From assembly GCA_002869385.1 (NCBI GenBank), contig PKTB01000024.1:623990-687989 (forward strand): a DNA stretch of 64,000 nt. The letters are read 5' to 3'. The DNA is from Marinilabiliales bacterium (lineage in GTDB: Bacteria; Bacteroidota; Bacteroidia; Bacteroidales; ML635J-15). Shown piece after piece: positions 1-64,000 of this stretch; position 1 is the stretch's first letter; each line of letters starts with the position of its first letter. The translations under genes and the position numbers were made by a program. The notes under the pieces are model-generated. The model did no database searches, was not told the origin of the DNA, and worked only from the letters and a program-made list of their open reading frames with translations.

Positions 1-156
1 AAGCAGATTATTATTGTCATTGTATAAATCCCAAACTTCTGCATTGTACCCACCAATATGTAAACTATCAATCTCTCCAAGATCATCGGACCATTCCTGC
101 GAGTAAATAATTATTGAGAGAAACGATATTGCTATTATTATACTTAGTTTTTTCAT
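1..156 (-). CDS. N-terminal part of a secreted protein (MKKLSIIIAISFLSIIIYSQEWSDDLGEIDSLHIGGYNAEVW...), truncated by the window edge
   Basis: My translation of the minus strand from ATG at 154-156 is open to position 1 and starts with a signal-peptide-like segment. Confidence 0.6.
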   Translation of the reverse strand, partial: MKKLSIIIAISFLSIIIYSQEWSDDLGEIDSLHIGGYNAEVWDLYNDNNNLL

Positions 157-210
157 AATTTTTTTTAAATAACCGGGTAAGCATTTCTGCTACCCGGCAT
201 TTAATAATTT

Positions 211-3200
211 CTATTGTGTTATTACCATCTTTTTATATTCAATGATCTTATCTTCTACCATAAATCCGTAATTGTAGATGCCCGGGGCCCAGTCATCAGA
301 AATAATTTTAAGGGTATTTTCTCCCTCATTCAAATCATAGATATCAATAAGTTTCCCATACATATCATTAACAATAACTCTACCTTGCATTCCTTCGGGC
401 AGGTAATAATTAACAAGGGTTTCTTTTGTAAACGGGTTCGGGAAATTATCCTCAATCCAGGCACCGGTTTCAGGAACAGTGAATTCTATATCCTTAACAA
501 GTGATGACATATTCCTGTTTTGCATCTCAACACATTCCGGCACTTCTATTCCATATAAGATGTATAATACGGACTGTGCATTTGCCGTAGTGTAATCGGG
601 CGGGCATTCGTATGCCTTTTCTCTTATAAAATCAAGTTGGGCACTGTCCATATCATAAATTGTTTTGCCTTGTTCATACAAAGATAACAAAATTTCGTGA
701 TACTCTATCCAGTCGGATGTTTCCTTATCCACAGGATCAATTGTATTAATGATCTGTTGAGCTTCGGTAAAATCACCTTCCGATATAAGATTTGCCACAT
801 ATGTCCTTGTAAAATAAGGATCATTTTCGGCAATAAGAATCTCGCTGATATAATCGGGCCTGTAATATGCACTGTCTGTTAATAGAATTAATATTCTGTT
901 CACAAGTAACTCCCTTTAGCGGCTCCAGTAGTTTATTTGCCTTTGTATTGCTGTTTCGGTTAAAGTATTCGGATTATATGCCTGTAAGGCGAGTAGCTGC
1001 CTGCTTATCCCTTCGGGTAAAGTCTCTGATCTTGCATAAAAATATGGTTCAACATTTTTGCTTACAGGCAAATTCATTTCCATTACATTTTTAAAATTAC
1101 CATGCGAAAGAGGATAATCTATGAGTAAGGCGATTATGACAGTATCTGACAGGGGCGAACTTGCAACGAGCTTGTTTTTTAACTGCCCATTGGGCATACC
1201 CTGTTCAATATCCGATAACAATTCGTATGTTATCCCGTTGTCCTTATTGTTCCCTGCCTGTTCGAGGTCATATTCCAGATTTTCGATCAGGTCCAGGATA
1301 TCGTGGCGTATGGGTATGATATCTTCCACAGGAGGCAGTTCAGTGTCGGGATCGTCATTGGTAAAAGGGATTATCCATGGGTCTGATACAACCGGGCATG
1401 CAATAGTATTTTCATCTTTATCAAAGCCCAGAGGCTGCATTGTTATTATATCACTGTCAGGATGCAATGTCGGAGTTGTCCGCACATCATTATGATGAAC
1501 ATAGTTGTATGTATTATTTGTACTTGTATACAAATATCTCGACTCTACAGATGGATTCATAGGATTGACTCCATCAAAAAATTCATTCCCTGCTCCCCAG
1601 GTCTGCTGAGGAGTACCTCCCGGGTAAAATCCCTGGTCACCCAGTGTTCCACTATTTCTGAAATTAACCGTGTACATTGATCCCGTAATATTATAACAAT
1701 TATTACATTTTAACCTAAGTCCGGAATTATCAGATGTTGTAAATATATTTTTATCACATTGAGTAAAATAATTACCTCTCCAATCATCATGAGCTTCAGA
1801 CTCACCTGCCCTGATATCGGATGTCTGAGGCCCGCTGGAGCTTACTCTAATTCCTGTGTTCAAACGCATGAAATCATTTTCCTGGATAATAAACCTGGAG
1901 GCTCCCAAAGTAAATATCCCGTAATTTGTTTCATCCTGAATTGTACCAGGTGTTCCGAAATAATTATCCCTGATACGGTCGAGTATTCCTCCCCTGATAT
2001 AAATATATGCACCATGCACTCCGGGCTGCCCCGGTATATTTGAGAAATAGTTTTCTTCTTCAATCCTGTGCGAATTGTTTACTGTATTTATAGTATTAAA
2101 TATCCTTATACCCCAAAATGCATTATCAAATGTTGATCCGGTAACAGCAAACCTGGAGTCGTAGGACTCAATACACATTTGTTTATTCTCAAATGTATTT
2201 TTATTCATTGTAACCATTAATCTTTGGTTTTGCATCCAGATTGCCTGAGGTGAACGTTGTTCCAGATTTGAACCTGCTGCCCATGGGTTTCTTGGATTTG
2301 CCATAAGAGGATTTCCGCTATACGATGTGGATGGGCCGTAAGAATCTGTATATGTACTTAGATATCCCGGGTCTAACAGTGTTGTACAAGTGAAAGTACA
2401 ATTTGCAACATCACTTGGATTGATATATTGTTCATTATTAACCGTACGGACAAACTTAATATCAGTTCCATTATTATTAAATGTAACCCCAGAAGCTTTA
2501 ATTATACCGCAACTTGATTCAGTATTAAATGGTACAAACATTGGATCCATATCAGGATTACAAACGTAATCTTCATTTCTTTTACCAAGTAATACTCCAA
2601 TATGTGCATTTTCAATAATGTTATCACTATCTGTAAAAACAACTCTACCTTGACCATTTTCAGGCATACCGAATTTTCCCCAAACTTCAATTCCTTGCCA
2701 CATAGCTCCTGGCCCATGACAAGACTGATCACGATGAGATGACATTTTTGTCGCAAAAACGATAAGTTCTCCACCATCATGTACTGTAATTCCACCTTGT
2801 GTCCCAAAAACAAGGTCGCATTTGTATAATGTTAATGAATGTCCCGATGGAACAATAATTTGTCCTCTGATATCTAAAACCTGATCTTCCCATAGTTCAC
2901 TGGTTTCTGTCACAACATAATCCTCAAAAAATCCCGGTGACCACTCTTGCTCTATACAAAAACATCTTTTAGGATACACATATAATGTTTTACTTGTTGT
3001 ACTTACACATTCCTCTCGACTCACAATTATTGAAGCACAATAATATCCATAATATTCATAATCTACCAGTACCTGTGGTTCAGTTGAGGTTGTTCAATTG
3101 CCTAAATCCCATTCATATGTATAATTTTCCCAATCAGAATTTATTTCGTCTAAAACGAGCTGAGGGTCAAAATACGAGTTTCCTATTATATCTAAATTTA

Positions 3201-6135
3201 AGCATGGTTCAGTAACATGAAATTCAGCTGAAGTATTATAATTTTCAACTATCCCAATTGTTTCGCCGCTACAAGTATTTTCAGCTGTTACTGTTACAGT
3301 ATATTCACCCGGCTCCAGATTCTCAATAGTTTGTGTTATTTCACCATTTGACCAAAGATATGTAAATGGCCCGTCAAGATTATCAACATTTACTGTTAAA
3401 ACACCTGAGGCGTCTCCATTACAAACATAATCTCCTGCAATTTCAGGAATAGGGCTTGTACTTGCATCAATTATAAATTCATCTGTAATCTGACAATCAA
3501 ATTCATCTGTAACAGTTAAATAATATGTTCCCGGAGCTAAATTATTTATATCGGGTGAGTCAGGTAAAGATCCGCTCCAATTATATATATATGGTATTTC
3601 ACCCCCTGTAACATTAACAGAAATCGATCCATTATTAGAATTATCACATGAATTTGTTACAATACTTGATTGTAATTCAATATTACTCTCTGGTACAAAG
3701 ATTGACGATTCTGCAGTACAATTGTTCTCATCAGTTACAGTAACAGTATATGTCCCTTCTTCATTAATAAAGATTGTTTGGCCGGTTCCATCATCACCCC
3801 AGTTATATTAAATCCCTCCATTTGCTGTCAGAGATGTTTCCTGCCCGTTACAAACAGGGTTGCTGTCAAAAGAAACCTCAGGATTGTAATAAACAGTTAA
3901 ATAACCTGAAGCTGTTGCTGAACATTGAATTTCTCCGTAGTCGAATGTTACTGTTACGGTATAATCTCCTTGCATATTTGCCTGTATAATGCTCAATTCC
4001 CATTCATTACTGTCCGGTCCATAACCATTTGGCCCTTCCCATTCATACGAATCTGTTGCTGTTGTTATTTCAGCAGAAGTGCTAAAAACGACATCATCAT
4101 CACCGATGCATGCATACTTATCTGTTACATTCGGATTTGGTAATTCGAAAACGGTAATTGTTATTTCATCAGTTGCCGGGCAGGGCCCATCAAGAGTATA
4201 AGTTATAATGTGTTGCCCGGCACCTGCAAGAGCAGGGTTAAAAATACCGTTAGGGGTTACACCATTGCCAGACCATGTTCCACCGGGAGTGACCGCACTT
4301 AAATAATCAGGCTGGTCATTTAAACAAAAAGGTTCATGTTGAAGAATTGTTGGATCTGAAGTTTCTAATATAGTTATATAAACCCTACGTAAATGGCATA
4401 ATTCGTATTCAGCATTAAGTATATAAGTGCCAGGATTATGTTGGCTTGGATCAAACTCTATGATTTGACCATAAGTAGGGTCATCAGTTAAAGTAAAATT
4501 ACAATCATCATCTATTTGTGGTTCATTACAATAATAATTATTATCAACTACATCTCCATCTTCCCATTCTTGATCCCAAATTGTACAGTCTCCACACCAC
4601 CAACTTGCAAAATGTGGTGCTAGCGGATTGTCGTCATAAATAAAAAATGGTTCATCATTCTGACAAATAAAATAATGCTCAGCTGTTGCTGTTCCAATAG
4701 TTGGCTCAGGTGGCGACCATTCTATTTCTCCAACATATGCTCCATGTGATAAATCAATATCTACAGTAATTTCAGGGCTTACACAATCTCTATCAAAATT
4801 AAAGCTATACGGCCCTGCCCAATAACTTAATTCAGTTCCACAGTTTGCATTAATATAAAATTCATACTCTGTATTTTCATCAAGTCCGGAAACTGTTACA
4901 GAATTATCTGTAGTTTGTATATAATTTACCATCCAGTTATCATCCAGAGGGTTTAGATCTTCAATACCAACAGCAACATTATAAGTTACTCCGCCCGGGC
5001 CATCCCATGACAAGGTGTGACTGGTTGATATTCCTTCGGTTGAGCTTAAATTTGTTGGTTTTGTACAGGTAGATGAAACCAGTATTGCATCACTAAACTC
5101 AGATGTATTGCCATATTCATCTGTTGCAGTTGCAATCAAATGATCATAGCTTGTTGTTACACTTAATGACCAGTCTCCGTTTTCATCTGTTTGAACTGTT
5201 CCGAGATATTCATTTGAATTTTCATTTCCGGTACTTCCGAAAACTTCAATAATATCGCCGATTTCTCCGATCCCGTTTATTGTTCCTTCCTCATAACTAA
5301 AGATTATCGGGGATTTTTTGGAATTGTTTGAGCCATTTTCATACAATAAACCCATTGTATTGTCATGAATTAAATCTCCTGAGATTTTAATTCTTTGTGC
5401 ATTACTTAAATAGATCCCGGTGTAACAATCATAAATCTCATTATTCTCATTTTCATTTGTTCCACCGACATAACAAAAGTCAGAATCAAATATTGCAATC
5501 CCGTAGTTATATGGCCCGGGAGTAGGATTACCTTCTACTGATGCATTTAATATATTGTTCATTATTGATACATTATTGCATCCCATTAGGCGTATCCTGT
5601 TAAAACCAAGCTTACTGACATTGTAATTTGCATTTGGTAGGCTTATGATATTTGAAGATATCGTTGCATTAATACAATTATATAAAACCACTCCTGCAGA
5701 TGTGAATCGATTCATCCTGAAACCGCTTATTTCAATTCCATCAACATTATATGCATAAAATGCCGTTGCAATATTGTTCTGGCCGTCGATAATTATTGCA
5801 GGTTCGTTCTCAATATATCCTGGCTGACTTGTACCATCAATACTTACACTGTTTGTAATCTGAGGAAAATAGTATCCAATATTTATTGTATGTGGCCCCT
5901 GATCAGGAATATTAAAAACGATCTCACACGAACCTTCGGTATCATTTGATTTTCTTATCGCCCATTGTAGCGTTCCGTACATTTCGGATGAACAAAGTGC
6001 ATCATCGAAATCATAAGGATATACATAAGGATCAGGATCTGTTGTTTTTGTAACTGTGTAAACAGTTTGTGCATTACTGTAAAAGCTTGCCAAGCCAAAA
6101 ATAATGCTTAATAAAATATATCGTAAGTTTTTCAT
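211..6135 (-). pseudogene. Giant secreted multi-domain surface protein (parallel beta-helix, Ig/FN3/HYR-like, SprB/PKD-like repeats, second beta-helix, T9SS type A C-terminal domain) interrupted by three in-frame stops
   Basis: ORFs 3808..6135, 916..3024 and 211..903 share one frame. Translation of 3025-3807 in that frame is clearly coding (e.g. FTYLWSNGEITQTIENLEPGEYTVTVTAENTC; YTYEWDLGN*TTSTEPQVLVDYEYYGYYCASIIVSREEC). Stops: TAA 3808-3810, TGA 3094-3096, TAA 916-918. The C-terminus NPFTKETLVNYYLPEG...KKMVITQ is T9SS CTD-like. Confidence 0.8.
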
Positions 6136-6152
6136 TTGTCCGGATTTTGAGA

Positions 6153-6575
6153 TTATTTAATGAAATATAATTTATTACTCGATTCGCCATTAATATCCCC
6201 GATATATAACGTTATGTAACTATAAGCGGATTCCTGGCTTTGTGTTAATTCAACACTTAAACTTGTATCATACCCGACTATTAATTGTTCTACCCCTCCA
6301 TAAGAAACATAATATTTGCCTCCCTGCTCAATAATTGATGCATCAATAGTCAAAACATCTCCTAAATCCTGAGCCGTTCCAAACTGCAAATGCAAAACAG
6401 ATGCATCTGCCTGGTTATTCATTTTAAACATCACTTCCAGTTGATTATTCATACTGGTAGAGTCAATACCTGTAATAGGTTGAACATAAATGTCCTTAAT
6501 TTGTACACTTGATTGTGCTGCCATATATCCTCCTATCAGGAGAAAAATAGCCAAAATAAATAGTTTTGGTTTCAT
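6153..6575 (-). CDS. Small secreted protein of unknown function
   Basis: 140 aa with signal peptide MKPKLFILAIFLLIGGYMAAQ, adjacent to and co-oriented with the adhesin gene. Confidence 0.65.
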   Translation of the reverse strand: MKPKLFILAIFLLIGGYMAAQSSVQIKDIYVQPITGIDSTSMNNQLEVMFKMNNQADASVLHLQFGTAQDLGDVLTIDASIIEQGGKYYVSYGGVEQLIVGYDTSLSVELTQSQESAYSYITLYIGDINGESSNKLYFIK

Positions 6576-7080
6576 AGTAAGATATTATTTAATTTGCTTT
6601 TCAATGCATTATAAATGTTGCTTTAAATTTAACATAAAGTATTCAATAGTGTATAAGAATGCAAATTGAAGTTTTTAACATCTGTTAAATGTTTTAGTTA
6701 ATAACTCATACAAAATGATTGATTTTACTGTCAAACAGCATTCTTTTTTATCTCACAAAGAAATGACGAATGCAATTAGTTATGTAATAAAATATAGAAG
6801 ATAATCTTTATGAAATCTTTATGTTTACTGAATATTGTTAAAAATTCAAGTAGTTTATGAATACCAAATTTATTAAGATTTTCTCAAAAATGTTAATCAT
6901 GCCAAAACAGAAAAATACTTCAAGTTGATGCTGTTAATAACTTTTAAATTCTATCTAAAAGTTAACATTCTTTTAATATTAAGTGTATTATTTGTCAATA
7001 TTTCGATGGGATAATCAAATAAATTCTATTTAAATTTATGATTTGCACATATATTAGCAGTCAGAAAGTTTGAGATACAA

Positions 7081-7108
7081 AAAAAGCTGTCAATTATTAC
7101 AGCTTTTT
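7081..7108 (-). terminator. Intrinsic terminator-like hairpin
   Basis: AAAAAGCTGT-caattatt-ACAGCTTTTT followed by a T tract; sits just downstream of the minus-strand gene ending at 7117. Confidence 0.65.
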
Positions 7109-7116
7109 TTTATTTT

Positions 7117-10100
7117 TTATTTGAAAGCAGCTTCATATAATCCCGGTCCATCTAGAGATAGGTCGTCAAAGTATGATGGCACTTCTTTTCCGGTTAATTT
7201 ATCAACATAAAGCTTCGCAAGATATTGACTTAGCATAAATCCGTGTCCACGTAAACCAATCATCAGTCCTTTATCAGCATCAACTATATACCTTGGCTCA
7301 ACATAGTATCCCGACCAAACAGCCTGGAATCCCACACTGGACAATTGAGGAATCCAATCAACAAAAATCTCCGAAACTATCTCCATGAAATCTTTACTGT
7401 TAATTCTCAGGTCTTTATCTGTTTCCATAGGATCAACAGCAGGAGAAGCACATCCAATAATCTGCCCAGTTTCTGCTAATTGCTGACCGTAAACAGCTGA
7501 AAATCCTTTATATTTTCTTCTATCGATAAGCATATCCAATGTGCTATTATCTTTTCCAAGCATAGGAAGACGTCTGGTAATAAATGCCTGATGTTTTACC
7601 GGATATAAACCTGTTTCAATCCCAAGTTTTTTAGCGAACTTATCGGCTTGAGGTCCCAAAGCATTAACAAAATGTTCTGTTTCGTATTCAACATATTCGC
7701 CGGTATGAAGTTTAACCAAAGCAACAGTATTACTACCTTCCTTAAAAAGATCAATAAGTTCGCAATCTTCGAGGATTTCTCCACCATTTTTTAATCCAAT
7801 CTTTCTAATTAAATCAATTGTTCTACCGGGTGTTGCTTGCCAACAGTCGTGTGTTATCAATGCAGCATTATATGTATTTAAATTTGGATTAAAGTATGGA
7901 GATATTTCCTTAACAAAATTATTCTTTTCAACCAAATATGCATCAGACCATGCTCTTGAGGCATCAAGTGCTTTGTATGTTTCTTCATCATGAGCAAAGG
8001 ATATATATCTGATAGCTTTATAATCGATATTTGCAATTTTCTGAAGATCTTCAAATATTTCACGATTTTTTAATGCGATATCAGCTAATGCCGGTAATGA
8101 AAATGCCGGGCGTCCACCTGCAATATTTCTCCAGGATGCTCCTCTGTCTTTATTTATCAATACAGGTTTTAAACCTGCCTCAGCCATATATCTAAAAACA
8201 GAACAGCCGGCCATACCTCCACCAGCGATTAGTGATTGTACTTTAATTCGTTTATTTTTAATCTTTTTAGTATTTGTATATACTCTTTCTGAGGTATGGG
8301 GTAATAATTCTCCCATTGAAACCTGATTTGAAAGAGGTGCTCTAGGAGTCGCATCTCCGACAATTTCAATATTATATGGCCCTATAGTTTGCTTAAGCCT
8401 TTTGATACACCTTTTACCTCTACACGCTCCCATTCCCAATCGGGTTGTGTGTTTTATTTCATCAATAGATATAAACTTTCTGTCGCCTATTACATTAAGA
8501 ATTTCGTCAAGTTTAACATCATCACAATGGCATATATACGTTTCTGAAGGATGTTTCTCAGTAGATTTACTAATTTTAACCTGTTCCGGAAATTTGTCTT
8601 TAATAATAAATCCTCTTGCTTTTGTAAGTTCTTCACCTGAAATATCAAGTGCTTTTACACGAGCAACATTTGTTTTATTAGGTTTTAAGAGTATCTTTTC
8701 AATTACCCCTTCGCCAACTTTTTTCCCATTATTATCTACTAAAAACACTTCATCACCTTGATTTGCTTCATATTCAATAGGTAAGAATATCCAATTCTTT
8801 TTCTCACTATATCCAAAAATTGCAAGTCCGGGACATTGATATACACAGTCCATACATCCCACACATTTCTCAAAATCAATTTGAGGAACTGTACTAGTTG
8901 ATGTTTTTGTAATTGCTCAGTGAGGACACGCAAATTCGCAAGGGTTACAAGCAAACCCATAAAGACAATCTATCAACACATAAGGTTTTGCTTCAGCACG
9001 CTCACGAGAAGGTTTAAATGGTTCTTCGATAACTCTTGTCGGATGTTGTTGAGAATCTATATATTCTTTTGACATCGCAAGATAATCATCATAGTTATAC
9101 CTTACACCCATTGACTCCAATACTTCGTAAGCTGCCTGTTTTCCACGTAATACAGCACTTGTCCCCTCTCCGATTCGTAAAGCGTCACCTACAGCATGAG
9201 CATTTCGACCAAACAGAAGGCTTCCTTTAGTCATTAGCTGATCATCTGCAACTAAACCTGTACATATATTAATAGCATCAATACCTTCAATAATTTGCTC
9301 TGTACCAGGAATTGGTTTAAAATTCTCAGATTCTGCAATTACAGCCCCAATAACACCTGTATAATCTTCATTTGGAATAGCTTCAAGAAGAATATAACCT
9401 GTCATTACAGGAATTCCTAATCTTCTTACTCTGTTTGCTTGAACAGGAAAACCACCTTCACGAGGCATTGCCTCAATTATTGCTTTTACATTAGCTCCGG
9501 CCTGCATTAATTGATATGAAGTAAGGTATCCTATATTACCTGCTCCAACAGTCAGAATGTTCTTACCTAGGAGGGTAAACTCGTTATTCATCATTTTCTG
9601 TATAACCGCAGCGGTATATACACCTGGTACGTCATCGTTTTTAAAACTTGGCATAAAAGGGATTGCACCAGTTGCGACGATTAAATGGTCTGCCTGCACA
9701 TAAAATATTTCATTTGTCTCAATATTTTTTACTGCAACTTTCTTTTCTTCAAGAATATCCCAAACAACGGAATTAAGCATTATTCCATCTCTATTTTCAC
9801 CGGCTAGTGTTTCAGCAATCTCAAAACCACGCATACCTCCAAATTTCTTTTCCTTTTCGAAGAAAAAGAATTGGTGTGTCTGCATTAAAAACTGACCTCC
9901 TATTTTATCATTATTGTCAATAACAATGTTTGAAACATTATGCTCATTTAATAGCTCGCGCGCTGCTAATCCAGCAGGTCCTGCACCAATAATTGCGACA
10001 TCTGTTTTATATATTGATATTTCAGTATCTTTTTTATTTAATTCTATATCAGGTTGGTAATCCTTAGGAATTTCTTTTACCTCTTTAACATTATCAACTT

Positions 10101-10347
10101 TAGTAATACAAATTCTTTTAATTTTACCGTCTACCAACATTTCACATGCACCACATTTACCAATACCACATTCTAATGAACGATTTCTATTATCTAATGA
10201 GTGACTATGTACCGGAAATCCAGCTTGATGTAATGCAGCAGCAACTGTAAAACCTTTGTTTCCAATTACTTCTTGCCCGTTATAAATAAATATAATCTGA
10301 TCTTCCTGAGTAACTGTCAGAATAGGATGCTTATCAATTTTTTGCAT
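7117..10347 (-). pseudogene. Fused multi-domain FAD/Fe-S oxidoreductase (HcnA/B/C- or sarcosine-oxidase-like: 2Fe-2S + pyridine nucleotide-disulfide reductase-like + 4Fe-4S + BFD-like + DAO) interrupted by one in-frame TGA
   Basis: ORFs 8917..10347 and 7117..8862 are in the same frame. The intervening sequence reads CLYGFACNPCEFACPH*AITKTSTSTVPQIDFEKCVGCMDCVYQCPGLAIFGY. Motifs: ECGIGKCGACEMLVDG (2Fe-2S), DVAIIGAGPAGLAA, CHCDDVKLDEIL...CRGKRC (BFD-like), VQSLIAGGGMAGCSVFRYMAEAG (DAO). Confidence 0.82.
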
Positions 10348-10442
10348 AAAAAACTATTAAAATTTGCCATACAATTAGAATTGTAAAAATGCAAATTTTA
10401 ATAGTACTGTGAAATGAGTTTTGTCAGATATTTAAGAAGGTT

Positions 10443-10724
10443 TTATCTTGGTCGCACAACAGAATTATAAAACTCTCGCAACTCATTCTTTCGATCTTCA
10501 TCCAACTTGTGCCATCTAACGCCTTTAATAGCGCCTTCTATTGAGAAAATTACACTTCTGCTGGTATTTTTATTATTTGACAATAATCTTAAAAAAGATT
10601 CTTCTGTCCCTACTTCTTTAAGTTCATCAAGTGAGTGAATACCCACAGCTTCTAATTTTAATTCAAGTACTTTCCCAATATTATGTACCCCTGTAATCGC
10701 CATAATCTCGAATTTTAAGTTCAA
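10443..10724 (-). CDS. TfoX C-terminal-domain-like helix-hairpin protein
   Basis: ITGVHNIGKVLELKLEAVGIHSLDELKEVGTEESFLRLL...EGAIKGVRWHKLDEDRKNELREFY matches my recollection of the TfoX_C pattern. Confidence 0.7.
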   Translation of the reverse strand: MNLKFEIMAITGVHNIGKVLELKLEAVGIHSLDELKEVGTEESFLRLLSNNKNTSRSVIFSIEGAIKGVRWHKLDEDRKNELREFYNSVVRPR

Positions 10725-10836
10725 CTTTTCTCTAGTTCAAAAATAGTGTAGCAATCTTGCCAATGCAAATATAAATAAATTATTTATACAAATACAAGTT
10801 TTATATTGATAAAATGCGGAAATTTAATGTAAACGG

Positions 10837-11331
10837 TTATTTGTATTCTAAATTAGAATGAGTTTTATACCATGCATAAAGATAGTTTTTAATATCATTT
10901 ACGCGAAATTCAGGCATCATCTTACCATTTTTAACAGAAACAGTTGCACCATTACTCATTAAATAATTTATTATCCCGGCATTATAAAACAGAAATTTAT
11001 CATCGGGGTCAGAATAGCCTGGGTTTAACCATAGAATGTATAAATCATATCCCTTTTTGATAAAGAACTCAAAATTCTGCTTAACATCTTTATGATACAA
11101 AAAAGACGAAAGGACTATTTTAGGGTCTTCATCAGGTAAAATGTATTCCAGATTTGTTTTTCTCTCTAATGGAGCTCCATTGATTAGAAATACAGGGATT
11201 TTTTGGTCATGAATAGTAATATGTCTAACATTTTTACCTGTATGCACATTACGACCAAAAAAGTTATTCCAGGTTGTTGTTTTACCTGCTCCTAAATTAC
11301 CAAGCACTCCAATCAATAGTTTTTGTTCCAT
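10837..11331 (-). CDS. Small P-loop NTPase-like protein
   Basis: 164 aa with Walker A-like GNLGAGKTT near the N-terminus. Confidence 0.6.
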   Translation of the reverse strand: MEQKLLIGVLGNLGAGKTTTWNNFFGRNVHTGKNVRHITIHDQKIPVFLINGAPLERKTNLEYILPDEDPKIVLSSFLYHKDVKQNFEFFIKKGYDLYILWLNPGYSDPDDKFLFYNAGIINYLMSNGATVSVKNGKMMPEFRVNDIKNYLYAWYKTHSNLEYK

Positions 11332-11420
11332 GGTATCAAAATTTTCTATAAATATACAAAATTTATTAAAAACCGTTTATAAATATGAAGTTTTTGAAAT
11401 TTACTATAAACTATACCAAA

Positions 11421-12962
11421 TTATCTTTCTTTCCAGAAGAATATATCTTCTCTTTTCATTGTTCTGATATAATCATACCAAACAAAATCCTTTAATGTAA
11501 CCTGTTCATTTGTAACTTGTTCAATAGGTATAGTTTCACCATCAGGCTTCTAGTAGAACCAGATTTTCTCAATCTTATTATCATTAAGGTGTATGGTCAT
11601 ATTACTACTCACAACCTTATTAAGGGCAATTATCTCATTGATTTCTTCATCAACCACAAAATAAACTGTCTGACAATCATTTAATAGGTCTACTTTTTTA
11701 ATTTCTTTTTCTATTACATAACCAGTAATTTTACGACTCTTCATTTGATTAAAATGAATAGAATCATACTGTTGTATTGCAAATGCATTATTCTCAAGAT
11801 AAAACTTATCAGGTTCCTTATCCACAAAATGTACGATTATTTTATCTGCCAGAATCTGATTTTCTTCAGACCAAACAATTGGATCATAATAAAGTTCGAC
11901 TATTGAATCTTTTGACATAAACACTAAAGAATCACACCTAGCCTGCACATCTGTTTTATAAACTTGAACTTCGTAAAAAGCCCTAATAAGTCTATGATCG
12001 AGACTATCAACTGATATATACACGGTATCACAATGCATAAATAAGCTATCGCCATCAGTAACATATATTACTTCTGTACTATCTGTCATCATTGCATTTT
12101 TAGGATTTTCATAATAGTACCCATAATTTCCATATGCGATAAGATTTTCAGCAGTATCAATAACTGATACGTTGTTAAAACCTTCCCCAAAACGAATTTT
12201 CCTATCGTAGTAAAGGCTATCCCCCCTTAAATAATTCGGTCCGGATCGCAACCATGCATTTTCGGAAAAGCCGGCAACGTCAGTTCTAGTATTATAATAA
12301 CCATTTTCACAATAAATAACATTAGAATCTGCGACAATATGTGTAGGACCATAAAAATATGAAATTGCCGAATCAGTATTGTATCGTAAGGTATCTGAAA
12401 ATATATCATATTGAGGATTTCTCAATACAACTGTATCCACAGCATAATAGTCTTTATCTTTTGTAAAATAATAGCCCCTACGTGAAGTAAGTTTATTGTC
12501 ACCATCAAATATTCGACCTCCTTCAAAATAGTAGGCCATATTCTCATTCCTGTCATAATCGAGAGAATCTGTAAGTAGCAATGATTCCCTATGTTTTAAT
12601 ATCACAGAATCGCGCATTTTAGCAATTTTAGTATTGCCATCATATTCAAGGTAATTACCGATTAGTAAAATAGTATCTCCTTGTTTTATTCTCACGTTGT
12701 CGTATGCTTCAATAGTATTAGATTCATCATATAAATATGCAGAATCACAAAACATATATGCATCTTCATGCTTAAAGACGACCTTGCCTAATAATTTCTT
12801 TGCTTCTGTACCTGTTGACTCGTCATATTCAAGACTATTAGCATGAATAATTTCTACCTTTTTAGGAGTATCATCATACTTGTCTTCATCCTGCGCAAAA
12901 ATCTTGACAGAAATCAAGCAGAAAAAAGCGAGTAGTAATATTACAGCAAGGTTTTTGCTCAT
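11421..12962 (-). pseudogene. OstA/LptA-like LPS export protein, C-terminus separated by one in-frame TAG
   Basis: ORF 11550..12962 has OstA-like repeated strands. After TAG (11550-11552) the same frame continues KPDGETIPIEQVTNEQVTLKDFVWYDYIRTMKREDIFFWKER to TAA at 11421-11423, a typical family ending. Confidence 0.78.
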
Positions 12963-13931
12963 TTATTTCAATAATTCATCAATAATCATCTCAATACTTA
13001 TGCCATCTGCTTCAGCTTTATAGTTTTTGATAATTCTATGTCTGAGAATTATTTTAGCAATAGCCTTAACATCTTCAATATCAGGGGTATATTTGCCATT
13101 AAGCACAGCATGTGTTTTTGCACCAATTACTAAATACTGAGAAGCACGGGGCCCAGCTCCCCAATGAAGATACTTTTTTGTATATTCATGAGCATGTTCC
13201 GAATCAGGTCTTGTTTTATTAGCCAATTTGACAGCGTACTCTAGCACATTATCATTAATTGGGACTTTTCTGATTAAACCCTGGAAAAAGATTATCTCTT
13301 CAGCTGTAAGAACTTTCTTTATATCAAATTCTTTATCTGTTGTGGTGTTTTTCACAACCGTAAGTTCATCTTCAAAATTCGGATATCCAACCATTATATT
13401 AAACATAAAGCGGTCTAATTGCGCCTCAGGCAATGGATAAGTCCCCTCTTGCTCTATAGGGTTTTGAGTTGCCATTACAAAAAATGGCTCATCGAGTTTA
13501 TACTCTGTACCAGCAGCAGTAACAGACCTTTCCTGCATAGCCTCAAGCAAAGCTGCTTGTGTTTTGGGAGGAGTTCTGTTTATTTCATCTGCTAGAATGA
13601 AATTAGCGAAAATTGGACCTTTGACAAATTTAAACTGTCTGTTTTCTCCTAAAATCTCTGTTCCAATAATATCAGAAGGCATTAAATCTGGAGTAAACTG
13701 AATCCTTTTGTTTTTTAGGCCTAATACTTCAGCAATTGTATTTACAAGCAAAGTTTTTGCAAGTCCAGGAACACCAATCAAAAGACAATGCCCCCTACTA
13801 AAAATACTGATCAGAACTTCTTTTATCACTTGATCCTGACCGTATATCTTTTTATTGATTTCCTTAAGTATTTCATCGTGCTTTTTTCTTAAAGCATCTA
13901 TCGCCTCTACATTATCATTAAACTTAGTCAT
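12963..13931 (-). CDS. MoxR family AAA ATPase
   Basis: GVPGLAKTLLVNT Walker A, FNFILADEINRTPPKTQAALLEAMQE-type Walker B region, FFVMATQNPIEQEGTYPLPEAQLDRF. Confidence 0.93.
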   Translation of the reverse strand: MTKFNDNVEAIDALRKKHDEILKEINKKIYGQDQVIKEVLISIFSRGHCLLIGVPGLAKTLLVNTIAEVLGLKNKRIQFTPDLMPSDIIGTEILGENRQFKFVKGPIFANFILADEINRTPPKTQAALLEAMQERSVTAAGTEYKLDEPFFVMATQNPIEQEGTYPLPEAQLDRFMFNIMVGYPNFEDELTVVKNTTTDKEFDIKKVLTAEEIIFFQGLIRKVPINDNVLEYAVKLANKTRPDSEHAHEYTKKYLHWGAGPRASQYLVIGAKTHAVLNGKYTPDIEDVKAIAKIILRHRIIKNYKAEADGISIEMIIDELLK

Positions 13932-14176
13932 ATGTCGTTTTAAATTCCTTAATATTTAATAACGAACAAAGGTAATTATAATTGTATTATGAAAAAATAT
14001 GAATTCTACATTATTAATCGCAATATTATATTTTAAACAATATATCTGAGTACACAAATAATTGAATTCTTTAAAAGGCTCATGAAGCCACATTCCCATT
14101 TTTCTGTTAGCTTTAAATAAACATTAACCTAATACATGAATAATGTAGGTATATCTCGAATTTAAATTTTTATTAG

Positions 14177-14184
14177 TATTTTTG
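14177..14184 (+). promoter_or_regulatory. Bacteroidota -7-like box (TATTTTTG) upstream of the DUF4293-like gene
   Basis: Matches TAnnTTTG, 16 nt upstream of the ATG. Confidence 0.35.
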
Positions 14185-14200
14185 TCAAAAATTATTAAAA

Positions 14201-14662
14201 ATGATACAAAGAATTCAGTCATTATATCTTATTCTTGCAATGGCATGCATGGGTTTATTATTATTTCTTCCTTTTGGTGAAATCATTACTAAGTCTTATG
14301 AAACAGTTGAATTAGGTATAAAAGGTTTTGAATATCAAAACGATGGAAAAACTGAAATATTTAATGTACTTCCTCTTACAATCATGCTTTCATTGAGTGT
14401 ATTAGTCACTTTCGTAAGCATTTTCTTGTTTAAAAAGAGAATGATTCAAATACGATTTAATGTATTCAATTTAATAATCCAGATAGGTTCTATTGGTTTA
14501 ATGTTTTTCTATTTATTTCAAGCTAGCAGTGTTGCCGGTGAATCATGGTCAACTAAAATATGGATAATTATGCCACTTATTGCAATGATTTTCACATACC
14601 TTGCCATTAGAGCAATTGGTAAAGATGAAGCATTAGTAAGATCAATCTCCAGAATGAGGTAG
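14201..14662 (+). CDS. DUF4293-like four-TM membrane protein
   Basis: 153 aa; start MIQRIQSLYLILA and hydrophobic segments typical of this Bacteroidota family. Confidence 0.75.
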   Translation: MIQRIQSLYLILAMACMGLLLFLPFGEIITKSYETVELGIKGFEYQNDGKTEIFNVLPLTIMLSLSVLVTFVSIFLFKKRMIQIRFNVFNLIIQIGSIGLMFFYLFQASSVAGESWSTKIWIIMPLIAMIFTYLAIRAIGKDEALVRSISRMR

Positions 14663-14670
14663 TTATGTTG

Positions 14671-14692
14671 GGTAACCGATGACGGATTATTG
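14671..14692. repeat. Short degenerate heptanucleotide repeat (CCGATGA CGGATTA)
   Basis: ggtaaCCGATGACGGATTAtt just downstream of a stop codon; same family as 22694-22726 and 28450-28478. Confidence 0.4.
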
Positions 14693-14723
14693 CATTATAT
14701 CTAACCAGCAATTATAAATTTAA

Positions 14724-16073
14724 TTATTCTTCAGCAGAAGGTAGCTCCTTGTTTTCTTCTTCATAGTCTGAAAGTATATCTTTAGACAATGCTTTTGTAG
14801 TTTTAGCCCCCAGATCTTTAAGCATCTCTGTTTGCCTAACCAAACTTCCAGAACCGGTAATTAGCTTTTTATAGGCACTATCATAGTCAGATTCCGCTTT
14901 TTTGAGACTTTGCCCGATTTTGTCCATATCTTCAATAAACCCATAGAATTTATCATACAATTTCCCTCCTCTTTCTGCAATTTCAATTGCATGCTCTGTT
15001 TGCTTTGTTTGTTTCCACATCGAAGCAATAGTCATAAGTGTTGCAATTAATGTTGAAGGACTTACAATTACAATTTTCTTTTCCCAGGCATCGTTAAAAA
15101 TACTTTTATCATGAGTTACTGCAGCACTAAAAGAAGCTTCAACCGGAATAAACATTAATAAGTATTCTGGAGTTTCAAGACCAAGATTATTAATATAATC
15201 TTTTGATGCTAAATCTTTAATGTGTTTGCGAACAGAATCGATATGTTCTTTTATATATCTCGTTTTTTCTTCTTCATTGTCAGCATTTGCATATTTTTCA
15301 AAAGCTACAAGAGAAACTTTAGAGTCAATAATAATATGTTTTTTTTCAGGCAAATATACTACTGCATCAGGCCTTAATCTTCTACCTGAATCAAGTGTAA
15401 AGGAATCCTGAGTTTTATATTGTTCCCCTTTTTCAAGACCCGATGATTCCAGAATTCTCTCGAGTATCATTTCGCCCCATCTACCCTGTTTTTGACTATC
15501 TCCTTTAAGAGCTTTGGTAAGATTTGATGCTTCCTCCTGTAGTTGTTGATTTAACCTCTGTATTTGTTTTAATTCTGTAGTTATTTCTGTTCTTTCTTTA
15601 AGCCCTTTCTCATAGGTATCTTTAACAGCATTCTTAAATTCCTTAAGGTTTTCTTGGAGTGGGTATAATAAAATATTTAGCTGTTGCTTATTTGTTTCTT
15701 TAAATGCCTTTGACTTTTCATCAAATATTTTGTTTGCTAAATTCTCAAACTGTAATGCAAATTTTGTCTGTAGTTCTTCGAGGTCCTTCTTTTGATTCTC
15801 CAACTTTTCATTCATATTAGCCAGGTTTGTCTCAGCTGATGATAATGTAGCACTAAGTTGAGTATTTTCCTTTTGAAGTAGCTCTATCTTTTCTTTATTT
15901 TCTGTAAGTAGTTCATCCAGTTGGTTTTTCTTTGATTCAGCACGAATTAGAGATTCTTTAATGTCATTATAATCATTAGGCAATGTCTCTGTAACAGACT
16001 TTTTGTTTTTAAAAATTATAAATCCAATAAAAAATCCGACAGCTAGTCCTAAAAGTGCGTATATTATTTCCAT
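14724..16073 (-). CDS. rmuC: DNA recombination protein RmuC
   Basis: N-terminal TM, coiled coil, then QGRWGEMILERILESSGLEKG...LRPDAVVYLPEKKHIIIDSKVSL. Confidence 0.93.
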   Translation of the reverse strand: MEIIYALLGLAVGFFIGFIIFKNKKSVTETLPNDYNDIKESLIRAESKKNQLDELLTENKEKIELLQKENTQLSATLSSAETNLANMNEKLENQKKDLEELQTKFALQFENLANKIFDEKSKAFKETNKQQLNILLYPLQENLKEFKNAVKDTYEKGLKERTEITTELKQIQRLNQQLQEEASNLTKALKGDSQKQGRWGEMILERILESSGLEKGEQYKTQDSFTLDSGRRLRPDAVVYLPEKKHIIIDSKVSLVAFEKYANADNEEEKTRYIKEHIDSVRKHIKDLASKDYINNLGLETPEYLLMFIPVEASFSAAVTHDKSIFNDAWEKKIVIVSPSTLIATLMTIASMWKQTKQTEHAIEIAERGGKLYDKFYGFIEDMDKIGQSLKKAESDYDSAYKKLITGSGSLVRQTEMLKDLGAKTTKALSKDILSDYEEENKELPSAEE

Positions 16074-16143
16074 AAATTCATAATTAATGATTCAGAATGT
16101 AAAACTAATACTTTTAAAAATAATCTATGAGCAAACATCATTT

Positions 16144-18894
16144 TTAATGATATTTACTTTTCAACAACAGACTCACAATAAAAATCAAACCAATAGATAT
16201 TAGAATAAAAAATAAACTATAGTGATATATACTGACGGTTTTATTAAAGATGCTTTTATAAGGACTGAAAATTAGATTATTTTTCATATAATACGGTGGT
16301 AGATATGAGCACATATATTGTCTCATGAGCTTACCATCATCAATTAAAATCTGTTGAGAATAATAATTTTCAACTATATCAGATAAATATTTATTGGATT
16401 TTCTGTTATTATCTACTAAATTATGTTTCGAGAGCTTATTTAAGGCCCCTGCCCTAATCTTTTGATAATAATCTTCAAGGTTTATCAGAGTATTTTCTAG
16501 ATCATTTTCATTGTAAATAGGAAATTGCAAATTTATATTGCTTTCATTTTCAATTATGCGTTCAGCATTTACGGAGTCACTTTTTGCTATATCCTTTAAT
16601 AAAGGTATAAAATAATCAAGATAATAGACAGATTCGTAATATACAATTCTATCCTTGAAGGTTAGATTTTCTTTATCCTCAAATGTGTAAAACTCTACCA
16701 TTAATGCATTAAGGGCATGATACGAAACTTGAGTATTTGCTATAAACATAGCTCCTTTATTGCTCTCACCAAATATATCTTTATTAAAATGGTCAAACTT
16801 AATAATCACTCCAGTAAAAAGCATGTTTACTATTATTACTATTGGGATAATTAAATTAACTAGGTTTGTATGTCTTAATAATACAGATAAAAGAATTCCA
16901 AAAGATGATCCCCAGTAAATAAGCAATACAGAAAACAATAGTATTTTATATGAAATAAATCCTATTTCTAAAATATATACTGAAGGTAGAATCAAAATTA
17001 GCCCTTGTACTAATGATATGGAAAGAAATTTAAAAAGAGATGCTATAATTTGCGAATAGTATTTATTTTTAAGATAGTATTCATTGATTCTAAATTCTCG
17101 CAATTTTATAAACTCGTTGCTGGAACTTAACATACCTATAAATAGAGAACTTATAACAATCATGAATAACAATATTGGGATATTAGGATTCATAGACATA
17201 TTATATTCTATGTTATCAGAATATCGTGAAACCAAGCCTAAAACTAAACCTATAATTAAAGGTACAAATAACAAAAATGCTGGTCTTTTGAATTTTTTAA
17301 TTTCAATTTTATAACTTAATTTCAATTCCGAGAAGAAAGATTTAAAACAATTTAATTTAAGACATCTTTTATCGATAGTTTTTGTTGAATTCTTTTCTTT
17401 CGCGTGATTAAACATTTCACTTGATTTGAACTCCTTATACCAGAAATCTTTTTCTTTTGTTTTTGTGTTATTTAAAATATTTAGCAGCACTGATGGATTT
17501 TTGCTAATTTCCAGAGCAGAGTTTTTATCTACTCTATCTGTAATTTGCCGTAGATATTCTGAAGCTTTTAAAGCAGGACCGTAAAAGACCGGATAAGCAT
17601 TATCATCAAGAATCAGGATTTTATCAAATAATAGAAGGCTTTCATAATATGCCTGATGAACTGATGCTATTACGATCTTATTAAATGAACACAATCGTTT
17701 AAGCATTGATAATAATTGTATTGTATCCTCAGAACTTAAGCCACTTGTATGTTCATCAAGAATAAAAACATCAGGCTCGGAAATAAGCTCTGTTGCAATA
17801 GCAAGTCGTTTTTGCTGACCTCCCGATAATTGTGCATCAAGGCTTGAGTTATTGAATGCAATTTTATTTAAATGATAAGAAATGCCGGTTAATTCTGCTA
17901 TTTTATCAATTATTACAGAATATTTTGATTTTTTTATTTGCAAGAATTCACATCTTCTAACTAATAATTCTTTTGCAGTAAAACCTGGAATAAAAAAACT
18001 ATCCTGAGCTAATGATGCAAAACTAATAGATGCACTTTTATCAGTTGACTTAATTGCAAAATCACCAGTATATTTCTTTTCCCTACCGGATATTATATTT
18101 AAAAGACTGGATTTCCCCGAACCACTATTCCCAATCACACCAATAAACTCACCAGAAACAATTTCAATCGAAATGTTATTAAGAATGTTTGTTTTGTTCT
18201 TGACTAGTGATACATTATCTAAATTTAAACAGAATTCGACACTATGTTTATGAGATAAATCTGAAATTTGATCACTAAAGAAAAGTTTTCTTTGATCTTT
18301 TAAAGCTATCACAGATTCTTTTAATGCATAACAAATTGAACCATTTTTAACCTCTACAGAATCAATTAAGAAATTTTCATGAGAAATATTCTTTAGAGCA
18401 TACACGCCATTACTAAATTCAATAAATTCTGCATAAGAGTTATCCTTATCATTAATTAGCTTCAATGACATTTTATCTGTTCCTAGAAAAAAATCAAGAA
18501 GTGAAATTACTCTATCCTCAGCAATTTCATAGATTTCACCGACCAATTTAATAAACTCTGATGAATCATTTAAGTCATCAGTTTCATGAATCAGCCTTAT
18601 TAGATTAAAAATTATAATAGAACGTTCAGTTTGATTAAGATTCTCTGCTGTCTCTTGGCAGAATGAAATTAACTTCACAGAATTTAGTGATAATTTCTTT
18701 TCGGAAACGGAAGATGAATATTCTTCAAGATAATTCTCAAATAAAACAAGAAAACTGTTTACATATTTAGCTTCAAGATAATCTTCCAGAAATGATTTAA
18801 AACTGCGCATGATAGATTTTGTATCAGCAGCAGCTTTTCTATTAACAGATATTGCAAATAACTTAATAAGTGCATTAAAAGTATGTCGGGTCAT
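16144..18894 (-). CDS. ABC transporter, ABCG-like half transporter (ATPase + permease fusion) with an extra N-terminal region
   Basis: Walker A GVIGNSGSGKSSLLNIISG, signature LSGGQQKRLAIATELISEPDVFILDEHTSGLSSED, C-terminal TM segments. Confidence 0.87.
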   Translation of the reverse strand: MTRHTFNALIKLFAISVNRKAAADTKSIMRSFKSFLEDYLEAKYVNSFLVLFENYLEEYSSSVSEKKLSLNSVKLISFCQETAENLNQTERSIIIFNLIRLIHETDDLNDSSEFIKLVGEIYEIAEDRVISLLDFFLGTDKMSLKLINDKDNSYAEFIEFSNGVYALKNISHENFLIDSVEVKNGSICYALKESVIALKDQRKLFFSDQISDLSHKHSVEFCLNLDNVSLVKNKTNILNNISIEIVSGEFIGVIGNSGSGKSSLLNIISGREKKYTGDFAIKSTDKSASISFASLAQDSFFIPGFTAKELLVRRCEFLQIKKSKYSVIIDKIAELTGISYHLNKIAFNNSSLDAQLSGGQQKRLAIATELISEPDVFILDEHTSGLSSEDTIQLLSMLKRLCSFNKIVIASVHQAYYESLLLFDKILILDDNAYPVFYGPALKASEYLRQITDRVDKNSALEISKNPSVLLNILNNTKTKEKDFWYKEFKSSEMFNHAKEKNSTKTIDKRCLKLNCFKSFFSELKLSYKIEIKKFKRPAFLLFVPLIIGLVLGLVSRYSDNIEYNMSMNPNIPILLFMIVISSLFIGMLSSSNEFIKLREFRINEYYLKNKYYSQIIASLFKFLSISLVQGLILILPSVYILEIGFISYKILLFSVLLIYWGSSFGILLSVLLRHTNLVNLIIPIVIIVNMLFTGVIIKFDHFNKDIFGESNKGAMFIANTQVSYHALNALMVEFYTFEDKENLTFKDRIVYYESVYYLDYFIPLLKDIAKSDSVNAERIIENESNINLQFPIYNENDLENTLINLEDYYQKIRAGALNKLSKHNLVDNNRKSNKYLSDIVENYYSQQILIDDGKLMRQYMCSYLPPYYMKNNLIFSPYKSIFNKTVSIYHYSLFFILISIGLIFIVSLLLKSKYH

Positions 18895-19036
18895 TATGGT
18901 TGATTGTTATTTGATATAAAGTTAAAATATTATACAGAATTAATAAAATACTTTTAACTTTTTTTTAAGACAAAACAATAACAATAATTTTCAATATGCG
19001 TTAAATTTGCGTGAGTTCTAAAACTTTTTGAACTTA

Positions 19037-19068
19037 TTGGCTGTTTTAGTCAGATTCTTTTATTTTTG
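19037..19068 (+). promoter_or_regulatory. Bacteroidota-type promoter upstream of batD
   Basis: TTG (19037-19039) ... TATTTTTG (19061-19068), 22 nt before the ATG at 19091. Confidence 0.45.
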
Positions 19069-19090
19069 CAATAATTGATTTGTTTTAACT

Positions 19091-20941
19091 ATGAAGAAGA
19101 TTTTACTAATATCATTAGTTTTAATATCTAGCATCTTTGCTATTGCAGATAATGTTAAGTTCACTGCAAGATCTACTTCAAAAGCTGGAGTTGGACAGAA
19201 TTTCCAGGTACAATACACATTAAATGAGAAGCCATCGGAAATTCAATTGGGCGACTATTCAGGGCTTAAATTAATTAATGGTCCTTCTATTTCAACAAGT
19301 TCAAATGTTCAAATTATTAACGGTCAATATTCTCAGGAAAACACATACACCTATACTTATATCTTTCAAGCATCAAAAACCGGAACATATACAATTGAAG
19401 GGGCAACAGCAAAAATTGGCAGTAAATCCTACACATCAAATAGTGTTAATGTTGAAATTCAGCAAGACCCTGTACAGACAAATAATGGAATAAACAATAG
19501 ACGCAATAATTATGATCCTTGGGCTGATTTCTATAATATGATGGGTTATGATAATAATGCAAATGCTCAACCCAAGGAAATAACGAACGAAGACTTATTT
19601 GTTAGAGTTTTTGTTGATAAAACCAACTTATTTAAAGGAGAACATCTTATTGCCACAGTTAAAATATATAGTAAAGTTGATCTAGTAGGATTTGAAGATA
19701 TTAAGCTACCTCAGTTTGATGATTTTTATGTTGAAGAAATAGAAACTCCTGACAGGATCAATCTTGTACGAGAAAACTATAATAATGATGTTTACAATGT
19801 TGGTTTAGTCAAAAAATACATTCTTTATCCAAGGATTTCAGGCGACCTAACAATAGAATCTTGCCAAATCGATTGTCAAATAAGGCAACCTATTCAAAGC
19901 AATGGCTATATGTCTGTATTTGGATATTATGAAACTATTTCTAAATCGATAAAATCGCCTGAAATTGGTATTAAAGTGAATCAGCTACCACAATCACCTG
20001 AAAGTTTTACTGGTGCAGTAGGAAAATTCAGCATGAGTGTTAACATGTCTGAAGATACTGTTTTGGTTAATGATGCTGTTAGTATTAAGGTTAGTATTTC
20101 CGGAAATGGGAATTTTAATATGATCGAAACACATTCCATATCCTGGCCAAAAGAATTTGAAGTATATGAACCTGTAGCTGAGCAAAATGTCAAAACAGAT
20201 GCAAGTGGCCTCAATGGCACCAAAACATGGGAATACACAATTATTCCAAGATATCCTGGAATTTTCAAATTAGGCAAGTTTAGTTTTACATATTTTGACA
20301 CCAATAGTAAACAATACAAGACTGTTAACTCAGATAATATATCTATTGCGGTTAAAAAAGATGCTAATGATACAGACTTTGGAGAAACCTACAATTACAC
20401 TCAAAAGAACTTAGATTATATCAGTGAGGATGATATAAGATTTGTAAATTATGACGATCTAAATCTAAAGCAAAACTATATACCACTTCCAAAGAAAGGC
20501 TTTTTTATCTGGATGTTTGTTTTACCTACACTGATTTTTATAGTTTTAGTTGTAATATTACGTAAGAAAATTAGAGAAAATGCAAATCTTGCACTTGTTA
20601 AACAACGTAAAGCCGGGAAAACATCTCAAAAGAGATTAAAAAAAGCACGAAAGTTTATGAAACAAAACTCCAAGACAGAGTTTTATAAGGAAATAATTTC
20701 AGCACTTTGGGGATATTGTGGATATAAACTGGAAATTCCTGTTGCAGAGCTTACAAAGGATAATATTAAAGACATAATGATATCAAAGAATGTTAAAGAA
20801 GATTTAATTAATAATCTTTTGGAAATAATAGACAAATGTGAATTTGCTCACTTCGCTCCTTCTGTCGCAGAATATGAACTTAATAATATTTATATGGAAG
20901 CAACAGAAATAATAGAGAGTCTTGAACAAACAATTAAATAA
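19091..20941 (+). CDS. batD: BatD family protein (aerotolerance-related)
   Basis: Signal peptide, ARSTSKAGVGQNFQVQYTLNEKP...NEDLFVRVFVDKTNLFKGEHL, C-terminal TM then cytoplasmic tail. Confidence 0.88.
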   Translation: MKKILLISLVLISSIFAIADNVKFTARSTSKAGVGQNFQVQYTLNEKPSEIQLGDYSGLKLINGPSISTSSNVQIINGQYSQENTYTYTYIFQASKTGTYTIEGATAKIGSKSYTSNSVNVEIQQDPVQTNNGINNRRNNYDPWADFYNMMGYDNNANAQPKEITNEDLFVRVFVDKTNLFKGEHLIATVKIYSKVDLVGFEDIKLPQFDDFYVEEIETPDRINLVRENYNNDVYNVGLVKKYILYPRISGDLTIESCQIDCQIRQPIQSNGYMSVFGYYETISKSIKSPEIGIKVNQLPQSPESFTGAVGKFSMSVNMSEDTVLVNDAVSIKVSISGNGNFNMIETHSISWPKEFEVYEPVAEQNVKTDASGLNGTKTWEYTIIPRYPGIFKLGKFSFTYFDTNSKQYKTVNSDNISIAVKKDANDTDFGETYNYTQKNLDYISEDDIRFVNYDDLNLKQNYIPLPKKGFFIWMFVLPTLIFIVLVVILRKKIRENANLALVKQRKAGKTSQKRLKKARKFMKQNSKTEFYKEIISALWGYCGYKLEIPVAELTKDNIKDIMISKNVKEDLINNLLEIIDKCEFAHFAPSVAEYELNNIYMEATEIIESLEQTIK

Positions 20942-20959
20942 GGTCTAAAGATTGTTTTA

Positions 20960-21724
20960 ATGTTTAGAATTATGAAAAAAAAGTTATTAATAATATTTAC
21001 GATATTTAGCGTGATAAATGCCTTAGGAGCAAATGTAGATCAACTTGCTGACAGTGCTTCGTATTATTATAATGAAGCAGACTATGAGAACGCATTAATA
21101 TTTTATGATAGCATTATTGCATCTGATTACAGTTCATCAGAATTATATTTAAATACTGGAAACTGTTATTATAAAACAGGATCTCTAGCAAATGCAATTT
21201 ATTATTATGAAAAGTCCCTTAGCATTGACCCTTCAAATGAGAATACTATACATAACCTTCAAATAGCAAATACAAAAATAAAAAGTAAGACCGAAGAGCT
21301 TCCTGTAGCTTTTTATAAAAGATGGTTTTCCGGACTAATCTCAATTATGTCAGCTGATGCATGGGCCATTTTTTCTGTTGTATTGTTTGTTATAAGCATT
21401 ATTATGGGAGGTTTTTATCTATTTAGCAGAAACCTAATATTACGAAAAACGGGTTTTATTGTCGGGATAAGCTTTTTAATCCTCACAGTTTTTTCAGTAG
21501 TTATTTCTATAAATATCGCAAATAAATTTACAAATAGTAATTATGCAATTGTTTTTAACGAAGGTCTTGTAAAATCTTCACCTAATGAAGAAAGCAATAA
21601 TCTATTTGAACTTACAGAAGGCATAAAAGTTGAAATTACCGACTCCCTTAACTCATGGTATAACATAAAATTATCTGATGGGAAACAAGGTTGGATAGCT
21701 GATGAAAATGTCAAAAGAATTTAG
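20960..21724 (+). CDS. batE: BatE-like TPR + SH3 protein
   Basis: TPR (ENALIFYDSIIASDYSSSELYLNTGNCYYKTGSLANAIYYYEKSLSIDPSNE), two TM, C-terminal SH3-like VKSSPNEESNNLFELTEGIKVEI; next to batD. Confidence 0.85.
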   Translation: MFRIMKKKLLIIFTIFSVINALGANVDQLADSASYYYNEADYENALIFYDSIIASDYSSSELYLNTGNCYYKTGSLANAIYYYEKSLSIDPSNENTIHNLQIANTKIKSKTEELPVAFYKRWFSGLISIMSADAWAIFSVVLFVISIIMGGFYLFSRNLILRKTGFIVGISFLILTVFSVVISINIANKFTNSNYAIVFNEGLVKSSPNEESNNLFELTEGIKVEITDSLNSWYNIKLSDGKQGWIADENVKRI

Positions 21725-21752
21725 TAGCTTTGTAACAGCCAAACAAAACTAA

Positions 21753-22172
21753 ATGAGAAAAATACTAATTCCTATAATATTAGTTCTTAGTTTGCAATCG
21801 TGCAATATTGTCGAATCATATATATGTAAAGAGGGCAATAGTGACAGCGAGGTCTTTAGAGCTAAATCTAATGCTATTAGTACAGACAGTAACTTAGCAA
21901 AAGAAAAAGCTCTATTCAATGCAAAGGCTGATATAGCTGAGGAAATTGATGCATATATTCTTGATAAATATTCATATCAAACTTTTCTTGCAGACCCGGA
22001 ATTTGAAGCAAAACTAAATACTGCGAGAAAAAATATGCTAAATGAAATCTCAATTGTATGCTCAAAAACAATTCCTAAGAAGGATATGTACAAATCATTT
22101 GTTTCAATTGAAATTAGCAGACAAAGTATATATGATGAATTAGAACGAAGGTTAAACGAAGAGACTCAATAA
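21753..22172 (+). CDS. Small lipoprotein of unknown function
   Basis: 139 aa; lipobox-like LVLSLQSC. Confidence 0.6.
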   Translation: MRKILIPIILVLSLQSCNIVESYICKEGNSDSEVFRAKSNAISTDSNLAKEKALFNAKADIAEEIDAYILDKYSYQTFLADPEFEAKLNTARKNMLNEISIVCSKTIPKKDMYKSFVSIEISRQSIYDELERRLNEETQ

Positions 22173-22691
22173 ATGGATATAGCACTATTAATAATTGGAT
22201 TTATATTAATCCTGGCAGGCATTGTCGGATGTATATTTCCTGTTATACCCGGCCCACCACTTAGCTTTCTTGGTTTGTTACTATTGCATTTTACCGGAGC
22301 TGTTGATATAACTACTTTCACACTTATTCTTACAGGTGTATTAGCAACAGTTTCAACAATTCTAGATTATGTTGTTCCTGTTTGGGGTACTAAAAAAGCC
22401 GGTGGGTCGAAATGGGGAACGCGTGTAAGTGGTTTAGGACTAATTGTCGGTTTATTTTTTAGCCCTATCGGAATATTTGTGGGTCCATTTATTGGTGCGC
22501 TAGCCGGTGAACTTATTTATCATTATACCCGTAAGGATAATCCTGATAATGATGGCACTAAGATGAAAAAATCATTTAAAGCCGCATTAGGTTCTTTCCT
22601 TGGACTTATGTTTGGTATTGTGCTAAAGCTTATCGTTTCTTGTTTTATTGCTTTTGTTTTTGTAAAAGAATTTATTAGAGGATTCTTTTAA
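22173..22691 (+). CDS. DUF456 family membrane protein
   Basis: Glycine-rich TM pattern ILAGIVGCIFPVIPGPPLSFLGLLLLHF...DYVVPVWGTKKAGGSKWGTRVSGLGLIVGLFFSPIG. Confidence 0.85.
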   Translation: MDIALLIIGFILILAGIVGCIFPVIPGPPLSFLGLLLLHFTGAVDITTFTLILTGVLATVSTILDYVVPVWGTKKAGGSKWGTRVSGLGLIVGLFFSPIGIFVGPFIGALAGELIYHYTRKDNPDNDGTKMKKSFKAALGSFLGLMFGIVLKLIVSCFIAFVFVKEFIRGFF

Positions 22692-22693
22692 AG

Positions 22694-22726
22694 ATGACCG
22701 ATTTCCGTTGACAGGTGACGGGTGTA
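22694..22726. repeat. Degenerate heptanucleotide tandem repeat (CCGATTT CCGTTGA CAGGTGA CGGGTGT)
   Basis: Four adjacent 7-mers directly after the DUF456 stop codon. Confidence 0.5.
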
Positions 22727-22773
22727 TTATAAAAAAAAGCATTTAGATAACATATGTAAGTTACAAAATTAAA

Positions 22774-22799
22774 CAGGTTGAATTCATAAATTCAACCTG
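22774..22799. terminator. Bidirectional terminator-like hairpin between convergent genes
   Basis: CAGGTTGAATT-cata-AATTCAACCTG perfect 11-bp stem followed by gcaattttttat. Confidence 0.7.
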
Positions 22800-22833
22800 C
22801 AATTTTTTATAACTAACAAGAGGATTTGAAAGC

Positions 22834-24465
22834 CTATTGATTATACTTATATCTTTTGATTTTTTTAGTTGGAGTTTTCTCAAAAGGTGTTTTTTGTATA
22901 GTCACAACCTTGATGGCAGAAAACTTATTTACCTTAGAATTGATATAAAGCTTCAGATCTGCTTTTAAGTCCTCTATTTTATCATCAAGATCATGTTTAA
23001 CAAGTTGATATTTCTTTTCTAGCTCTTCCATATTAAGGTGTACCAGAGCAACAAGTCTACCTTTTTCCTCAATAACCAAAGATTCAGTAACAAAATTGAA
23101 ATTATTAATTATCGATTCAATTTCCTCAGGATAAATATTCTCACCACTAGAACCTACAATAAAATTTTTGCTTCTTCCTTTAACATAAATATAATTATCT
23201 TTATCCATAGTAACAAGATCACCTGTATTAAACCAACCGTCTTCAGTTAGAACATCACTTGTTAACTTAGGTTCTTTATAATATCCTTTCATTATACTAG
23301 GACCTTTTGCCCATAACTCACCCTCTCCTGTTTTAGGGTTTACATCGTTTAACTTATATTCCATTCCTTCAATAACAGGTCCGGTTGAGTTAAGACGTAT
23401 CGTTTGAGGGTTTACACCTGCTAATAATGGAGATGTTTCAGTCAGTCCATATCCAATTGCATAAGGAAATTTAGCTTCAATAAGGAATTTCTCCACAACA
23501 GAATCAAGCTTCGCTCCACCTATTCCAAAGAAACGTAATCTTCCACCAAAGTTCTCCATTAGCTTTCTACCAGCTGCAACATTTATCATCTTACGAATTG
23601 GCGGAATCTTATAAAGCATCTTGGTTGTTTTCTTGGCATTTAATGACGAAAGAATCTTATTCCTATAAATTTTCTCAATTATTAGTGGCACAGAAAGCAT
23701 AACAGTTGGTTTAACTGCATGCATAGCAGGAATCAATACTGCCGGAGAAGGAAGTTTGCGCAAATAATAAACAGATGCACCATTATTCATAGGTAACAAA
23801 AGCCCTAAAGTGTTCTCATATGCATGTGACAATGGTAAGAATGATAGAAAAACATCATCCTCTCGTATCGGTTGTAATACAGCACATTTCTCAGTGTTAA
23901 AACAAAGATTTTTATGTGTTAACATTACACCTTTTGATTTGCCAGTTGTACCCGAAGTATAAATAATAATAGCCAAATCATCTTCCTGAACATCTGCAAT
24001 TGTATCAGACTTTACATTATAATCATGTTTAGCATCACTCTTAACATCAATATTAGTAAAGTCATTAATTCTGATTTTCGATTCAAGAAAGACTGTACTT
24101 ACTGCTTTAACTTTATCTTCTAAAATTTCTGAAGTAAAAATAACTTTTGCTTCGCTATGAGATAAGATATTCTGTAGTTCTGTTTCACTAAAGTCAGGCA
24201 ATAGAGGAACTGCAACAGCTCCAATAGAAACAGTTGCAAAATAAGTAATTCCCCAATTAGGCATATTATTGGAGAAAATAGCTACTTTATCCCCTTGTTT
24301 CACTCCCAGGTTTTCCAAAAATGCAACAACAGATTTTACTTCTTCTTGTATTTCTGCATACGATTTTGCCTTTTCATCGGAGAATCCAAGAAAATCATTT
24401 GTAGAATATTTTTCGAATGATTGGCTTAAAAATGCCGGTATAGTTAGTTTCTTATTCGTTTCCAT
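22834..24465 (-). CDS. AMP-binding long-chain acyl-CoA synthetase-like protein
   Basis: IIIYTSGTTGKSKGVMLTHKN, GYGLTETSPLL, GELWAKGPSIMKGYYKEP, GWFNTGD. Confidence 0.92.
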   Translation of the reverse strand: METNKKLTIPAFLSQSFEKYSTNDFLGFSDEKAKSYAEIQEEVKSVVAFLENLGVKQGDKVAIFSNNMPNWGITYFATVSIGAVAVPLLPDFSETELQNILSHSEAKVIFTSEILEDKVKAVSTVFLESKIRINDFTNIDVKSDAKHDYNVKSDTIADVQEDDLAIIIYTSGTTGKSKGVMLTHKNLCFNTEKCAVLQPIREDDVFLSFLPLSHAYENTLGLLLPMNNGASVYYLRKLPSPAVLIPAMHAVKPTVMLSVPLIIEKIYRNKILSSLNAKKTTKMLYKIPPIRKMINVAAGRKLMENFGGRLRFFGIGGAKLDSVVEKFLIEAKFPYAIGYGLTETSPLLAGVNPQTIRLNSTGPVIEGMEYKLNDVNPKTGEGELWAKGPSIMKGYYKEPKLTSDVLTEDGWFNTGDLVTMDKDNYIYVKGRSKNFIVGSSGENIYPEEIESIINNFNFVTESLVIEEKGRLVALVHLNMEELEKKYQLVKHDLDDKIEDLKADLKLYINSKVNKFSAIKVVTIQKTPFEKTPTKKIKRYKYNQ

Positions 24466-24612
24466 AAAATAGAATTAGCTGCAAACATAACCATAATTAA
24501 CTGATAATGTTGCTCAAATAAGATAAAACTATACAATTTGACTGTTCATAACTAGCAAATCAATGGTAACTAAAGAGTAAAATTCACTCGAGATTTGGCC
24601 TAAATAAAACAA

Positions 24613-24903
24613 TTATGAAGGATAATAGAAAATATTCTCTATTTCATAACCTGTCTTTGGAGACCATAACAAATCCGCCACCAAGTCTTGTCCACGAGTA
24701 AAATCCTGGTGTTGTGGTATATAATCAACGTATATCCTTATTCTGAGCAATTGCTTTTCTTTTGAAATATTTGTTACCTCTGCTCGTATTTATTTGGCAA
24801 TAAGCTTATCAGTTTTATCTCTTGCTACCAAATTTGTGTAAAATTGAGGGTCTGTCTTAGCGAATTCTATTGCTTCGATAAGTACCTTTGACGGAATATT
24901 CAT
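24613..24903 (-). pseudogene. Small conserved-looking protein (about 96 aa) interrupted by an in-frame TAA; absent from the ORF track
   Basis: My translation: MNIPSKVLIEAIEFAKTDPQFYTNLVARDKTDKLIAK*IRAEVTNISKEKQLLRIRIYVDYIPQHQDFTRGQDLVADLLWSPKTGYEIENIFYYPS*; TAA at 24790-24792. Confidence 0.6.
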
Positions 24904-24975
24904 ACAAAGTAAGTTTTTAAGTTATACATTTAGTATATCTCAAAGATATAAAATGATTTGAAATTATTACAAATA

Positions 24976-25437
24976 TTATTCTCTTATTCCATATATATAA
25001 TAATTTGACCCTCCACCAAGTCCACCTAAACCTGTTATGCTGAACGAGATAGAATCAAGCCCAATAAATTCACCCTGTTGATAATAATGATAGCCAATTT
25101 TATCAACTAGTTTTCAATTATTTTCAACTAGAGTAGTAATCACACGATAATCTGCAAATTTAATTGTGATTGAGCTATCTGGATTTTGTGTACTGTCATC
25201 ATCTTCATAATACATATCCGCATCAAGATCAGCTGTTTCAAACTTTCGAATATATCCGTGGTAGTATGATGTATCATTATGAGAACTTTCCATTGTCCAA
25301 CTATTTGATATCACTTTAAAATAAAAATTACCAATATATTCTTCGCGATAATCTTTTGAAACTTCTTCCTTGCAGGACACAAGTACAATTGTAAGAGTAG
25401 CAAAAATAAGGGCTTTATATATTTTGATTAATTTCAT
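24976..25437 (-). pseudogene. Small lipoprotein interrupted by an in-frame TGA
   Basis: ORF 25114..25437 (lipobox LTIVLVSC). Same frame continues after TGA (25114-25116) as KLVDKIGYHYYQQGEFIGLDSISFSITGLGGLGGGSNYYIYGIRE* to 24976. Confidence 0.65.
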
Positions 25438-25516
25438 TTGATGTTTATACTATATGTATTAATACAAATATAAGCATTTTTAAATTCAATTGTGATAATT
25501 TCAATAGATTAAAATA

Positions 25517-26896
25517 TTATTCAGTCTTGTTTAATTCAAACTTGATATCACTTTTTAATTTTTTGGTTAAGTTTAAAACCATAAAAAAGGTCACAACTGC
25601 AGAAAGGAAATCTGCTGCCGGAAATGAATACCAAATACCATTTTCACCCCATTTTAAAGGGAATAAAAGTACAAATGGGATTAAAAATAAAGCCTGACGA
25701 GCAATTGCTAAGAAAAATGAGGCTTTAGCTTTTCCTAATGCCTGATATAAACCTGATCCAACAACCTGAAAACCTATAACCGGGAATGCAATTATAAATA
25801 TCTTCATTGCGCTACTACCAATCCTAATTAGTTCCGGATCTGTGGTAAATATTTTTACTAAATCGGTAGCAAAGAAATAAAATACAACCATTGCTAAAAT
25901 ACAGAAGGCTGTTGTCCAAATATTTGCAAGTTTCAGCACTTCTAAAACCCGGTGATTTTTCTTTGCTCCATAATTAAAACCTGCTATTGGCATAAAGCCT
26001 TGGTTTACACCAAATAAAGGCATAAAAATAAACATTGCTAATCTAAAGATTATTACAAATGCTGCTATTGCAGAGCTTCCACTATAATATAATAAAGAAT
26101 TATTTAAAGCTATTGTCATTACCGAACTGGCAATCTGTCTGCCAAAAGAAGAAGCACCAATTGCAAAAGTTTCTTTTGTAATCTTTTTATCAGGGAGTGA
26201 AAGTAACGTTTTAATATCCAGTTTTAGAACACTTTTTTTATTATAAGTATAGTACCATACACTTAAAACCATTCCTGCAAATTGACTTAATGTTGTAGCA
26301 AGTGCTGCGCCCATTAGTCCCCATCCAAAAGTAAAAATAAATATCGGATCAATTATTAGATTTAAAACGGCTGCAATTGTTTGGCCTATCATAGGAAATC
26401 TTGCATTTCCTTCTGCTCTAATAACATTCATTAAAACAAAAAGAATATTTAAAAAGAATGTTCCTGGCATTGCCCAACTGGCATATTCAAGTGCATAAGG
26501 TAAAATTTCTGAATAAGCACCAAATACCTTTAATATAGAGGTGAGGTTTGCATATGCAATTGTAAATACAACAACATTTATGACAATTATTAGTGTAACA
26601 AGATTATTTAAAGTTAGATTAGCCTTGTCTTTATCATTTGCCCCTAGTGCTCTAGAGATAATTGACGCTCCTCCCAAACCAATAGCATGACCAAAGGTAC
26701 TAATAGTCATTAAGAAAGGCATTGAAACAGATATTCCCGCAATACCCAAAGTTCCCACTCCACGACCAACAAATATAGTGTCAGCAATATTGTAGATTGA
26801 TATTGCTAACATACCAAGAATAGATGGCAGAGACAAATTCCACAGCAACTTGCCTATATTTTCCTTTCCCAACCTTTCTGCCCTATTCTGTGCCAT
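25517..26896 (-). CDS. MATE family efflux transporter
   Basis: 459 aa, 12-TM pattern, SLPSILGMLAISIYNIADTIFVGRGVGTLGIAGISVSMPF. Confidence 0.93.
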   Translation of the reverse strand: MAQNRAERLGKENIGKLLWNLSLPSILGMLAISIYNIADTIFVGRGVGTLGIAGISVSMPFLMTISTFGHAIGLGGASIISRALGANDKDKANLTLNNLVTLIIVINVVVFTIAYANLTSILKVFGAYSEILPYALEYASWAMPGTFFLNILFVLMNVIRAEGNARFPMIGQTIAAVLNLIIDPIFIFTFGWGLMGAALATTLSQFAGMVLSVWYYTYNKKSVLKLDIKTLLSLPDKKITKETFAIGASSFGRQIASSVMTIALNNSLLYYSGSSAIAAFVIIFRLAMFIFMPLFGVNQGFMPIAGFNYGAKKNHRVLEVLKLANIWTTAFCILAMVVFYFFATDLVKIFTTDPELIRIGSSAMKIFIIAFPVIGFQVVGSGLYQALGKAKASFFLAIARQALFLIPFVLLFPLKWGENGIWYSFPAADFLSAVVTFFMVLNLTKKLKSDIKFELNKTE

Positions 26897-26901
26897 TTAA
26901 A

Positions 26902-28434
26902 TTATTCCGATTTATAAAGTTTTAATTCTGTAAAATCAAAATCAGGATTAGGGATGTCAATTTTCATTTCAACAACCTTCCCGTATTTATCAGCTACAAA
27001 AGTAACAGTTCCCTCGGGTAATGAAGGTGCTTTTTCAAATTTTATAGAAAATGTATCGTAATGCCAATGATTTAGTTCACCCTGATATATTGAAGTATGC
27101 AGCATCTCTAAGTATAATTTACTATCCTTCATCCTTACCTCAACGTCTCCATAAACATCAGAATTATAAACTCCTATATAGTTTTCAAGTTCAAATGATG
27201 GTTTAGTATTAGATACTTTGGTATCCAACCATGCTTGTTTTTCTTCTGCATCATAATCATCGATCCAGGCTTTAACCTTTAGATAGTAATCACTCCATTC
27301 TTGGTCTATTTTTTCACTTACAAGATAATCCAGAATCTCATCCAAAGCAACCATATAGAATATCGACAGATTGTTTGTTAAAACTACAAAACCATAATCG
27401 AGTTCAGGGATAAGTACAGTTTGAGATATCATTCCATCATATCCACCATTATGAGTAACTATTAAATAACCTTTATAGTCGTATGTTCCCCAACCTAAGC
27501 CATATGCTTTAAAGTGTGTTGATGGATGAATTGATTTATTAAAAGCCGAGATATCCTGAACTGTATGTGCTTTCCACATTTCATCAGATGCTTCTACACT
27601 GAAGATCCTTTGCCCGTCATATTCACCTTTATTAAGCTGCAGAATCAACCATTGTGCAACATCATGAACATTTGAAAAAATACTACCTGCCGGAGCAATA
27701 TTATGCCAATCAATGTATTCGGTTACAATATTTTGATTATCAACATAAGCATGACAGCTGGCTACATTCTTTTGTTTTAGATTTTCATCCAAATAAGTTT
27801 TTGTCCGATCCATTCCTAAAGGTTCGAATATTCTATATTTTAAGAAATCGTCCCATGTCGTATCTGTAACATACTCTACAATTTGCCCTGCTGTTAAAAA
27901 CATAATATTTGAATATCCAAAATGTTCTCTAAACCCATAAGTTGGCTCAAGATATTTTGCATGACGAATAACATCCTCACGTGAATAGTCAGAAGCGTAC
28001 CATATAAGGTCTCCACTAAAAGTCTTTAAACCAGTACGATGACACAATAGGTCGCGAATAGTCATTTGTTCTGTAACAAATGGATCATAAAGCTCAAACC
28101 ATGGAATATAGTCCGTAACTTTGTCATCCCAACTTAATCTTCCTTCATCGACAAGTATTGCGATTGCAGCAGAAGTGAAAGCTTTAGTATTTGATGCAAT
28201 AGCAAAGTTTGTATGTTCGTCAACTTTTGCTTTTTTACCGGTTTCAAGAACACCAAATCCCTGTTCGTAAACAATCTGATCATCATGAACAATTGCTACG
28301 GCAAATCCTGGCACATTCCAGCTCTCATAGGTTTTGGTTAATTCAGATGTTAATAATTCTGTGTCAACTTCTTTTGGTTGTGAGAAAGCTAAAAAAGTGA
28401 TAAGGGAGAGTGGTAGTAATAGAAATGTTTTCAT
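26902..28434 (-). CDS. Serine hydrolase (class C beta-lactamase family) with C-terminal domain
   Basis: SxxK-like ASNTKAFTS, YxN GYSN, HNGG motifs; signal peptide. Confidence 0.92.
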   Translation of the reverse strand: MKTFLLLPLSLITFLAFSQPKEVDTELLTSELTKTYESWNVPGFAVAIVHDDQIVYEQGFGVLETGKKAKVDEHTNFAIASNTKAFTSAAIAILVDEGRLSWDDKVTDYIPWFELYDPFVTEQMTIRDLLCHRTGLKTFSGDLIWYASDYSREDVIRHAKYLEPTYGFREHFGYSNIMFLTAGQIVEYVTDTTWDDFLKYRIFEPLGMDRTKTYLDENLKQKNVASCHAYVDNQNIVTEYIDWHNIAPAGSIFSNVHDVAQWLILQLNKGEYDGQRIFSVEASDEMWKAHTVQDISAFNKSIHPSTHFKAYGLGWGTYDYKGYLIVTHNGGYDGMISQTVLIPELDYGFVVLTNNLSIFYMVALDEILDYLVSEKIDQEWSDYYLKVKAWIDDYDAEEKQAWLDTKVSNTKPSFELENYIGVYNSDVYGDVEVRMKDSKLYLEMLHTSIYQGELNHWHYDTFSIKFEKAPSLPEGTVTFVADKYGKVVEMKIDIPNPDFDFTELKLYKSE

Positions 28435-28449
28435 TTTTTTACAATTTTT

Positions 28450-28478
28450 GACCGATGACCGGTGTCCGGTGACGGATG
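28450..28478. repeat. Degenerate heptanucleotide tandem repeat (CCGATGA CCGGTGT CCGGTGA CGGATG)
   Basis: Consecutive 7-mers in the intergenic region. Confidence 0.55.
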
Positions 28479-28491
28479 TTAAGTGAATTTT

Positions 28492-30441
28492 TTAATTAAT
28501 ACTGATAACTTTAAATTCTGTACGACGGTTTTGAGCTCGTCCTTCATCTGTACCATTATCTGCTACAGGTACTGAGAAGTCATAACCTTTATATGCCAAT
28601 CGATATTTTGATATACCCTGTGAAATAAGATAATCATAAACAGATTTTGCACGATTAGTTGATAATGTCTGATTGTATTCCTTTGATCCAACATTATCAG
28701 TATGTCCACCAATCTCAATTTTCATGCTTGGATTATCATTCATATACTGAACAACTTTATTCAATTCGGTATATGATTCTGGTAATAACTAAAATGAATT
28801 AAATTCAAAGAAAACATTTTTAAGAACAACTGTGATATCATCCTCAATTGGTTGTAAAGGAATGTTCATAATATATGGTTGCGAAGGGTCTTCTAAGTCA
28901 GTAAGTGAGAAATTTTCAGAATAGAATAAATATCCCGGTTTTGAAACATTAAATGCATAATCTCTATCAACAGGAAGACATACCATATATTCGCCTGTAC
29001 CTTTCTCCGACATTGTATTAACCAAGACTTCTGCTGATTATATATCTAGCATTTCGCAGCTAGCCTCTAATCTTTCATTAGTTTTAACATCGTATACATA
29101 TCCTTTGACGTAGGTAACAGTAACAGGTTTTACTTCTTCCGGAATTTCAAAATAGTAAATATCAAGGTCTCTTTGTCCACCTGATGATGCAAACATTGCA
29201 ATATCACCTTTAGCGTTAACAATCAGACTTCGCTCTTCTCCATTTGTATTAATTGGATAACCTACATTAACTGGTGTTCCCCATTTACCATCATCTCCAA
29301 GACGGGAATAGTATAGATCGAAATCTCCCATTCCGGGAAAACCGTTTGATGCAAAATATAGTGTTTTACCATCGGGATGAATAAAAGGAGAAAGTTCTTC
29401 ATATTCTGTATTAATTTCCCCTCCTAAGTTAACTGCAGGTTCAGAAGCAATACCATCTTTATCAATTTTTGCCATCCATATATCTGTTTTCCCATTACCT
29501 CCTGAACGTCCACTGGAAAAATATAAAGTTTTGCCATCTGCGGAAAGAGAAGGGTTACTATCCCAGGATGCAGAATTTACAGTAAAAAGATTCTGAGGTT
29601 CAGTCCAAGTCCCATTCCTCAGGAACATGATATAAAGATCACAAGAGCCTACTCCGCCTGGACGATTACATGCTGTTATAACAACTGTCTTACCATCTGC
29701 TGATACACATTGGGCTCCTTCATTTAAACGAGTATTTACTGTTCCAGGCATTGGAATTGCATTGTCGTATTTACCTGTCTCAGGATTACGAAATGAAACG
29801 AATAAATCTTCATGCATACTTTCCTGAGATCGAGAAGGATTATCAGGATTTAATGGTATTTGTCTTGTGAAAACAAGTACATTTTCATCAACAGATAAAG
29901 ATGGCCAATATTCATCAAAATCTGTATTAACACCATCTCCTACACTAATTGGTTCAAAATTAACAGGATTCTGATAAGCACTATCAGCAAAATAAATATA
30001 TCTGCGCAATCTGTCTGTATCGTAACGTTGATATTTAGCCACGTCTGCAGTTTCATAAAATGCATAAATATATTCTTTTGCAATAGTATATTTTCCGAGT
30101 TGATATGAATTAATGGCTAGTTTGAAACTTAATGCCGGATCATATGCAGGATCAATCTCAAATACTTTAGCATAATTCTCAAATGCTTCGGCTGTTTCAC
30201 CCCAGAAGTCGTGAATTTCCGCTTTTAAAAGATATGCTTCAAGAAATCCTGGATCCTTATTTATTGCTTTATTAACTTCATTTATAGCCAAACTCTTTTG
30301 GCCTCTTTCCATATATTCAACAGCTCTATTAAAACTTTTAATTGCTGATTTGTTTTTAGTATAATTTGATTTGTTTTGTGCTACACATGAAACACTAAAC
30401 ACCAAAACAATTAAAGCCAGTATTATTTTAATTTTTCCCAT
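28492..30441 (-). pseudogene. TPR/PD40/OmpA-family outer membrane protein interrupted by two in-frame stops
   Basis: ORFs 29038..30441, 28789..29025 and 28492..28764 lie in one frame. The joins read ERLEASCEMLDI*SAEVLVNTMSEKGTGEYMVCLPVDRDY and VFFEFNSF*LLPESYTELNKVVQYMNDNPSMKIEIGGHTDNVGS. TAA 29038-29040 and TAG 28789-28791. Confidence 0.87.
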
Positions 30442-30442
30442 A

Positions 30443-31072
30443 CTATGGTATTTTTAGAAACTTATGTGCTTGAACAGACACATTCCATTTCGTGTTATTC
30501 TTTACATACTCTACAACAACTTTGCCTGTTTCTTCAAACCTGCTCCATTCCGGCTGTAGAAATAAAACGCAATTATCACTTACTTTATTGGCACACTCTT
30601 CAGCCCACTCTAAATCAGTTTTGTCGTAGATAATAACTTTTAGCTCGTTTAGCTTCTGAAAATAAATACTTTGCGGAGGTTTTTGTTTTTTCGGTGATAG
30701 GCATACCCAGTCCCAATTTCCACTATATTCATGAGCTCCACAAGTTTCTATCATTAGAGTTTGTTTATTCTCTTTTGCAAGTTCACAAAATCTGTCAAAA
30801 TTATAAATCAATGGTTCGCCTCCAGTAACAACAATTGTATCGGCAGATGTTTCTGCAACTCTTTTAAGAATATTTTTTATCGAGACAAACTGATGCTCTT
30901 CAGGTTTCCAGCTTTCTTTAGAATCACACCATCTACATGCTAAATCACATCCTCCTGTTCTAACAAAGTATGCAGCTTTACCTGTATTAAATCCTTCACC
31001 CTGAATTGAATAAAATTCCTCTAATATCGTGATTTTATCTTCATTCAATTCTTTTTCAAATCTTTCTGTCAT
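30443..31072 (-). CDS. queE: 7-carboxy-7-deazaguanine synthase QueE (radical SAM)
   Basis: EEFYSIQGEGFNTGKAAYFVRTGGCDLACRWCDSKESW, VVTGGEPL. Confidence 0.93.
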   Translation of the reverse strand: MTERFEKELNEDKITILEEFYSIQGEGFNTGKAAYFVRTGGCDLACRWCDSKESWKPEEHQFVSIKNILKRVAETSADTIVVTGGEPLIYNFDRFCELAKENKQTLMIETCGAHEYSGNWDWVCLSPKKQKPPQSIYFQKLNELKVIIYDKTDLEWAEECANKVSDNCVLFLQPEWSRFEETGKVVVEYVKNNTKWNVSVQAHKFLKIP

Positions 31073-32301
31073 TATTTAATAATATTATCTAAAATAGGTC
31101 TGGCAACATCAACATGAATCATATAATTCATAATTTTTAACTTCACATAATCTTCATGATAAAATCTATAACCTTTATTTCTACCATCAAATGCACCACT
31201 GCCGCTATCCTTAATCAAATACCAATAAACATCACCTACCTTTTGATATCCAACTAAGTGTATACAGTGATCATCAGTTGTTGTGCCATTACTTAAGCGA
31301 AATTGACGGGAATCTTCATTAATGTATTCAGACGGAATATCAAATGTAGGAATAACACCGACCTCATGATATTGATTATATCCTGCTTCTGAGACATCTC
31401 CACAAATACTTATTGTATATCCCTGTTCTATTGACGATTGCAATAAACTCATATAATCATCAAGGCTTATATTATAATAGTCCTTACAATGCCACCAATT
31501 ATCATTTTCTACTAATTCGTGTTTTTCATTATAAGGATATTCCATTGTTGACATAAAACTAAAGTAATCTCCAGGATTTAACTTTAGATAATCTGTCATA
31601 AAAGTCTGCGGAGTGTACATTTTTCCTTCGTAATTGAACTTTTCAGGTGGAGTCCCAATATATTCATCTAGAATTTTCTTTATATTCTCGACAACCTCTT
31701 CTTCATTCCAATTACTGGTCATTTTAACAGATTCAAGATATTTTTCCATTTCATCAAACATTTCACCATTATTATTATAAATATGGTCATCTTTGATTCC
31801 TGTATAGATATCATATGGTACCATACCATAATCTCTAATAACTCTTTTAATAGCATTGGCTTCTGAACCTTCTCCCAAATATGTTTCGCCCTTTGTTTGA
31901 ACATAATGCCTTGCTCTATCAACATAATCCCAATAAACGGTGTATATTTCTGATATATTACATTTTACTCCAGCAATCCTATATGCTTCGGATTCCATAA
32001 ATGATGTTGCTGAATATGCCCAACATGTACCGCTACTTCCTTGAGAAACCGGCAATGAATGATAAACTGTCTCGTACTCAGAAATATGCACAGGATAGTT
32101 TTTCAGATCAAAATCCATCTGAAAAAACTTTATATCAGAAAAGTCAGGGATAAAGAACTCATCATCTCCCATTACATCACGCATGATAACTTTGTAATAG
32201 AAGCCTGCCTTATATTGTTCAAATTTGCCTTTATCTAAGCTCTGTGAAAAAGCCGATATACTAAAAACTGAAATGATTAAATAGATTATTATTTTCTTCA
32301 T
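31072..32301 (-). CDS. C1 family (papain/bleomycin hydrolase-like) cysteine peptidase
   Basis: SQGSSGTCWAYSATSFMESE, DDHCIHLVGYQ, WYLIKDSGSGAFDG; signal peptide. Confidence 0.88.
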   Translation of the reverse strand: MKKIIIYLIISVFSISAFSQSLDKGKFEQYKAGFYYKVIMRDVMGDDEFFIPDFSDIKFFQMDFDLKNYPVHISEYETVYHSLPVSQGSSGTCWAYSATSFMESEAYRIAGVKCNISEIYTVYWDYVDRARHYVQTKGETYLGEGSEANAIKRVIRDYGMVPYDIYTGIKDDHIYNNNGEMFDEMEKYLESVKMTSNWNEEEVVENIKKILDEYIGTPPEKFNYEGKMYTPQTFMTDYLKLNPGDYFSFMSTMEYPYNEKHELVENDNWWHCKDYYNISLDDYMSLLQSSIEQGYTISICGDVSEAGYNQYHEVGVIPTFDIPSEYINEDSRQFRLSNGTTTDDHCIHLVGYQKVGDVYWYLIKDSGSGAFDGRNKGYRFYHEDYVKLKIMNYMIHVDVARPILDNIIK

Positions 32302-32408
32302 AAACTTTATTTTCTACAAAGAAAACAAATTTCATGTTTATACATAGTATATTAGAGTGAAAATTATACTCCAAGAATTAATGATTAGTTTAATAAATTT
32401 CAATTACT

Positions 32409-32906
32409 CTAATTCATATTCTCTTTACGACACTGATATATTTGAGGTAAAATTGATTGCAACTGTTTAAGAATTTTGAGCCAATTGCAAGTTTCAACGT
32501 CTATACCCCAACTACCGGGCATTACTTTTTCTAGCTTAATCATTGAAAAGACAGCTTTGCGAATAAAACTAAGGTTAGATGTACTCATATACTTATCATT
32601 GCTTAAAACGGCATTCATATCTTTTATCCACATTTTATAAGCACTAGAGGAATTATATTTTTCTAAAAATTCTGTCATCACATCAACTTCTTCGACTAGT
32701 TTTGAATCAAAGAGAGCCTTAATAAACGAGTAGAATTGAGCAGTATATTCAAATGTATGATCATCATGATATCTTATGTAATCTTTTTCAACAATATCTT
32801 CGAAAAAAGGTAAATATGATAAAATCTCACAATATAATGTTATATCGTAATCGTATTTGTTTTCTTCTTCAAAAAGCTTGGATATCGGTCTGCTCAGGCT
32901 GTCCAT
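32409..32906 (-). CDS. Hypothetical protein
   Basis: 165-aa ORF, co-oriented with neighbours; no family recognised. Confidence 0.5.
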   Translation of the reverse strand: MDSLSRPISKLFEEENKYDYDITLYCEILSYLPFFEDIVEKDYIRYHDDHTFEYTAQFYSFIKALFDSKLVEEVDVMTEFLEKYNSSSAYKMWIKDMNAVLSNDKYMSTSNLSFIRKAVFSMIKLEKVMPGSWGIDVETCNWLKILKQLQSILPQIYQCRKENMN

Positions 32907-33006
32907 CTATAATTTGTTTAACGGAAAAACAACAGGAAGCACTTTTTGTTCAACAAAATGGTTAAATAAAATTAAAAAATGATTGTTAATAATAACTTCA
33001 CTTAAA

Positions 33007-34008
33007 TCATTCAGAGATGCAATCATCAAAACCAGAGGTACTTATAGCCTTAACCTGCTCATTTTCGTCTATATAAATAAAGTACGCTTCAAGTTCCGGA
33101 ATTTCTTCAGCAATTTCTAATGATTTATCAAGACCGCATACCATAAATCCTGTTGCAAATGCATCAGACTGCATACAATTATCCGATATTACAGAAACAC
33201 TTAATAAGCAATTATTAGCAGGGTAACCCGTACGTGGATCAATAGAATGACCATATTTATCTTTACCATTTTCGACAAATTTTCTATAATTCCCAGAGGT
33301 AGCAATAGCTTTACCTGACAAGTTTATAATAATCTGATTTTCACGATTTGATTCGTCAGAACCCTCAATTGGTTTATCAATTCCTATTCGCCATGGTTCT
33401 CCCCTATTATTCTCTCCAAAACAGTAAATCTCTCCTCCTATTTCAACAAGAAAATTCTTTAAGCCTAATTTAAAGAAATAATCTGCAACATAGTCAACAG
33501 ATAAGCCTTGTGCAACCGCATTTGTAATTATACTCGTATTTGGATTTTGTTTAATAAGGTTTGAATTCTCAACATGTACTTTATCCATGCCAACGTATAT
33601 AAGTAAGGAGTCTATCCTTGCTGAATCAGGAAGCTCACTGCTTTGACCTTTAATCCAACCAAAACCCCAAGCATTAACAATTGGAGCCACTGTAATATCA
33701 AAAGCACCATCAGTTTTTTTATATACATACAAACTCGCTTCTATCATAGTCTGAGTAAGCTCGTCTAATTCATCAGTTTGATTTGTATTTAACAATGAGA
33801 TATTTGACTTTGGGTCATAGTTAGATAATGATTTGTTGAAAGTTTCTAACAGACTATCAATTTGTGGAGCAAGGTCTTTATTCCATTCATAAGTAATGTG
33901 AAAAGTAGTTCCCTGAATTGGACCTTCATAATAACGATATTCTTTAGCAGATTCATTATTACATGAATATAAAAGTGCTAAAAACAAAGCAAGTAAGACA
34001 TATTTCAT
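33007..34008 (-). CDS. apbE: FAD:protein FMN transferase (ApbE family)
   Basis: Lipobox, LNTNQ, VVNAWGFG-type, AIATSGNYRKFVENGKDKYGHSIDPRTGYPA. Confidence 0.93.
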   Translation of the reverse strand: MKYVLLALFLALLYSCNNESAKEYRYYEGPIQGTTFHITYEWNKDLAPQIDSLLETFNKSLSNYDPKSNISLLNTNQTDELDELTQTMIEASLYVYKKTDGAFDITVAPIVNAWGFGWIKGQSSELPDSARIDSLLIYVGMDKVHVENSNLIKQNPNTSIITNAVAQGLSVDYVADYFFKLGLKNFLVEIGGEIYCFGENNRGEPWRIGIDKPIEGSDESNRENQIIINLSGKAIATSGNYRKFVENGKDKYGHSIDPRTGYPANNCLLSVSVISDNCMQSDAFATGFMVCGLDKSLEIAEEIPELEAYFIYIDENEQVKAISTSGFDDCISE

Positions 34009-34146
34009 TGCGGCAAAGTTTAGTGCAAATATAATTTATTTTAGGAGGCTAATCAACTTAATTATACTTAAGGCAATTATTACAACATAATAGTAATAAT
34101 TAATCCTCTAAATAAACCAAATATATTATTATTTACTTAAATATCC

Positions 34147-37100
34147 TTATCTTAAAAGAGTTACATTTCCTTTATGATTATATTCCTCTCCGTTAAGACA
34201 ACGAGCTTTTAACCAGAAAACATAGACGTCTGTTGCAAGTTTTTCTCCCATATAAGTACCATCCCAGCCTGGTGAGTCCAAATCAGTTGTTTCATAAATA
34301 ATATTTCCCCATCTGTCAAATACTGCAAAATATACATCCGTCACAAGAGATAGTGGATAATATGGTTTAAATCTATCATTACTTCCATCAGAGTTCGGGG
34401 TAAACGCATTTGGCACATATAAATATGGATCTCCACATACAACTTCTTTAACACGAATATAAACAGTGTCTAGTGCTTTACAGTTATTAGCATCTCTAAA
34501 AACGACTTCAAATAGTGTAGAATCTTCGAGTATTGCAACAGGGTTTGGTATCTCATTATCATTTAAATAATCTCCATTATTCCATCTATATGAACATGTC
34601 AAACTTGATTGAGCAAGTAAAGCTACTTCTTCCCCTGCAAAAACTTCATAAGAACTAGCTGTTGCATCCAAATCAGGCACATAACCTTCATTTATTATTG
34701 TAAAGTTTTCAGTTAATTCGCAATCATTTGCATCCTTTAATACTATTTCATAATCACCTTCACAAAGTTCATCGGTAAAATTTTGCTGACTTCCACTACT
34801 CCAATCGTAGTAATAAGGTGGAGTTCCCCCCTCAACATTTACTGATATTCGTCCATTACATACATTATTACACAGCATATTTTGAATAGATGTATCCATT
34901 AATAATTCAGGAGGTTGGACCAATTCAACGTAAGAGTAGTCTACACATTCATTTGCATCAACAACTGTTACCAGATATGTTCCTGCTTCTATTTCAAGCA
35001 ACTGGTTTTCATCACTACCATCTGACCAAATATAAGTATATGGCTGTGTTCCTCCACTAGTTTGCAATCCAATATCACCTAATTCACCATAACAAAGTAT
35101 CTCATTATTTATTACAGCATTAGCAATTAAGGTATCAGGCTCATATATATTCATGAATTGATGCGACACACAATTGTCAGAGTCAAGAATTGTGACAGTG
35201 TACGGTCCTGCACAAAGGCTTTCAATATTTTCAGAATTTCCACCATTTGACCAAGTATATGAATATGGAGGGGTTCCTAATTCAGCTGATACAGTAATTG
35301 AACCTGTACATTCTCCATAACACCTAATAAGGTCATAATCAATAATTTCTGAGATCAATGTTCCAGGCGGTGGCATATATATTGAGATAATTTCCTCACA
35401 ACCATTGACATCAGTTACTGTAACTACATTATCACCAACTAAACAATTATTATTTGTTTGCATGGTTCCACCAAATTCCCAATCATAATAATATGGATAA
35501 GTACCACCCTGAGCTTCAACCGTTGCTGATCCATAACCTACTCCATCACATTCCGGCACGCTAACATTAATAAAATCTGCAATTAAATCGGGCGGTTCAA
35601 TTACATTTACAGTAGTTTCAGTAGTACATCCTAAATTATCTTCAACTGTTACTGTATAAGTATCGGCGCATAATTCTGATATTTCGTACGTATCACCACC
35701 ATTGCTCCAAGAGTATGAATATGGAGGGATTCCATTTGCTGAAACACTAGCAGATCCAAAACAATCACCATAACATAGATTATGAGAAACTACAGGAGTA
35801 TTAAATATTATCTCATCAATACTAACTGTTGTTTGATCTGTTGTAGTACAACCCATTTGATTGGTAATTGTAACGTAATATGTTGTCTCTGTCGATGGTC
35901 CAACTAGAGGAGAATTTGTAGTTTCTCCACTTAGAATCTGAGCTGTTGGTTCCCATGAATATGACAAATCATCCGATGGATTTTGATTTGTAATAGTAAT
36001 ATTTGTAGTATTTCCAGGACAAATAATTGTTGTAGGTGAGACATCATAATTAAATTGATGTATACTTACAGTTACTTGTTCTGTTACAAATGTGTTACAA
36101 ACATCTTCCTGAGCTCTTACATAATATGTTGAATTTGAGCTTGGGGATACTGTTACATCTGTTGTAGTCGATAATGTGTTTGAAAAGCTAGGATTTGACG
36201 ACCATTGCCAGGAAGTTACATCTCCTGTTGTACCAGCATAAAGATATGCTTCATCTCCTTGACATATAAGAGTATCACTACAAACAATAATATCTATATC
36301 AGGCTCATACAGCTGAACAGTTTGCCAGACACTATCAATACATATTCATGTTGCTACAAGTAAATAATCAGTCGTCTCATCAGGACTTGCCACCGGATTT
36401 TGAATATTGTAGGAATTTAAATCTGTACCTTGTACCCATTGAAAAGTTGTACCTTCAGGGTAATCACCAGCGGGTCCTATAAGCGTACTTCCTCCAGGAC
36501 AAATTTCTATTGGGTCTAATGATGTTTCTCCCGGTTCAACAACATTGATTACTCGAGTTATTGTATCATAAAAATTACAACTTGCAGGATCACCGACAAT
36601 TAAACTTACTGTATATTCACCACCTTCGGTATATACATGGTCAGGGTTAAATTCTGAGGAAGTAGGCGAACCATCACCAAAATCCCAAATAAAAGTTTCT
36701 CCCTGAGAATTATTATTAAACTGTACTTCGTAAGGAGCACAACCAACAGGTATTGGGTCAAAGTTTGCTTGAGCTAAGTTTTCAATAATTCGAATTTTGA
36801 ATACTGCATTATTACAGTTTGTTGCATTATTTGTTGTTGACCAAACACCCGGATTAGGTTCAGTAGGAAATTCCTGACATCCTCCACAACTAGCGCAAAC
36901 TGACTGAATTATATGACCTTTTTTATCAAATCTACTTGTTCCTCCATCTACATGATCATGACCGGAATATCCACAACTTGTATAGTGTACTTCACCAAAA
37001 TAGCTGGCATATTCCAAGGTACTTGCATCTTCACTCAAAACAAGAACATAGAAATCTTGTCCGTCTGTTTCAGTTTGTAATGCATCTGCGGTTAGTGGCA

Positions 37101-39231
37101 TATTTTTAGTACCGTAATCTGAATCCCAATTATAATAATCGCCTTGCGCATTATAATAAGAATATGCCCATTCTCTACCCCATCCAGATAAATAAACCCT
37201 ATTACAGACATCAACCGCAAATGCAGTAATAGAGATATTTGGACGACCGTTTCCACTACCAAAAACTGTTGACCATTCAAGTGTGCTTAAATCGTTATTG
37301 AATTTTGCAATAAACTGGCCACTATTAGGCACAGAGTAACCTGCATTATGTATCAATGTGGTACCACTTGCTTTTGTTTGTCCGCAAACAAATATATTAT
37401 TTAGTTTATCTGTTCGTACAAAAAATGCATTATCATAAACATCTGAGCCGAAGAATGTGGATGCTAGTAATATATTTCCATTCATATGAATTTTGGAAAC
37501 AAAAGCATCTGTTGATCCCCCATTGTGTGTATCATTATATACTCCAGATGTTGTCGGAAAGTTTGCTGACACAGCACCACCGGCAACTATAACATCTTCA
37601 TTCTCAGTTAAGCTAAGACTAAATATTGCATCGTCTTCATCACCTCCCATGTATGAGCTCCAAATCATCTGTGACAGGTCAGGGTTTAGTTTGAAAACTA
37701 TTCCATCCTGTCCTCCACCACTAATAGTTTGAAAACCAATATTTATACCAAGAGGAAAATCATTTGAGAAAGTATTTGTACCAACATAGACCATATCCTT
37801 ATTATCGACAATAACTTCTCCTCTTGCTCCGTCCCCATAATTAAAATAAATAGAATCGTTTCCATGCATTGAAACATAGTTTATATTAGTAACTGGATCA
37901 GGCTCACTAAAATGCATTTGATAGTTCAATCCATCATTACCACTTCCTCCTACATAGGTACTACCAAGTAATGATGTCCCATCTTCGCTAAGTTTAGTGA
38001 CAAATATATCGACACCATCATCAAATCCTATAACATTATCATATACGATACTATCTCCTCCTCCAAAAACTGTCTGGAATGCATTAAAGGACACAGGAAA
38101 ATCAGGAGAACCTGTTGTCCCCATAATAATTAGGTCATTATCTTCACTCACAACAAGACTATGGGGCATTTCTTGTCCATTTGCTCCACCCAAATATGTA
38201 GCATATAATCTTGTTGAACCATCTTCGGTATATTTAATAATACCTACATCACATCCATCTTGATAGTAGGTGCTTCCTGCTATTGGTGGAGTTCCACCGG
38301 CAAAGCTAATTTGGAATGATCCTGTTGTAGTAGGATACCCGATAGCGAAAACAATACCACCAGAATAAACATTATCATCATAATCCCAGGTAGCTGTAAA
38401 TCCCCAATTATCAACGGTTGATCCTGTATACGTTGAAAAAATAAGTGAGGGGTCTATTATCAATTGCTTTGTTTTATCATAATCTTCATTTATCTCAAAT
38501 GCTACTTTATTGCGTTTTAAGATATAGCTACATTCAATTTCAACAGTATCTCCATTAAATACCTGATATGCAAATGGCTTAAGCTCTTTGACAGAGCTAA
38601 CACTTGTATTAACAATTAAGTTCCCATCTTCCAATGCAATATTATCAACCCCTTCATACTCAAAAATAACATCTCTGTAATCTGCTCCTGGATTGATGAT
38701 AATGTCGTACTTCATACCTTTATCGGTTGAATAAAAATCTAAATCAATCCCATCGTAAAGGTTAATATATGTGACGTCAAAGTACTTACCAACATATGAT
38801 GCCCATTTAGAAGGATCATTTCCTATATAGTAATTGTTATAATCTCTGGTTTTATCATTTGCTATAATGTCTGGGGTTTTATTTGCCCTTAGAAAATGCA
38901 TTTTATAAGCATGCCCTTGATTTTTTATAGTATGTGCATGAGTTTGTTCTTCAGATCCATTATGTGCATGTGAATAATTATGATCATCAGGATTAATAAA
39001 ATTATATGTAATGCAAGAGTTTTCAAGAAACATTGCTCCGTTTCTCATTTCCATTTTATAAAGAACATTTTCATGCCATTGTCCTTTATTTTCAATAAAT
39101 TCAAATTGTGCAAAAGCATTGTAATTACACAATAAAATCAAGAGAAATACAAGAAGAGTAAAAAATGTCTTATTTTTCATATGGTCTATGGTATAATTTC
39201 CTGAGTATAAAGATACTAATTTTTTAAACAT
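34147..39231 (-). pseudogene. Giant secreted SBBP-repeat / PKD / SprB-like adhesin with T9SS type B (gliding-motility-type) C-terminal domain, interrupted by one in-frame TGA
   Basis: ORFs 36346..39231 and 34147..35967 are one frame. 35968-36345 translates openly (ICIDSVWQTVQLYEPDIDIIVCSDTLICQGDEAYLYAGTTGDVTSWQWSSNPSFS...). TGA at 36346-36348. C-terminus YVPNAFTPNSDGSNDRFKPYYPL...DRWGNIIYETTDLDSPGWDGTYMGE. Confidence 0.87.
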
Positions 39232-39417
39232 AAGACAATCTAAATTATGCTTTCGTTGTTCACACTTTCGATTAGCTGTAAATAAAGAGATGGCAATATA
39301 TAAGCATTTATGGTATTCTCTTAATTAGAATTAGTAATTCTCTTTTTCTTACGATAATAAACATACCAAATTACGGACACTTTCATAAATAGATATATGA
39401 TACAATATTAAATAGAC

Positions 39418-39771
39418 TTTTTACTTTTTGTCTTAACACTTCGAATTCCTCAGTGCGGGCACAAAAAGTAACAAAAAAGTCAAGACTAAATAATTCCTGC
39501 ATCCCTCCTCAGAAAAACAATAGAACTGTATAGCGACCTCGGTAAAAGAAAAGATAATTATAACTTTCAGTTCAAATTACTTGAATTGATAAATAATACA
39601 AGCCTGCTATATCAATCATTTCTTTTAAACGACATGTCGGCTCGCTACAGTTCTAATTCTTTTTCATTCACCGCAAGAGCTGCCGGATATTTAGTCCTGC
39701 CATCGCACGTCACTTTGACTAAAATGATTACCATAATAATTCTAGTAAGTATCTTTTCTTCAGTTTTTTAG
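39418..39771. repeat. Probable dispersed non-coding repeat region (inverted TTTTTACTTTTTGT / ACAAAAAGTAACAAAAA followed by a degenerate tract)
   Basis: Near-palindromic string around 39418-39480. Recalled resemblance to sequence seen in other Bacteroidota intergenic regions, not searched. Confidence 0.35.
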
Positions 39772-39800
39772 TTAAAATTGTTCTTCCAATTTAATCAAAA

Positions 39801-41255
39801 CTATTTCTTAACCTTTTTCTTTCGATAATAACTAAACCAAATTATGCTTACTATCATAGATAGTAAAATACCTAAAACATATGACAGATTATGACTTAAT
39901 GACATAACTCCGTTTTTTATCGGAGCAATAAAAAGGTAAGTAAAACAAATTGTCGTTAATAAGAATGCCGGAATTGACATTATCCAGTGTGGTTTTTTAT
40001 TTAAAGCAAAATACATAGCAATAGTCCATAATGTTATTGCTGCTAGAATTTGATTTGAGATACCGACAAATTTCCATATTGTAGCAAATTGAGAACTCAA
40101 AATAAAGGTCAAAACTATTCCAATTGCAAAAATAGGTGCTGAAACAGCCAATCTGTTCGTTAATTTCTTTTGATCTATTTTGAATGCATCAGCAATAGTA
40201 AGTCGTGCTGATCTAAAAGCTGTGTCTCCGGTAGTAATAGGACAAAATACTACTCCTAAAATTGCTATAATTGCACCGACCTGCCCAAACCATGTATTGC
40301 ATATCTCATTTACAATCCATGCCGGATCGTGAGCCCCTGCTCCCATAGTATAGTTAAGTCCATGCACATCACCAAAATAATTCATAGCAGCTGTTGCCCA
40401 TATAATTGCGACAATCCCCTCAGCTATCATTGCACCATAAAATGCAAATTTTCCCTGTTTTTCATTTGTAAGACATCTAGCCATCATTGGAGATTGAGTT
40501 GCGTGAAAACCTGAGATTGCTCCACAAGAAATCACAATGAACATCATTGGATAAAGAAGATTTGTATCTGCTCCAGAATGAAAATTCTTAAAATCAGATA
40601 TAGACAGCTCATGTAAAACCATTGCTCCTGATGCCTGCTTAAAGATCATCATTGCAAAAATCATCAGCGCCATAATGATTAATACTGCACCAAAAATCGG
40701 ATATATTTTCCCGATAATCTTTTGTACGGGAAAAAGTGTAGCAATAAAATAATATCCAAAAATAAGGATTAACCAAACATTCAAATTAAGAGATGTCAAG
40801 GCTGTTAGGAGTTTTGCAGGGCCACTAACAAAAGCAACACCAACAAATATCAAAAGAATTAGTGTGAAAAATCTTAAGAATACTTTTGTTCCATTTCCAA
40901 GATATTTCCCAACTAACTCTGGAAGGCTGGCTCCATTATTTCTTAATGAAAGCATACCGGCAAAATAATCATGTGATGATCCCATAAATATACAACCAAG
41001 AACAATCCAAATATATGCCATTGGTCCGTATGCTGCACCGAGTATTGCACCAAATATAGGTCCTAATCCAGCAATATTAAGAAACTGAATCATAAATATT
41101 TTCCATACTTGTAATGGTGTATAATCAACTCCATCATTGATTTTAATAGCAGGGGTTGTTGCTGAGCTATCTACCTGCATCATTCTCTCAGCAAATTTAC
41201 CATACAGTATATACCCAAAAACAAGAACAGATATGGAAATTATAAGTGTAATCAT
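39801..41255 (-). CDS. cstA: Carbon starvation protein CstA-like transporter
   Basis: VDYTPLQVWKIFMIQFLNIAGLGPIFGAILGAAYGPMAYIWIVLGCIFMGSSHDYFAGMLSLRNNGASLPELVGKYLG. Confidence 0.94.
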   Translation of the reverse strand: MITLIISISVLVFGYILYGKFAERMMQVDSSATTPAIKINDGVDYTPLQVWKIFMIQFLNIAGLGPIFGAILGAAYGPMAYIWIVLGCIFMGSSHDYFAGMLSLRNNGASLPELVGKYLGNGTKVFLRFFTLILLIFVGVAFVSGPAKLLTALTSLNLNVWLILIFGYYFIATLFPVQKIIGKIYPIFGAVLIIMALMIFAMMIFKQASGAMVLHELSISDFKNFHSGADTNLLYPMMFIVISCGAISGFHATQSPMMARCLTNEKQGKFAFYGAMIAEGIVAIIWATAAMNYFGDVHGLNYTMGAGAHDPAWIVNEICNTWFGQVGAIIAILGVVFCPITTGDTAFRSARLTIADAFKIDQKKLTNRLAVSAPIFAIGIVLTFILSSQFATIWKFVGISNQILAAITLWTIAMYFALNKKPHWIMSIPAFLLTTICFTYLFIAPIKNGVMSLSHNLSYVLGILLSMIVSIIWFSYYRKKKVKK

Positions 41256-41260
41256 AATTT

Positions 41261-42055
41261 TTATTCAAAAAGCAAATTATACTTAGATTCGTCAAGAAAT
41301 GCAATAAAATCAGGAGTTTTCATATCCTTAGTATTATATATAATTTCTTCTCCGGTTGCGATATTTATAACTTTACCTCCTGCAGACTTAAGTACAGCAT
41401 GTCCGGATGCTATATCCCATTCTGAGATAGATCCGATGCGTGGATATATATCTGAATGACCTTCGGCAAGACAACAAAACTTTAGGGAGCTTCCTACTCT
41501 GCATATTTCAATATTTGAATATTTTGAACGTACTTTTTCAACAAATTCCCGGGTTGCATCATTTAAATGTGATTTGCTTATTATCAAACTTAAACCTTCC
41601 TGATTAGCTAAAGGCAATTTACTAACAATTTCAACGGAAGCTTTATAATTATACAAATGTGCCCCATCCTTCAAATTCCCATAATATAATTTTTTATGCG
41701 CAGGTGCATAGACAACACCTTCAACCGGAGAATTATCAAGAATTCTGGCAATATTAACAGTAAATTCATCCTCATTTCTAACAAATTGCTTTGTACCATC
41801 AAGAGGGTCTACTAACCAATATTCTTTTAAATCTTTCCGTTCGGAATATGACATATTAGCAGATTCTTCACTTATTATCGGAATATCTGTATTTGATAGT
41901 CCCTCGACAATAATTTTGTTTGCAGCAAGATCTGCATCAGTTACGGGAGAATCATCTATCTTAAAATTTGTAGTGTAATTCTTCCCATAGAAATTTAATA
42001 TTTCCTCACCTGCCTTTCTAGCCAAAGAAATCAATATTTCCTTATAATTATCCAC
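41261..42055 (-). CDS. cysQ: 3'(2'),5'-bisphosphate nucleotidase CysQ
   Basis: ISEES, WLVDPLDGTKQFVRNEDEFTVNIA, GSISEWDIASGHAVLKSAGG. Confidence 0.93.
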   Translation of the reverse strand: MDNYKEILISLARKAGEEILNFYGKNYTTNFKIDDSPVTDADLAANKIIVEGLSNTDIPIISEESANMSYSERKDLKEYWLVDPLDGTKQFVRNEDEFTVNIARILDNSPVEGVVYAPAHKKLYYGNLKDGAHLYNYKASVEIVSKLPLANQEGLSLIISKSHLNDATREFVEKVRSKYSNIEICRVGSSLKFCCLAEGHSDIYPRIGSISEWDIASGHAVLKSAGGKVINIATGEEIIYNTKDMKTPDFIAFLDESKYNLLFE

Positions 42056-42813
42056 TAATCTTTAATAATATTGGTTGCACTTGCCTGTGCAGTAGGAGTT
42101 ACAATCATATCGTTAATACAGACATGCTCAGGCCTTGTAATAACATACAATACAGCATCCGCAATATCTTCAGCATAAAGCGGTGTTAATCCTTTATATA
42201 CATTATCTGCTTTTTCTTTATCACAGTGGAAACGTACTATTGAAAACTCTGTTTCGACTAATCCTGGAGCGACTTGAGATACTTTTATTCCATGAGGAAG
42301 CATATCTATTCGCATACCTTTAGTCAGAGCATCTACAGCATGTTTTGTCCCACAGTATACATTACCATTTGGGTAAACTTCTTTCCCTGCTATTGACCCA
42401 ATATTTACGATATGTCCTTTACGATTTTCTATCATAATTGGAGATACTGCACGTGTAAGATATAAAAGACCTTTGATATTTGTATCAATCATTTTCTCCC
42501 AGTCATCAATATCTCCTTCCTGGATTACACCTAAACCAGAAGCTAAACCGGCATTATTTACAAGTACATCTATTTTCCTGAATTCTTGTGGTAAGTCATC
42601 TATTGCATTAAAAACTTCATCTTTTTGACGAATATCAAAACTCAATGCATAAACACTAATATTATATTCGCTTTCAAGTTTAGTTTTTAACTCGTCCAGT
42701 CTTTCTTTACGTCGACCTGTGATAATTAAATTAAAGTTGTTTTTTGCTAGCAATTCAGCTGTTGAATATCCAATTCCTGCTGTTGCTCCTGAAACTAATG
42801 CTATACGATTCAT
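42055..42813 (-). CDS. SDR family NAD(P)-dependent oxidoreductase
   Basis: LVSGATAGIGYSTAELLA, NNAGLA, YCGTKHAVDALTKGMR. Confidence 0.93.
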   Translation of the reverse strand: MNRIALVSGATAGIGYSTAELLAKNNFNLIITGRRKERLDELKTKLESEYNISVYALSFDIRQKDEVFNAIDDLPQEFRKIDVLVNNAGLASGLGVIQEGDIDDWEKMIDTNIKGLLYLTRAVSPIMIENRKGHIVNIGSIAGKEVYPNGNVYCGTKHAVDALTKGMRIDMLPHGIKVSQVAPGLVETEFSIVRFHCDKEKADNVYKGLTPLYAEDIADAVLYVITRPEHVCINDMIVTPTAQASATNIIKD

Positions 42814-42861
42814 TTGAAATTATTTTTAAGAATATTGTAAAAATACTGCTTATTTTAGAAA

Positions 42862-42923
42862 TAACAAATATACGAAAAAAGAGTTATGGAGTTCGAAGTT
42901 GGGAGTTCGAAGTTGGGAGTTTG
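42862..42923. repeat. Direct repeat copy 1: AACAAATATACGAAAAA(A)GAGTTA plus heptad tract (GGAGTTC GAAGTTG)n
   Basis: Shared with 44856-44911. Confidence 0.65.
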
Positions 42924-42940
42924 TTTGCTTTGCAATTTAA

Positions 42941-44854
42941 TTATTGTTTCTCAAAACCCAAACTAAAAGTTTCTTCATCAGTAGTAATTTTAATTATATA
43001 ATTACCGCTAGCAAAGTCTGCAACCTCAACAACATTCAATACTTTATGAACACTACATATTTTCACCAATTGTCCAGAAGAGTTGTAAACATTTGCTTTC
43101 AATTGGTGGTTTCGACTCCGCTCAACCACCAATTGAGGTATATCAAGATACAACTTGTCTTTTACAGGATTCGGATATAGTTTTACAGGACAAATGTTTT
43201 CGGTTTCAATATTATCATCGCAATTATTTGCAAAAAACATTTTTGATATTGTTTTACTCTCACCATAAGCATCTGTAACAGTAATATCAATATTATGCGT
43301 TCCATAAAACTGTGGAGTGTAAAAATCAACCGGTTTTGCAATACATTGCCCCCATTCGTGATTGCTTAAAGTTGCTTCGGTTATTACTTCTGAAAAGTAC
43401 TCTATACCACCAACTTCAATGCTTGTCTCTGACAAACCTATCTCAACCGGAACAAATAAAGGGGGATAAAATATACTGTCTATTACCTGGCCTGTACTAA
43501 ATTCAACAGTGTAAGGTGCTGATTTGCCTGCAATATAAACATAAACCTGTATTGTATCATTTTTACAAACTGTTTCAGGAATCTCAATATCAAAATTTAA
43601 CTCAGGAATTTGTGTATTACATAAACCATCTAAACCTAAACTATCTGTTTTTACTAGCCATGCTTGTTGGCGCGGGTCGTAACCAAAATCCTCATAATGA
43701 TCTCCATAACCGGCAAGAATAAACCCTCCATCGTTTGTAGGTTTTATAGAATTTAAATACTGCCAAGCAGAACTTTCAGATTCTGCATAATATAATCTAT
43801 TCCATTTTATATTTCCAACAGAATCTAATTTCATCATAAAACCTCTATGTCTTGGATACGATTCATAAGAATTCCCTATAATAATTAAATCTCCATTTGA
43901 ATATTCAATAATCGATGAAATTGTTAATAACATTGTTGTAGGACCGACTGTTGGATAAAATGAATAGCGTCTATAATACTTTGTCCATAACAGATCTCCA
44001 TCTTTAGAAACTTTTCTCAAACAGCCATCATAATAATTATCCATTGCAGCCTCAAAAACAGGATAAGCTCCACATGCAATATAATTGGAATCCTGAGTCT
44101 CAATTATTCCTGTTGTCCCTCCATCACCAATACTACCATTACCAAAGCCTTTTTGCCAGATAACACTACCTGCTGTATATACTTTTAGCAAGTACCAATC
44201 CTGATCATTTGCACTTGTAGGGAAGCTATATGTTCCACCTCCAATTAAAATATTATTGTCAGATGTTTCAATAATTTGTCCTCCAAACTCATACCTTTGT
44301 CCAAAAGATTTCTTCCATATAAAACTCCCAACTGAATCAGTCTTTACAAGCAATAAATATGCGTCTTCAGCCTCTACATCTTCTATTTGTCCTGTAATAT
44401 AAAAATCATTAGAATGTGTTTTAATTATATTGAAAGATCTCTTCCAAGTCGTATCTTGCAATAAAACACTTGTGTGAGTTAAATTAAATGTACTATCAAA
44501 TTGACATATAAATGCTCGCAATTCTGATTCTGTTGTATATATACTACCAGACATATAATAACTATTCCCGTCTTCTTTCAAACAGTTGTCCCATCCTTCC
44601 CAATACTCATCTGTATCACTACCATAAACTTTTTTCCATTGCTTATCACCTTCTTCATTAATAAATGTTAAGGCAAAACATCTAACAAATGATTCATTAT
44701 TAGTCCCTGTTAAAAAGACATATCCCGTATCCAAAGCAATTACACCTCCTGTAATATGTGCAACGGTATCCTCAATAATACTATTAAATACTATTTGGGA
44801 ATTCACTACAATTGATGCAAAAATAGATAATATAGCAATCAGGATTCGCTTCAT
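42941..44854 (-). CDS. Secreted protein with WD-like/Kelch-like N-terminal repeats and T9SS type A sorting domain
   Basis: Signal peptide; repeated DGGFILAGYGD/ETSDNNILIGGG-type units; C-terminal CPVKLYPNPVKDKLYLDIPQ...YNSSGQLVKI...GNYIIKI. Confidence 0.85.
   Translation of the reverse strand: MKRILIAILSIFASIVVNSQIVFNSIIEDTVAHITGGVIALDTGYVFLTGTNNESFVRCFALTFINEEGDKQWKKVYGSDTDEYWEGWDNCLKEDGNSYYMSGSIYTTESELRAFICQFDSTFNLTHTSVLLQDTTWKRSFNIIKTHSNDFYITGQIEDVEAEDAYLLLVKTDSVGSFIWKKSFGQRYEFGGQIIETSDNNILIGGGTYSFPTSANDQDWYLLKVYTAGSVIWQKGFGNGSIGDGGTTGIIETQDSNYIACGAYPVFEAAMDNYYDGCLRKVSKDGDLLWTKYYRRYSFYPTVGPTTMLLTISSIIEYSNGDLIIIGNSYESYPRHRGFMMKLDSVGNIKWNRLYYAESESSAWQYLNSIKPTNDGGFILAGYGDHYEDFGYDPRQQAWLVKTDSLGLDGLCNTQIPELNFDIEIPETVCKNDTIQVYVYIAGKSAPYTVEFSTGQVIDSIFYPPLFVPVEIGLSETSIEVGGIEYFSEVITEATLSNHEWGQCIAKPVDFYTPQFYGTHNIDITVTDAYGESKTISKMFFANNCDDNIETENICPVKLYPNPVKDKLYLDIPQLVVERSRNHQLKANVYNSSGQLVKICSVHKVLNVVEVADFASGNYIIKITTDEETFSLGFEKQ
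43100..43135. repeat. Perfect inverted repeat within the CDS (CAATTGGTGGTT-tcgactccgctc-AACCACCAATTG), probable in-frame palindromic insertion
   Basis: 12-bp perfect arms; 24-nt core flanked by duplicated CAATTG; translates as QL-VVERSRNH-QL inside the T9SS CTD. Confidence 0.75.
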
Positions 44855-44855
44855 A

Positions 44856-44911
44856 AAACAAATATACGAAAAAGAGTTAGAAAGTTGGGAGTGTGGAGTT
44901 CGAAGTTGTAG
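44856..44911. repeat. Direct repeat copy 2: AACAAATATACGAAAAAGAGTTA plus heptad tract
   Basis: Near-identical to 42862-42923. Confidence 0.65.
44859..44866 (-). promoter_or_regulatory. TATATTTG -7-like box 4 nt upstream of the T9SS gene ATG
   Basis: Matches TAnnTTTG on the minus strand; an identical box is at 42865-42872 upstream of the SDR gene. Confidence 0.4.
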
Positions 44912-44994
44912 AACCTAATAACTATAAATAAATGATTTTCTTAATTCATCGAGACTCTAATAGGTCACGCAACAAATTCGTTCCACAGCATCGA

Positions 44995-45035
44995 CTTCCC
45001 TATCATTGTACGGCACATTCGAACAATAAGCTAAC
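44995..45035. repeat. Direct repeat copy 1 (CTTCCCtATCATTGTACggCACATTCGAACAATaAGCTAAC) in RAYT flank
   Basis: Near-identical to 45235-45275. Confidence 0.7.
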
Positions 45036-45063
45036 AGGAGTCGCGCGACAGCAAAGGGGATTA

Positions 45064-45143
45064 TAAATTTAATTTACTTATAGTTAAAATTACGCTACCG
45101 CACGACTTTGTCGTGTTGTTAAAACTATAAGTAATTGAATTTT
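45064..45143. repeat. Nested palindrome: outer TTACTTATAGTT/AACTATAAGTAA arms enclosing a CCGCACGAC-ttt-GTCGTGTTG REP hairpin
   Basis: Outer arms 45074-45085 and 45123-45134; inner hairpin 45098-45118. Confidence 0.75.
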
Positions 45144-45234
45144 TAGTGATATTTGTTTAAGCCTTAAGAAATAATTTGCATTACCACGTTACGAAGATCT
45201 TCGAAGGAGTCGAGTTGTTGTTAGATAACTAAGG

Positions 45235-45275
45235 CCTTCCCAATCATTGTACAACACATTCGAACAATGAGCTAA
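45235..45275. repeat. Direct repeat copy 2 (CTTCCCaATCATTGTACaaCACATTCGAACAATgAGCTAAC) in RAYT flank
   Basis: Pairs with 44995-45035. Confidence 0.7.
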
Positions 45276-45281
45276 CTCCCC

Positions 45282-45315
45282 GCTGCCGCACGACTGTGTC
45301 GTGTGGTTTTGCAGC
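45282..45315. repeat. REP hairpin (CCGCACGAC-tgt-GTCGTGTGG) with outer GCTGC/GCAGC arms
   Basis: Inverted orientation relative to the array at 46021-46450. Confidence 0.75.
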
Positions 45316-45369
45316 CCAAAGGATGCAAGCTATTCTTACAACTCTTTTGTATATTATTATTTATTATAA

Positions 45370-45924
45370 TTACAAAACAACTATAACATCCTTAACCAAT
45401 CCTTTTTCACAACTGTAATCTCTGGCACTGCTATAGATATAATCTTTTGGGTGATAAACAAGTCCTGCTTCCACAGGGTTGTTATGGACATAAGCTATTT
45501 TCTCATTTGTTACTTTAGGACTCCAAAGTTCAATAGGCTTATTATTATGTTGCCAGAATTGATATTTATTTACATTTGAAGATTTTAAAGCAGCTTCTTT
45601 GAATTTATCAAAAAACATCTCTTTCCTACTATCTGTTTGGTTTTGCTCTATTGCTTTTACAATAGCTTTACTAGTGAACTTCTTAAGGTCTCCTAAAACA
45701 TTTTGTGGTTTAAAATCTGATGTAACTCTAAATATCAAATGAACATGGTTTGTCATTATACACCATGCAAAGATTTCCATTCCTTTTTCCTTTTGACAGT
45801 AATTTAGACTATCGATAAAAATATCTTTATACTCGTTTCTGGTAAATACATCCAGCCAATCTATAACTGCAAAACTTGTAAAATATACTCCTTCACTATT
45901 ATGAAACTTGTAATTACGGCTCAT
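45370..45924 (-). mobile_element. REP-associated tyrosine transposase (RAYT, Y1/HUH family)
   Basis: YKFHNSEGVYFTSFAVIDWLDVFTR, HUH motif MTNHVHLIF, FWQHNNKPIEL, YVHNNPVEAGLV. Confidence 0.92.
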
Positions 45925-46020
45925 CTGATAGAATAATGCTAAATTTAAATATATTCTTTAAAATTATTAAAGATACTAAATTAGTTGAAAACTTTATATA
46001 AGTTTAGGTTTTATAATTAA

Positions 46021-46450
46021 CCACACGACAGAGTCGTGCGGTAGCGTAGAATAGTTTTAGATATATTAGTTTTATTAGAATATTACCATACGATACAATC
46101 GTGCGGTAGCGTAGAATAGTTTTAGATATATTAGTTTTATTAGAATATTACCATACGATACAATCGTGCGGTAGCGTAGAATAGTTTTAGATATATTAGT
46201 TTTATTAGAATATTACCATACGATACAATCGTGCGGTAGCGTAGAATAGTTTTAAATATATTAGTTTTATTAGAATATTACCACACGACAGAGTCGTGCG
46301 GTAGCGTAGAATAGTTTTAAATATATTAGTTTTATTAGAATATTACCACACGATACAATCGTGCAGTAGCGTAGAATAGTTTAGATATATTAGTTTTATT
46401 AGAATATTACCACACGATACAATCGTGCGGTAGCGTAGAATAGTTTTAGA
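46021..46450. repeat. 65-bp tandem array (six units plus a partial seventh), each with a REP-like hairpin
   Basis: Unit starts 46021, 46086, 46151, 46216, 46281, 46346 (64 bp) and 46410 (partial). Hairpins CCACACGACagaGTCGTGCGG or CCATACGATacaATCGTGCGG, followed by tagcgtagaatagttttagatatattagttttattagaatatta. Confidence 0.92.
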
Positions 46451-47368
46451 TTATCCCGAAATAAATCTCTTTGCTGCAAGGTACTCTTGTGGACAAATAA
46501 AAATCTTTGTGTCAGGCATAATGGTATAACCTCTACCTAGTGGATTGTACTTTTCAAATAAATCTACAATTTTACTAGCATATTCAGATATATTTAAGTC
46601 ATCTAAAAGATTTAATTCTCTTACGTTAATTAAATCTGTATACTTAAAATTATAAGCATCAGTACTTTGCTGGGTATTTAAAGTAATTTGCCCCCATGTA
46701 TCGAAAAATCTGCTCATATTTTTAAGCATAAGCTTAAAATGCGAGCTATGATTAAGGTTAAGATAATGCGAATTTATAAATCCTAAGCCATTTTCGCTAC
46801 ACAATTTCTCAAATTTTTGAATCCAATACCAATAACGGGGGTTATCCTGATGAATAAATGGGAATAAATTACAGCTTAGATTATAATCACAATGTCCAAA
46901 CGCCACATTTTTAAATTTTGGATGTTTAAACTTCATAATTTCCTCTATATCTGCAAATGCTTCATTACTTTCAATGATAGGTACTACATCCTCGAAATTT
47001 AGATCTTCATTCTCCTTAAGAAATGTATCCAAAGTTGCAGCATTATGAACATTTGCAAGGAATAAAACCCTAAATTTCATTCCTTTTAGCTGCTGTAAAG
47101 CTGAAATATCATCATGATATCTGTTTAAACCATATTCATTAATTCTGAAACCAATATACGAATTAAGAACTTTGCTTTTATTACTAGTTATTAGATTAAT
47201 TACCTTAGTTCTATAATCTGATTTATATCGATTAGTATCATTCTTCTTAAAGTCAATAATACTATCCTCAAAATCGAAGCAAGAAACAGTATCCTGTTCT
47301 GACAACTGTTTATGAAATTCAACAAAGTTATCTTCTTTAAATTTCACAAATTGATAAGACGTAATCAT
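46451..47368 (-). CDS. HpcH/HpaI aldolase / citrate lyase beta-like protein
   Basis: CFDFEDSI, VVPIIESNEAFADIEEIM, FGHCDYNLS. Confidence 0.75.
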   Translation of the reverse strand: MITSYQFVKFKEDNFVEFHKQLSEQDTVSCFDFEDSIIDFKKNDTNRYKSDYRTKVINLITSNKSKVLNSYIGFRINEYGLNRYHDDISALQQLKGMKFRVLFLANVHNAATLDTFLKENEDLNFEDVVPIIESNEAFADIEEIMKFKHPKFKNVAFGHCDYNLSCNLFPFIHQDNPRYWYWIQKFEKLCSENGLGFINSHYLNLNHSSHFKLMLKNMSRFFDTWGQITLNTQQSTDAYNFKYTDLINVRELNLLDDLNISEYASKIVDLFEKYNPLGRGYTIMPDTKIFICPQEYLAAKRFISG

Positions 47369-47385
47369 AGTGGCTTTTATTTTGG

Positions 47386-47508
47386 TTAATTTTCTGTTTG
47401 TTGGTTTTTCTTATCAAAGAATTTTAGTGCAATTACTGACAGTTTATAACTAATATAGATTAAAACCGGCCATGCAATCAAACTTATTATCTCTTTTGTA
47501 TATTCCAT
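47386..47508 (-). CDS. 40-aa single-span membrane protein downstream of cydB
   Basis: My translation: MEYTKEIISLIAWPVLIYISYKLSVIALKFFDKKNQQTEN*; below the ORF track threshold; 10 bp after the cydB stop on the same strand. Confidence 0.5.
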   Translation of the reverse strand: MEYTKEIISLIAWPVLIYISYKLSVIALKFFDKKNQQTEN

Positions 47509-47517
47509 AATGCAAAT

Positions 47518-48657
47518 TTAATAAGTTATTTCATTTTTATCATTAATTTCTTCAGTAGTTATTTTCTTTTTGTTGATAGAACGCCAAGCATATACAATAT
47601 ATGCCAAAACAAATGGTATCATAAATGAAACTACTGTCATTACTTTAAGAGTAAATAAACTTGAACTTGAGTTTTGTATAGTTAATGAACTCTGCAAATC
47701 ACTTACTGACGGATAAAATGCAGTATTATTGTAACCGGCAATTAAAAGAACAGCAAGTACTGTAAATACTGTTCCCGGAGCTACAAACCAAAAACCTTTA
47801 TCATACTGGTTTTTATTAAATAGAGTTTTAATTATGCCAAATAAAACTGCTACCACTCCTAATAAAAACATAATTAAAACAACCGGCATCGCTAAAAAGT
47901 TATGAAGATATTTATATGCTTCCATCGAAACTACACCATTTTCATCAACAGCAAATCCATCTTTTAAAAGTAACCAAATCACAAACGCAAGAAAGAAAAC
48001 TAAAAATGGAACAGTATTAATCCAAAGATGTTTTTTTATTCTTTTATACATTTCATCATGATGTATTGTCATAGCAAAGTAGAGCAATCCTAGTATTCTC
48101 GCAAGAAAGAAAATTGCTAAGCCTAATGCAACATTATGCCAATTAAGTACTGCCTCTAATCCACGGGCATTATTCTGCCAGTCAACAGCTTTCATATCAG
48201 AAATCAGAAACTCTGATCCATTAAAAAATGTGCCGACAACAGTACCAATAAGTATAGTCCCTAACAAGCCGTTAATAAATAATAGTGACTCAAAGAATTT
48301 TGGCCCAAAAACATTGCCGGCTTTAGATCTAAATTCATATGATACTGCCTGAATAGTAAATGCTAAAAGAAATGCAGTCCATGCCCAATAGGCTCCACCA
48401 AAACTTGATGAATAGAACAAGGGGAAAGAAGCAAAGAATGCACCTCCAAAAGTTACCAGAGTAGTAAAAGTAAACTCCCATTTACGTCCGAGAGTATTGA
48501 CGATCATATTCCTTTGAGTATCATCTTTACCAATTGTATAAATTAATGTCTGACCTCCTTGAACAAAGAGTAAAAATACAAGTAAAGCTCCTAACAGCGA
48601 TACTAAAAACCACCAGTATTGCTGAAAAAATAAGTGTGTTAATTCTGCTGTTATCAT
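47518..48657 (-). CDS. cydB: Cytochrome bd ubiquinol oxidase subunit II
   Basis: QQYWWFLVSLLGALLVFLLFVQGGQTL; overlaps the cydA stop. Confidence 0.93.
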   Translation of the reverse strand: MITAELTHLFFQQYWWFLVSLLGALLVFLLFVQGGQTLIYTIGKDDTQRNMIVNTLGRKWEFTFTTLVTFGGAFFASFPLFYSSSFGGAYWAWTAFLLAFTIQAVSYEFRSKAGNVFGPKFFESLLFINGLLGTILIGTVVGTFFNGSEFLISDMKAVDWQNNARGLEAVLNWHNVALGLAIFFLARILGLLYFAMTIHHDEMYKRIKKHLWINTVPFLVFFLAFVIWLLLKDGFAVDENGVVSMEAYKYLHNFLAMPVVLIMFLLGVVAVLFGIIKTLFNKNQYDKGFWFVAPGTVFTVLAVLLIAGYNNTAFYPSVSDLQSSLTIQNSSSSLFTLKVMTVVSFMIPFVLAYIVYAWRSINKKKITTEEINDKNEITY

Positions 48658-50231
48658 TATTTGTTTCCTCCTTCATTTTCAGGGTTTGCAGGGCCTGTTT
48701 TAATAAATCTGATCATTATACTTACCTCTGTAATCAACAATGCTGTAAAAATAAATGCAAATATCCAGAAAGTTAATTGTACCGATGAGCTACTGATTTT
48801 TGTAACTCCGGCACTAGTTGTCATTAAGTCCTGAATTACCCATGGTTGACGCCCAACTTCAGCAACAATCCAGCCTGCTTGTGATGCAATAAATGCCATT
48901 GGAATACCAAGTATTCCTAAAATATACAATAGCTTAGAAAATTTGAATGTTTCAATTTTATCTTTAACTGCAAACCATCCAAATATAAGGAACATCAAAA
49001 CAAATAAAGTTCCAAGAATAACCATAATATGGAAGCTGTAGAAAACCATTGGAACATTTGGAACAATATCCTGTGGTTTTTCAACATAAGAATACCCGAA
49101 ATGATCAAAATTTGCTTCCAATAATGCTAATTGTTCAGCGGCAGCCTCTTCATTTCCTTCTTTTTTAAATTTCTTATAGGCAATTAAAGCATCCATTGCT
49201 ATATCGCCCCTATCCATTCGTTCAGCTGTGGACATAATACCATTTTCAGGATCTCCTTCTATTAGCTGATTTATACCAGGAACATATGTCTTTGTGTCCA
49301 TATCTATTAAAAAGCTGAGCATACCTTTAAATCCAAACTTAAACAGGAATGGGTCTTCATCATTATCTACAGTTTTCTTAGGATTTAAAACGCCAAAACC
49401 TATTAGTTCTGCTTCTTGACCACCGTCATAAAGTCCTTCCATAGCAGCTAATTTCATTGGTTGATGCTTCGCAACTTCAACTGCTGAACCATGGCCGGTA
49501 AATATTAAAGCCATCACCGAAATAAAACCAAATACTGCAGAAATTACAATACTTCGTTTTGCCATTAGTGACTCCCTCTTTCTAAGTAAAAAATATGAGC
49601 TTACTCCAATAACAAAAAGAGCAGCCAGAGTGTATCCACTTGTAATTGTATGTAAAAATTTATTTATTGCAACAGGAGATAAAAACACATCCCAAAAATT
49701 TACCATTTCATTACGAGCAGTATCTGGATTAAATTGCATCCCAACCGGATTTTGCATCCATGCGTTAGCAACTAAAATCCATAGTGCTGAAAGGTTTGCT
49801 CCGATTGCTGTTAACCATGTAGATGCAAGGTGAAACTTCTTACTTACTTTGTTCCAGCCAAAAAACATTACTGCAATAAATGTACTTTCAATAAAGAAAG
49901 CCATAATACCTTCTATTGCCAAAGGAGCACCAAAGATATCACCTACAAACCATGAATAATTAGACAAGTTTGTACCGAATTCAAATTCTAATATTAAGCC
50001 GGTTGCTACACCTATTGCAAAATTAATCCCAAAGAGTTTCATCCAAAACTTTGTAGTTCTTTTCCATTCCGGATCACCAGTCTTTACATAAATTGTCTCC
50101 ATTATGGCAATTATGAATAATATACCTAATGTTATAGGCACAAAAATCCAGTGGAACATTGCCGTTAGAGCAAATTGAGCTCTTGACCAGTCAACAAGAG
50201 ACGGGTCAATGTTTAGTAATAGTTGTGTCAT
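48657..50231 (-). CDS. cydA: Cytochrome bd ubiquinol oxidase subunit I
   Basis: DWSRAQFALTAMFHWIFVPITLGILFIIAIMETIYVKTGDPEWKRTTKFWMKLFGINFAIGVATGLILEFEFGTNLSNYSWFVGDIFGAPLAIEG. Confidence 0.96.
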   Translation of the reverse strand: MTQLLLNIDPSLVDWSRAQFALTAMFHWIFVPITLGILFIIAIMETIYVKTGDPEWKRTTKFWMKLFGINFAIGVATGLILEFEFGTNLSNYSWFVGDIFGAPLAIEGIMAFFIESTFIAVMFFGWNKVSKKFHLASTWLTAIGANLSALWILVANAWMQNPVGMQFNPDTARNEMVNFWDVFLSPVAINKFLHTITSGYTLAALFVIGVSSYFLLRKRESLMAKRSIVISAVFGFISVMALIFTGHGSAVEVAKHQPMKLAAMEGLYDGGQEAELIGFGVLNPKKTVDNDEDPFLFKFGFKGMLSFLIDMDTKTYVPGINQLIEGDPENGIMSTAERMDRGDIAMDALIAYKKFKKEGNEEAAAEQLALLEANFDHFGYSYVEKPQDIVPNVPMVFYSFHIMVILGTLFVLMFLIFGWFAVKDKIETFKFSKLLYILGILGIPMAFIASQAGWIVAEVGRQPWVIQDLMTTSAGVTKISSSSVQLTFWIFAFIFTALLITEVSIMIRFIKTGPANPENEGGNK

Positions 50232-50448
50232 TCTGTGAGGTTTTTATTAATTCATTTATTACGTGTTCACTTCTCTGTTCGTCTGTTTCAAAATTCTTTT
50301 TAAGGTGGTTAGGGAAGAATATAAATTTAACTAATACAAATACCAGAAATCCTTTAAGAAGGATTATAATCCACATTTGTCTTCCCCATTTTGGCATGGT
50401 TTTAAATCCTTCGTAGTAAAATTTGAAAATATTTTTAAGTATTCTCAT
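50206..50448 (-). CDS. DUF4492-like membrane protein
   Basis: 80 aa, ILKNIFKFYYEGFKTMPKWGRQMWIIILLKGFLVFVLVKFIFFPNHL; immediately upstream of cydA. Confidence 0.8.
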   Translation of the reverse strand: MRILKNIFKFYYEGFKTMPKWGRQMWIIILLKGFLVFVLVKFIFFPNHLKKNFETDEQRSEHVINELIKTSQNDTTITKH

Positions 50449-50451
50449 ATC

Positions 50452-51537
50452 TTATTTTATTCTATTTTTAAAATGTACAGGATCTCCTAGTTCTCCGTAA
50501 CCGACTGTATCTCCAGCCTCAGCAATTTGTTTCTCTAATTGGGCAATATAATTATCAGTTTCAGGAACAATCTCCGGTTTACCTTTATACAAATTATATG
50601 ATGAATGATACTTTATAGGAGTGATATTTGGCATTATTACATTTGCTCCTACACGAATTCCTTCTTCCCTGCCATCAGGATTTACTGCCTGTAAAGCTGT
50701 TGCCGAGGCAATATTTACATCTTTCATAAGAATACGTAACAAAGCAATCATTTTTAGGGTTAATTTGTAACGCTCTTCTAATGGAATCAATTCATTTTTA
50801 TACTCATAAAGTGGTGTATCCTCATGCTCAATATATGGACCCATACCACACATATCAATATCTATTTCCTTCATAAAAAGCAAGTCATCAGCTAAATCTT
50901 CCAAAGTTTGAAAAGGAAGTCCTATCATTACTCCTGTACCGGTCATATATCCGGCATTCTGTAAGTCAATTAAAGCTTGCTTTCTTTTTTGAAAATTATG
51001 TAATTCATCTTGAGGATGAATTTTATAGAACAAATCTTCATTAGATGATTCAATACGAACCAGATATCGGGTCGCCCCGGCTTCGTGCCACCTTTTCAAG
51101 ACTTCAGGTGTTTGTTCACCTAAAGAAAGAGTTACACCTATTTTATCTTTTGATAAGTCTGTGATTTTTTTAAGAAGTTCTTCTACTCTGTCAACAAATA
51201 TCTTGTCCTGTCGCTCACCAGCCTGTATAACAATGGAACCCCAATCTCGGTCCAAGGCATACTGACATGCTTTTAGGACTTCTTCATCAGTAACCGTATA
51301 ACGATGTACATTCTTATTGCCTCGTCGAATTCCGCAATAAAAACAGTTTTTCGAACAAATATTAGAAAGTTCTATTAAACCTCTGAAATAAGTATAGTTA
51401 CCAATATATTTCTTTTTAACTTGAGCAGCTTTTTTAAAAATCAACTCGGTATCTGCCTCATTTGCAGATAATAACACAACTAAATCCTCTTTAGTTAGAT
51501 TTTCTTTTTCAAGAATTCTTGATATAGTTTCCTGCAT
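50452..51537 (-). CDS. hydE: [FeFe] hydrogenase H-cluster radical SAM maturase HydE
   Basis: LIELSNICSKNCFYCGIRRGNKNVHRY, GERQDK, SLGEQTPEVLKRWHEAGATRYLVRIESSN. Confidence 0.92.
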   Translation of the reverse strand: MQETISRILEKENLTKEDLVVLLSANEADTELIFKKAAQVKKKYIGNYTYFRGLIELSNICSKNCFYCGIRRGNKNVHRYTVTDEEVLKACQYALDRDWGSIVIQAGERQDKIFVDRVEELLKKITDLSKDKIGVTLSLGEQTPEVLKRWHEAGATRYLVRIESSNEDLFYKIHPQDELHNFQKRKQALIDLQNAGYMTGTGVMIGLPFQTLEDLADDLLFMKEIDIDMCGMGPYIEHEDTPLYEYKNELIPLEERYKLTLKMIALLRILMKDVNIASATALQAVNPDGREEGIRVGANVIMPNITPIKYHSSYNLYKGKPEIVPETDNYIAQLEKQIAEAGDTVGYGELGDPVHFKNRIK

Positions 51538-51632
51538 AATATTGATATAACAATACCAAATTTAAACAATTATAATTACAAAATGTTTAGAGGTGACTGA
51601 TTTTTTTTTCGACAATTCTTAACTTGTTGATT

Positions 51633-52181
51633 TTAAGGTTTCTCTGGATCGAAAAAACTAAAGTGAACACTCCCATATTTTTTTTGCATCAAAAAATGTG
51701 GAAAATCACTGAAATTATTTTTTGATGAATGTTCTATTATTAAAAATGATGTATCCGACAATAAATTATTTTCAAATACTGATTTGTATATATCTTCTAT
51801 ATTTTCCATATCATATGGAGGGTCAGCAAATATCAAATCGAATTTTTGTTTAGTAGTTTTTAAATATCTAAAAACATCTGATTTAATAACTTTTGCCTGC
51901 TCAAATCCCATAAGTTTTAATTGCTTGTCAATATAGGCATAACTAGCATAATTGCTTTCGATAGCAACTAATGATTTAACATCACGACTACAGAACTCGT
52001 ATGAAATATTACCGGTACCACTAAACAGATCTAAAACGTCAATATTCTCAAAATTAAAAGAGTTATTAAGGATATTAAATAATGCTTCTTTAGCAAAATC
52101 GGTAGTTGGTCTGGCCCTAAAATTTGAAGGAGGAATAATTGTTCTCCCTCTATATTTTCCACCAATAATACGCATTAGCAA
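51633..52181 (-). CDS. rsmD: 16S rRNA (guanine(966)-N(2))-methyltransferase RsmD
   Basis: MRIIGGKYRGRTIIPP...RPTTDFAKEALFNIL, DLFSGTGNISYEF, FADPPYDM. Confidence 0.93.
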   Translation of the reverse strand: MLMRIIGGKYRGRTIIPPSNFRARPTTDFAKEALFNILNNSFNFENIDVLDLFSGTGNISYEFCSRDVKSLVAIESNYASYAYIDKQLKLMGFEQAKVIKSDVFRYLKTTKQKFDLIFADPPYDMENIEDIYKSVFENNLLSDTSFLIIEHSSKNNFSDFPHFLMQKKYGSVHFSFFDPEKP

Positions 52182-53020
52182 ATATTTAAAAAGTTATAGA
52201 AATAGTGAGGCGCTGTTTCCTGAAACTTATAGAAATACTTGTAATAAGGATTTTGAGATTCAAAATAAACAATCTGTACAAACTTTCGCAAATTCAATAT
52301 CGTAAGATTATCTGTTTCAATTAATCCGGAAAATCCAATACTTGTTTCAGTTTGTGACAGTTTTAACTGCTCAAAAACGTTTATAATGAAATATAAAATA
52401 TCATTATTTGTTTTATAGGAGAAAGTGTTATAAAATTTTAACTCTGATTCTTTTAATACGATAATCTCTATAAAATCATCAAATACCTGAACAAACATTT
52501 TTCCAATATCTGAATCTTCGGCAATCTTATTCTTTTGGTAATGATTTTCTATAAATGAGTATGATTGAGGAAATACGCTCATCAATGGGAAGTGCTTTGA
52601 TATCTCAGAATATAAATTTTTATTCACAGAATAGATTAACACATTACATGATTTTGGCATGTTGCATACCAATATTTTCTCATCCTCGGTTTTATTAAAG
52701 TTCAATGCAAATATTTCTTAAATGCTATCTTCGTGATATAATGCTTCCGGGACAATTGTTGATTTCCTGCCGGCAAAAACAATATTAACACTCTTATAAT
52801 TCTTATTCAGAATTTTTTCTTTTTCAAGCATCTCAATACACTTTGAAACATATAGATCTGCCTCTGAATTAAATTTATCTGAAACTAATGTATAGAATCG
52901 TTTTGATTCATCGTGGTATAAAGAATAAGAAAGTCCATCCTGTGTAAACAGAATGGACAATGTTAATTCCGAAGAATTTATATTCTCAATATCTTTATCT
53001 TTAAGACAAAGGGATTTCAT
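52175..53020 (-). pseudogene. DUF3822-like protein interrupted by one in-frame TAA
   Basis: ORFs 52718..53020 and 52175..52705 are in the same frame; join reads IVPEALYHEDSI*EIFALNFNKTEDEKILVCNMPKSCNVLIYSV. TAA at 52718-52720. Confidence 0.75.
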
Positions 53021-53028
53021 TAAAGATT

Positions 53029-53646
53029 TTACTCCCAGTTACCTGCATTATTATTAGCCTCAGTTAAGTGACCAACTCTTAAACAAGTATCTTTTTTAAG
53101 TGCGTTATAATTTATAATTAGCTGATGATCAAGCCCATCAAGTATCTCCTTATTTAGTGCATAGCATTGAAATACTTTTACTTCTACACCAGAACCAGTC
53201 ATCACAGCATTTGTATCCATAATAAACATTGACTTTGTACCTGTAGGAATATATTTCAATGAATCAATTGGATAATCAATGTGGTTAAATAATGAATCCA
53301 TAATAGGTACATAAAAAGTATCACGAGAAATAATTCCTAATTCAAGAGCTTTTTCTTCAGTTAAAGTATCAGGAACAAATCCAATAGCTCTTACCACTCT
53401 GATATTTTCTTTCTTAATAAAATCTATTAATGTGTCGAAATCAGGAGTATATACCCCATATAATTCTTTATAAGCTACTTGTGCAGTTCTGATATCTTTT
53501 AATCTATTAATAGTCTTATCAAAACGTCTTGTACGCTCCTTTTCAAATTTAATAGGTTTGTTAATAACAATAACTATAAAATAAGCAAGTGCAAGGATTG
53601 CACCCAACAAAAGAATCTTAACTATAATCCCAACTGTTTTATTCAT
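53029..53646 (-). CDS. Hypothetical membrane-anchored protein
   Basis: 205 aa; N-terminal TM then RLKDIRTAQVAYKELYGVYTPDFDTLIDFIK (pseudopilin-like helix/strand pattern). Confidence 0.65.
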   Translation of the reverse strand: MNKTVGIIVKILLLGAILALAYFIVIVINKPIKFEKERTRRFDKTINRLKDIRTAQVAYKELYGVYTPDFDTLIDFIKKENIRVVRAIGFVPDTLTEEKALELGIISRDTFYVPIMDSLFNHIDYPIDSLKYIPTGTKSMFIMDTNAVMTGSGVEVKVFQCYALNKEILDGLDHQLIINYNALKKDTCLRVGHLTEANNNAGNWE

Positions 53647-53873
53647 TTCTAAAAAAGTTTTAATTTGCCAACAAAAATAATTTATTTTTTTAAAACGAAA
53701 TCAAATTTCGACCTAAATATTAAATAATAATACAAAAGTTTTTCAACAGCCTTTTGATGAAAACTCAAATTATATTTATTGCAATTGTAACGTATACATA
53801 TTTCGATTATTGTTTTGTTTCAAGTAATTAAAGGGTTTATGATTAGAATAATTTTTTATACTACTTTTTTAAG

Positions 53874-53881
53874 TACCTTTG
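53874..53881 (+). promoter_or_regulatory. TACCTTTG -7-like box upstream of the giant adhesin
   Basis: Matches TAnnTTTG, 76 nt before the ATG at 53958; no clear TTG -33 element. Confidence 0.3.
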
Positions 53882-53957
53882 TTTTATCATATTTTTTGAG
53901 TTAATGAGCAACCAAAATAGAGTTTTGATGTTCTTAATATAAAATATTCGTAATTAT

Positions 53958-56900
53958 ATGTACAAATTTATTAAACTATGCTTTGTGCTAGTTTTAGTAT
54001 TATTATATACTGAGGCAAAAGCACAATTATCAGTTACAGATGCAGGTCTTGATGGAAGTCTATTAGGAAGCAATCTGGCTGGAGAAAACATTGTTGTTAC
54101 CAATGCTAGTGTTAGCGGTGACATAATGCAATCAGGAACATTTACATTTATTGGAGATGATCTGGGTGTAAATTCCGGAGTAATCCTTTCCACAGGAAAT
54201 ATAAACTTTGCATTAGGACATAATCAGAGTCAAAATACGAGTACAGGTTATGGCGGCCCTGGTAACGCTTTATTAACTGAATTGGCGGAGTCAAGTACAC
54301 ATGATGCAGTTGTTTTACAATTTGATTTTGAAGTTCAAAACGATATGATAGAGTTTAATTATGTCTTCTTATCTGAAGAATATAATGAATTTGTAAATAC
54401 AGGATTTAATGACGTTTTTGCATTTTACATTAGTGGCCCGGGTATTGATGGAGAAGAAAATTTAGCTGTTGTCCCAGGTACAACAACTCCTGTTTCAATC
54501 AATACTATAAATAATGAAACTTTATGGCAGTTCTATGTTGATAACGAATATGAGCCTTTTGCTGCAAATATTGAATTTGATGGTTTTACAACCTTAATGA
54601 AAGCTCAAAAAACAGGATTAATTCCTTGCGAAACTTACACTATTAAACTTATGATTGCTGATGCCGGTGATTCTGCTTATGATGCTGCTGTTCTTTTACA
54701 GGAAAATTCATTAATTCAAGCTGATGTTTCTGCTACAGCAAATACTTTCAGCGAAAATGACATCGCATTAGAAGGATGTATTGAAGCCAGTTTCACATTC
54801 CAGCTCGAAGAAGCTCTTGAAGATGATGTCGAAATTCCTATAGAAATTGCTGGAACGGCTATTAATGGTGTTGACTACGAACATATAGATAATGTAATTG
54901 TAATTCCGGCAGGACAAACATCAGCAACAGTTGTTATAAACTATTATGGTGATGGTTTAACTGAAGGACAAGAAACTATCGAACTTATTTTTGTACCTGA
55001 ACCTTGTCAGGAACCAGATACTGTAACCTTATATATTGATGACTATAATTTAATAGAGTTTACTACTTCTCCTACCGATCTTACATGTAATGGAGATGGT
55101 ACAGGTGGTGTAAGCTTAACATTATCAGGAGGCCTTCCACCCTATTACATTACATTAACTGACAGTATTACGAACGAAAGTGAATTATACACAACAAATC
55201 CAGTTGAAAACCTTGAAGCCGGGACTTATTATGTTGAAGTACTTGACGGATATGGCTGTTCTGCAGAAGATATTGTATATGGTAATATGTTCGATGGTGG
55301 TCCTGTATTTATACCTGATGGTACAGGATTATCATATGAAACAACAATCAATATTTCGGGCTTCGGCACCGGACAGACTCTTTCAAGTGTTGATCAAATT
55401 GAGTCGATATGCATGAATATGGAACATTCCAGAATTGGAGAGCTAGAAATTTTATTACAAGCACCTGATGGAAGCCAAATTGTATTAAAACAACAGCCAG
55501 GAGGCGCTGTTACAAATATGGGTGAACCTTGTGCAATCGGCCCTGCTGATGCAGGAAACGATGACACTTCTCCCGGCATAGGATATGATTATTGCTTTAC
55601 TGCAGATCCTACATACGGAACAATGGTTGAAATGGCAAATGTTAACTCATATACATATATTACACAATGTTATGGGACTGAAGAATCTGATAAATACTTA
55701 CCAGAGGGTTCTTACGAACCATACCAATCGCTTGCAGGGCTTGTTGGTGTTCCATTGAATGGCGACTGGAAGCTTATAATTACTGATGAAATCCCAAACA
55801 ATAACGGATGGATATTTAATTGGAGCATAAGCTTATCAGCTGATCAACCCGATTCAGTGTTTACAATAGTCGAACCAATACTTCCCGAAATTACATATGA
55901 TGTTATTCAACCCGAATGTGGCCTTTCGAATGGTTCAATTGATATAACTGTAAGTGGTGATTCCAGCCCATATGATTTTGAATGGTCTAATGGTGAATTC
56001 ACTGAAGATATAACAGGTTTATCCAGTGGTGACTACACAGTAACAATTACAGGTGCTGATATGTGCCAATATGTTTACACTTATAATCTAAGCAGTAATG
56101 GTAGTTTGGCTGTTACGAGTGATATAGAAAACACTTCATGTCATGATGGTAACGATGGATCAATACAAATTTATGTTGCAGGAGCAAGCGAACCACTCAA
56201 TATTAATTGGAGTAATTTAGAAGATACTGAATTAATTGAAAATCTTGAAGCAGGACAATATACCGTAACTGTTACCGATGCTGCTTCATGTATGAGTATC
56301 GAAACTTATGAAATAGAATCTCCTTTACTAATCGCTTACACAGAAAGCATTACTGATGAGAATTGCGGAGATGGTGAAGGAATTGTTTCATTAACAATAA
56401 CTGGTGGCACAGAACCATATACTGTAGATTGGTCAAACGGTGATTCTGGATTAATGACGGATGAACTATCAGCAGGGAGATATTATTTCACAATTACAGA
56501 TTCGGAATTTTGTGAAGTTTATGATTCAGTTGACATAGTAAACTATGTTGGGAATTGTGTTCCGGATTGTGATATTGCAATTACAAACTATTTTGTTGAG
56601 AATGAAATTTGTGGTAACTCAAACGGTTCAATTGACCTGACAGTATTTACAAGCAACCCTCCTTTCTCTGCTGAATGGAGTAATTGGGAAACAACTACTG
56701 ATATCTCCGGACTTTATGAAGGTGAATATACTGTTACATTCACTGATGCAGAAAACTGTGAACTTATAGAAACATACAATATTACAAACGAAGCAGGAAC
56801 ATTAGATATAATAAGTGTTTCCAGCTTCAACGAATATTGTGGCCAAACTGATGGCAGTATTAATATTACTGTATCCGGTGGTGCACTACCCTATTCTTAT

Positions 56901-59900
56901 AACTGGTCAAATGGTGAAACTACAGAAGATTTAACTGATATTCCTGCCGGAAACTATTCCGTTACTGTAACAGACGGTAATTACTGTTCAGTTGTTACAT
57001 CGACGGCAATTACGAATGAAACTACTGGCTTAAACTATGTTTGGGGAAATGCTGTGAATGAAATATGTGGAAACGGAAATGGTAGTATAGATATCATTAT
57101 TGAAGGGATAGGTGTACTTGATTATGATTGGTCAAGTGGACAAATATCAGAAGACTTAATGAATATAAGTGAGGGAACTTACCAATGTACAGTAACAGAT
57201 CAATATGGTTGTGCAATTACGACACCAGAATTTGTTGTGGAAAATGAAGCAGGCACATTAAACATTGATAATATAGACGTTGATAATGAAATTTGCGGTA
57301 ATGCTATTGGTGAAATAGAAGTATTTGTTTCCGGTGGTGCTACTCCATATGATTATACATGGTCAAACGGAGGTGATACTTATATAATCGAAAACTTATC
57401 CGCAGGAACATATTCTGCAACTATTTCTGACATGAACGGATGTGCTGTAGCAACCGGTAATATTCAATTATTAAATGAAACAGGCACACTTGAACTATCC
57501 GAAATTATACTTACTGATGAGATTTGTAATAACTCAATGGGTGCTATAAATATCAGCCTTAACGGAGGTTTAAGCCCATATGAATATTTATGGAGTAACA
57601 GTAGTACTTCTGAGGACCTTCAAAATGTTTCAGCAGGCGACTATTCGTGTACTATTACTGATCAAAACGGATGTGAAATAGATTTTAGCACTACTGTTGA
57701 AGAAAACATGGGAACATTTGCACTACAAAATATAATCACTATTGATGAAACCTGTGGAGCTCAGGATGGTTCTGCACAAGTTGTAATTACAGGAGGCACA
57801 GCCCCTATCATTTATGATTGGAGTAATTCTGAAAGCACAGCGCTTATAACGGACTTAGCTGCAGGAAACTATTCTTGTACTATTACGGATGACCAGGGAT
57901 GCGAAATATTTGCAGAAACAAACATTGAAAATATTTCCGGAGATCTGCAATTAACTGGACAAGTAATTACAAATGAAACTTGTGGTGACAATAATGGTAG
58001 TATTGAACTTACTGTATCAGGGTCAGGAACTCCAATTGAATATGATTGGTCAAATTTCGAAACTAGTTCTTCGATTTCGGGATTAAGTTCAGGTGATTAT
58101 ACTTGTACAATTACTGATTCTTACATGTGTGAAATTGTTGCCGGTCCATATACGATAAATAGCTTTAGTGGAGGTTTTACAGTTTCTGATGTAATTGTTA
58201 CAAACGAAGCTTGTAATTCAGGAAATGGAAGCATTGATATTACCATATCCGGTGGTGTAGAACCTATCACCTATGAATGGAGCAGTGGACAGGACACTGA
58301 AGGTATTACAGACCTTTCTGCAGGTGTATATTATTACACTGTCACCGATGCTAATTGCGTTATTTCCGGATCAGCAGAAGTAATTAATGATGCCGGTGAT
58401 TTAAGTTTAGATGGCTATATCACAACAAATGAAATATGTACAAATGGCACTGGTAGCATTGATATTACTGTTAGTGGAGGCCTTGCACCTTACGATTTTG
58501 CTTGGTCAAACCTTGAAGTAAGTGAGGATTTAGATAATTTGTCAGCAGTAACTTACACTGTTACTATTACAGATCAAAATTCATGTGAAATTGTTTCAAA
58601 CAACATTACAATTAGTAATAATCCGGGCACATTTAGCCTGGTTGATATTAATGTAACTGATGAACAATGTGAAGATGGTAGTGGAGAGATTGATGTAATT
58701 TTATCTGGAGGAACAAACCCTATCACATACAACTGGAATTCAGGAGGCTTTAGTCAAGACCTTACTGGCCTTAACAGTGGCACATATTATTGTACTGCAA
58801 CAGATGCAAACTCATGTGAGTTAGTATATTCTGCTATAGTAAACAATAATTCCGGGAATATGGAAGTAAGCTATGAATTAATTACTGATGAAACCTGTGG
58901 TGATAATAACGGAGCAATTGACATAGAGATTGTTGGCGGAACGGAACCTTATAATTATCTGTGGAGCAATAATGAAACTTCTCAGGATTTGGCAGATATT
59001 AACTCAGGAGATTACACTTGTATCATCAACGACGACCTAGGTTGTTCAATTGTTTACCATGCTACCGTAAATGGTAATAGCGAAGGCTTTCAAATTAGCA
59101 ATGTGATAATTACTGATGAAACTTGTTCTCTATCAAATGGTAGCATTGACATTACAATTGCAAATGGAGCTGAACCACTAATGTATCAGTGGAATGAGAT
59201 TATTGAAACACAAGACATATACAACATAGAAGCTGGAACATATGTAGTAACAGTTACTGACTTTAATATGTGTACAGTCTCAGGAACATATGTAGTCGAC
59301 AATATCATAAGTGATTTATCTATCGACAATTTAGTTGTAACAGATGAAAACTGTGGACAAGCTAATGGTGCAATAGACATGGCTTACTCAGGTTCAAGTA
59401 ATCCAATTGAAATTTCATGGAGTAATTGTGATGATATAGAATATATTACTGACTTATCTTCAGGATGGTACTATGTAACTTTATCAGATGCCATGGGATG
59501 CCAAGTAACAGATGCAGCTTTCGTAGAGAATATTACTAATGGCTTTGAATTAGCATCAAGCATTGAAACAGATGAGTATTGTGGAGCTAGTGATGGTTCG
59601 ATCGATCTTACAGTTACAGGAGGTATAGAACCTATTACATTTGAATGGAATTCTGGTCAGGACACTGAAGATATATCTGGTTTAGCTGCCGGTTATTATG
59701 AGTGTACTATTTCTGATGATGTCGATTGTAGCTTTATCTATTCTTATACAATTATAAATGAAACCAATGGCCTAGAAATTGTTTCAGCTGAAACAACTAA
59801 TGATATTTGCAGCACAGGTGTTGGCGCAATTGATTTAACAGTAACTGGTGGAACAGAACCTTACGAATTTATTTGGAGTAATGATAGTACCACAGAAGAT

Positions 59901-61373
59901 CTGACCGGAATTACTACGGGGGAATACACCGTTACAATTACTGATAACACATCGTGTGCTATTTTCTCAGATGTTATTACAGTTGGCTCGGATGATAACG
60001 AAGATTTAGGATTCGAATATATTTACATAAATAATGCAACATGTGTAAATAGTAATGGACAAATAATGTTCTATCCTATTGGCGGTAGTGACTATCATTT
60101 CTTCTTAAACGGAGTTCAAACCGGGAATACTAATATTGGTAATTTAGAAGCCGGAGAATACATTTTAACGATTGAATCACAGGGTTGTACAGTTGATAGT
60201 TTGCTAACTATTGAGAATTCAACACCTTACACTCTAGCTATTAGTAACATTCAAGATGAGATTTGTGGTGATGGAACTGGTTCTATTGATCTTCTTGTTT
60301 CACCAACCCAAGCATACACATATATTTGGTCAAACGACACATATAATCAAGATGCAAACGGATTAAGTGCAGGAACATATACATGTACTGTATCTGATGA
60401 CGATGCCTGTCAGTCGATTATTAGTGCTGAAGTAAATAACATTACCGGCTTTACCGTTTCTTCTACTACATTTAATGATATTTGTATGGGTGGAACAGGA
60501 AGTATAGACCTAGAAGTAGCAGATGCCATCGGTTTGGTCAATTACATTTGGAATACCGATGACGAAACTCAGGATATTTCGGGGCTATATGCAGGTGAAT
60601 ATTCTTGTACAATTACTGATGAAACGACTTGCCAGTTTATTTATAATACTGAGATATTAAATGAAACAGGTGATTTGGAAATTAATTCAGTTATAGAACA
60701 TGATTACTGTAATTACAATCAAGGTTTTATTGAACTCAATATTACAGGTGGTTCCGGAAACTACGATATTGAATGGTCTGATGAGTCAACAGAAACATTA
60801 CTTGAAAACCTTGGAGCAGGAACATATAGCGTAACTGTAATTGACATTGATGAATCCTGTACATTCACAGATACATATATCATTGAAAATGGAGCGGCAT
60901 TCTCAGTTAATGAGTTAATTACTCCTGCATCTTGCCAAACTTGTCCTGATGGAGAAATTGATCTTACAACCAGTGGTGGTGGTCCAAATCTTGATTTTGT
61001 ATGTAGTAATGACGAATATACAGAAGATATTGTCGGTTTACTCCCTGGTGAATATACTGTCACTGTTACAAATAATTGGGATTGTGAACAAGTTCTTACA
61101 TTTACAGTAGGCTTTATTGTTAATGCTGAACTGCAAACAATGAATCAGCTTCAAGTTTATCCTAATCCTGCTGATAACATCATTTATATCGAAACTGAAA
61201 ATTCAATAAATGCTAATATTGAGCTTTATAATATGCTTGGTGAAGTTATATTGATGACGAAAATAGATAGTGATTTAAAAACTATAGATATTAGTTCATA
61301 CAAACCGGGATTGTACTTTATTAGATTAAGCAATTCTGAAATTGATGAACGAATAAAACTAGTAATTAAGTAG
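53958..61373 (+). CDS. Giant SprB-repeat adhesin: choice-of-anchor L-like N-terminus, Calx-beta-like domain, P-domain-like insert, about 24 SprB-like repeats, T9SS type A sorting domain
   Basis: 2471 aa. NGSIDITVSGG..PY.Y.WSNG..TEDL..L.AG.YTVTITD...C units repeated about every 75 aa. C-terminal LQVYPNPADNIIYIETENSINANIELYNMLGEVI...YKPGLYFIRLSN. Confidence 0.95.
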   Translation: MYKFIKLCFVLVLVLLYTEAKAQLSVTDAGLDGSLLGSNLAGENIVVTNASVSGDIMQSGTFTFIGDDLGVNSGVILSTGNINFALGHNQSQNTSTGYGGPGNALLTELAESSTHDAVVLQFDFEVQNDMIEFNYVFLSEEYNEFVNTGFNDVFAFYISGPGIDGEENLAVVPGTTTPVSINTINNETLWQFYVDNEYEPFAANIEFDGFTTLMKAQKTGLIPCETYTIKLMIADAGDSAYDAAVLLQENSLIQADVSATANTFSENDIALEGCIEASFTFQLEEALEDDVEIPIEIAGTAINGVDYEHIDNVIVIPAGQTSATVVINYYGDGLTEGQETIELIFVPEPCQEPDTVTLYIDDYNLIEFTTSPTDLTCNGDGTGGVSLTLSGGLPPYYITLTDSITNESELYTTNPVENLEAGTYYVEVLDGYGCSAEDIVYGNMFDGGPVFIPDGTGLSYETTINISGFGTGQTLSSVDQIESICMNMEHSRIGELEILLQAPDGSQIVLKQQPGGAVTNMGEPCAIGPADAGNDDTSPGIGYDYCFTADPTYGTMVEMANVNSYTYITQCYGTEESDKYLPEGSYEPYQSLAGLVGVPLNGDWKLIITDEIPNNNGWIFNWSISLSADQPDSVFTIVEPILPEITYDVIQPECGLSNGSIDITVSGDSSPYDFEWSNGEFTEDITGLSSGDYTVTITGADMCQYVYTYNLSSNGSLAVTSDIENTSCHDGNDGSIQIYVAGASEPLNINWSNLEDTELIENLEAGQYTVTVTDAASCMSIETYEIESPLLIAYTESITDENCGDGEGIVSLTITGGTEPYTVDWSNGDSGLMTDELSAGRYYFTITDSEFCEVYDSVDIVNYVGNCVPDCDIAITNYFVENEICGNSNGSIDLTVFTSNPPFSAEWSNWETTTDISGLYEGEYTVTFTDAENCELIETYNITNEAGTLDIISVSSFNEYCGQTDGSINITVSGGALPYSYNWSNGETTEDLTDIPAGNYSVTVTDGNYCSVVTSTAITNETTGLNYVWGNAVNEICGNGNGSIDIIIEGIGVLDYDWSSGQISEDLMNISEGTYQCTVTDQYGCAITTPEFVVENEAGTLNIDNIDVDNEICGNAIGEIEVFVSGGATPYDYTWSNGGDTYIIENLSAGTYSATISDMNGCAVATGNIQLLNETGTLELSEIILTDEICNNSMGAINISLNGGLSPYEYLWSNSSTSEDLQNVSAGDYSCTITDQNGCEIDFSTTVEENMGTFALQNIITIDETCGAQDGSAQVVITGGTAPIIYDWSNSESTALITDLAAGNYSCTITDDQGCEIFAETNIENISGDLQLTGQVITNETCGDNNGSIELTVSGSGTPIEYDWSNFETSSSISGLSSGDYTCTITDSYMCEIVAGPYTINSFSGGFTVSDVIVTNEACNSGNGSIDITISGGVEPITYEWSSGQDTEGITDLSAGVYYYTVTDANCVISGSAEVINDAGDLSLDGYITTNEICTNGTGSIDITVSGGLAPYDFAWSNLEVSEDLDNLSAVTYTVTITDQNSCEIVSNNITISNNPGTFSLVDINVTDEQCEDGSGEIDVILSGGTNPITYNWNSGGFSQDLTGLNSGTYYCTATDANSCELVYSAIVNNNSGNMEVSYELITDETCGDNNGAIDIEIVGGTEPYNYLWSNNETSQDLADINSGDYTCIINDDLGCSIVYHATVNGNSEGFQISNVIITDETCSLSNGSIDITIANGAEPLMYQWNEIIETQDIYNIEAGTYVVTVTDFNMCTVSGTYVVDNIISDLSIDNLVVTDENCGQANGAIDMAYSGSSNPIEISWSNCDDIEYITDLSSGWYYVTLSDAMGCQVTDAAFVENITNGFELASSIETDEYCGASDGSIDLTVTGGIEPITFEWNSGQDTEDISGLAAGYYECTISDDVDCSFIYSYTIINETNGLEIVSAETTNDICSTGVGAIDLTVTGGTEPYEFIWSNDSTTEDLTGITTGEYTVTITDNTSCAIFSDVITVGSDDNEDLGFEYIYINNATCVNSNGQIMFYPIGGSDYHFFLNGVQTGNTNIGNLEAGEYILTIESQGCTVDSLLTIENSTPYTLAISNIQDEICGDGTGSIDLLVSPTQAYTYIWSNDTYNQDANGLSAGTYTCTVSDDDACQSIISAEVNNITGFTVSSTTFNDICMGGTGSIDLEVADAIGLVNYIWNTDDETQDISGLYAGEYSCTITDETTCQFIYNTEILNETGDLEINSVIEHDYCNYNQGFIELNITGGSGNYDIEWSDESTETLLENLGAGTYSVTVIDIDESCTFTDTYIIENGAAFSVNELITPASCQTCPDGEIDLTTSGGGPNLDFVCSNDEYTEDIVGLLPGEYTVTVTNNWDCEQVLTFTVGFIVNAELQTMNQLQVYPNPADNIIYIETENSINANIELYNMLGEVILMTKIDSDLKTIDISSYKPGLYFIRLSNSEIDERIKLVIK

Positions 61374-61415
61374 TATTATTTTAAGCATTTTTGAAAGCCT
61401 GATAAGGCTTAATAT

Positions 61416-61457
61416 AAGTAACCCCAGACAATAACATGTTTTTGTCTGGGGTTACTT
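61416..61457. terminator. Strong hairpin between convergent genes
   Basis: AAGTAACCCCAGACA (61416-61430) pairs perfectly with TGTCTGGGGTTACTT (61443-61457). Confidence 0.7.
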
Positions 61458-61613
61458 AGTATTAATTAAACTATTTTTGGCGTATATCTTTGCTAAAACT
61501 GAGGAACGAAGACTTGCAAAGATTGCGATGTGCTGAGCATGCGATGCACTGAGTTTATCGAAGTGTCGAAGTATGACAAAAATGCGTTTATTTTATCTTA
61601 CTGTAAACTCTAA

Positions 61614-64000
61614 CTATTGAACAACTATTTTCCTGATAAATCTATCATTTTCAGTATCCAAAATTAAAGTATAGATTCCTGCTTTTCCATCAAAATAAAA
61701 CTCTCCATTTTCTTCTACAATAAAGCTATCAACAAGTTTTCCAGTAATATCAATTATCTGAACATTTAATTGCTCTTTTGAAACGATATTAACATATCCG
61801 CTTGTTGGGTTAGGATAAAGCTCGATTTGTGATGTGTTTTCGATTTCTGCATTTATTGCAGCTTCAATTGTAAGTTCATATATACCATATGCACCAGCAA
61901 AACCAGACACTCTCACGAGATAATCTCCTACAGTAAGTGTGTTAAATTCTATTCTTGACTCATAAGCTTCACATGAATTATCATCGTATCTGTATGGATA
62001 ATGACTATCGCACAATGTAAAAAGATCGAGCTTTGTATTGAAATTAGAACCACATAATGATATAACTACATCCTGAAATTCTTCTTCTATTGTAAAGGAG
62101 TACCAATGCTCCTCTCCTGCTTGCAAAATATCAGTTTGTGACGGAGATCCTACAATTCCATAATAGATCGCTAAATCACAATCTGAACCGGCAACAAGAG
62201 GTTCTTCTGAAACATTTACAGTCCATTCCTGAGTATCACCACCATCAACACTTAATAAATAGGTAACTGAGCCGCTAAAATCATTTGATGTTACACCACT
62301 CTCCTGCTCTACTGCACTAACTGTAGCTGTAACACTATATGGTAATACAAAATCAGCAATCATGTTATCAATAGCAAATCCGTTTGGCATTACAATATCA
62401 ACTGAATAAGCATCATAATCAATATCAGAATTTCCAATTTGATCATCAAAATTAAATGAAATAAACTTGGGTTCTAAAATATTATCATAAGGTATAGCAA
62501 ATGCACCTATTTTATTAGCATAAGGGACTACTAATTCAGTTGTAGCATATTCCAAATTTATTTTAAACAAACCATTTGTTTCACCATATAAACATCCATA
62601 CATTATTCCTGTAGCCATATTGTAAGATATATCCTGAGCATATGCTAAATCCTGTCCCACATACCCAATACTTGTAACAGATGCATCAACTGTACTTATC
62701 TTATATAGATTATCTGTATTTATAGAAATACAGTATAAATTATGCAAATTATCAAAATCAATAGAAATCATCATATCTGCTCCCGTTGCAACACCAATTT
62801 CAGTCATTACAGCAGTTGCTAAATCAATTGTACAAATATGTGTCTCTGACGAACCACCATCGACAGCACTAATATACATTACATCATTTACCCAATCATA
62901 TGCTAAACCAGTTGGAATAAATGAAGCTAGACCTGTAATTGTAGCAACTTCTGTAAGTATTCCTGTAGCAACATCAATAGTGTACAATTTATTATCATTA
63001 GCAACTAAGTAATATACACCATTTGCGTACTCCATAGAATAAGGAAATGATCCAGTATAATCTGCTACATTTACAGAATCCCCAAAAGGTAAAACAAAAG
63101 AGTACAAATCATCATGAAAGCCATCATGATAATATGCTTCAAAAGCTTCAACAACATCTATATCAAACCTTATAGTGTCATTGTAAGGGTTTTCGTCATT
63201 ATCAGCTGTCACAATTGCTGTTGCTGTATAACTTCCAAGTTCTGGAGCTACCCACTCTTCCAAACCAATCTCAAATGTATCACCCTGATCTACAGTAATT
63301 GAAGGTGTCCAGATTCCTCCTTCATACTCTGTCCAAAAACCATCTTTAACGATTAACTCCATTGTAAGATTTGTTATTTCTGAAGTGCTTCCGGCATTAA
63401 CAATTGCCATATCAGGAACAAGATTTTGTCCTGCTTGAATAATTACTGGAGTAACATAAGCAGCATAAACATCATTTATTGGTCTTTCAAAAACTGCAAT
63501 ATCATCTATAGCCCATCCATAACCCCAGTCTTGATTCTGGCTATATGTAAAAGATATCCTGACCTCGTCATTTCCAACAAAATCGTCCAAAGAAACTTCA
63601 ATTATTTGCCAACCATCATCTAGTGTTGTATTTTCCAATGTTAATAATGTTGTATATGTTGTCCCTTGATCTAAGGTTACTTCTACTTCACAAATATCAC
63701 TAAAATTATATGTGACAAATTGTAAAACCGCATTATCTACAGCACTCAAGTCAATATTTGGAGTAGCAAGTCTGATATCAATCATGTCTGTAACACATAT
63801 TGCATCGCGGGCACTTGCGTAACAATTTCCCCTGTAAGGAATTGTCCATGCAGGATCTGAAGCATTATTAGAAAATTGCCATGTACACTCAAAATCTGTC
63901 TTGAACCAACAATCCGGCAATGTACAATCATCAAAACCTTCATAAAAAATGTAATCTGAAGGACTAATAAATGATTTGTCTGTTAGTATTTCAAACGAAA
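61614..64000 (-). CDS. Secreted protein (DUF5011/adhesin-like, beta-propeller-like section) with T9SS type A sorting domain, 5' end beyond the window
   Basis: The ORF is open to 64000 in frame (SFEILTDKSFISPSDYIFYEGFDDCTLPDCWFKTDFECTW...). C-terminus IELYPNPTSGYVNIVSKEQLNVQIIDITGKLV...ENDRFIRKIVVQ. Confidence 0.85.
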   Translation of the reverse strand, partial: SFEILTDKSFISPSDYIFYEGFDDCTLPDCWFKTDFECTWQFSNNASDPAWTIPYRGNCYASARDAICVTDMIDIRLATPNIDLSAVDNAVLQFVTYNFSDICEVEVTLDQGTTYTTLLTLENTTLDDGWQIIEVSLDDFVGNDEVRISFTYSQNQDWGYGWAIDDIAVFERPINDVYAAYVTPVIIQAGQNLVPDMAIVNAGSTSEITNLTMELIVKDGFWTEYEGGIWTPSITVDQGDTFEIGLEEWVAPELGSYTATAIVTADNDENPYNDTIRFDIDVVEAFEAYYHDGFHDDLYSFVLPFGDSVNVADYTGSFPYSMEYANGVYYLVANDNKLYTIDVATGILTEVATITGLASFIPTGLAYDWVNDVMYISAVDGGSSETHICTIDLATAVMTEIGVATGADMMISIDFDNLHNLYCISINTDNLYKISTVDASVTSIGYVGQDLAYAQDISYNMATGIMYGCLYGETNGLFKINLEYATTELVVPYANKIGAFAIPYDNILEPKFISFNFDDQIGNSDIDYDAYSVDIVMPNGFAIDNMIADFVLPYSVTATVSAVEQESGVTSNDFSGSVTYLLSVDGGDTQEWTVNVSEEPLVAGSDCDLAIYYGIVGSPSQTDILQAGEEHWYSFTIEEEFQDVVISLCGSNFNTKLDLFTLCDSHYPYRYDDNSCEAYESRIEFNTLTVGDYLVRVSGFAGAYGIYELTIEAAINAEIENTSQIELYPNPTSGYVNIVSKEQLNVQIIDITGKLVDSFIVEENGEFYFDGKAGIYTLILDTENDRFIRKIVVQ

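Follow-up and report, generated by a model that had tools for sequence, protein, structure and literature searches.

Eleven in-frame stop codons interrupt genes in the window, a stretch of 64,000 nucleotides corresponding to positions 623990-687989 of contig C18 in the assembly of a Marinilabiliales bacterium, and they raise the question of whether a living lineage could carry these interruptions, whether the stops are translated, or whether they belong to the sequence record rather than to the organism. All eleven were verified on the minus strand at the coordinates given in a preliminary description of the window, and homologues in public relatives, which are Bacteroidales metagenome-assembled genomes, were used to identify the residue expected at each stop.

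The eleven stops in the window

TAA, 916-918, minus strand: large surface-type protein gene (211-6135); Glu in both homologues found, sense G>T
TGA, 3094-3096, minus strand: same large surface-type protein gene (211-6135); Gly in both homologues found, sense G>T
TAA, 3808-3810, minus strand: same large surface-type protein gene (211-6135); Ser in the two nearest homologues
TGA, 8917-8919, minus strand: ferredoxin/FAD oxidoreductase gene (7117-10347); Gly in 25 of 29 homologues
TAG, 11550-11552, minus strand: close to the end of an OstA-like gene; all 11 homologues have Asp or Glu
TAA, 24790-24792, minus strand: small unannotated ORF; stop present
TGA, 25114-25116, minus strand: small lipoprotein-like ORF; stop present
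TAG, 28789-28791, minus strand: PD40/OmpA-like gene; the nearest relatives have Glu, most others Asp or Glu
TAA, 29038-29040, minus strand: same PD40/OmpA-like gene as 28789; Glu in the nearest relatives and in most others
TGA, 36346-36348, minus strand: DUF7948/PKD gene (34147-39231); Gly in both homologues found
TAA, 52718-52720, minus strand: DUF3822 gene; Asn in the four nearest homologues, Glu in most others, ambiguous

The interrupted frames are intact elsewhere. The frame of the ferredoxin/FAD oxidoreductase gene is open in all relatives, the frame continues past the equivalent of position 11550 to the C-terminus in all 11 OstA-like homologues, and no stops were present across the relatives' best matches to the PD40/OmpA-like gene. 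The claim that every stop lies one G-to-T change from a Glu or Gly codon held at seven sites. At 3808 the homologues carry Ser, indicating that this stop arose from a sense C>A rather than a G>T change, and stops derived from Ser codons by C>A were also found elsewhere in the assembly. The tally over the eleven is therefore seven backing sense G>T, one sense C>A, one ambiguous (52718) and two without homologues. These last two stops, 24790 and 25114, lie in two small candidate ORFs without known homologues between window positions 24700 and 25120, for which a search of the genomes examined returned no match.

Stops across the genome and in conserved genes

The assembly comprises 4.25 Mb in 28 contigs, with an estimated completeness of 93.35% and contamination of 6.77%. 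It was scanned by codon usage for strict run-on stops, defined as stops flanked on either side by strong coding in the same frame and lacking an ATG nearby. The scan returned 79 such stops in 816 kb of the assembly (9.7 per 100 kb), occurring on most contigs sampled, compared to 3 in about 660 kb from ten genomes of the same genus, a pattern far beyond chance. The 79 stops were divided among TAA, TAG and TGA as 48/12/19, closely following the 49.6/11.3/18.1 predicted for G:C>T:A changes and failing to fit the prediction for C>T; codon usage alone would place a sense G at the origin of 69% of them. An A>T origin would give a similar mix of stops and was excluded by the substitution-class test described below, in which T>A nonsense changes numbered zero. 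Apparent stops at L119:17303-17408 were dropped, as they are located in a tRNA cluster.

Conserved genes are interrupted as well. A survey of 45 conserved genes (12,603 codons) found 8 internal stops and 0 frameshifts in this genome, and the same survey of eleven relatives pooled (about 100,000 codons) found 1 stop and 0 frameshifts, so the preliminary description was right in reporting no frameshifts. The interrupted genes include rpoC, nusG, rpsK, eno and the gene for EF-G; in rpsD the stop falls four codons ahead of the gene end, and lysS, gyrA and valS (at two positions) are interrupted when compared with one relative. Both the rpoBC-nusG and the S11/S4 region are present in one copy in the assembly, and rpoC, nusG, rpsK and rpsD are single-copy genes with stops; EF-G was left off this list because a paralogue exists on contig C19. 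The contamination estimate, given only 28 contigs, may partly reflect double counting of marker genes that false stops have divided.

Outside protein-coding genes, the gene for a tRNA-Gly (L119:17225-17298), one of a cluster of tRNAs, differs from the relatives by a G:C>T:A change at 17287, consistent with errors that extend beyond coding sequence. Contig C28 (4120 bases) carries only the 16S rRNA together with a truncated 23S rRNA; a 16S match was found in only one of 25 relatives searched, giving too few sites for comparison.

Substitution class, selection and sequence context

The class of the changes, and whether selection had acted on them, were assessed at positions invariant in both base and residue among relatives, where changes unique to this genome were counted. 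For C>A (including G>T), missense changes were present at 43 of 6324 opportunities and nonsense changes at 6 of 968, which are equal rates, while the relatives pooled showed 104 missense changes in 50287 and no nonsense change in 8149. That nonsense is as frequent as missense indicates that the changes have escaped selection. At the same invariant positions, nonsense changes by way of C>T, C>G, T>A and T>G were all zero in this genome, including 0 of 397 opportunities for C>T, which bears out the earlier remark that C>T nonsense is missing. T>A and T>G missense changes were mildly raised without accompanying nonsense, as a longer branch would give. Overall, this genome has 52 unique C>A changes to 38 unique C>T changes, whereas the ratio of the two is 0.2-0.45 in relatives with at least 25 unique C>T changes. 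The G:C>T:A specificity proposed from the window is therefore borne out, as nonsense comes from this class only and the excess is confined to it, as an artefact of this class predicts. In the sense direction the 52 changes comprise 30 G>T and 22 C>A.

The changes amount to a layer affecting about 0.5% of G/C positions, or some 7,000 sites across the 4.25 Mb. At this rate about 13 stops are expected in the window, close to the 11 listed from it, and the eleven stops are a small sample of genome-wide changes that include missense and sense C>A changes.

Sequence context was examined in the 49 changes at conserved sites, a set that contains some ordinary substitutions, each read as G>T. A G followed the changed base in 24 of them, where 10.7 were expected, and a T in 2, where 13.7 were expected; the context TGG occurred 16 times (4.6 expected). 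Oxidation of guanine favours the 5′ G of GG, with the exact triplet varying with the oxidant (PMC12390751), and this oxidation-prone context, expected of an 8-oxoguanine-type artefact, is the one found here. The enrichment of a 5′ T seen at conserved sites was absent at the 79 run-on stops (38 observed, 36 expected). Strand orientations of the changes were mixed, with no runs; damage to a single strand copied along long molecules was rejected, since strand runs are absent.

Origin of the changes

Given these results, the stops very probably form part of an unselected, genome-wide G:C>T:A layer in the assembled sequence that does not represent a viable lineage, with oxidised guanine read as T as the most likely source. 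Guanine in the sampled or processed DNA would have been oxidised to 8-oxoguanine, a chemistry suggested by class and context; sequencing would have miscalled the 8-oxoguanine as T, and errors in single molecules would have been written into contigs because depth or polishing was presumably too low to outvote them. Behind this reading stand the observations that the changes belong to one class, are blind to selection, are spread over the whole genome, put stops into essential genes, come without frameshifts and share a local context; they favour the suggestion, already made from the window, of oxidative damage or base-call error in the assembly. The results do not tell misread 8-oxoguanine apart from a bias of this class in the base calling of the platform. 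Against an artefact, contigs reach 754 kb, which is hard to reconcile with a depth low enough to retain errors, except with unpolished long reads; the lack of strand runs and the missing 5′ T enrichment at the 79 stops are further points against an oxidised-guanine artefact. The known artefact of 8-oxoguanine in sequencing (Costello et al. 2013, described in PMC12390751) shares with the changes described here the G>T/C>A class, the absence of selection and the bias towards the 5′ G of GG. It differs in that, as described there, it is known as low-fraction noise in variant calls from deep data and its most cited context is CGG, whereas here the changes stand in the consensus of metagenome contigs and the leading context is TGG.

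The same substitution class would be produced by real mutations in a hypermutator lineage without the GO system (MutY/MutM); a MutY/MutM/MutT-type mutator was among the causes offered in the preliminary description. The search for these genes seems at first to favour it, as an over-threshold MutY was found in none of 19 genus members searched, compared to five of the remaining twelve genomes from the order, and MutM was found in none of the 31 genomes searched; the genus members' weaker matches to MutY presumably represent endonuclease III. By this search, the clade lacks both enzymes of the usual GO repair pair. However, the relatives that lack the same genes are clean, so the absence is a property of the clade and no mark of this genome, and the check for mutY and mutM suggested from the window is not distinctive. 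A hypermutator would also be expected to show the trace of purifying selection, and nonsense here is as frequent as missense. Changes blind to selection in the core machinery of transcription and translation, with stops in single-copy rpoC, nusG, rpsK and rpsD, could not have been fixed in any living lineage, and we consider a hypermutator very improbable. The absence of MutY and MutM may allow lesions to persist in the cell, which leaves the stops in essential genes unexplained. Errors in the sequence record or damaged DNA, rather than mutations of a living lineage, almost certainly account for the changes.

Damaged DNA could also have been present before sampling, in relic or dormant cells whose DNA was oxidised in the environment, the lesions being real in the molecules and never inherited. 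In ancient environmental DNA, an excess of G>T and C>A has been put down to in situ oxidation (PMC13370429) and, as here, affects both strands; this strand symmetry and the clade's lack of MutY and MutM both fit. Oxidation there accompanies C>T deamination, the usual mark of old DNA, whereas C>T is not in excess here, and normal sequencing depth should outvote random lesions, making this origin unlikely. A related version is likewise unlikely: the assembly would be a faithful copy of individual genome molecules that had been strongly oxidised in dormant or relic cells of the MutY/MutM-less clade. If true, it would preserve, in environmental bacteria, a natural archive of 8-oxoguanine that was never repaired.

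Two further readings have next to no probability. Reassignment or suppression, by which the stops would be translated as amino acids, is suggested by coding that picks up in the same frame directly past the stops, and readthrough had been proposed on the basis of the window. Yet all three stop codons are involved, the residues in homologues vary (Glu, Gly and Ser, with TAA replacing Glu at some sites and Ser at others), and G:C>T:A missense changes are equally frequent; no suppressor tRNA was found in 36 sampled stretches, which contain few tRNAs. Ordinary pseudogene decay of dispensable genes could be entertained for the window, where several of the genes encode large surface-type proteins that are possibly dispensable, but the 0 frameshifts, the single class of nonsense, the involvement of essential genes and the intact frames in relatives make it scarcely credible.

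Misread oxidised guanine, the reading preferred here, would have consequences for how this genome is used. A literature search found no report of such a pattern in metagenome assemblies. The genome serves as a species representative, yet about 1 in 200 of its G/C positions appears to be wrong, so that intact genes will pass for pseudogenes, spurious missense changes will be called and marker genes will look split. Comparing the rates of G:C>T:A nonsense and missense changes at positions invariant among relatives is a simple test that could be used to screen other assemblies.
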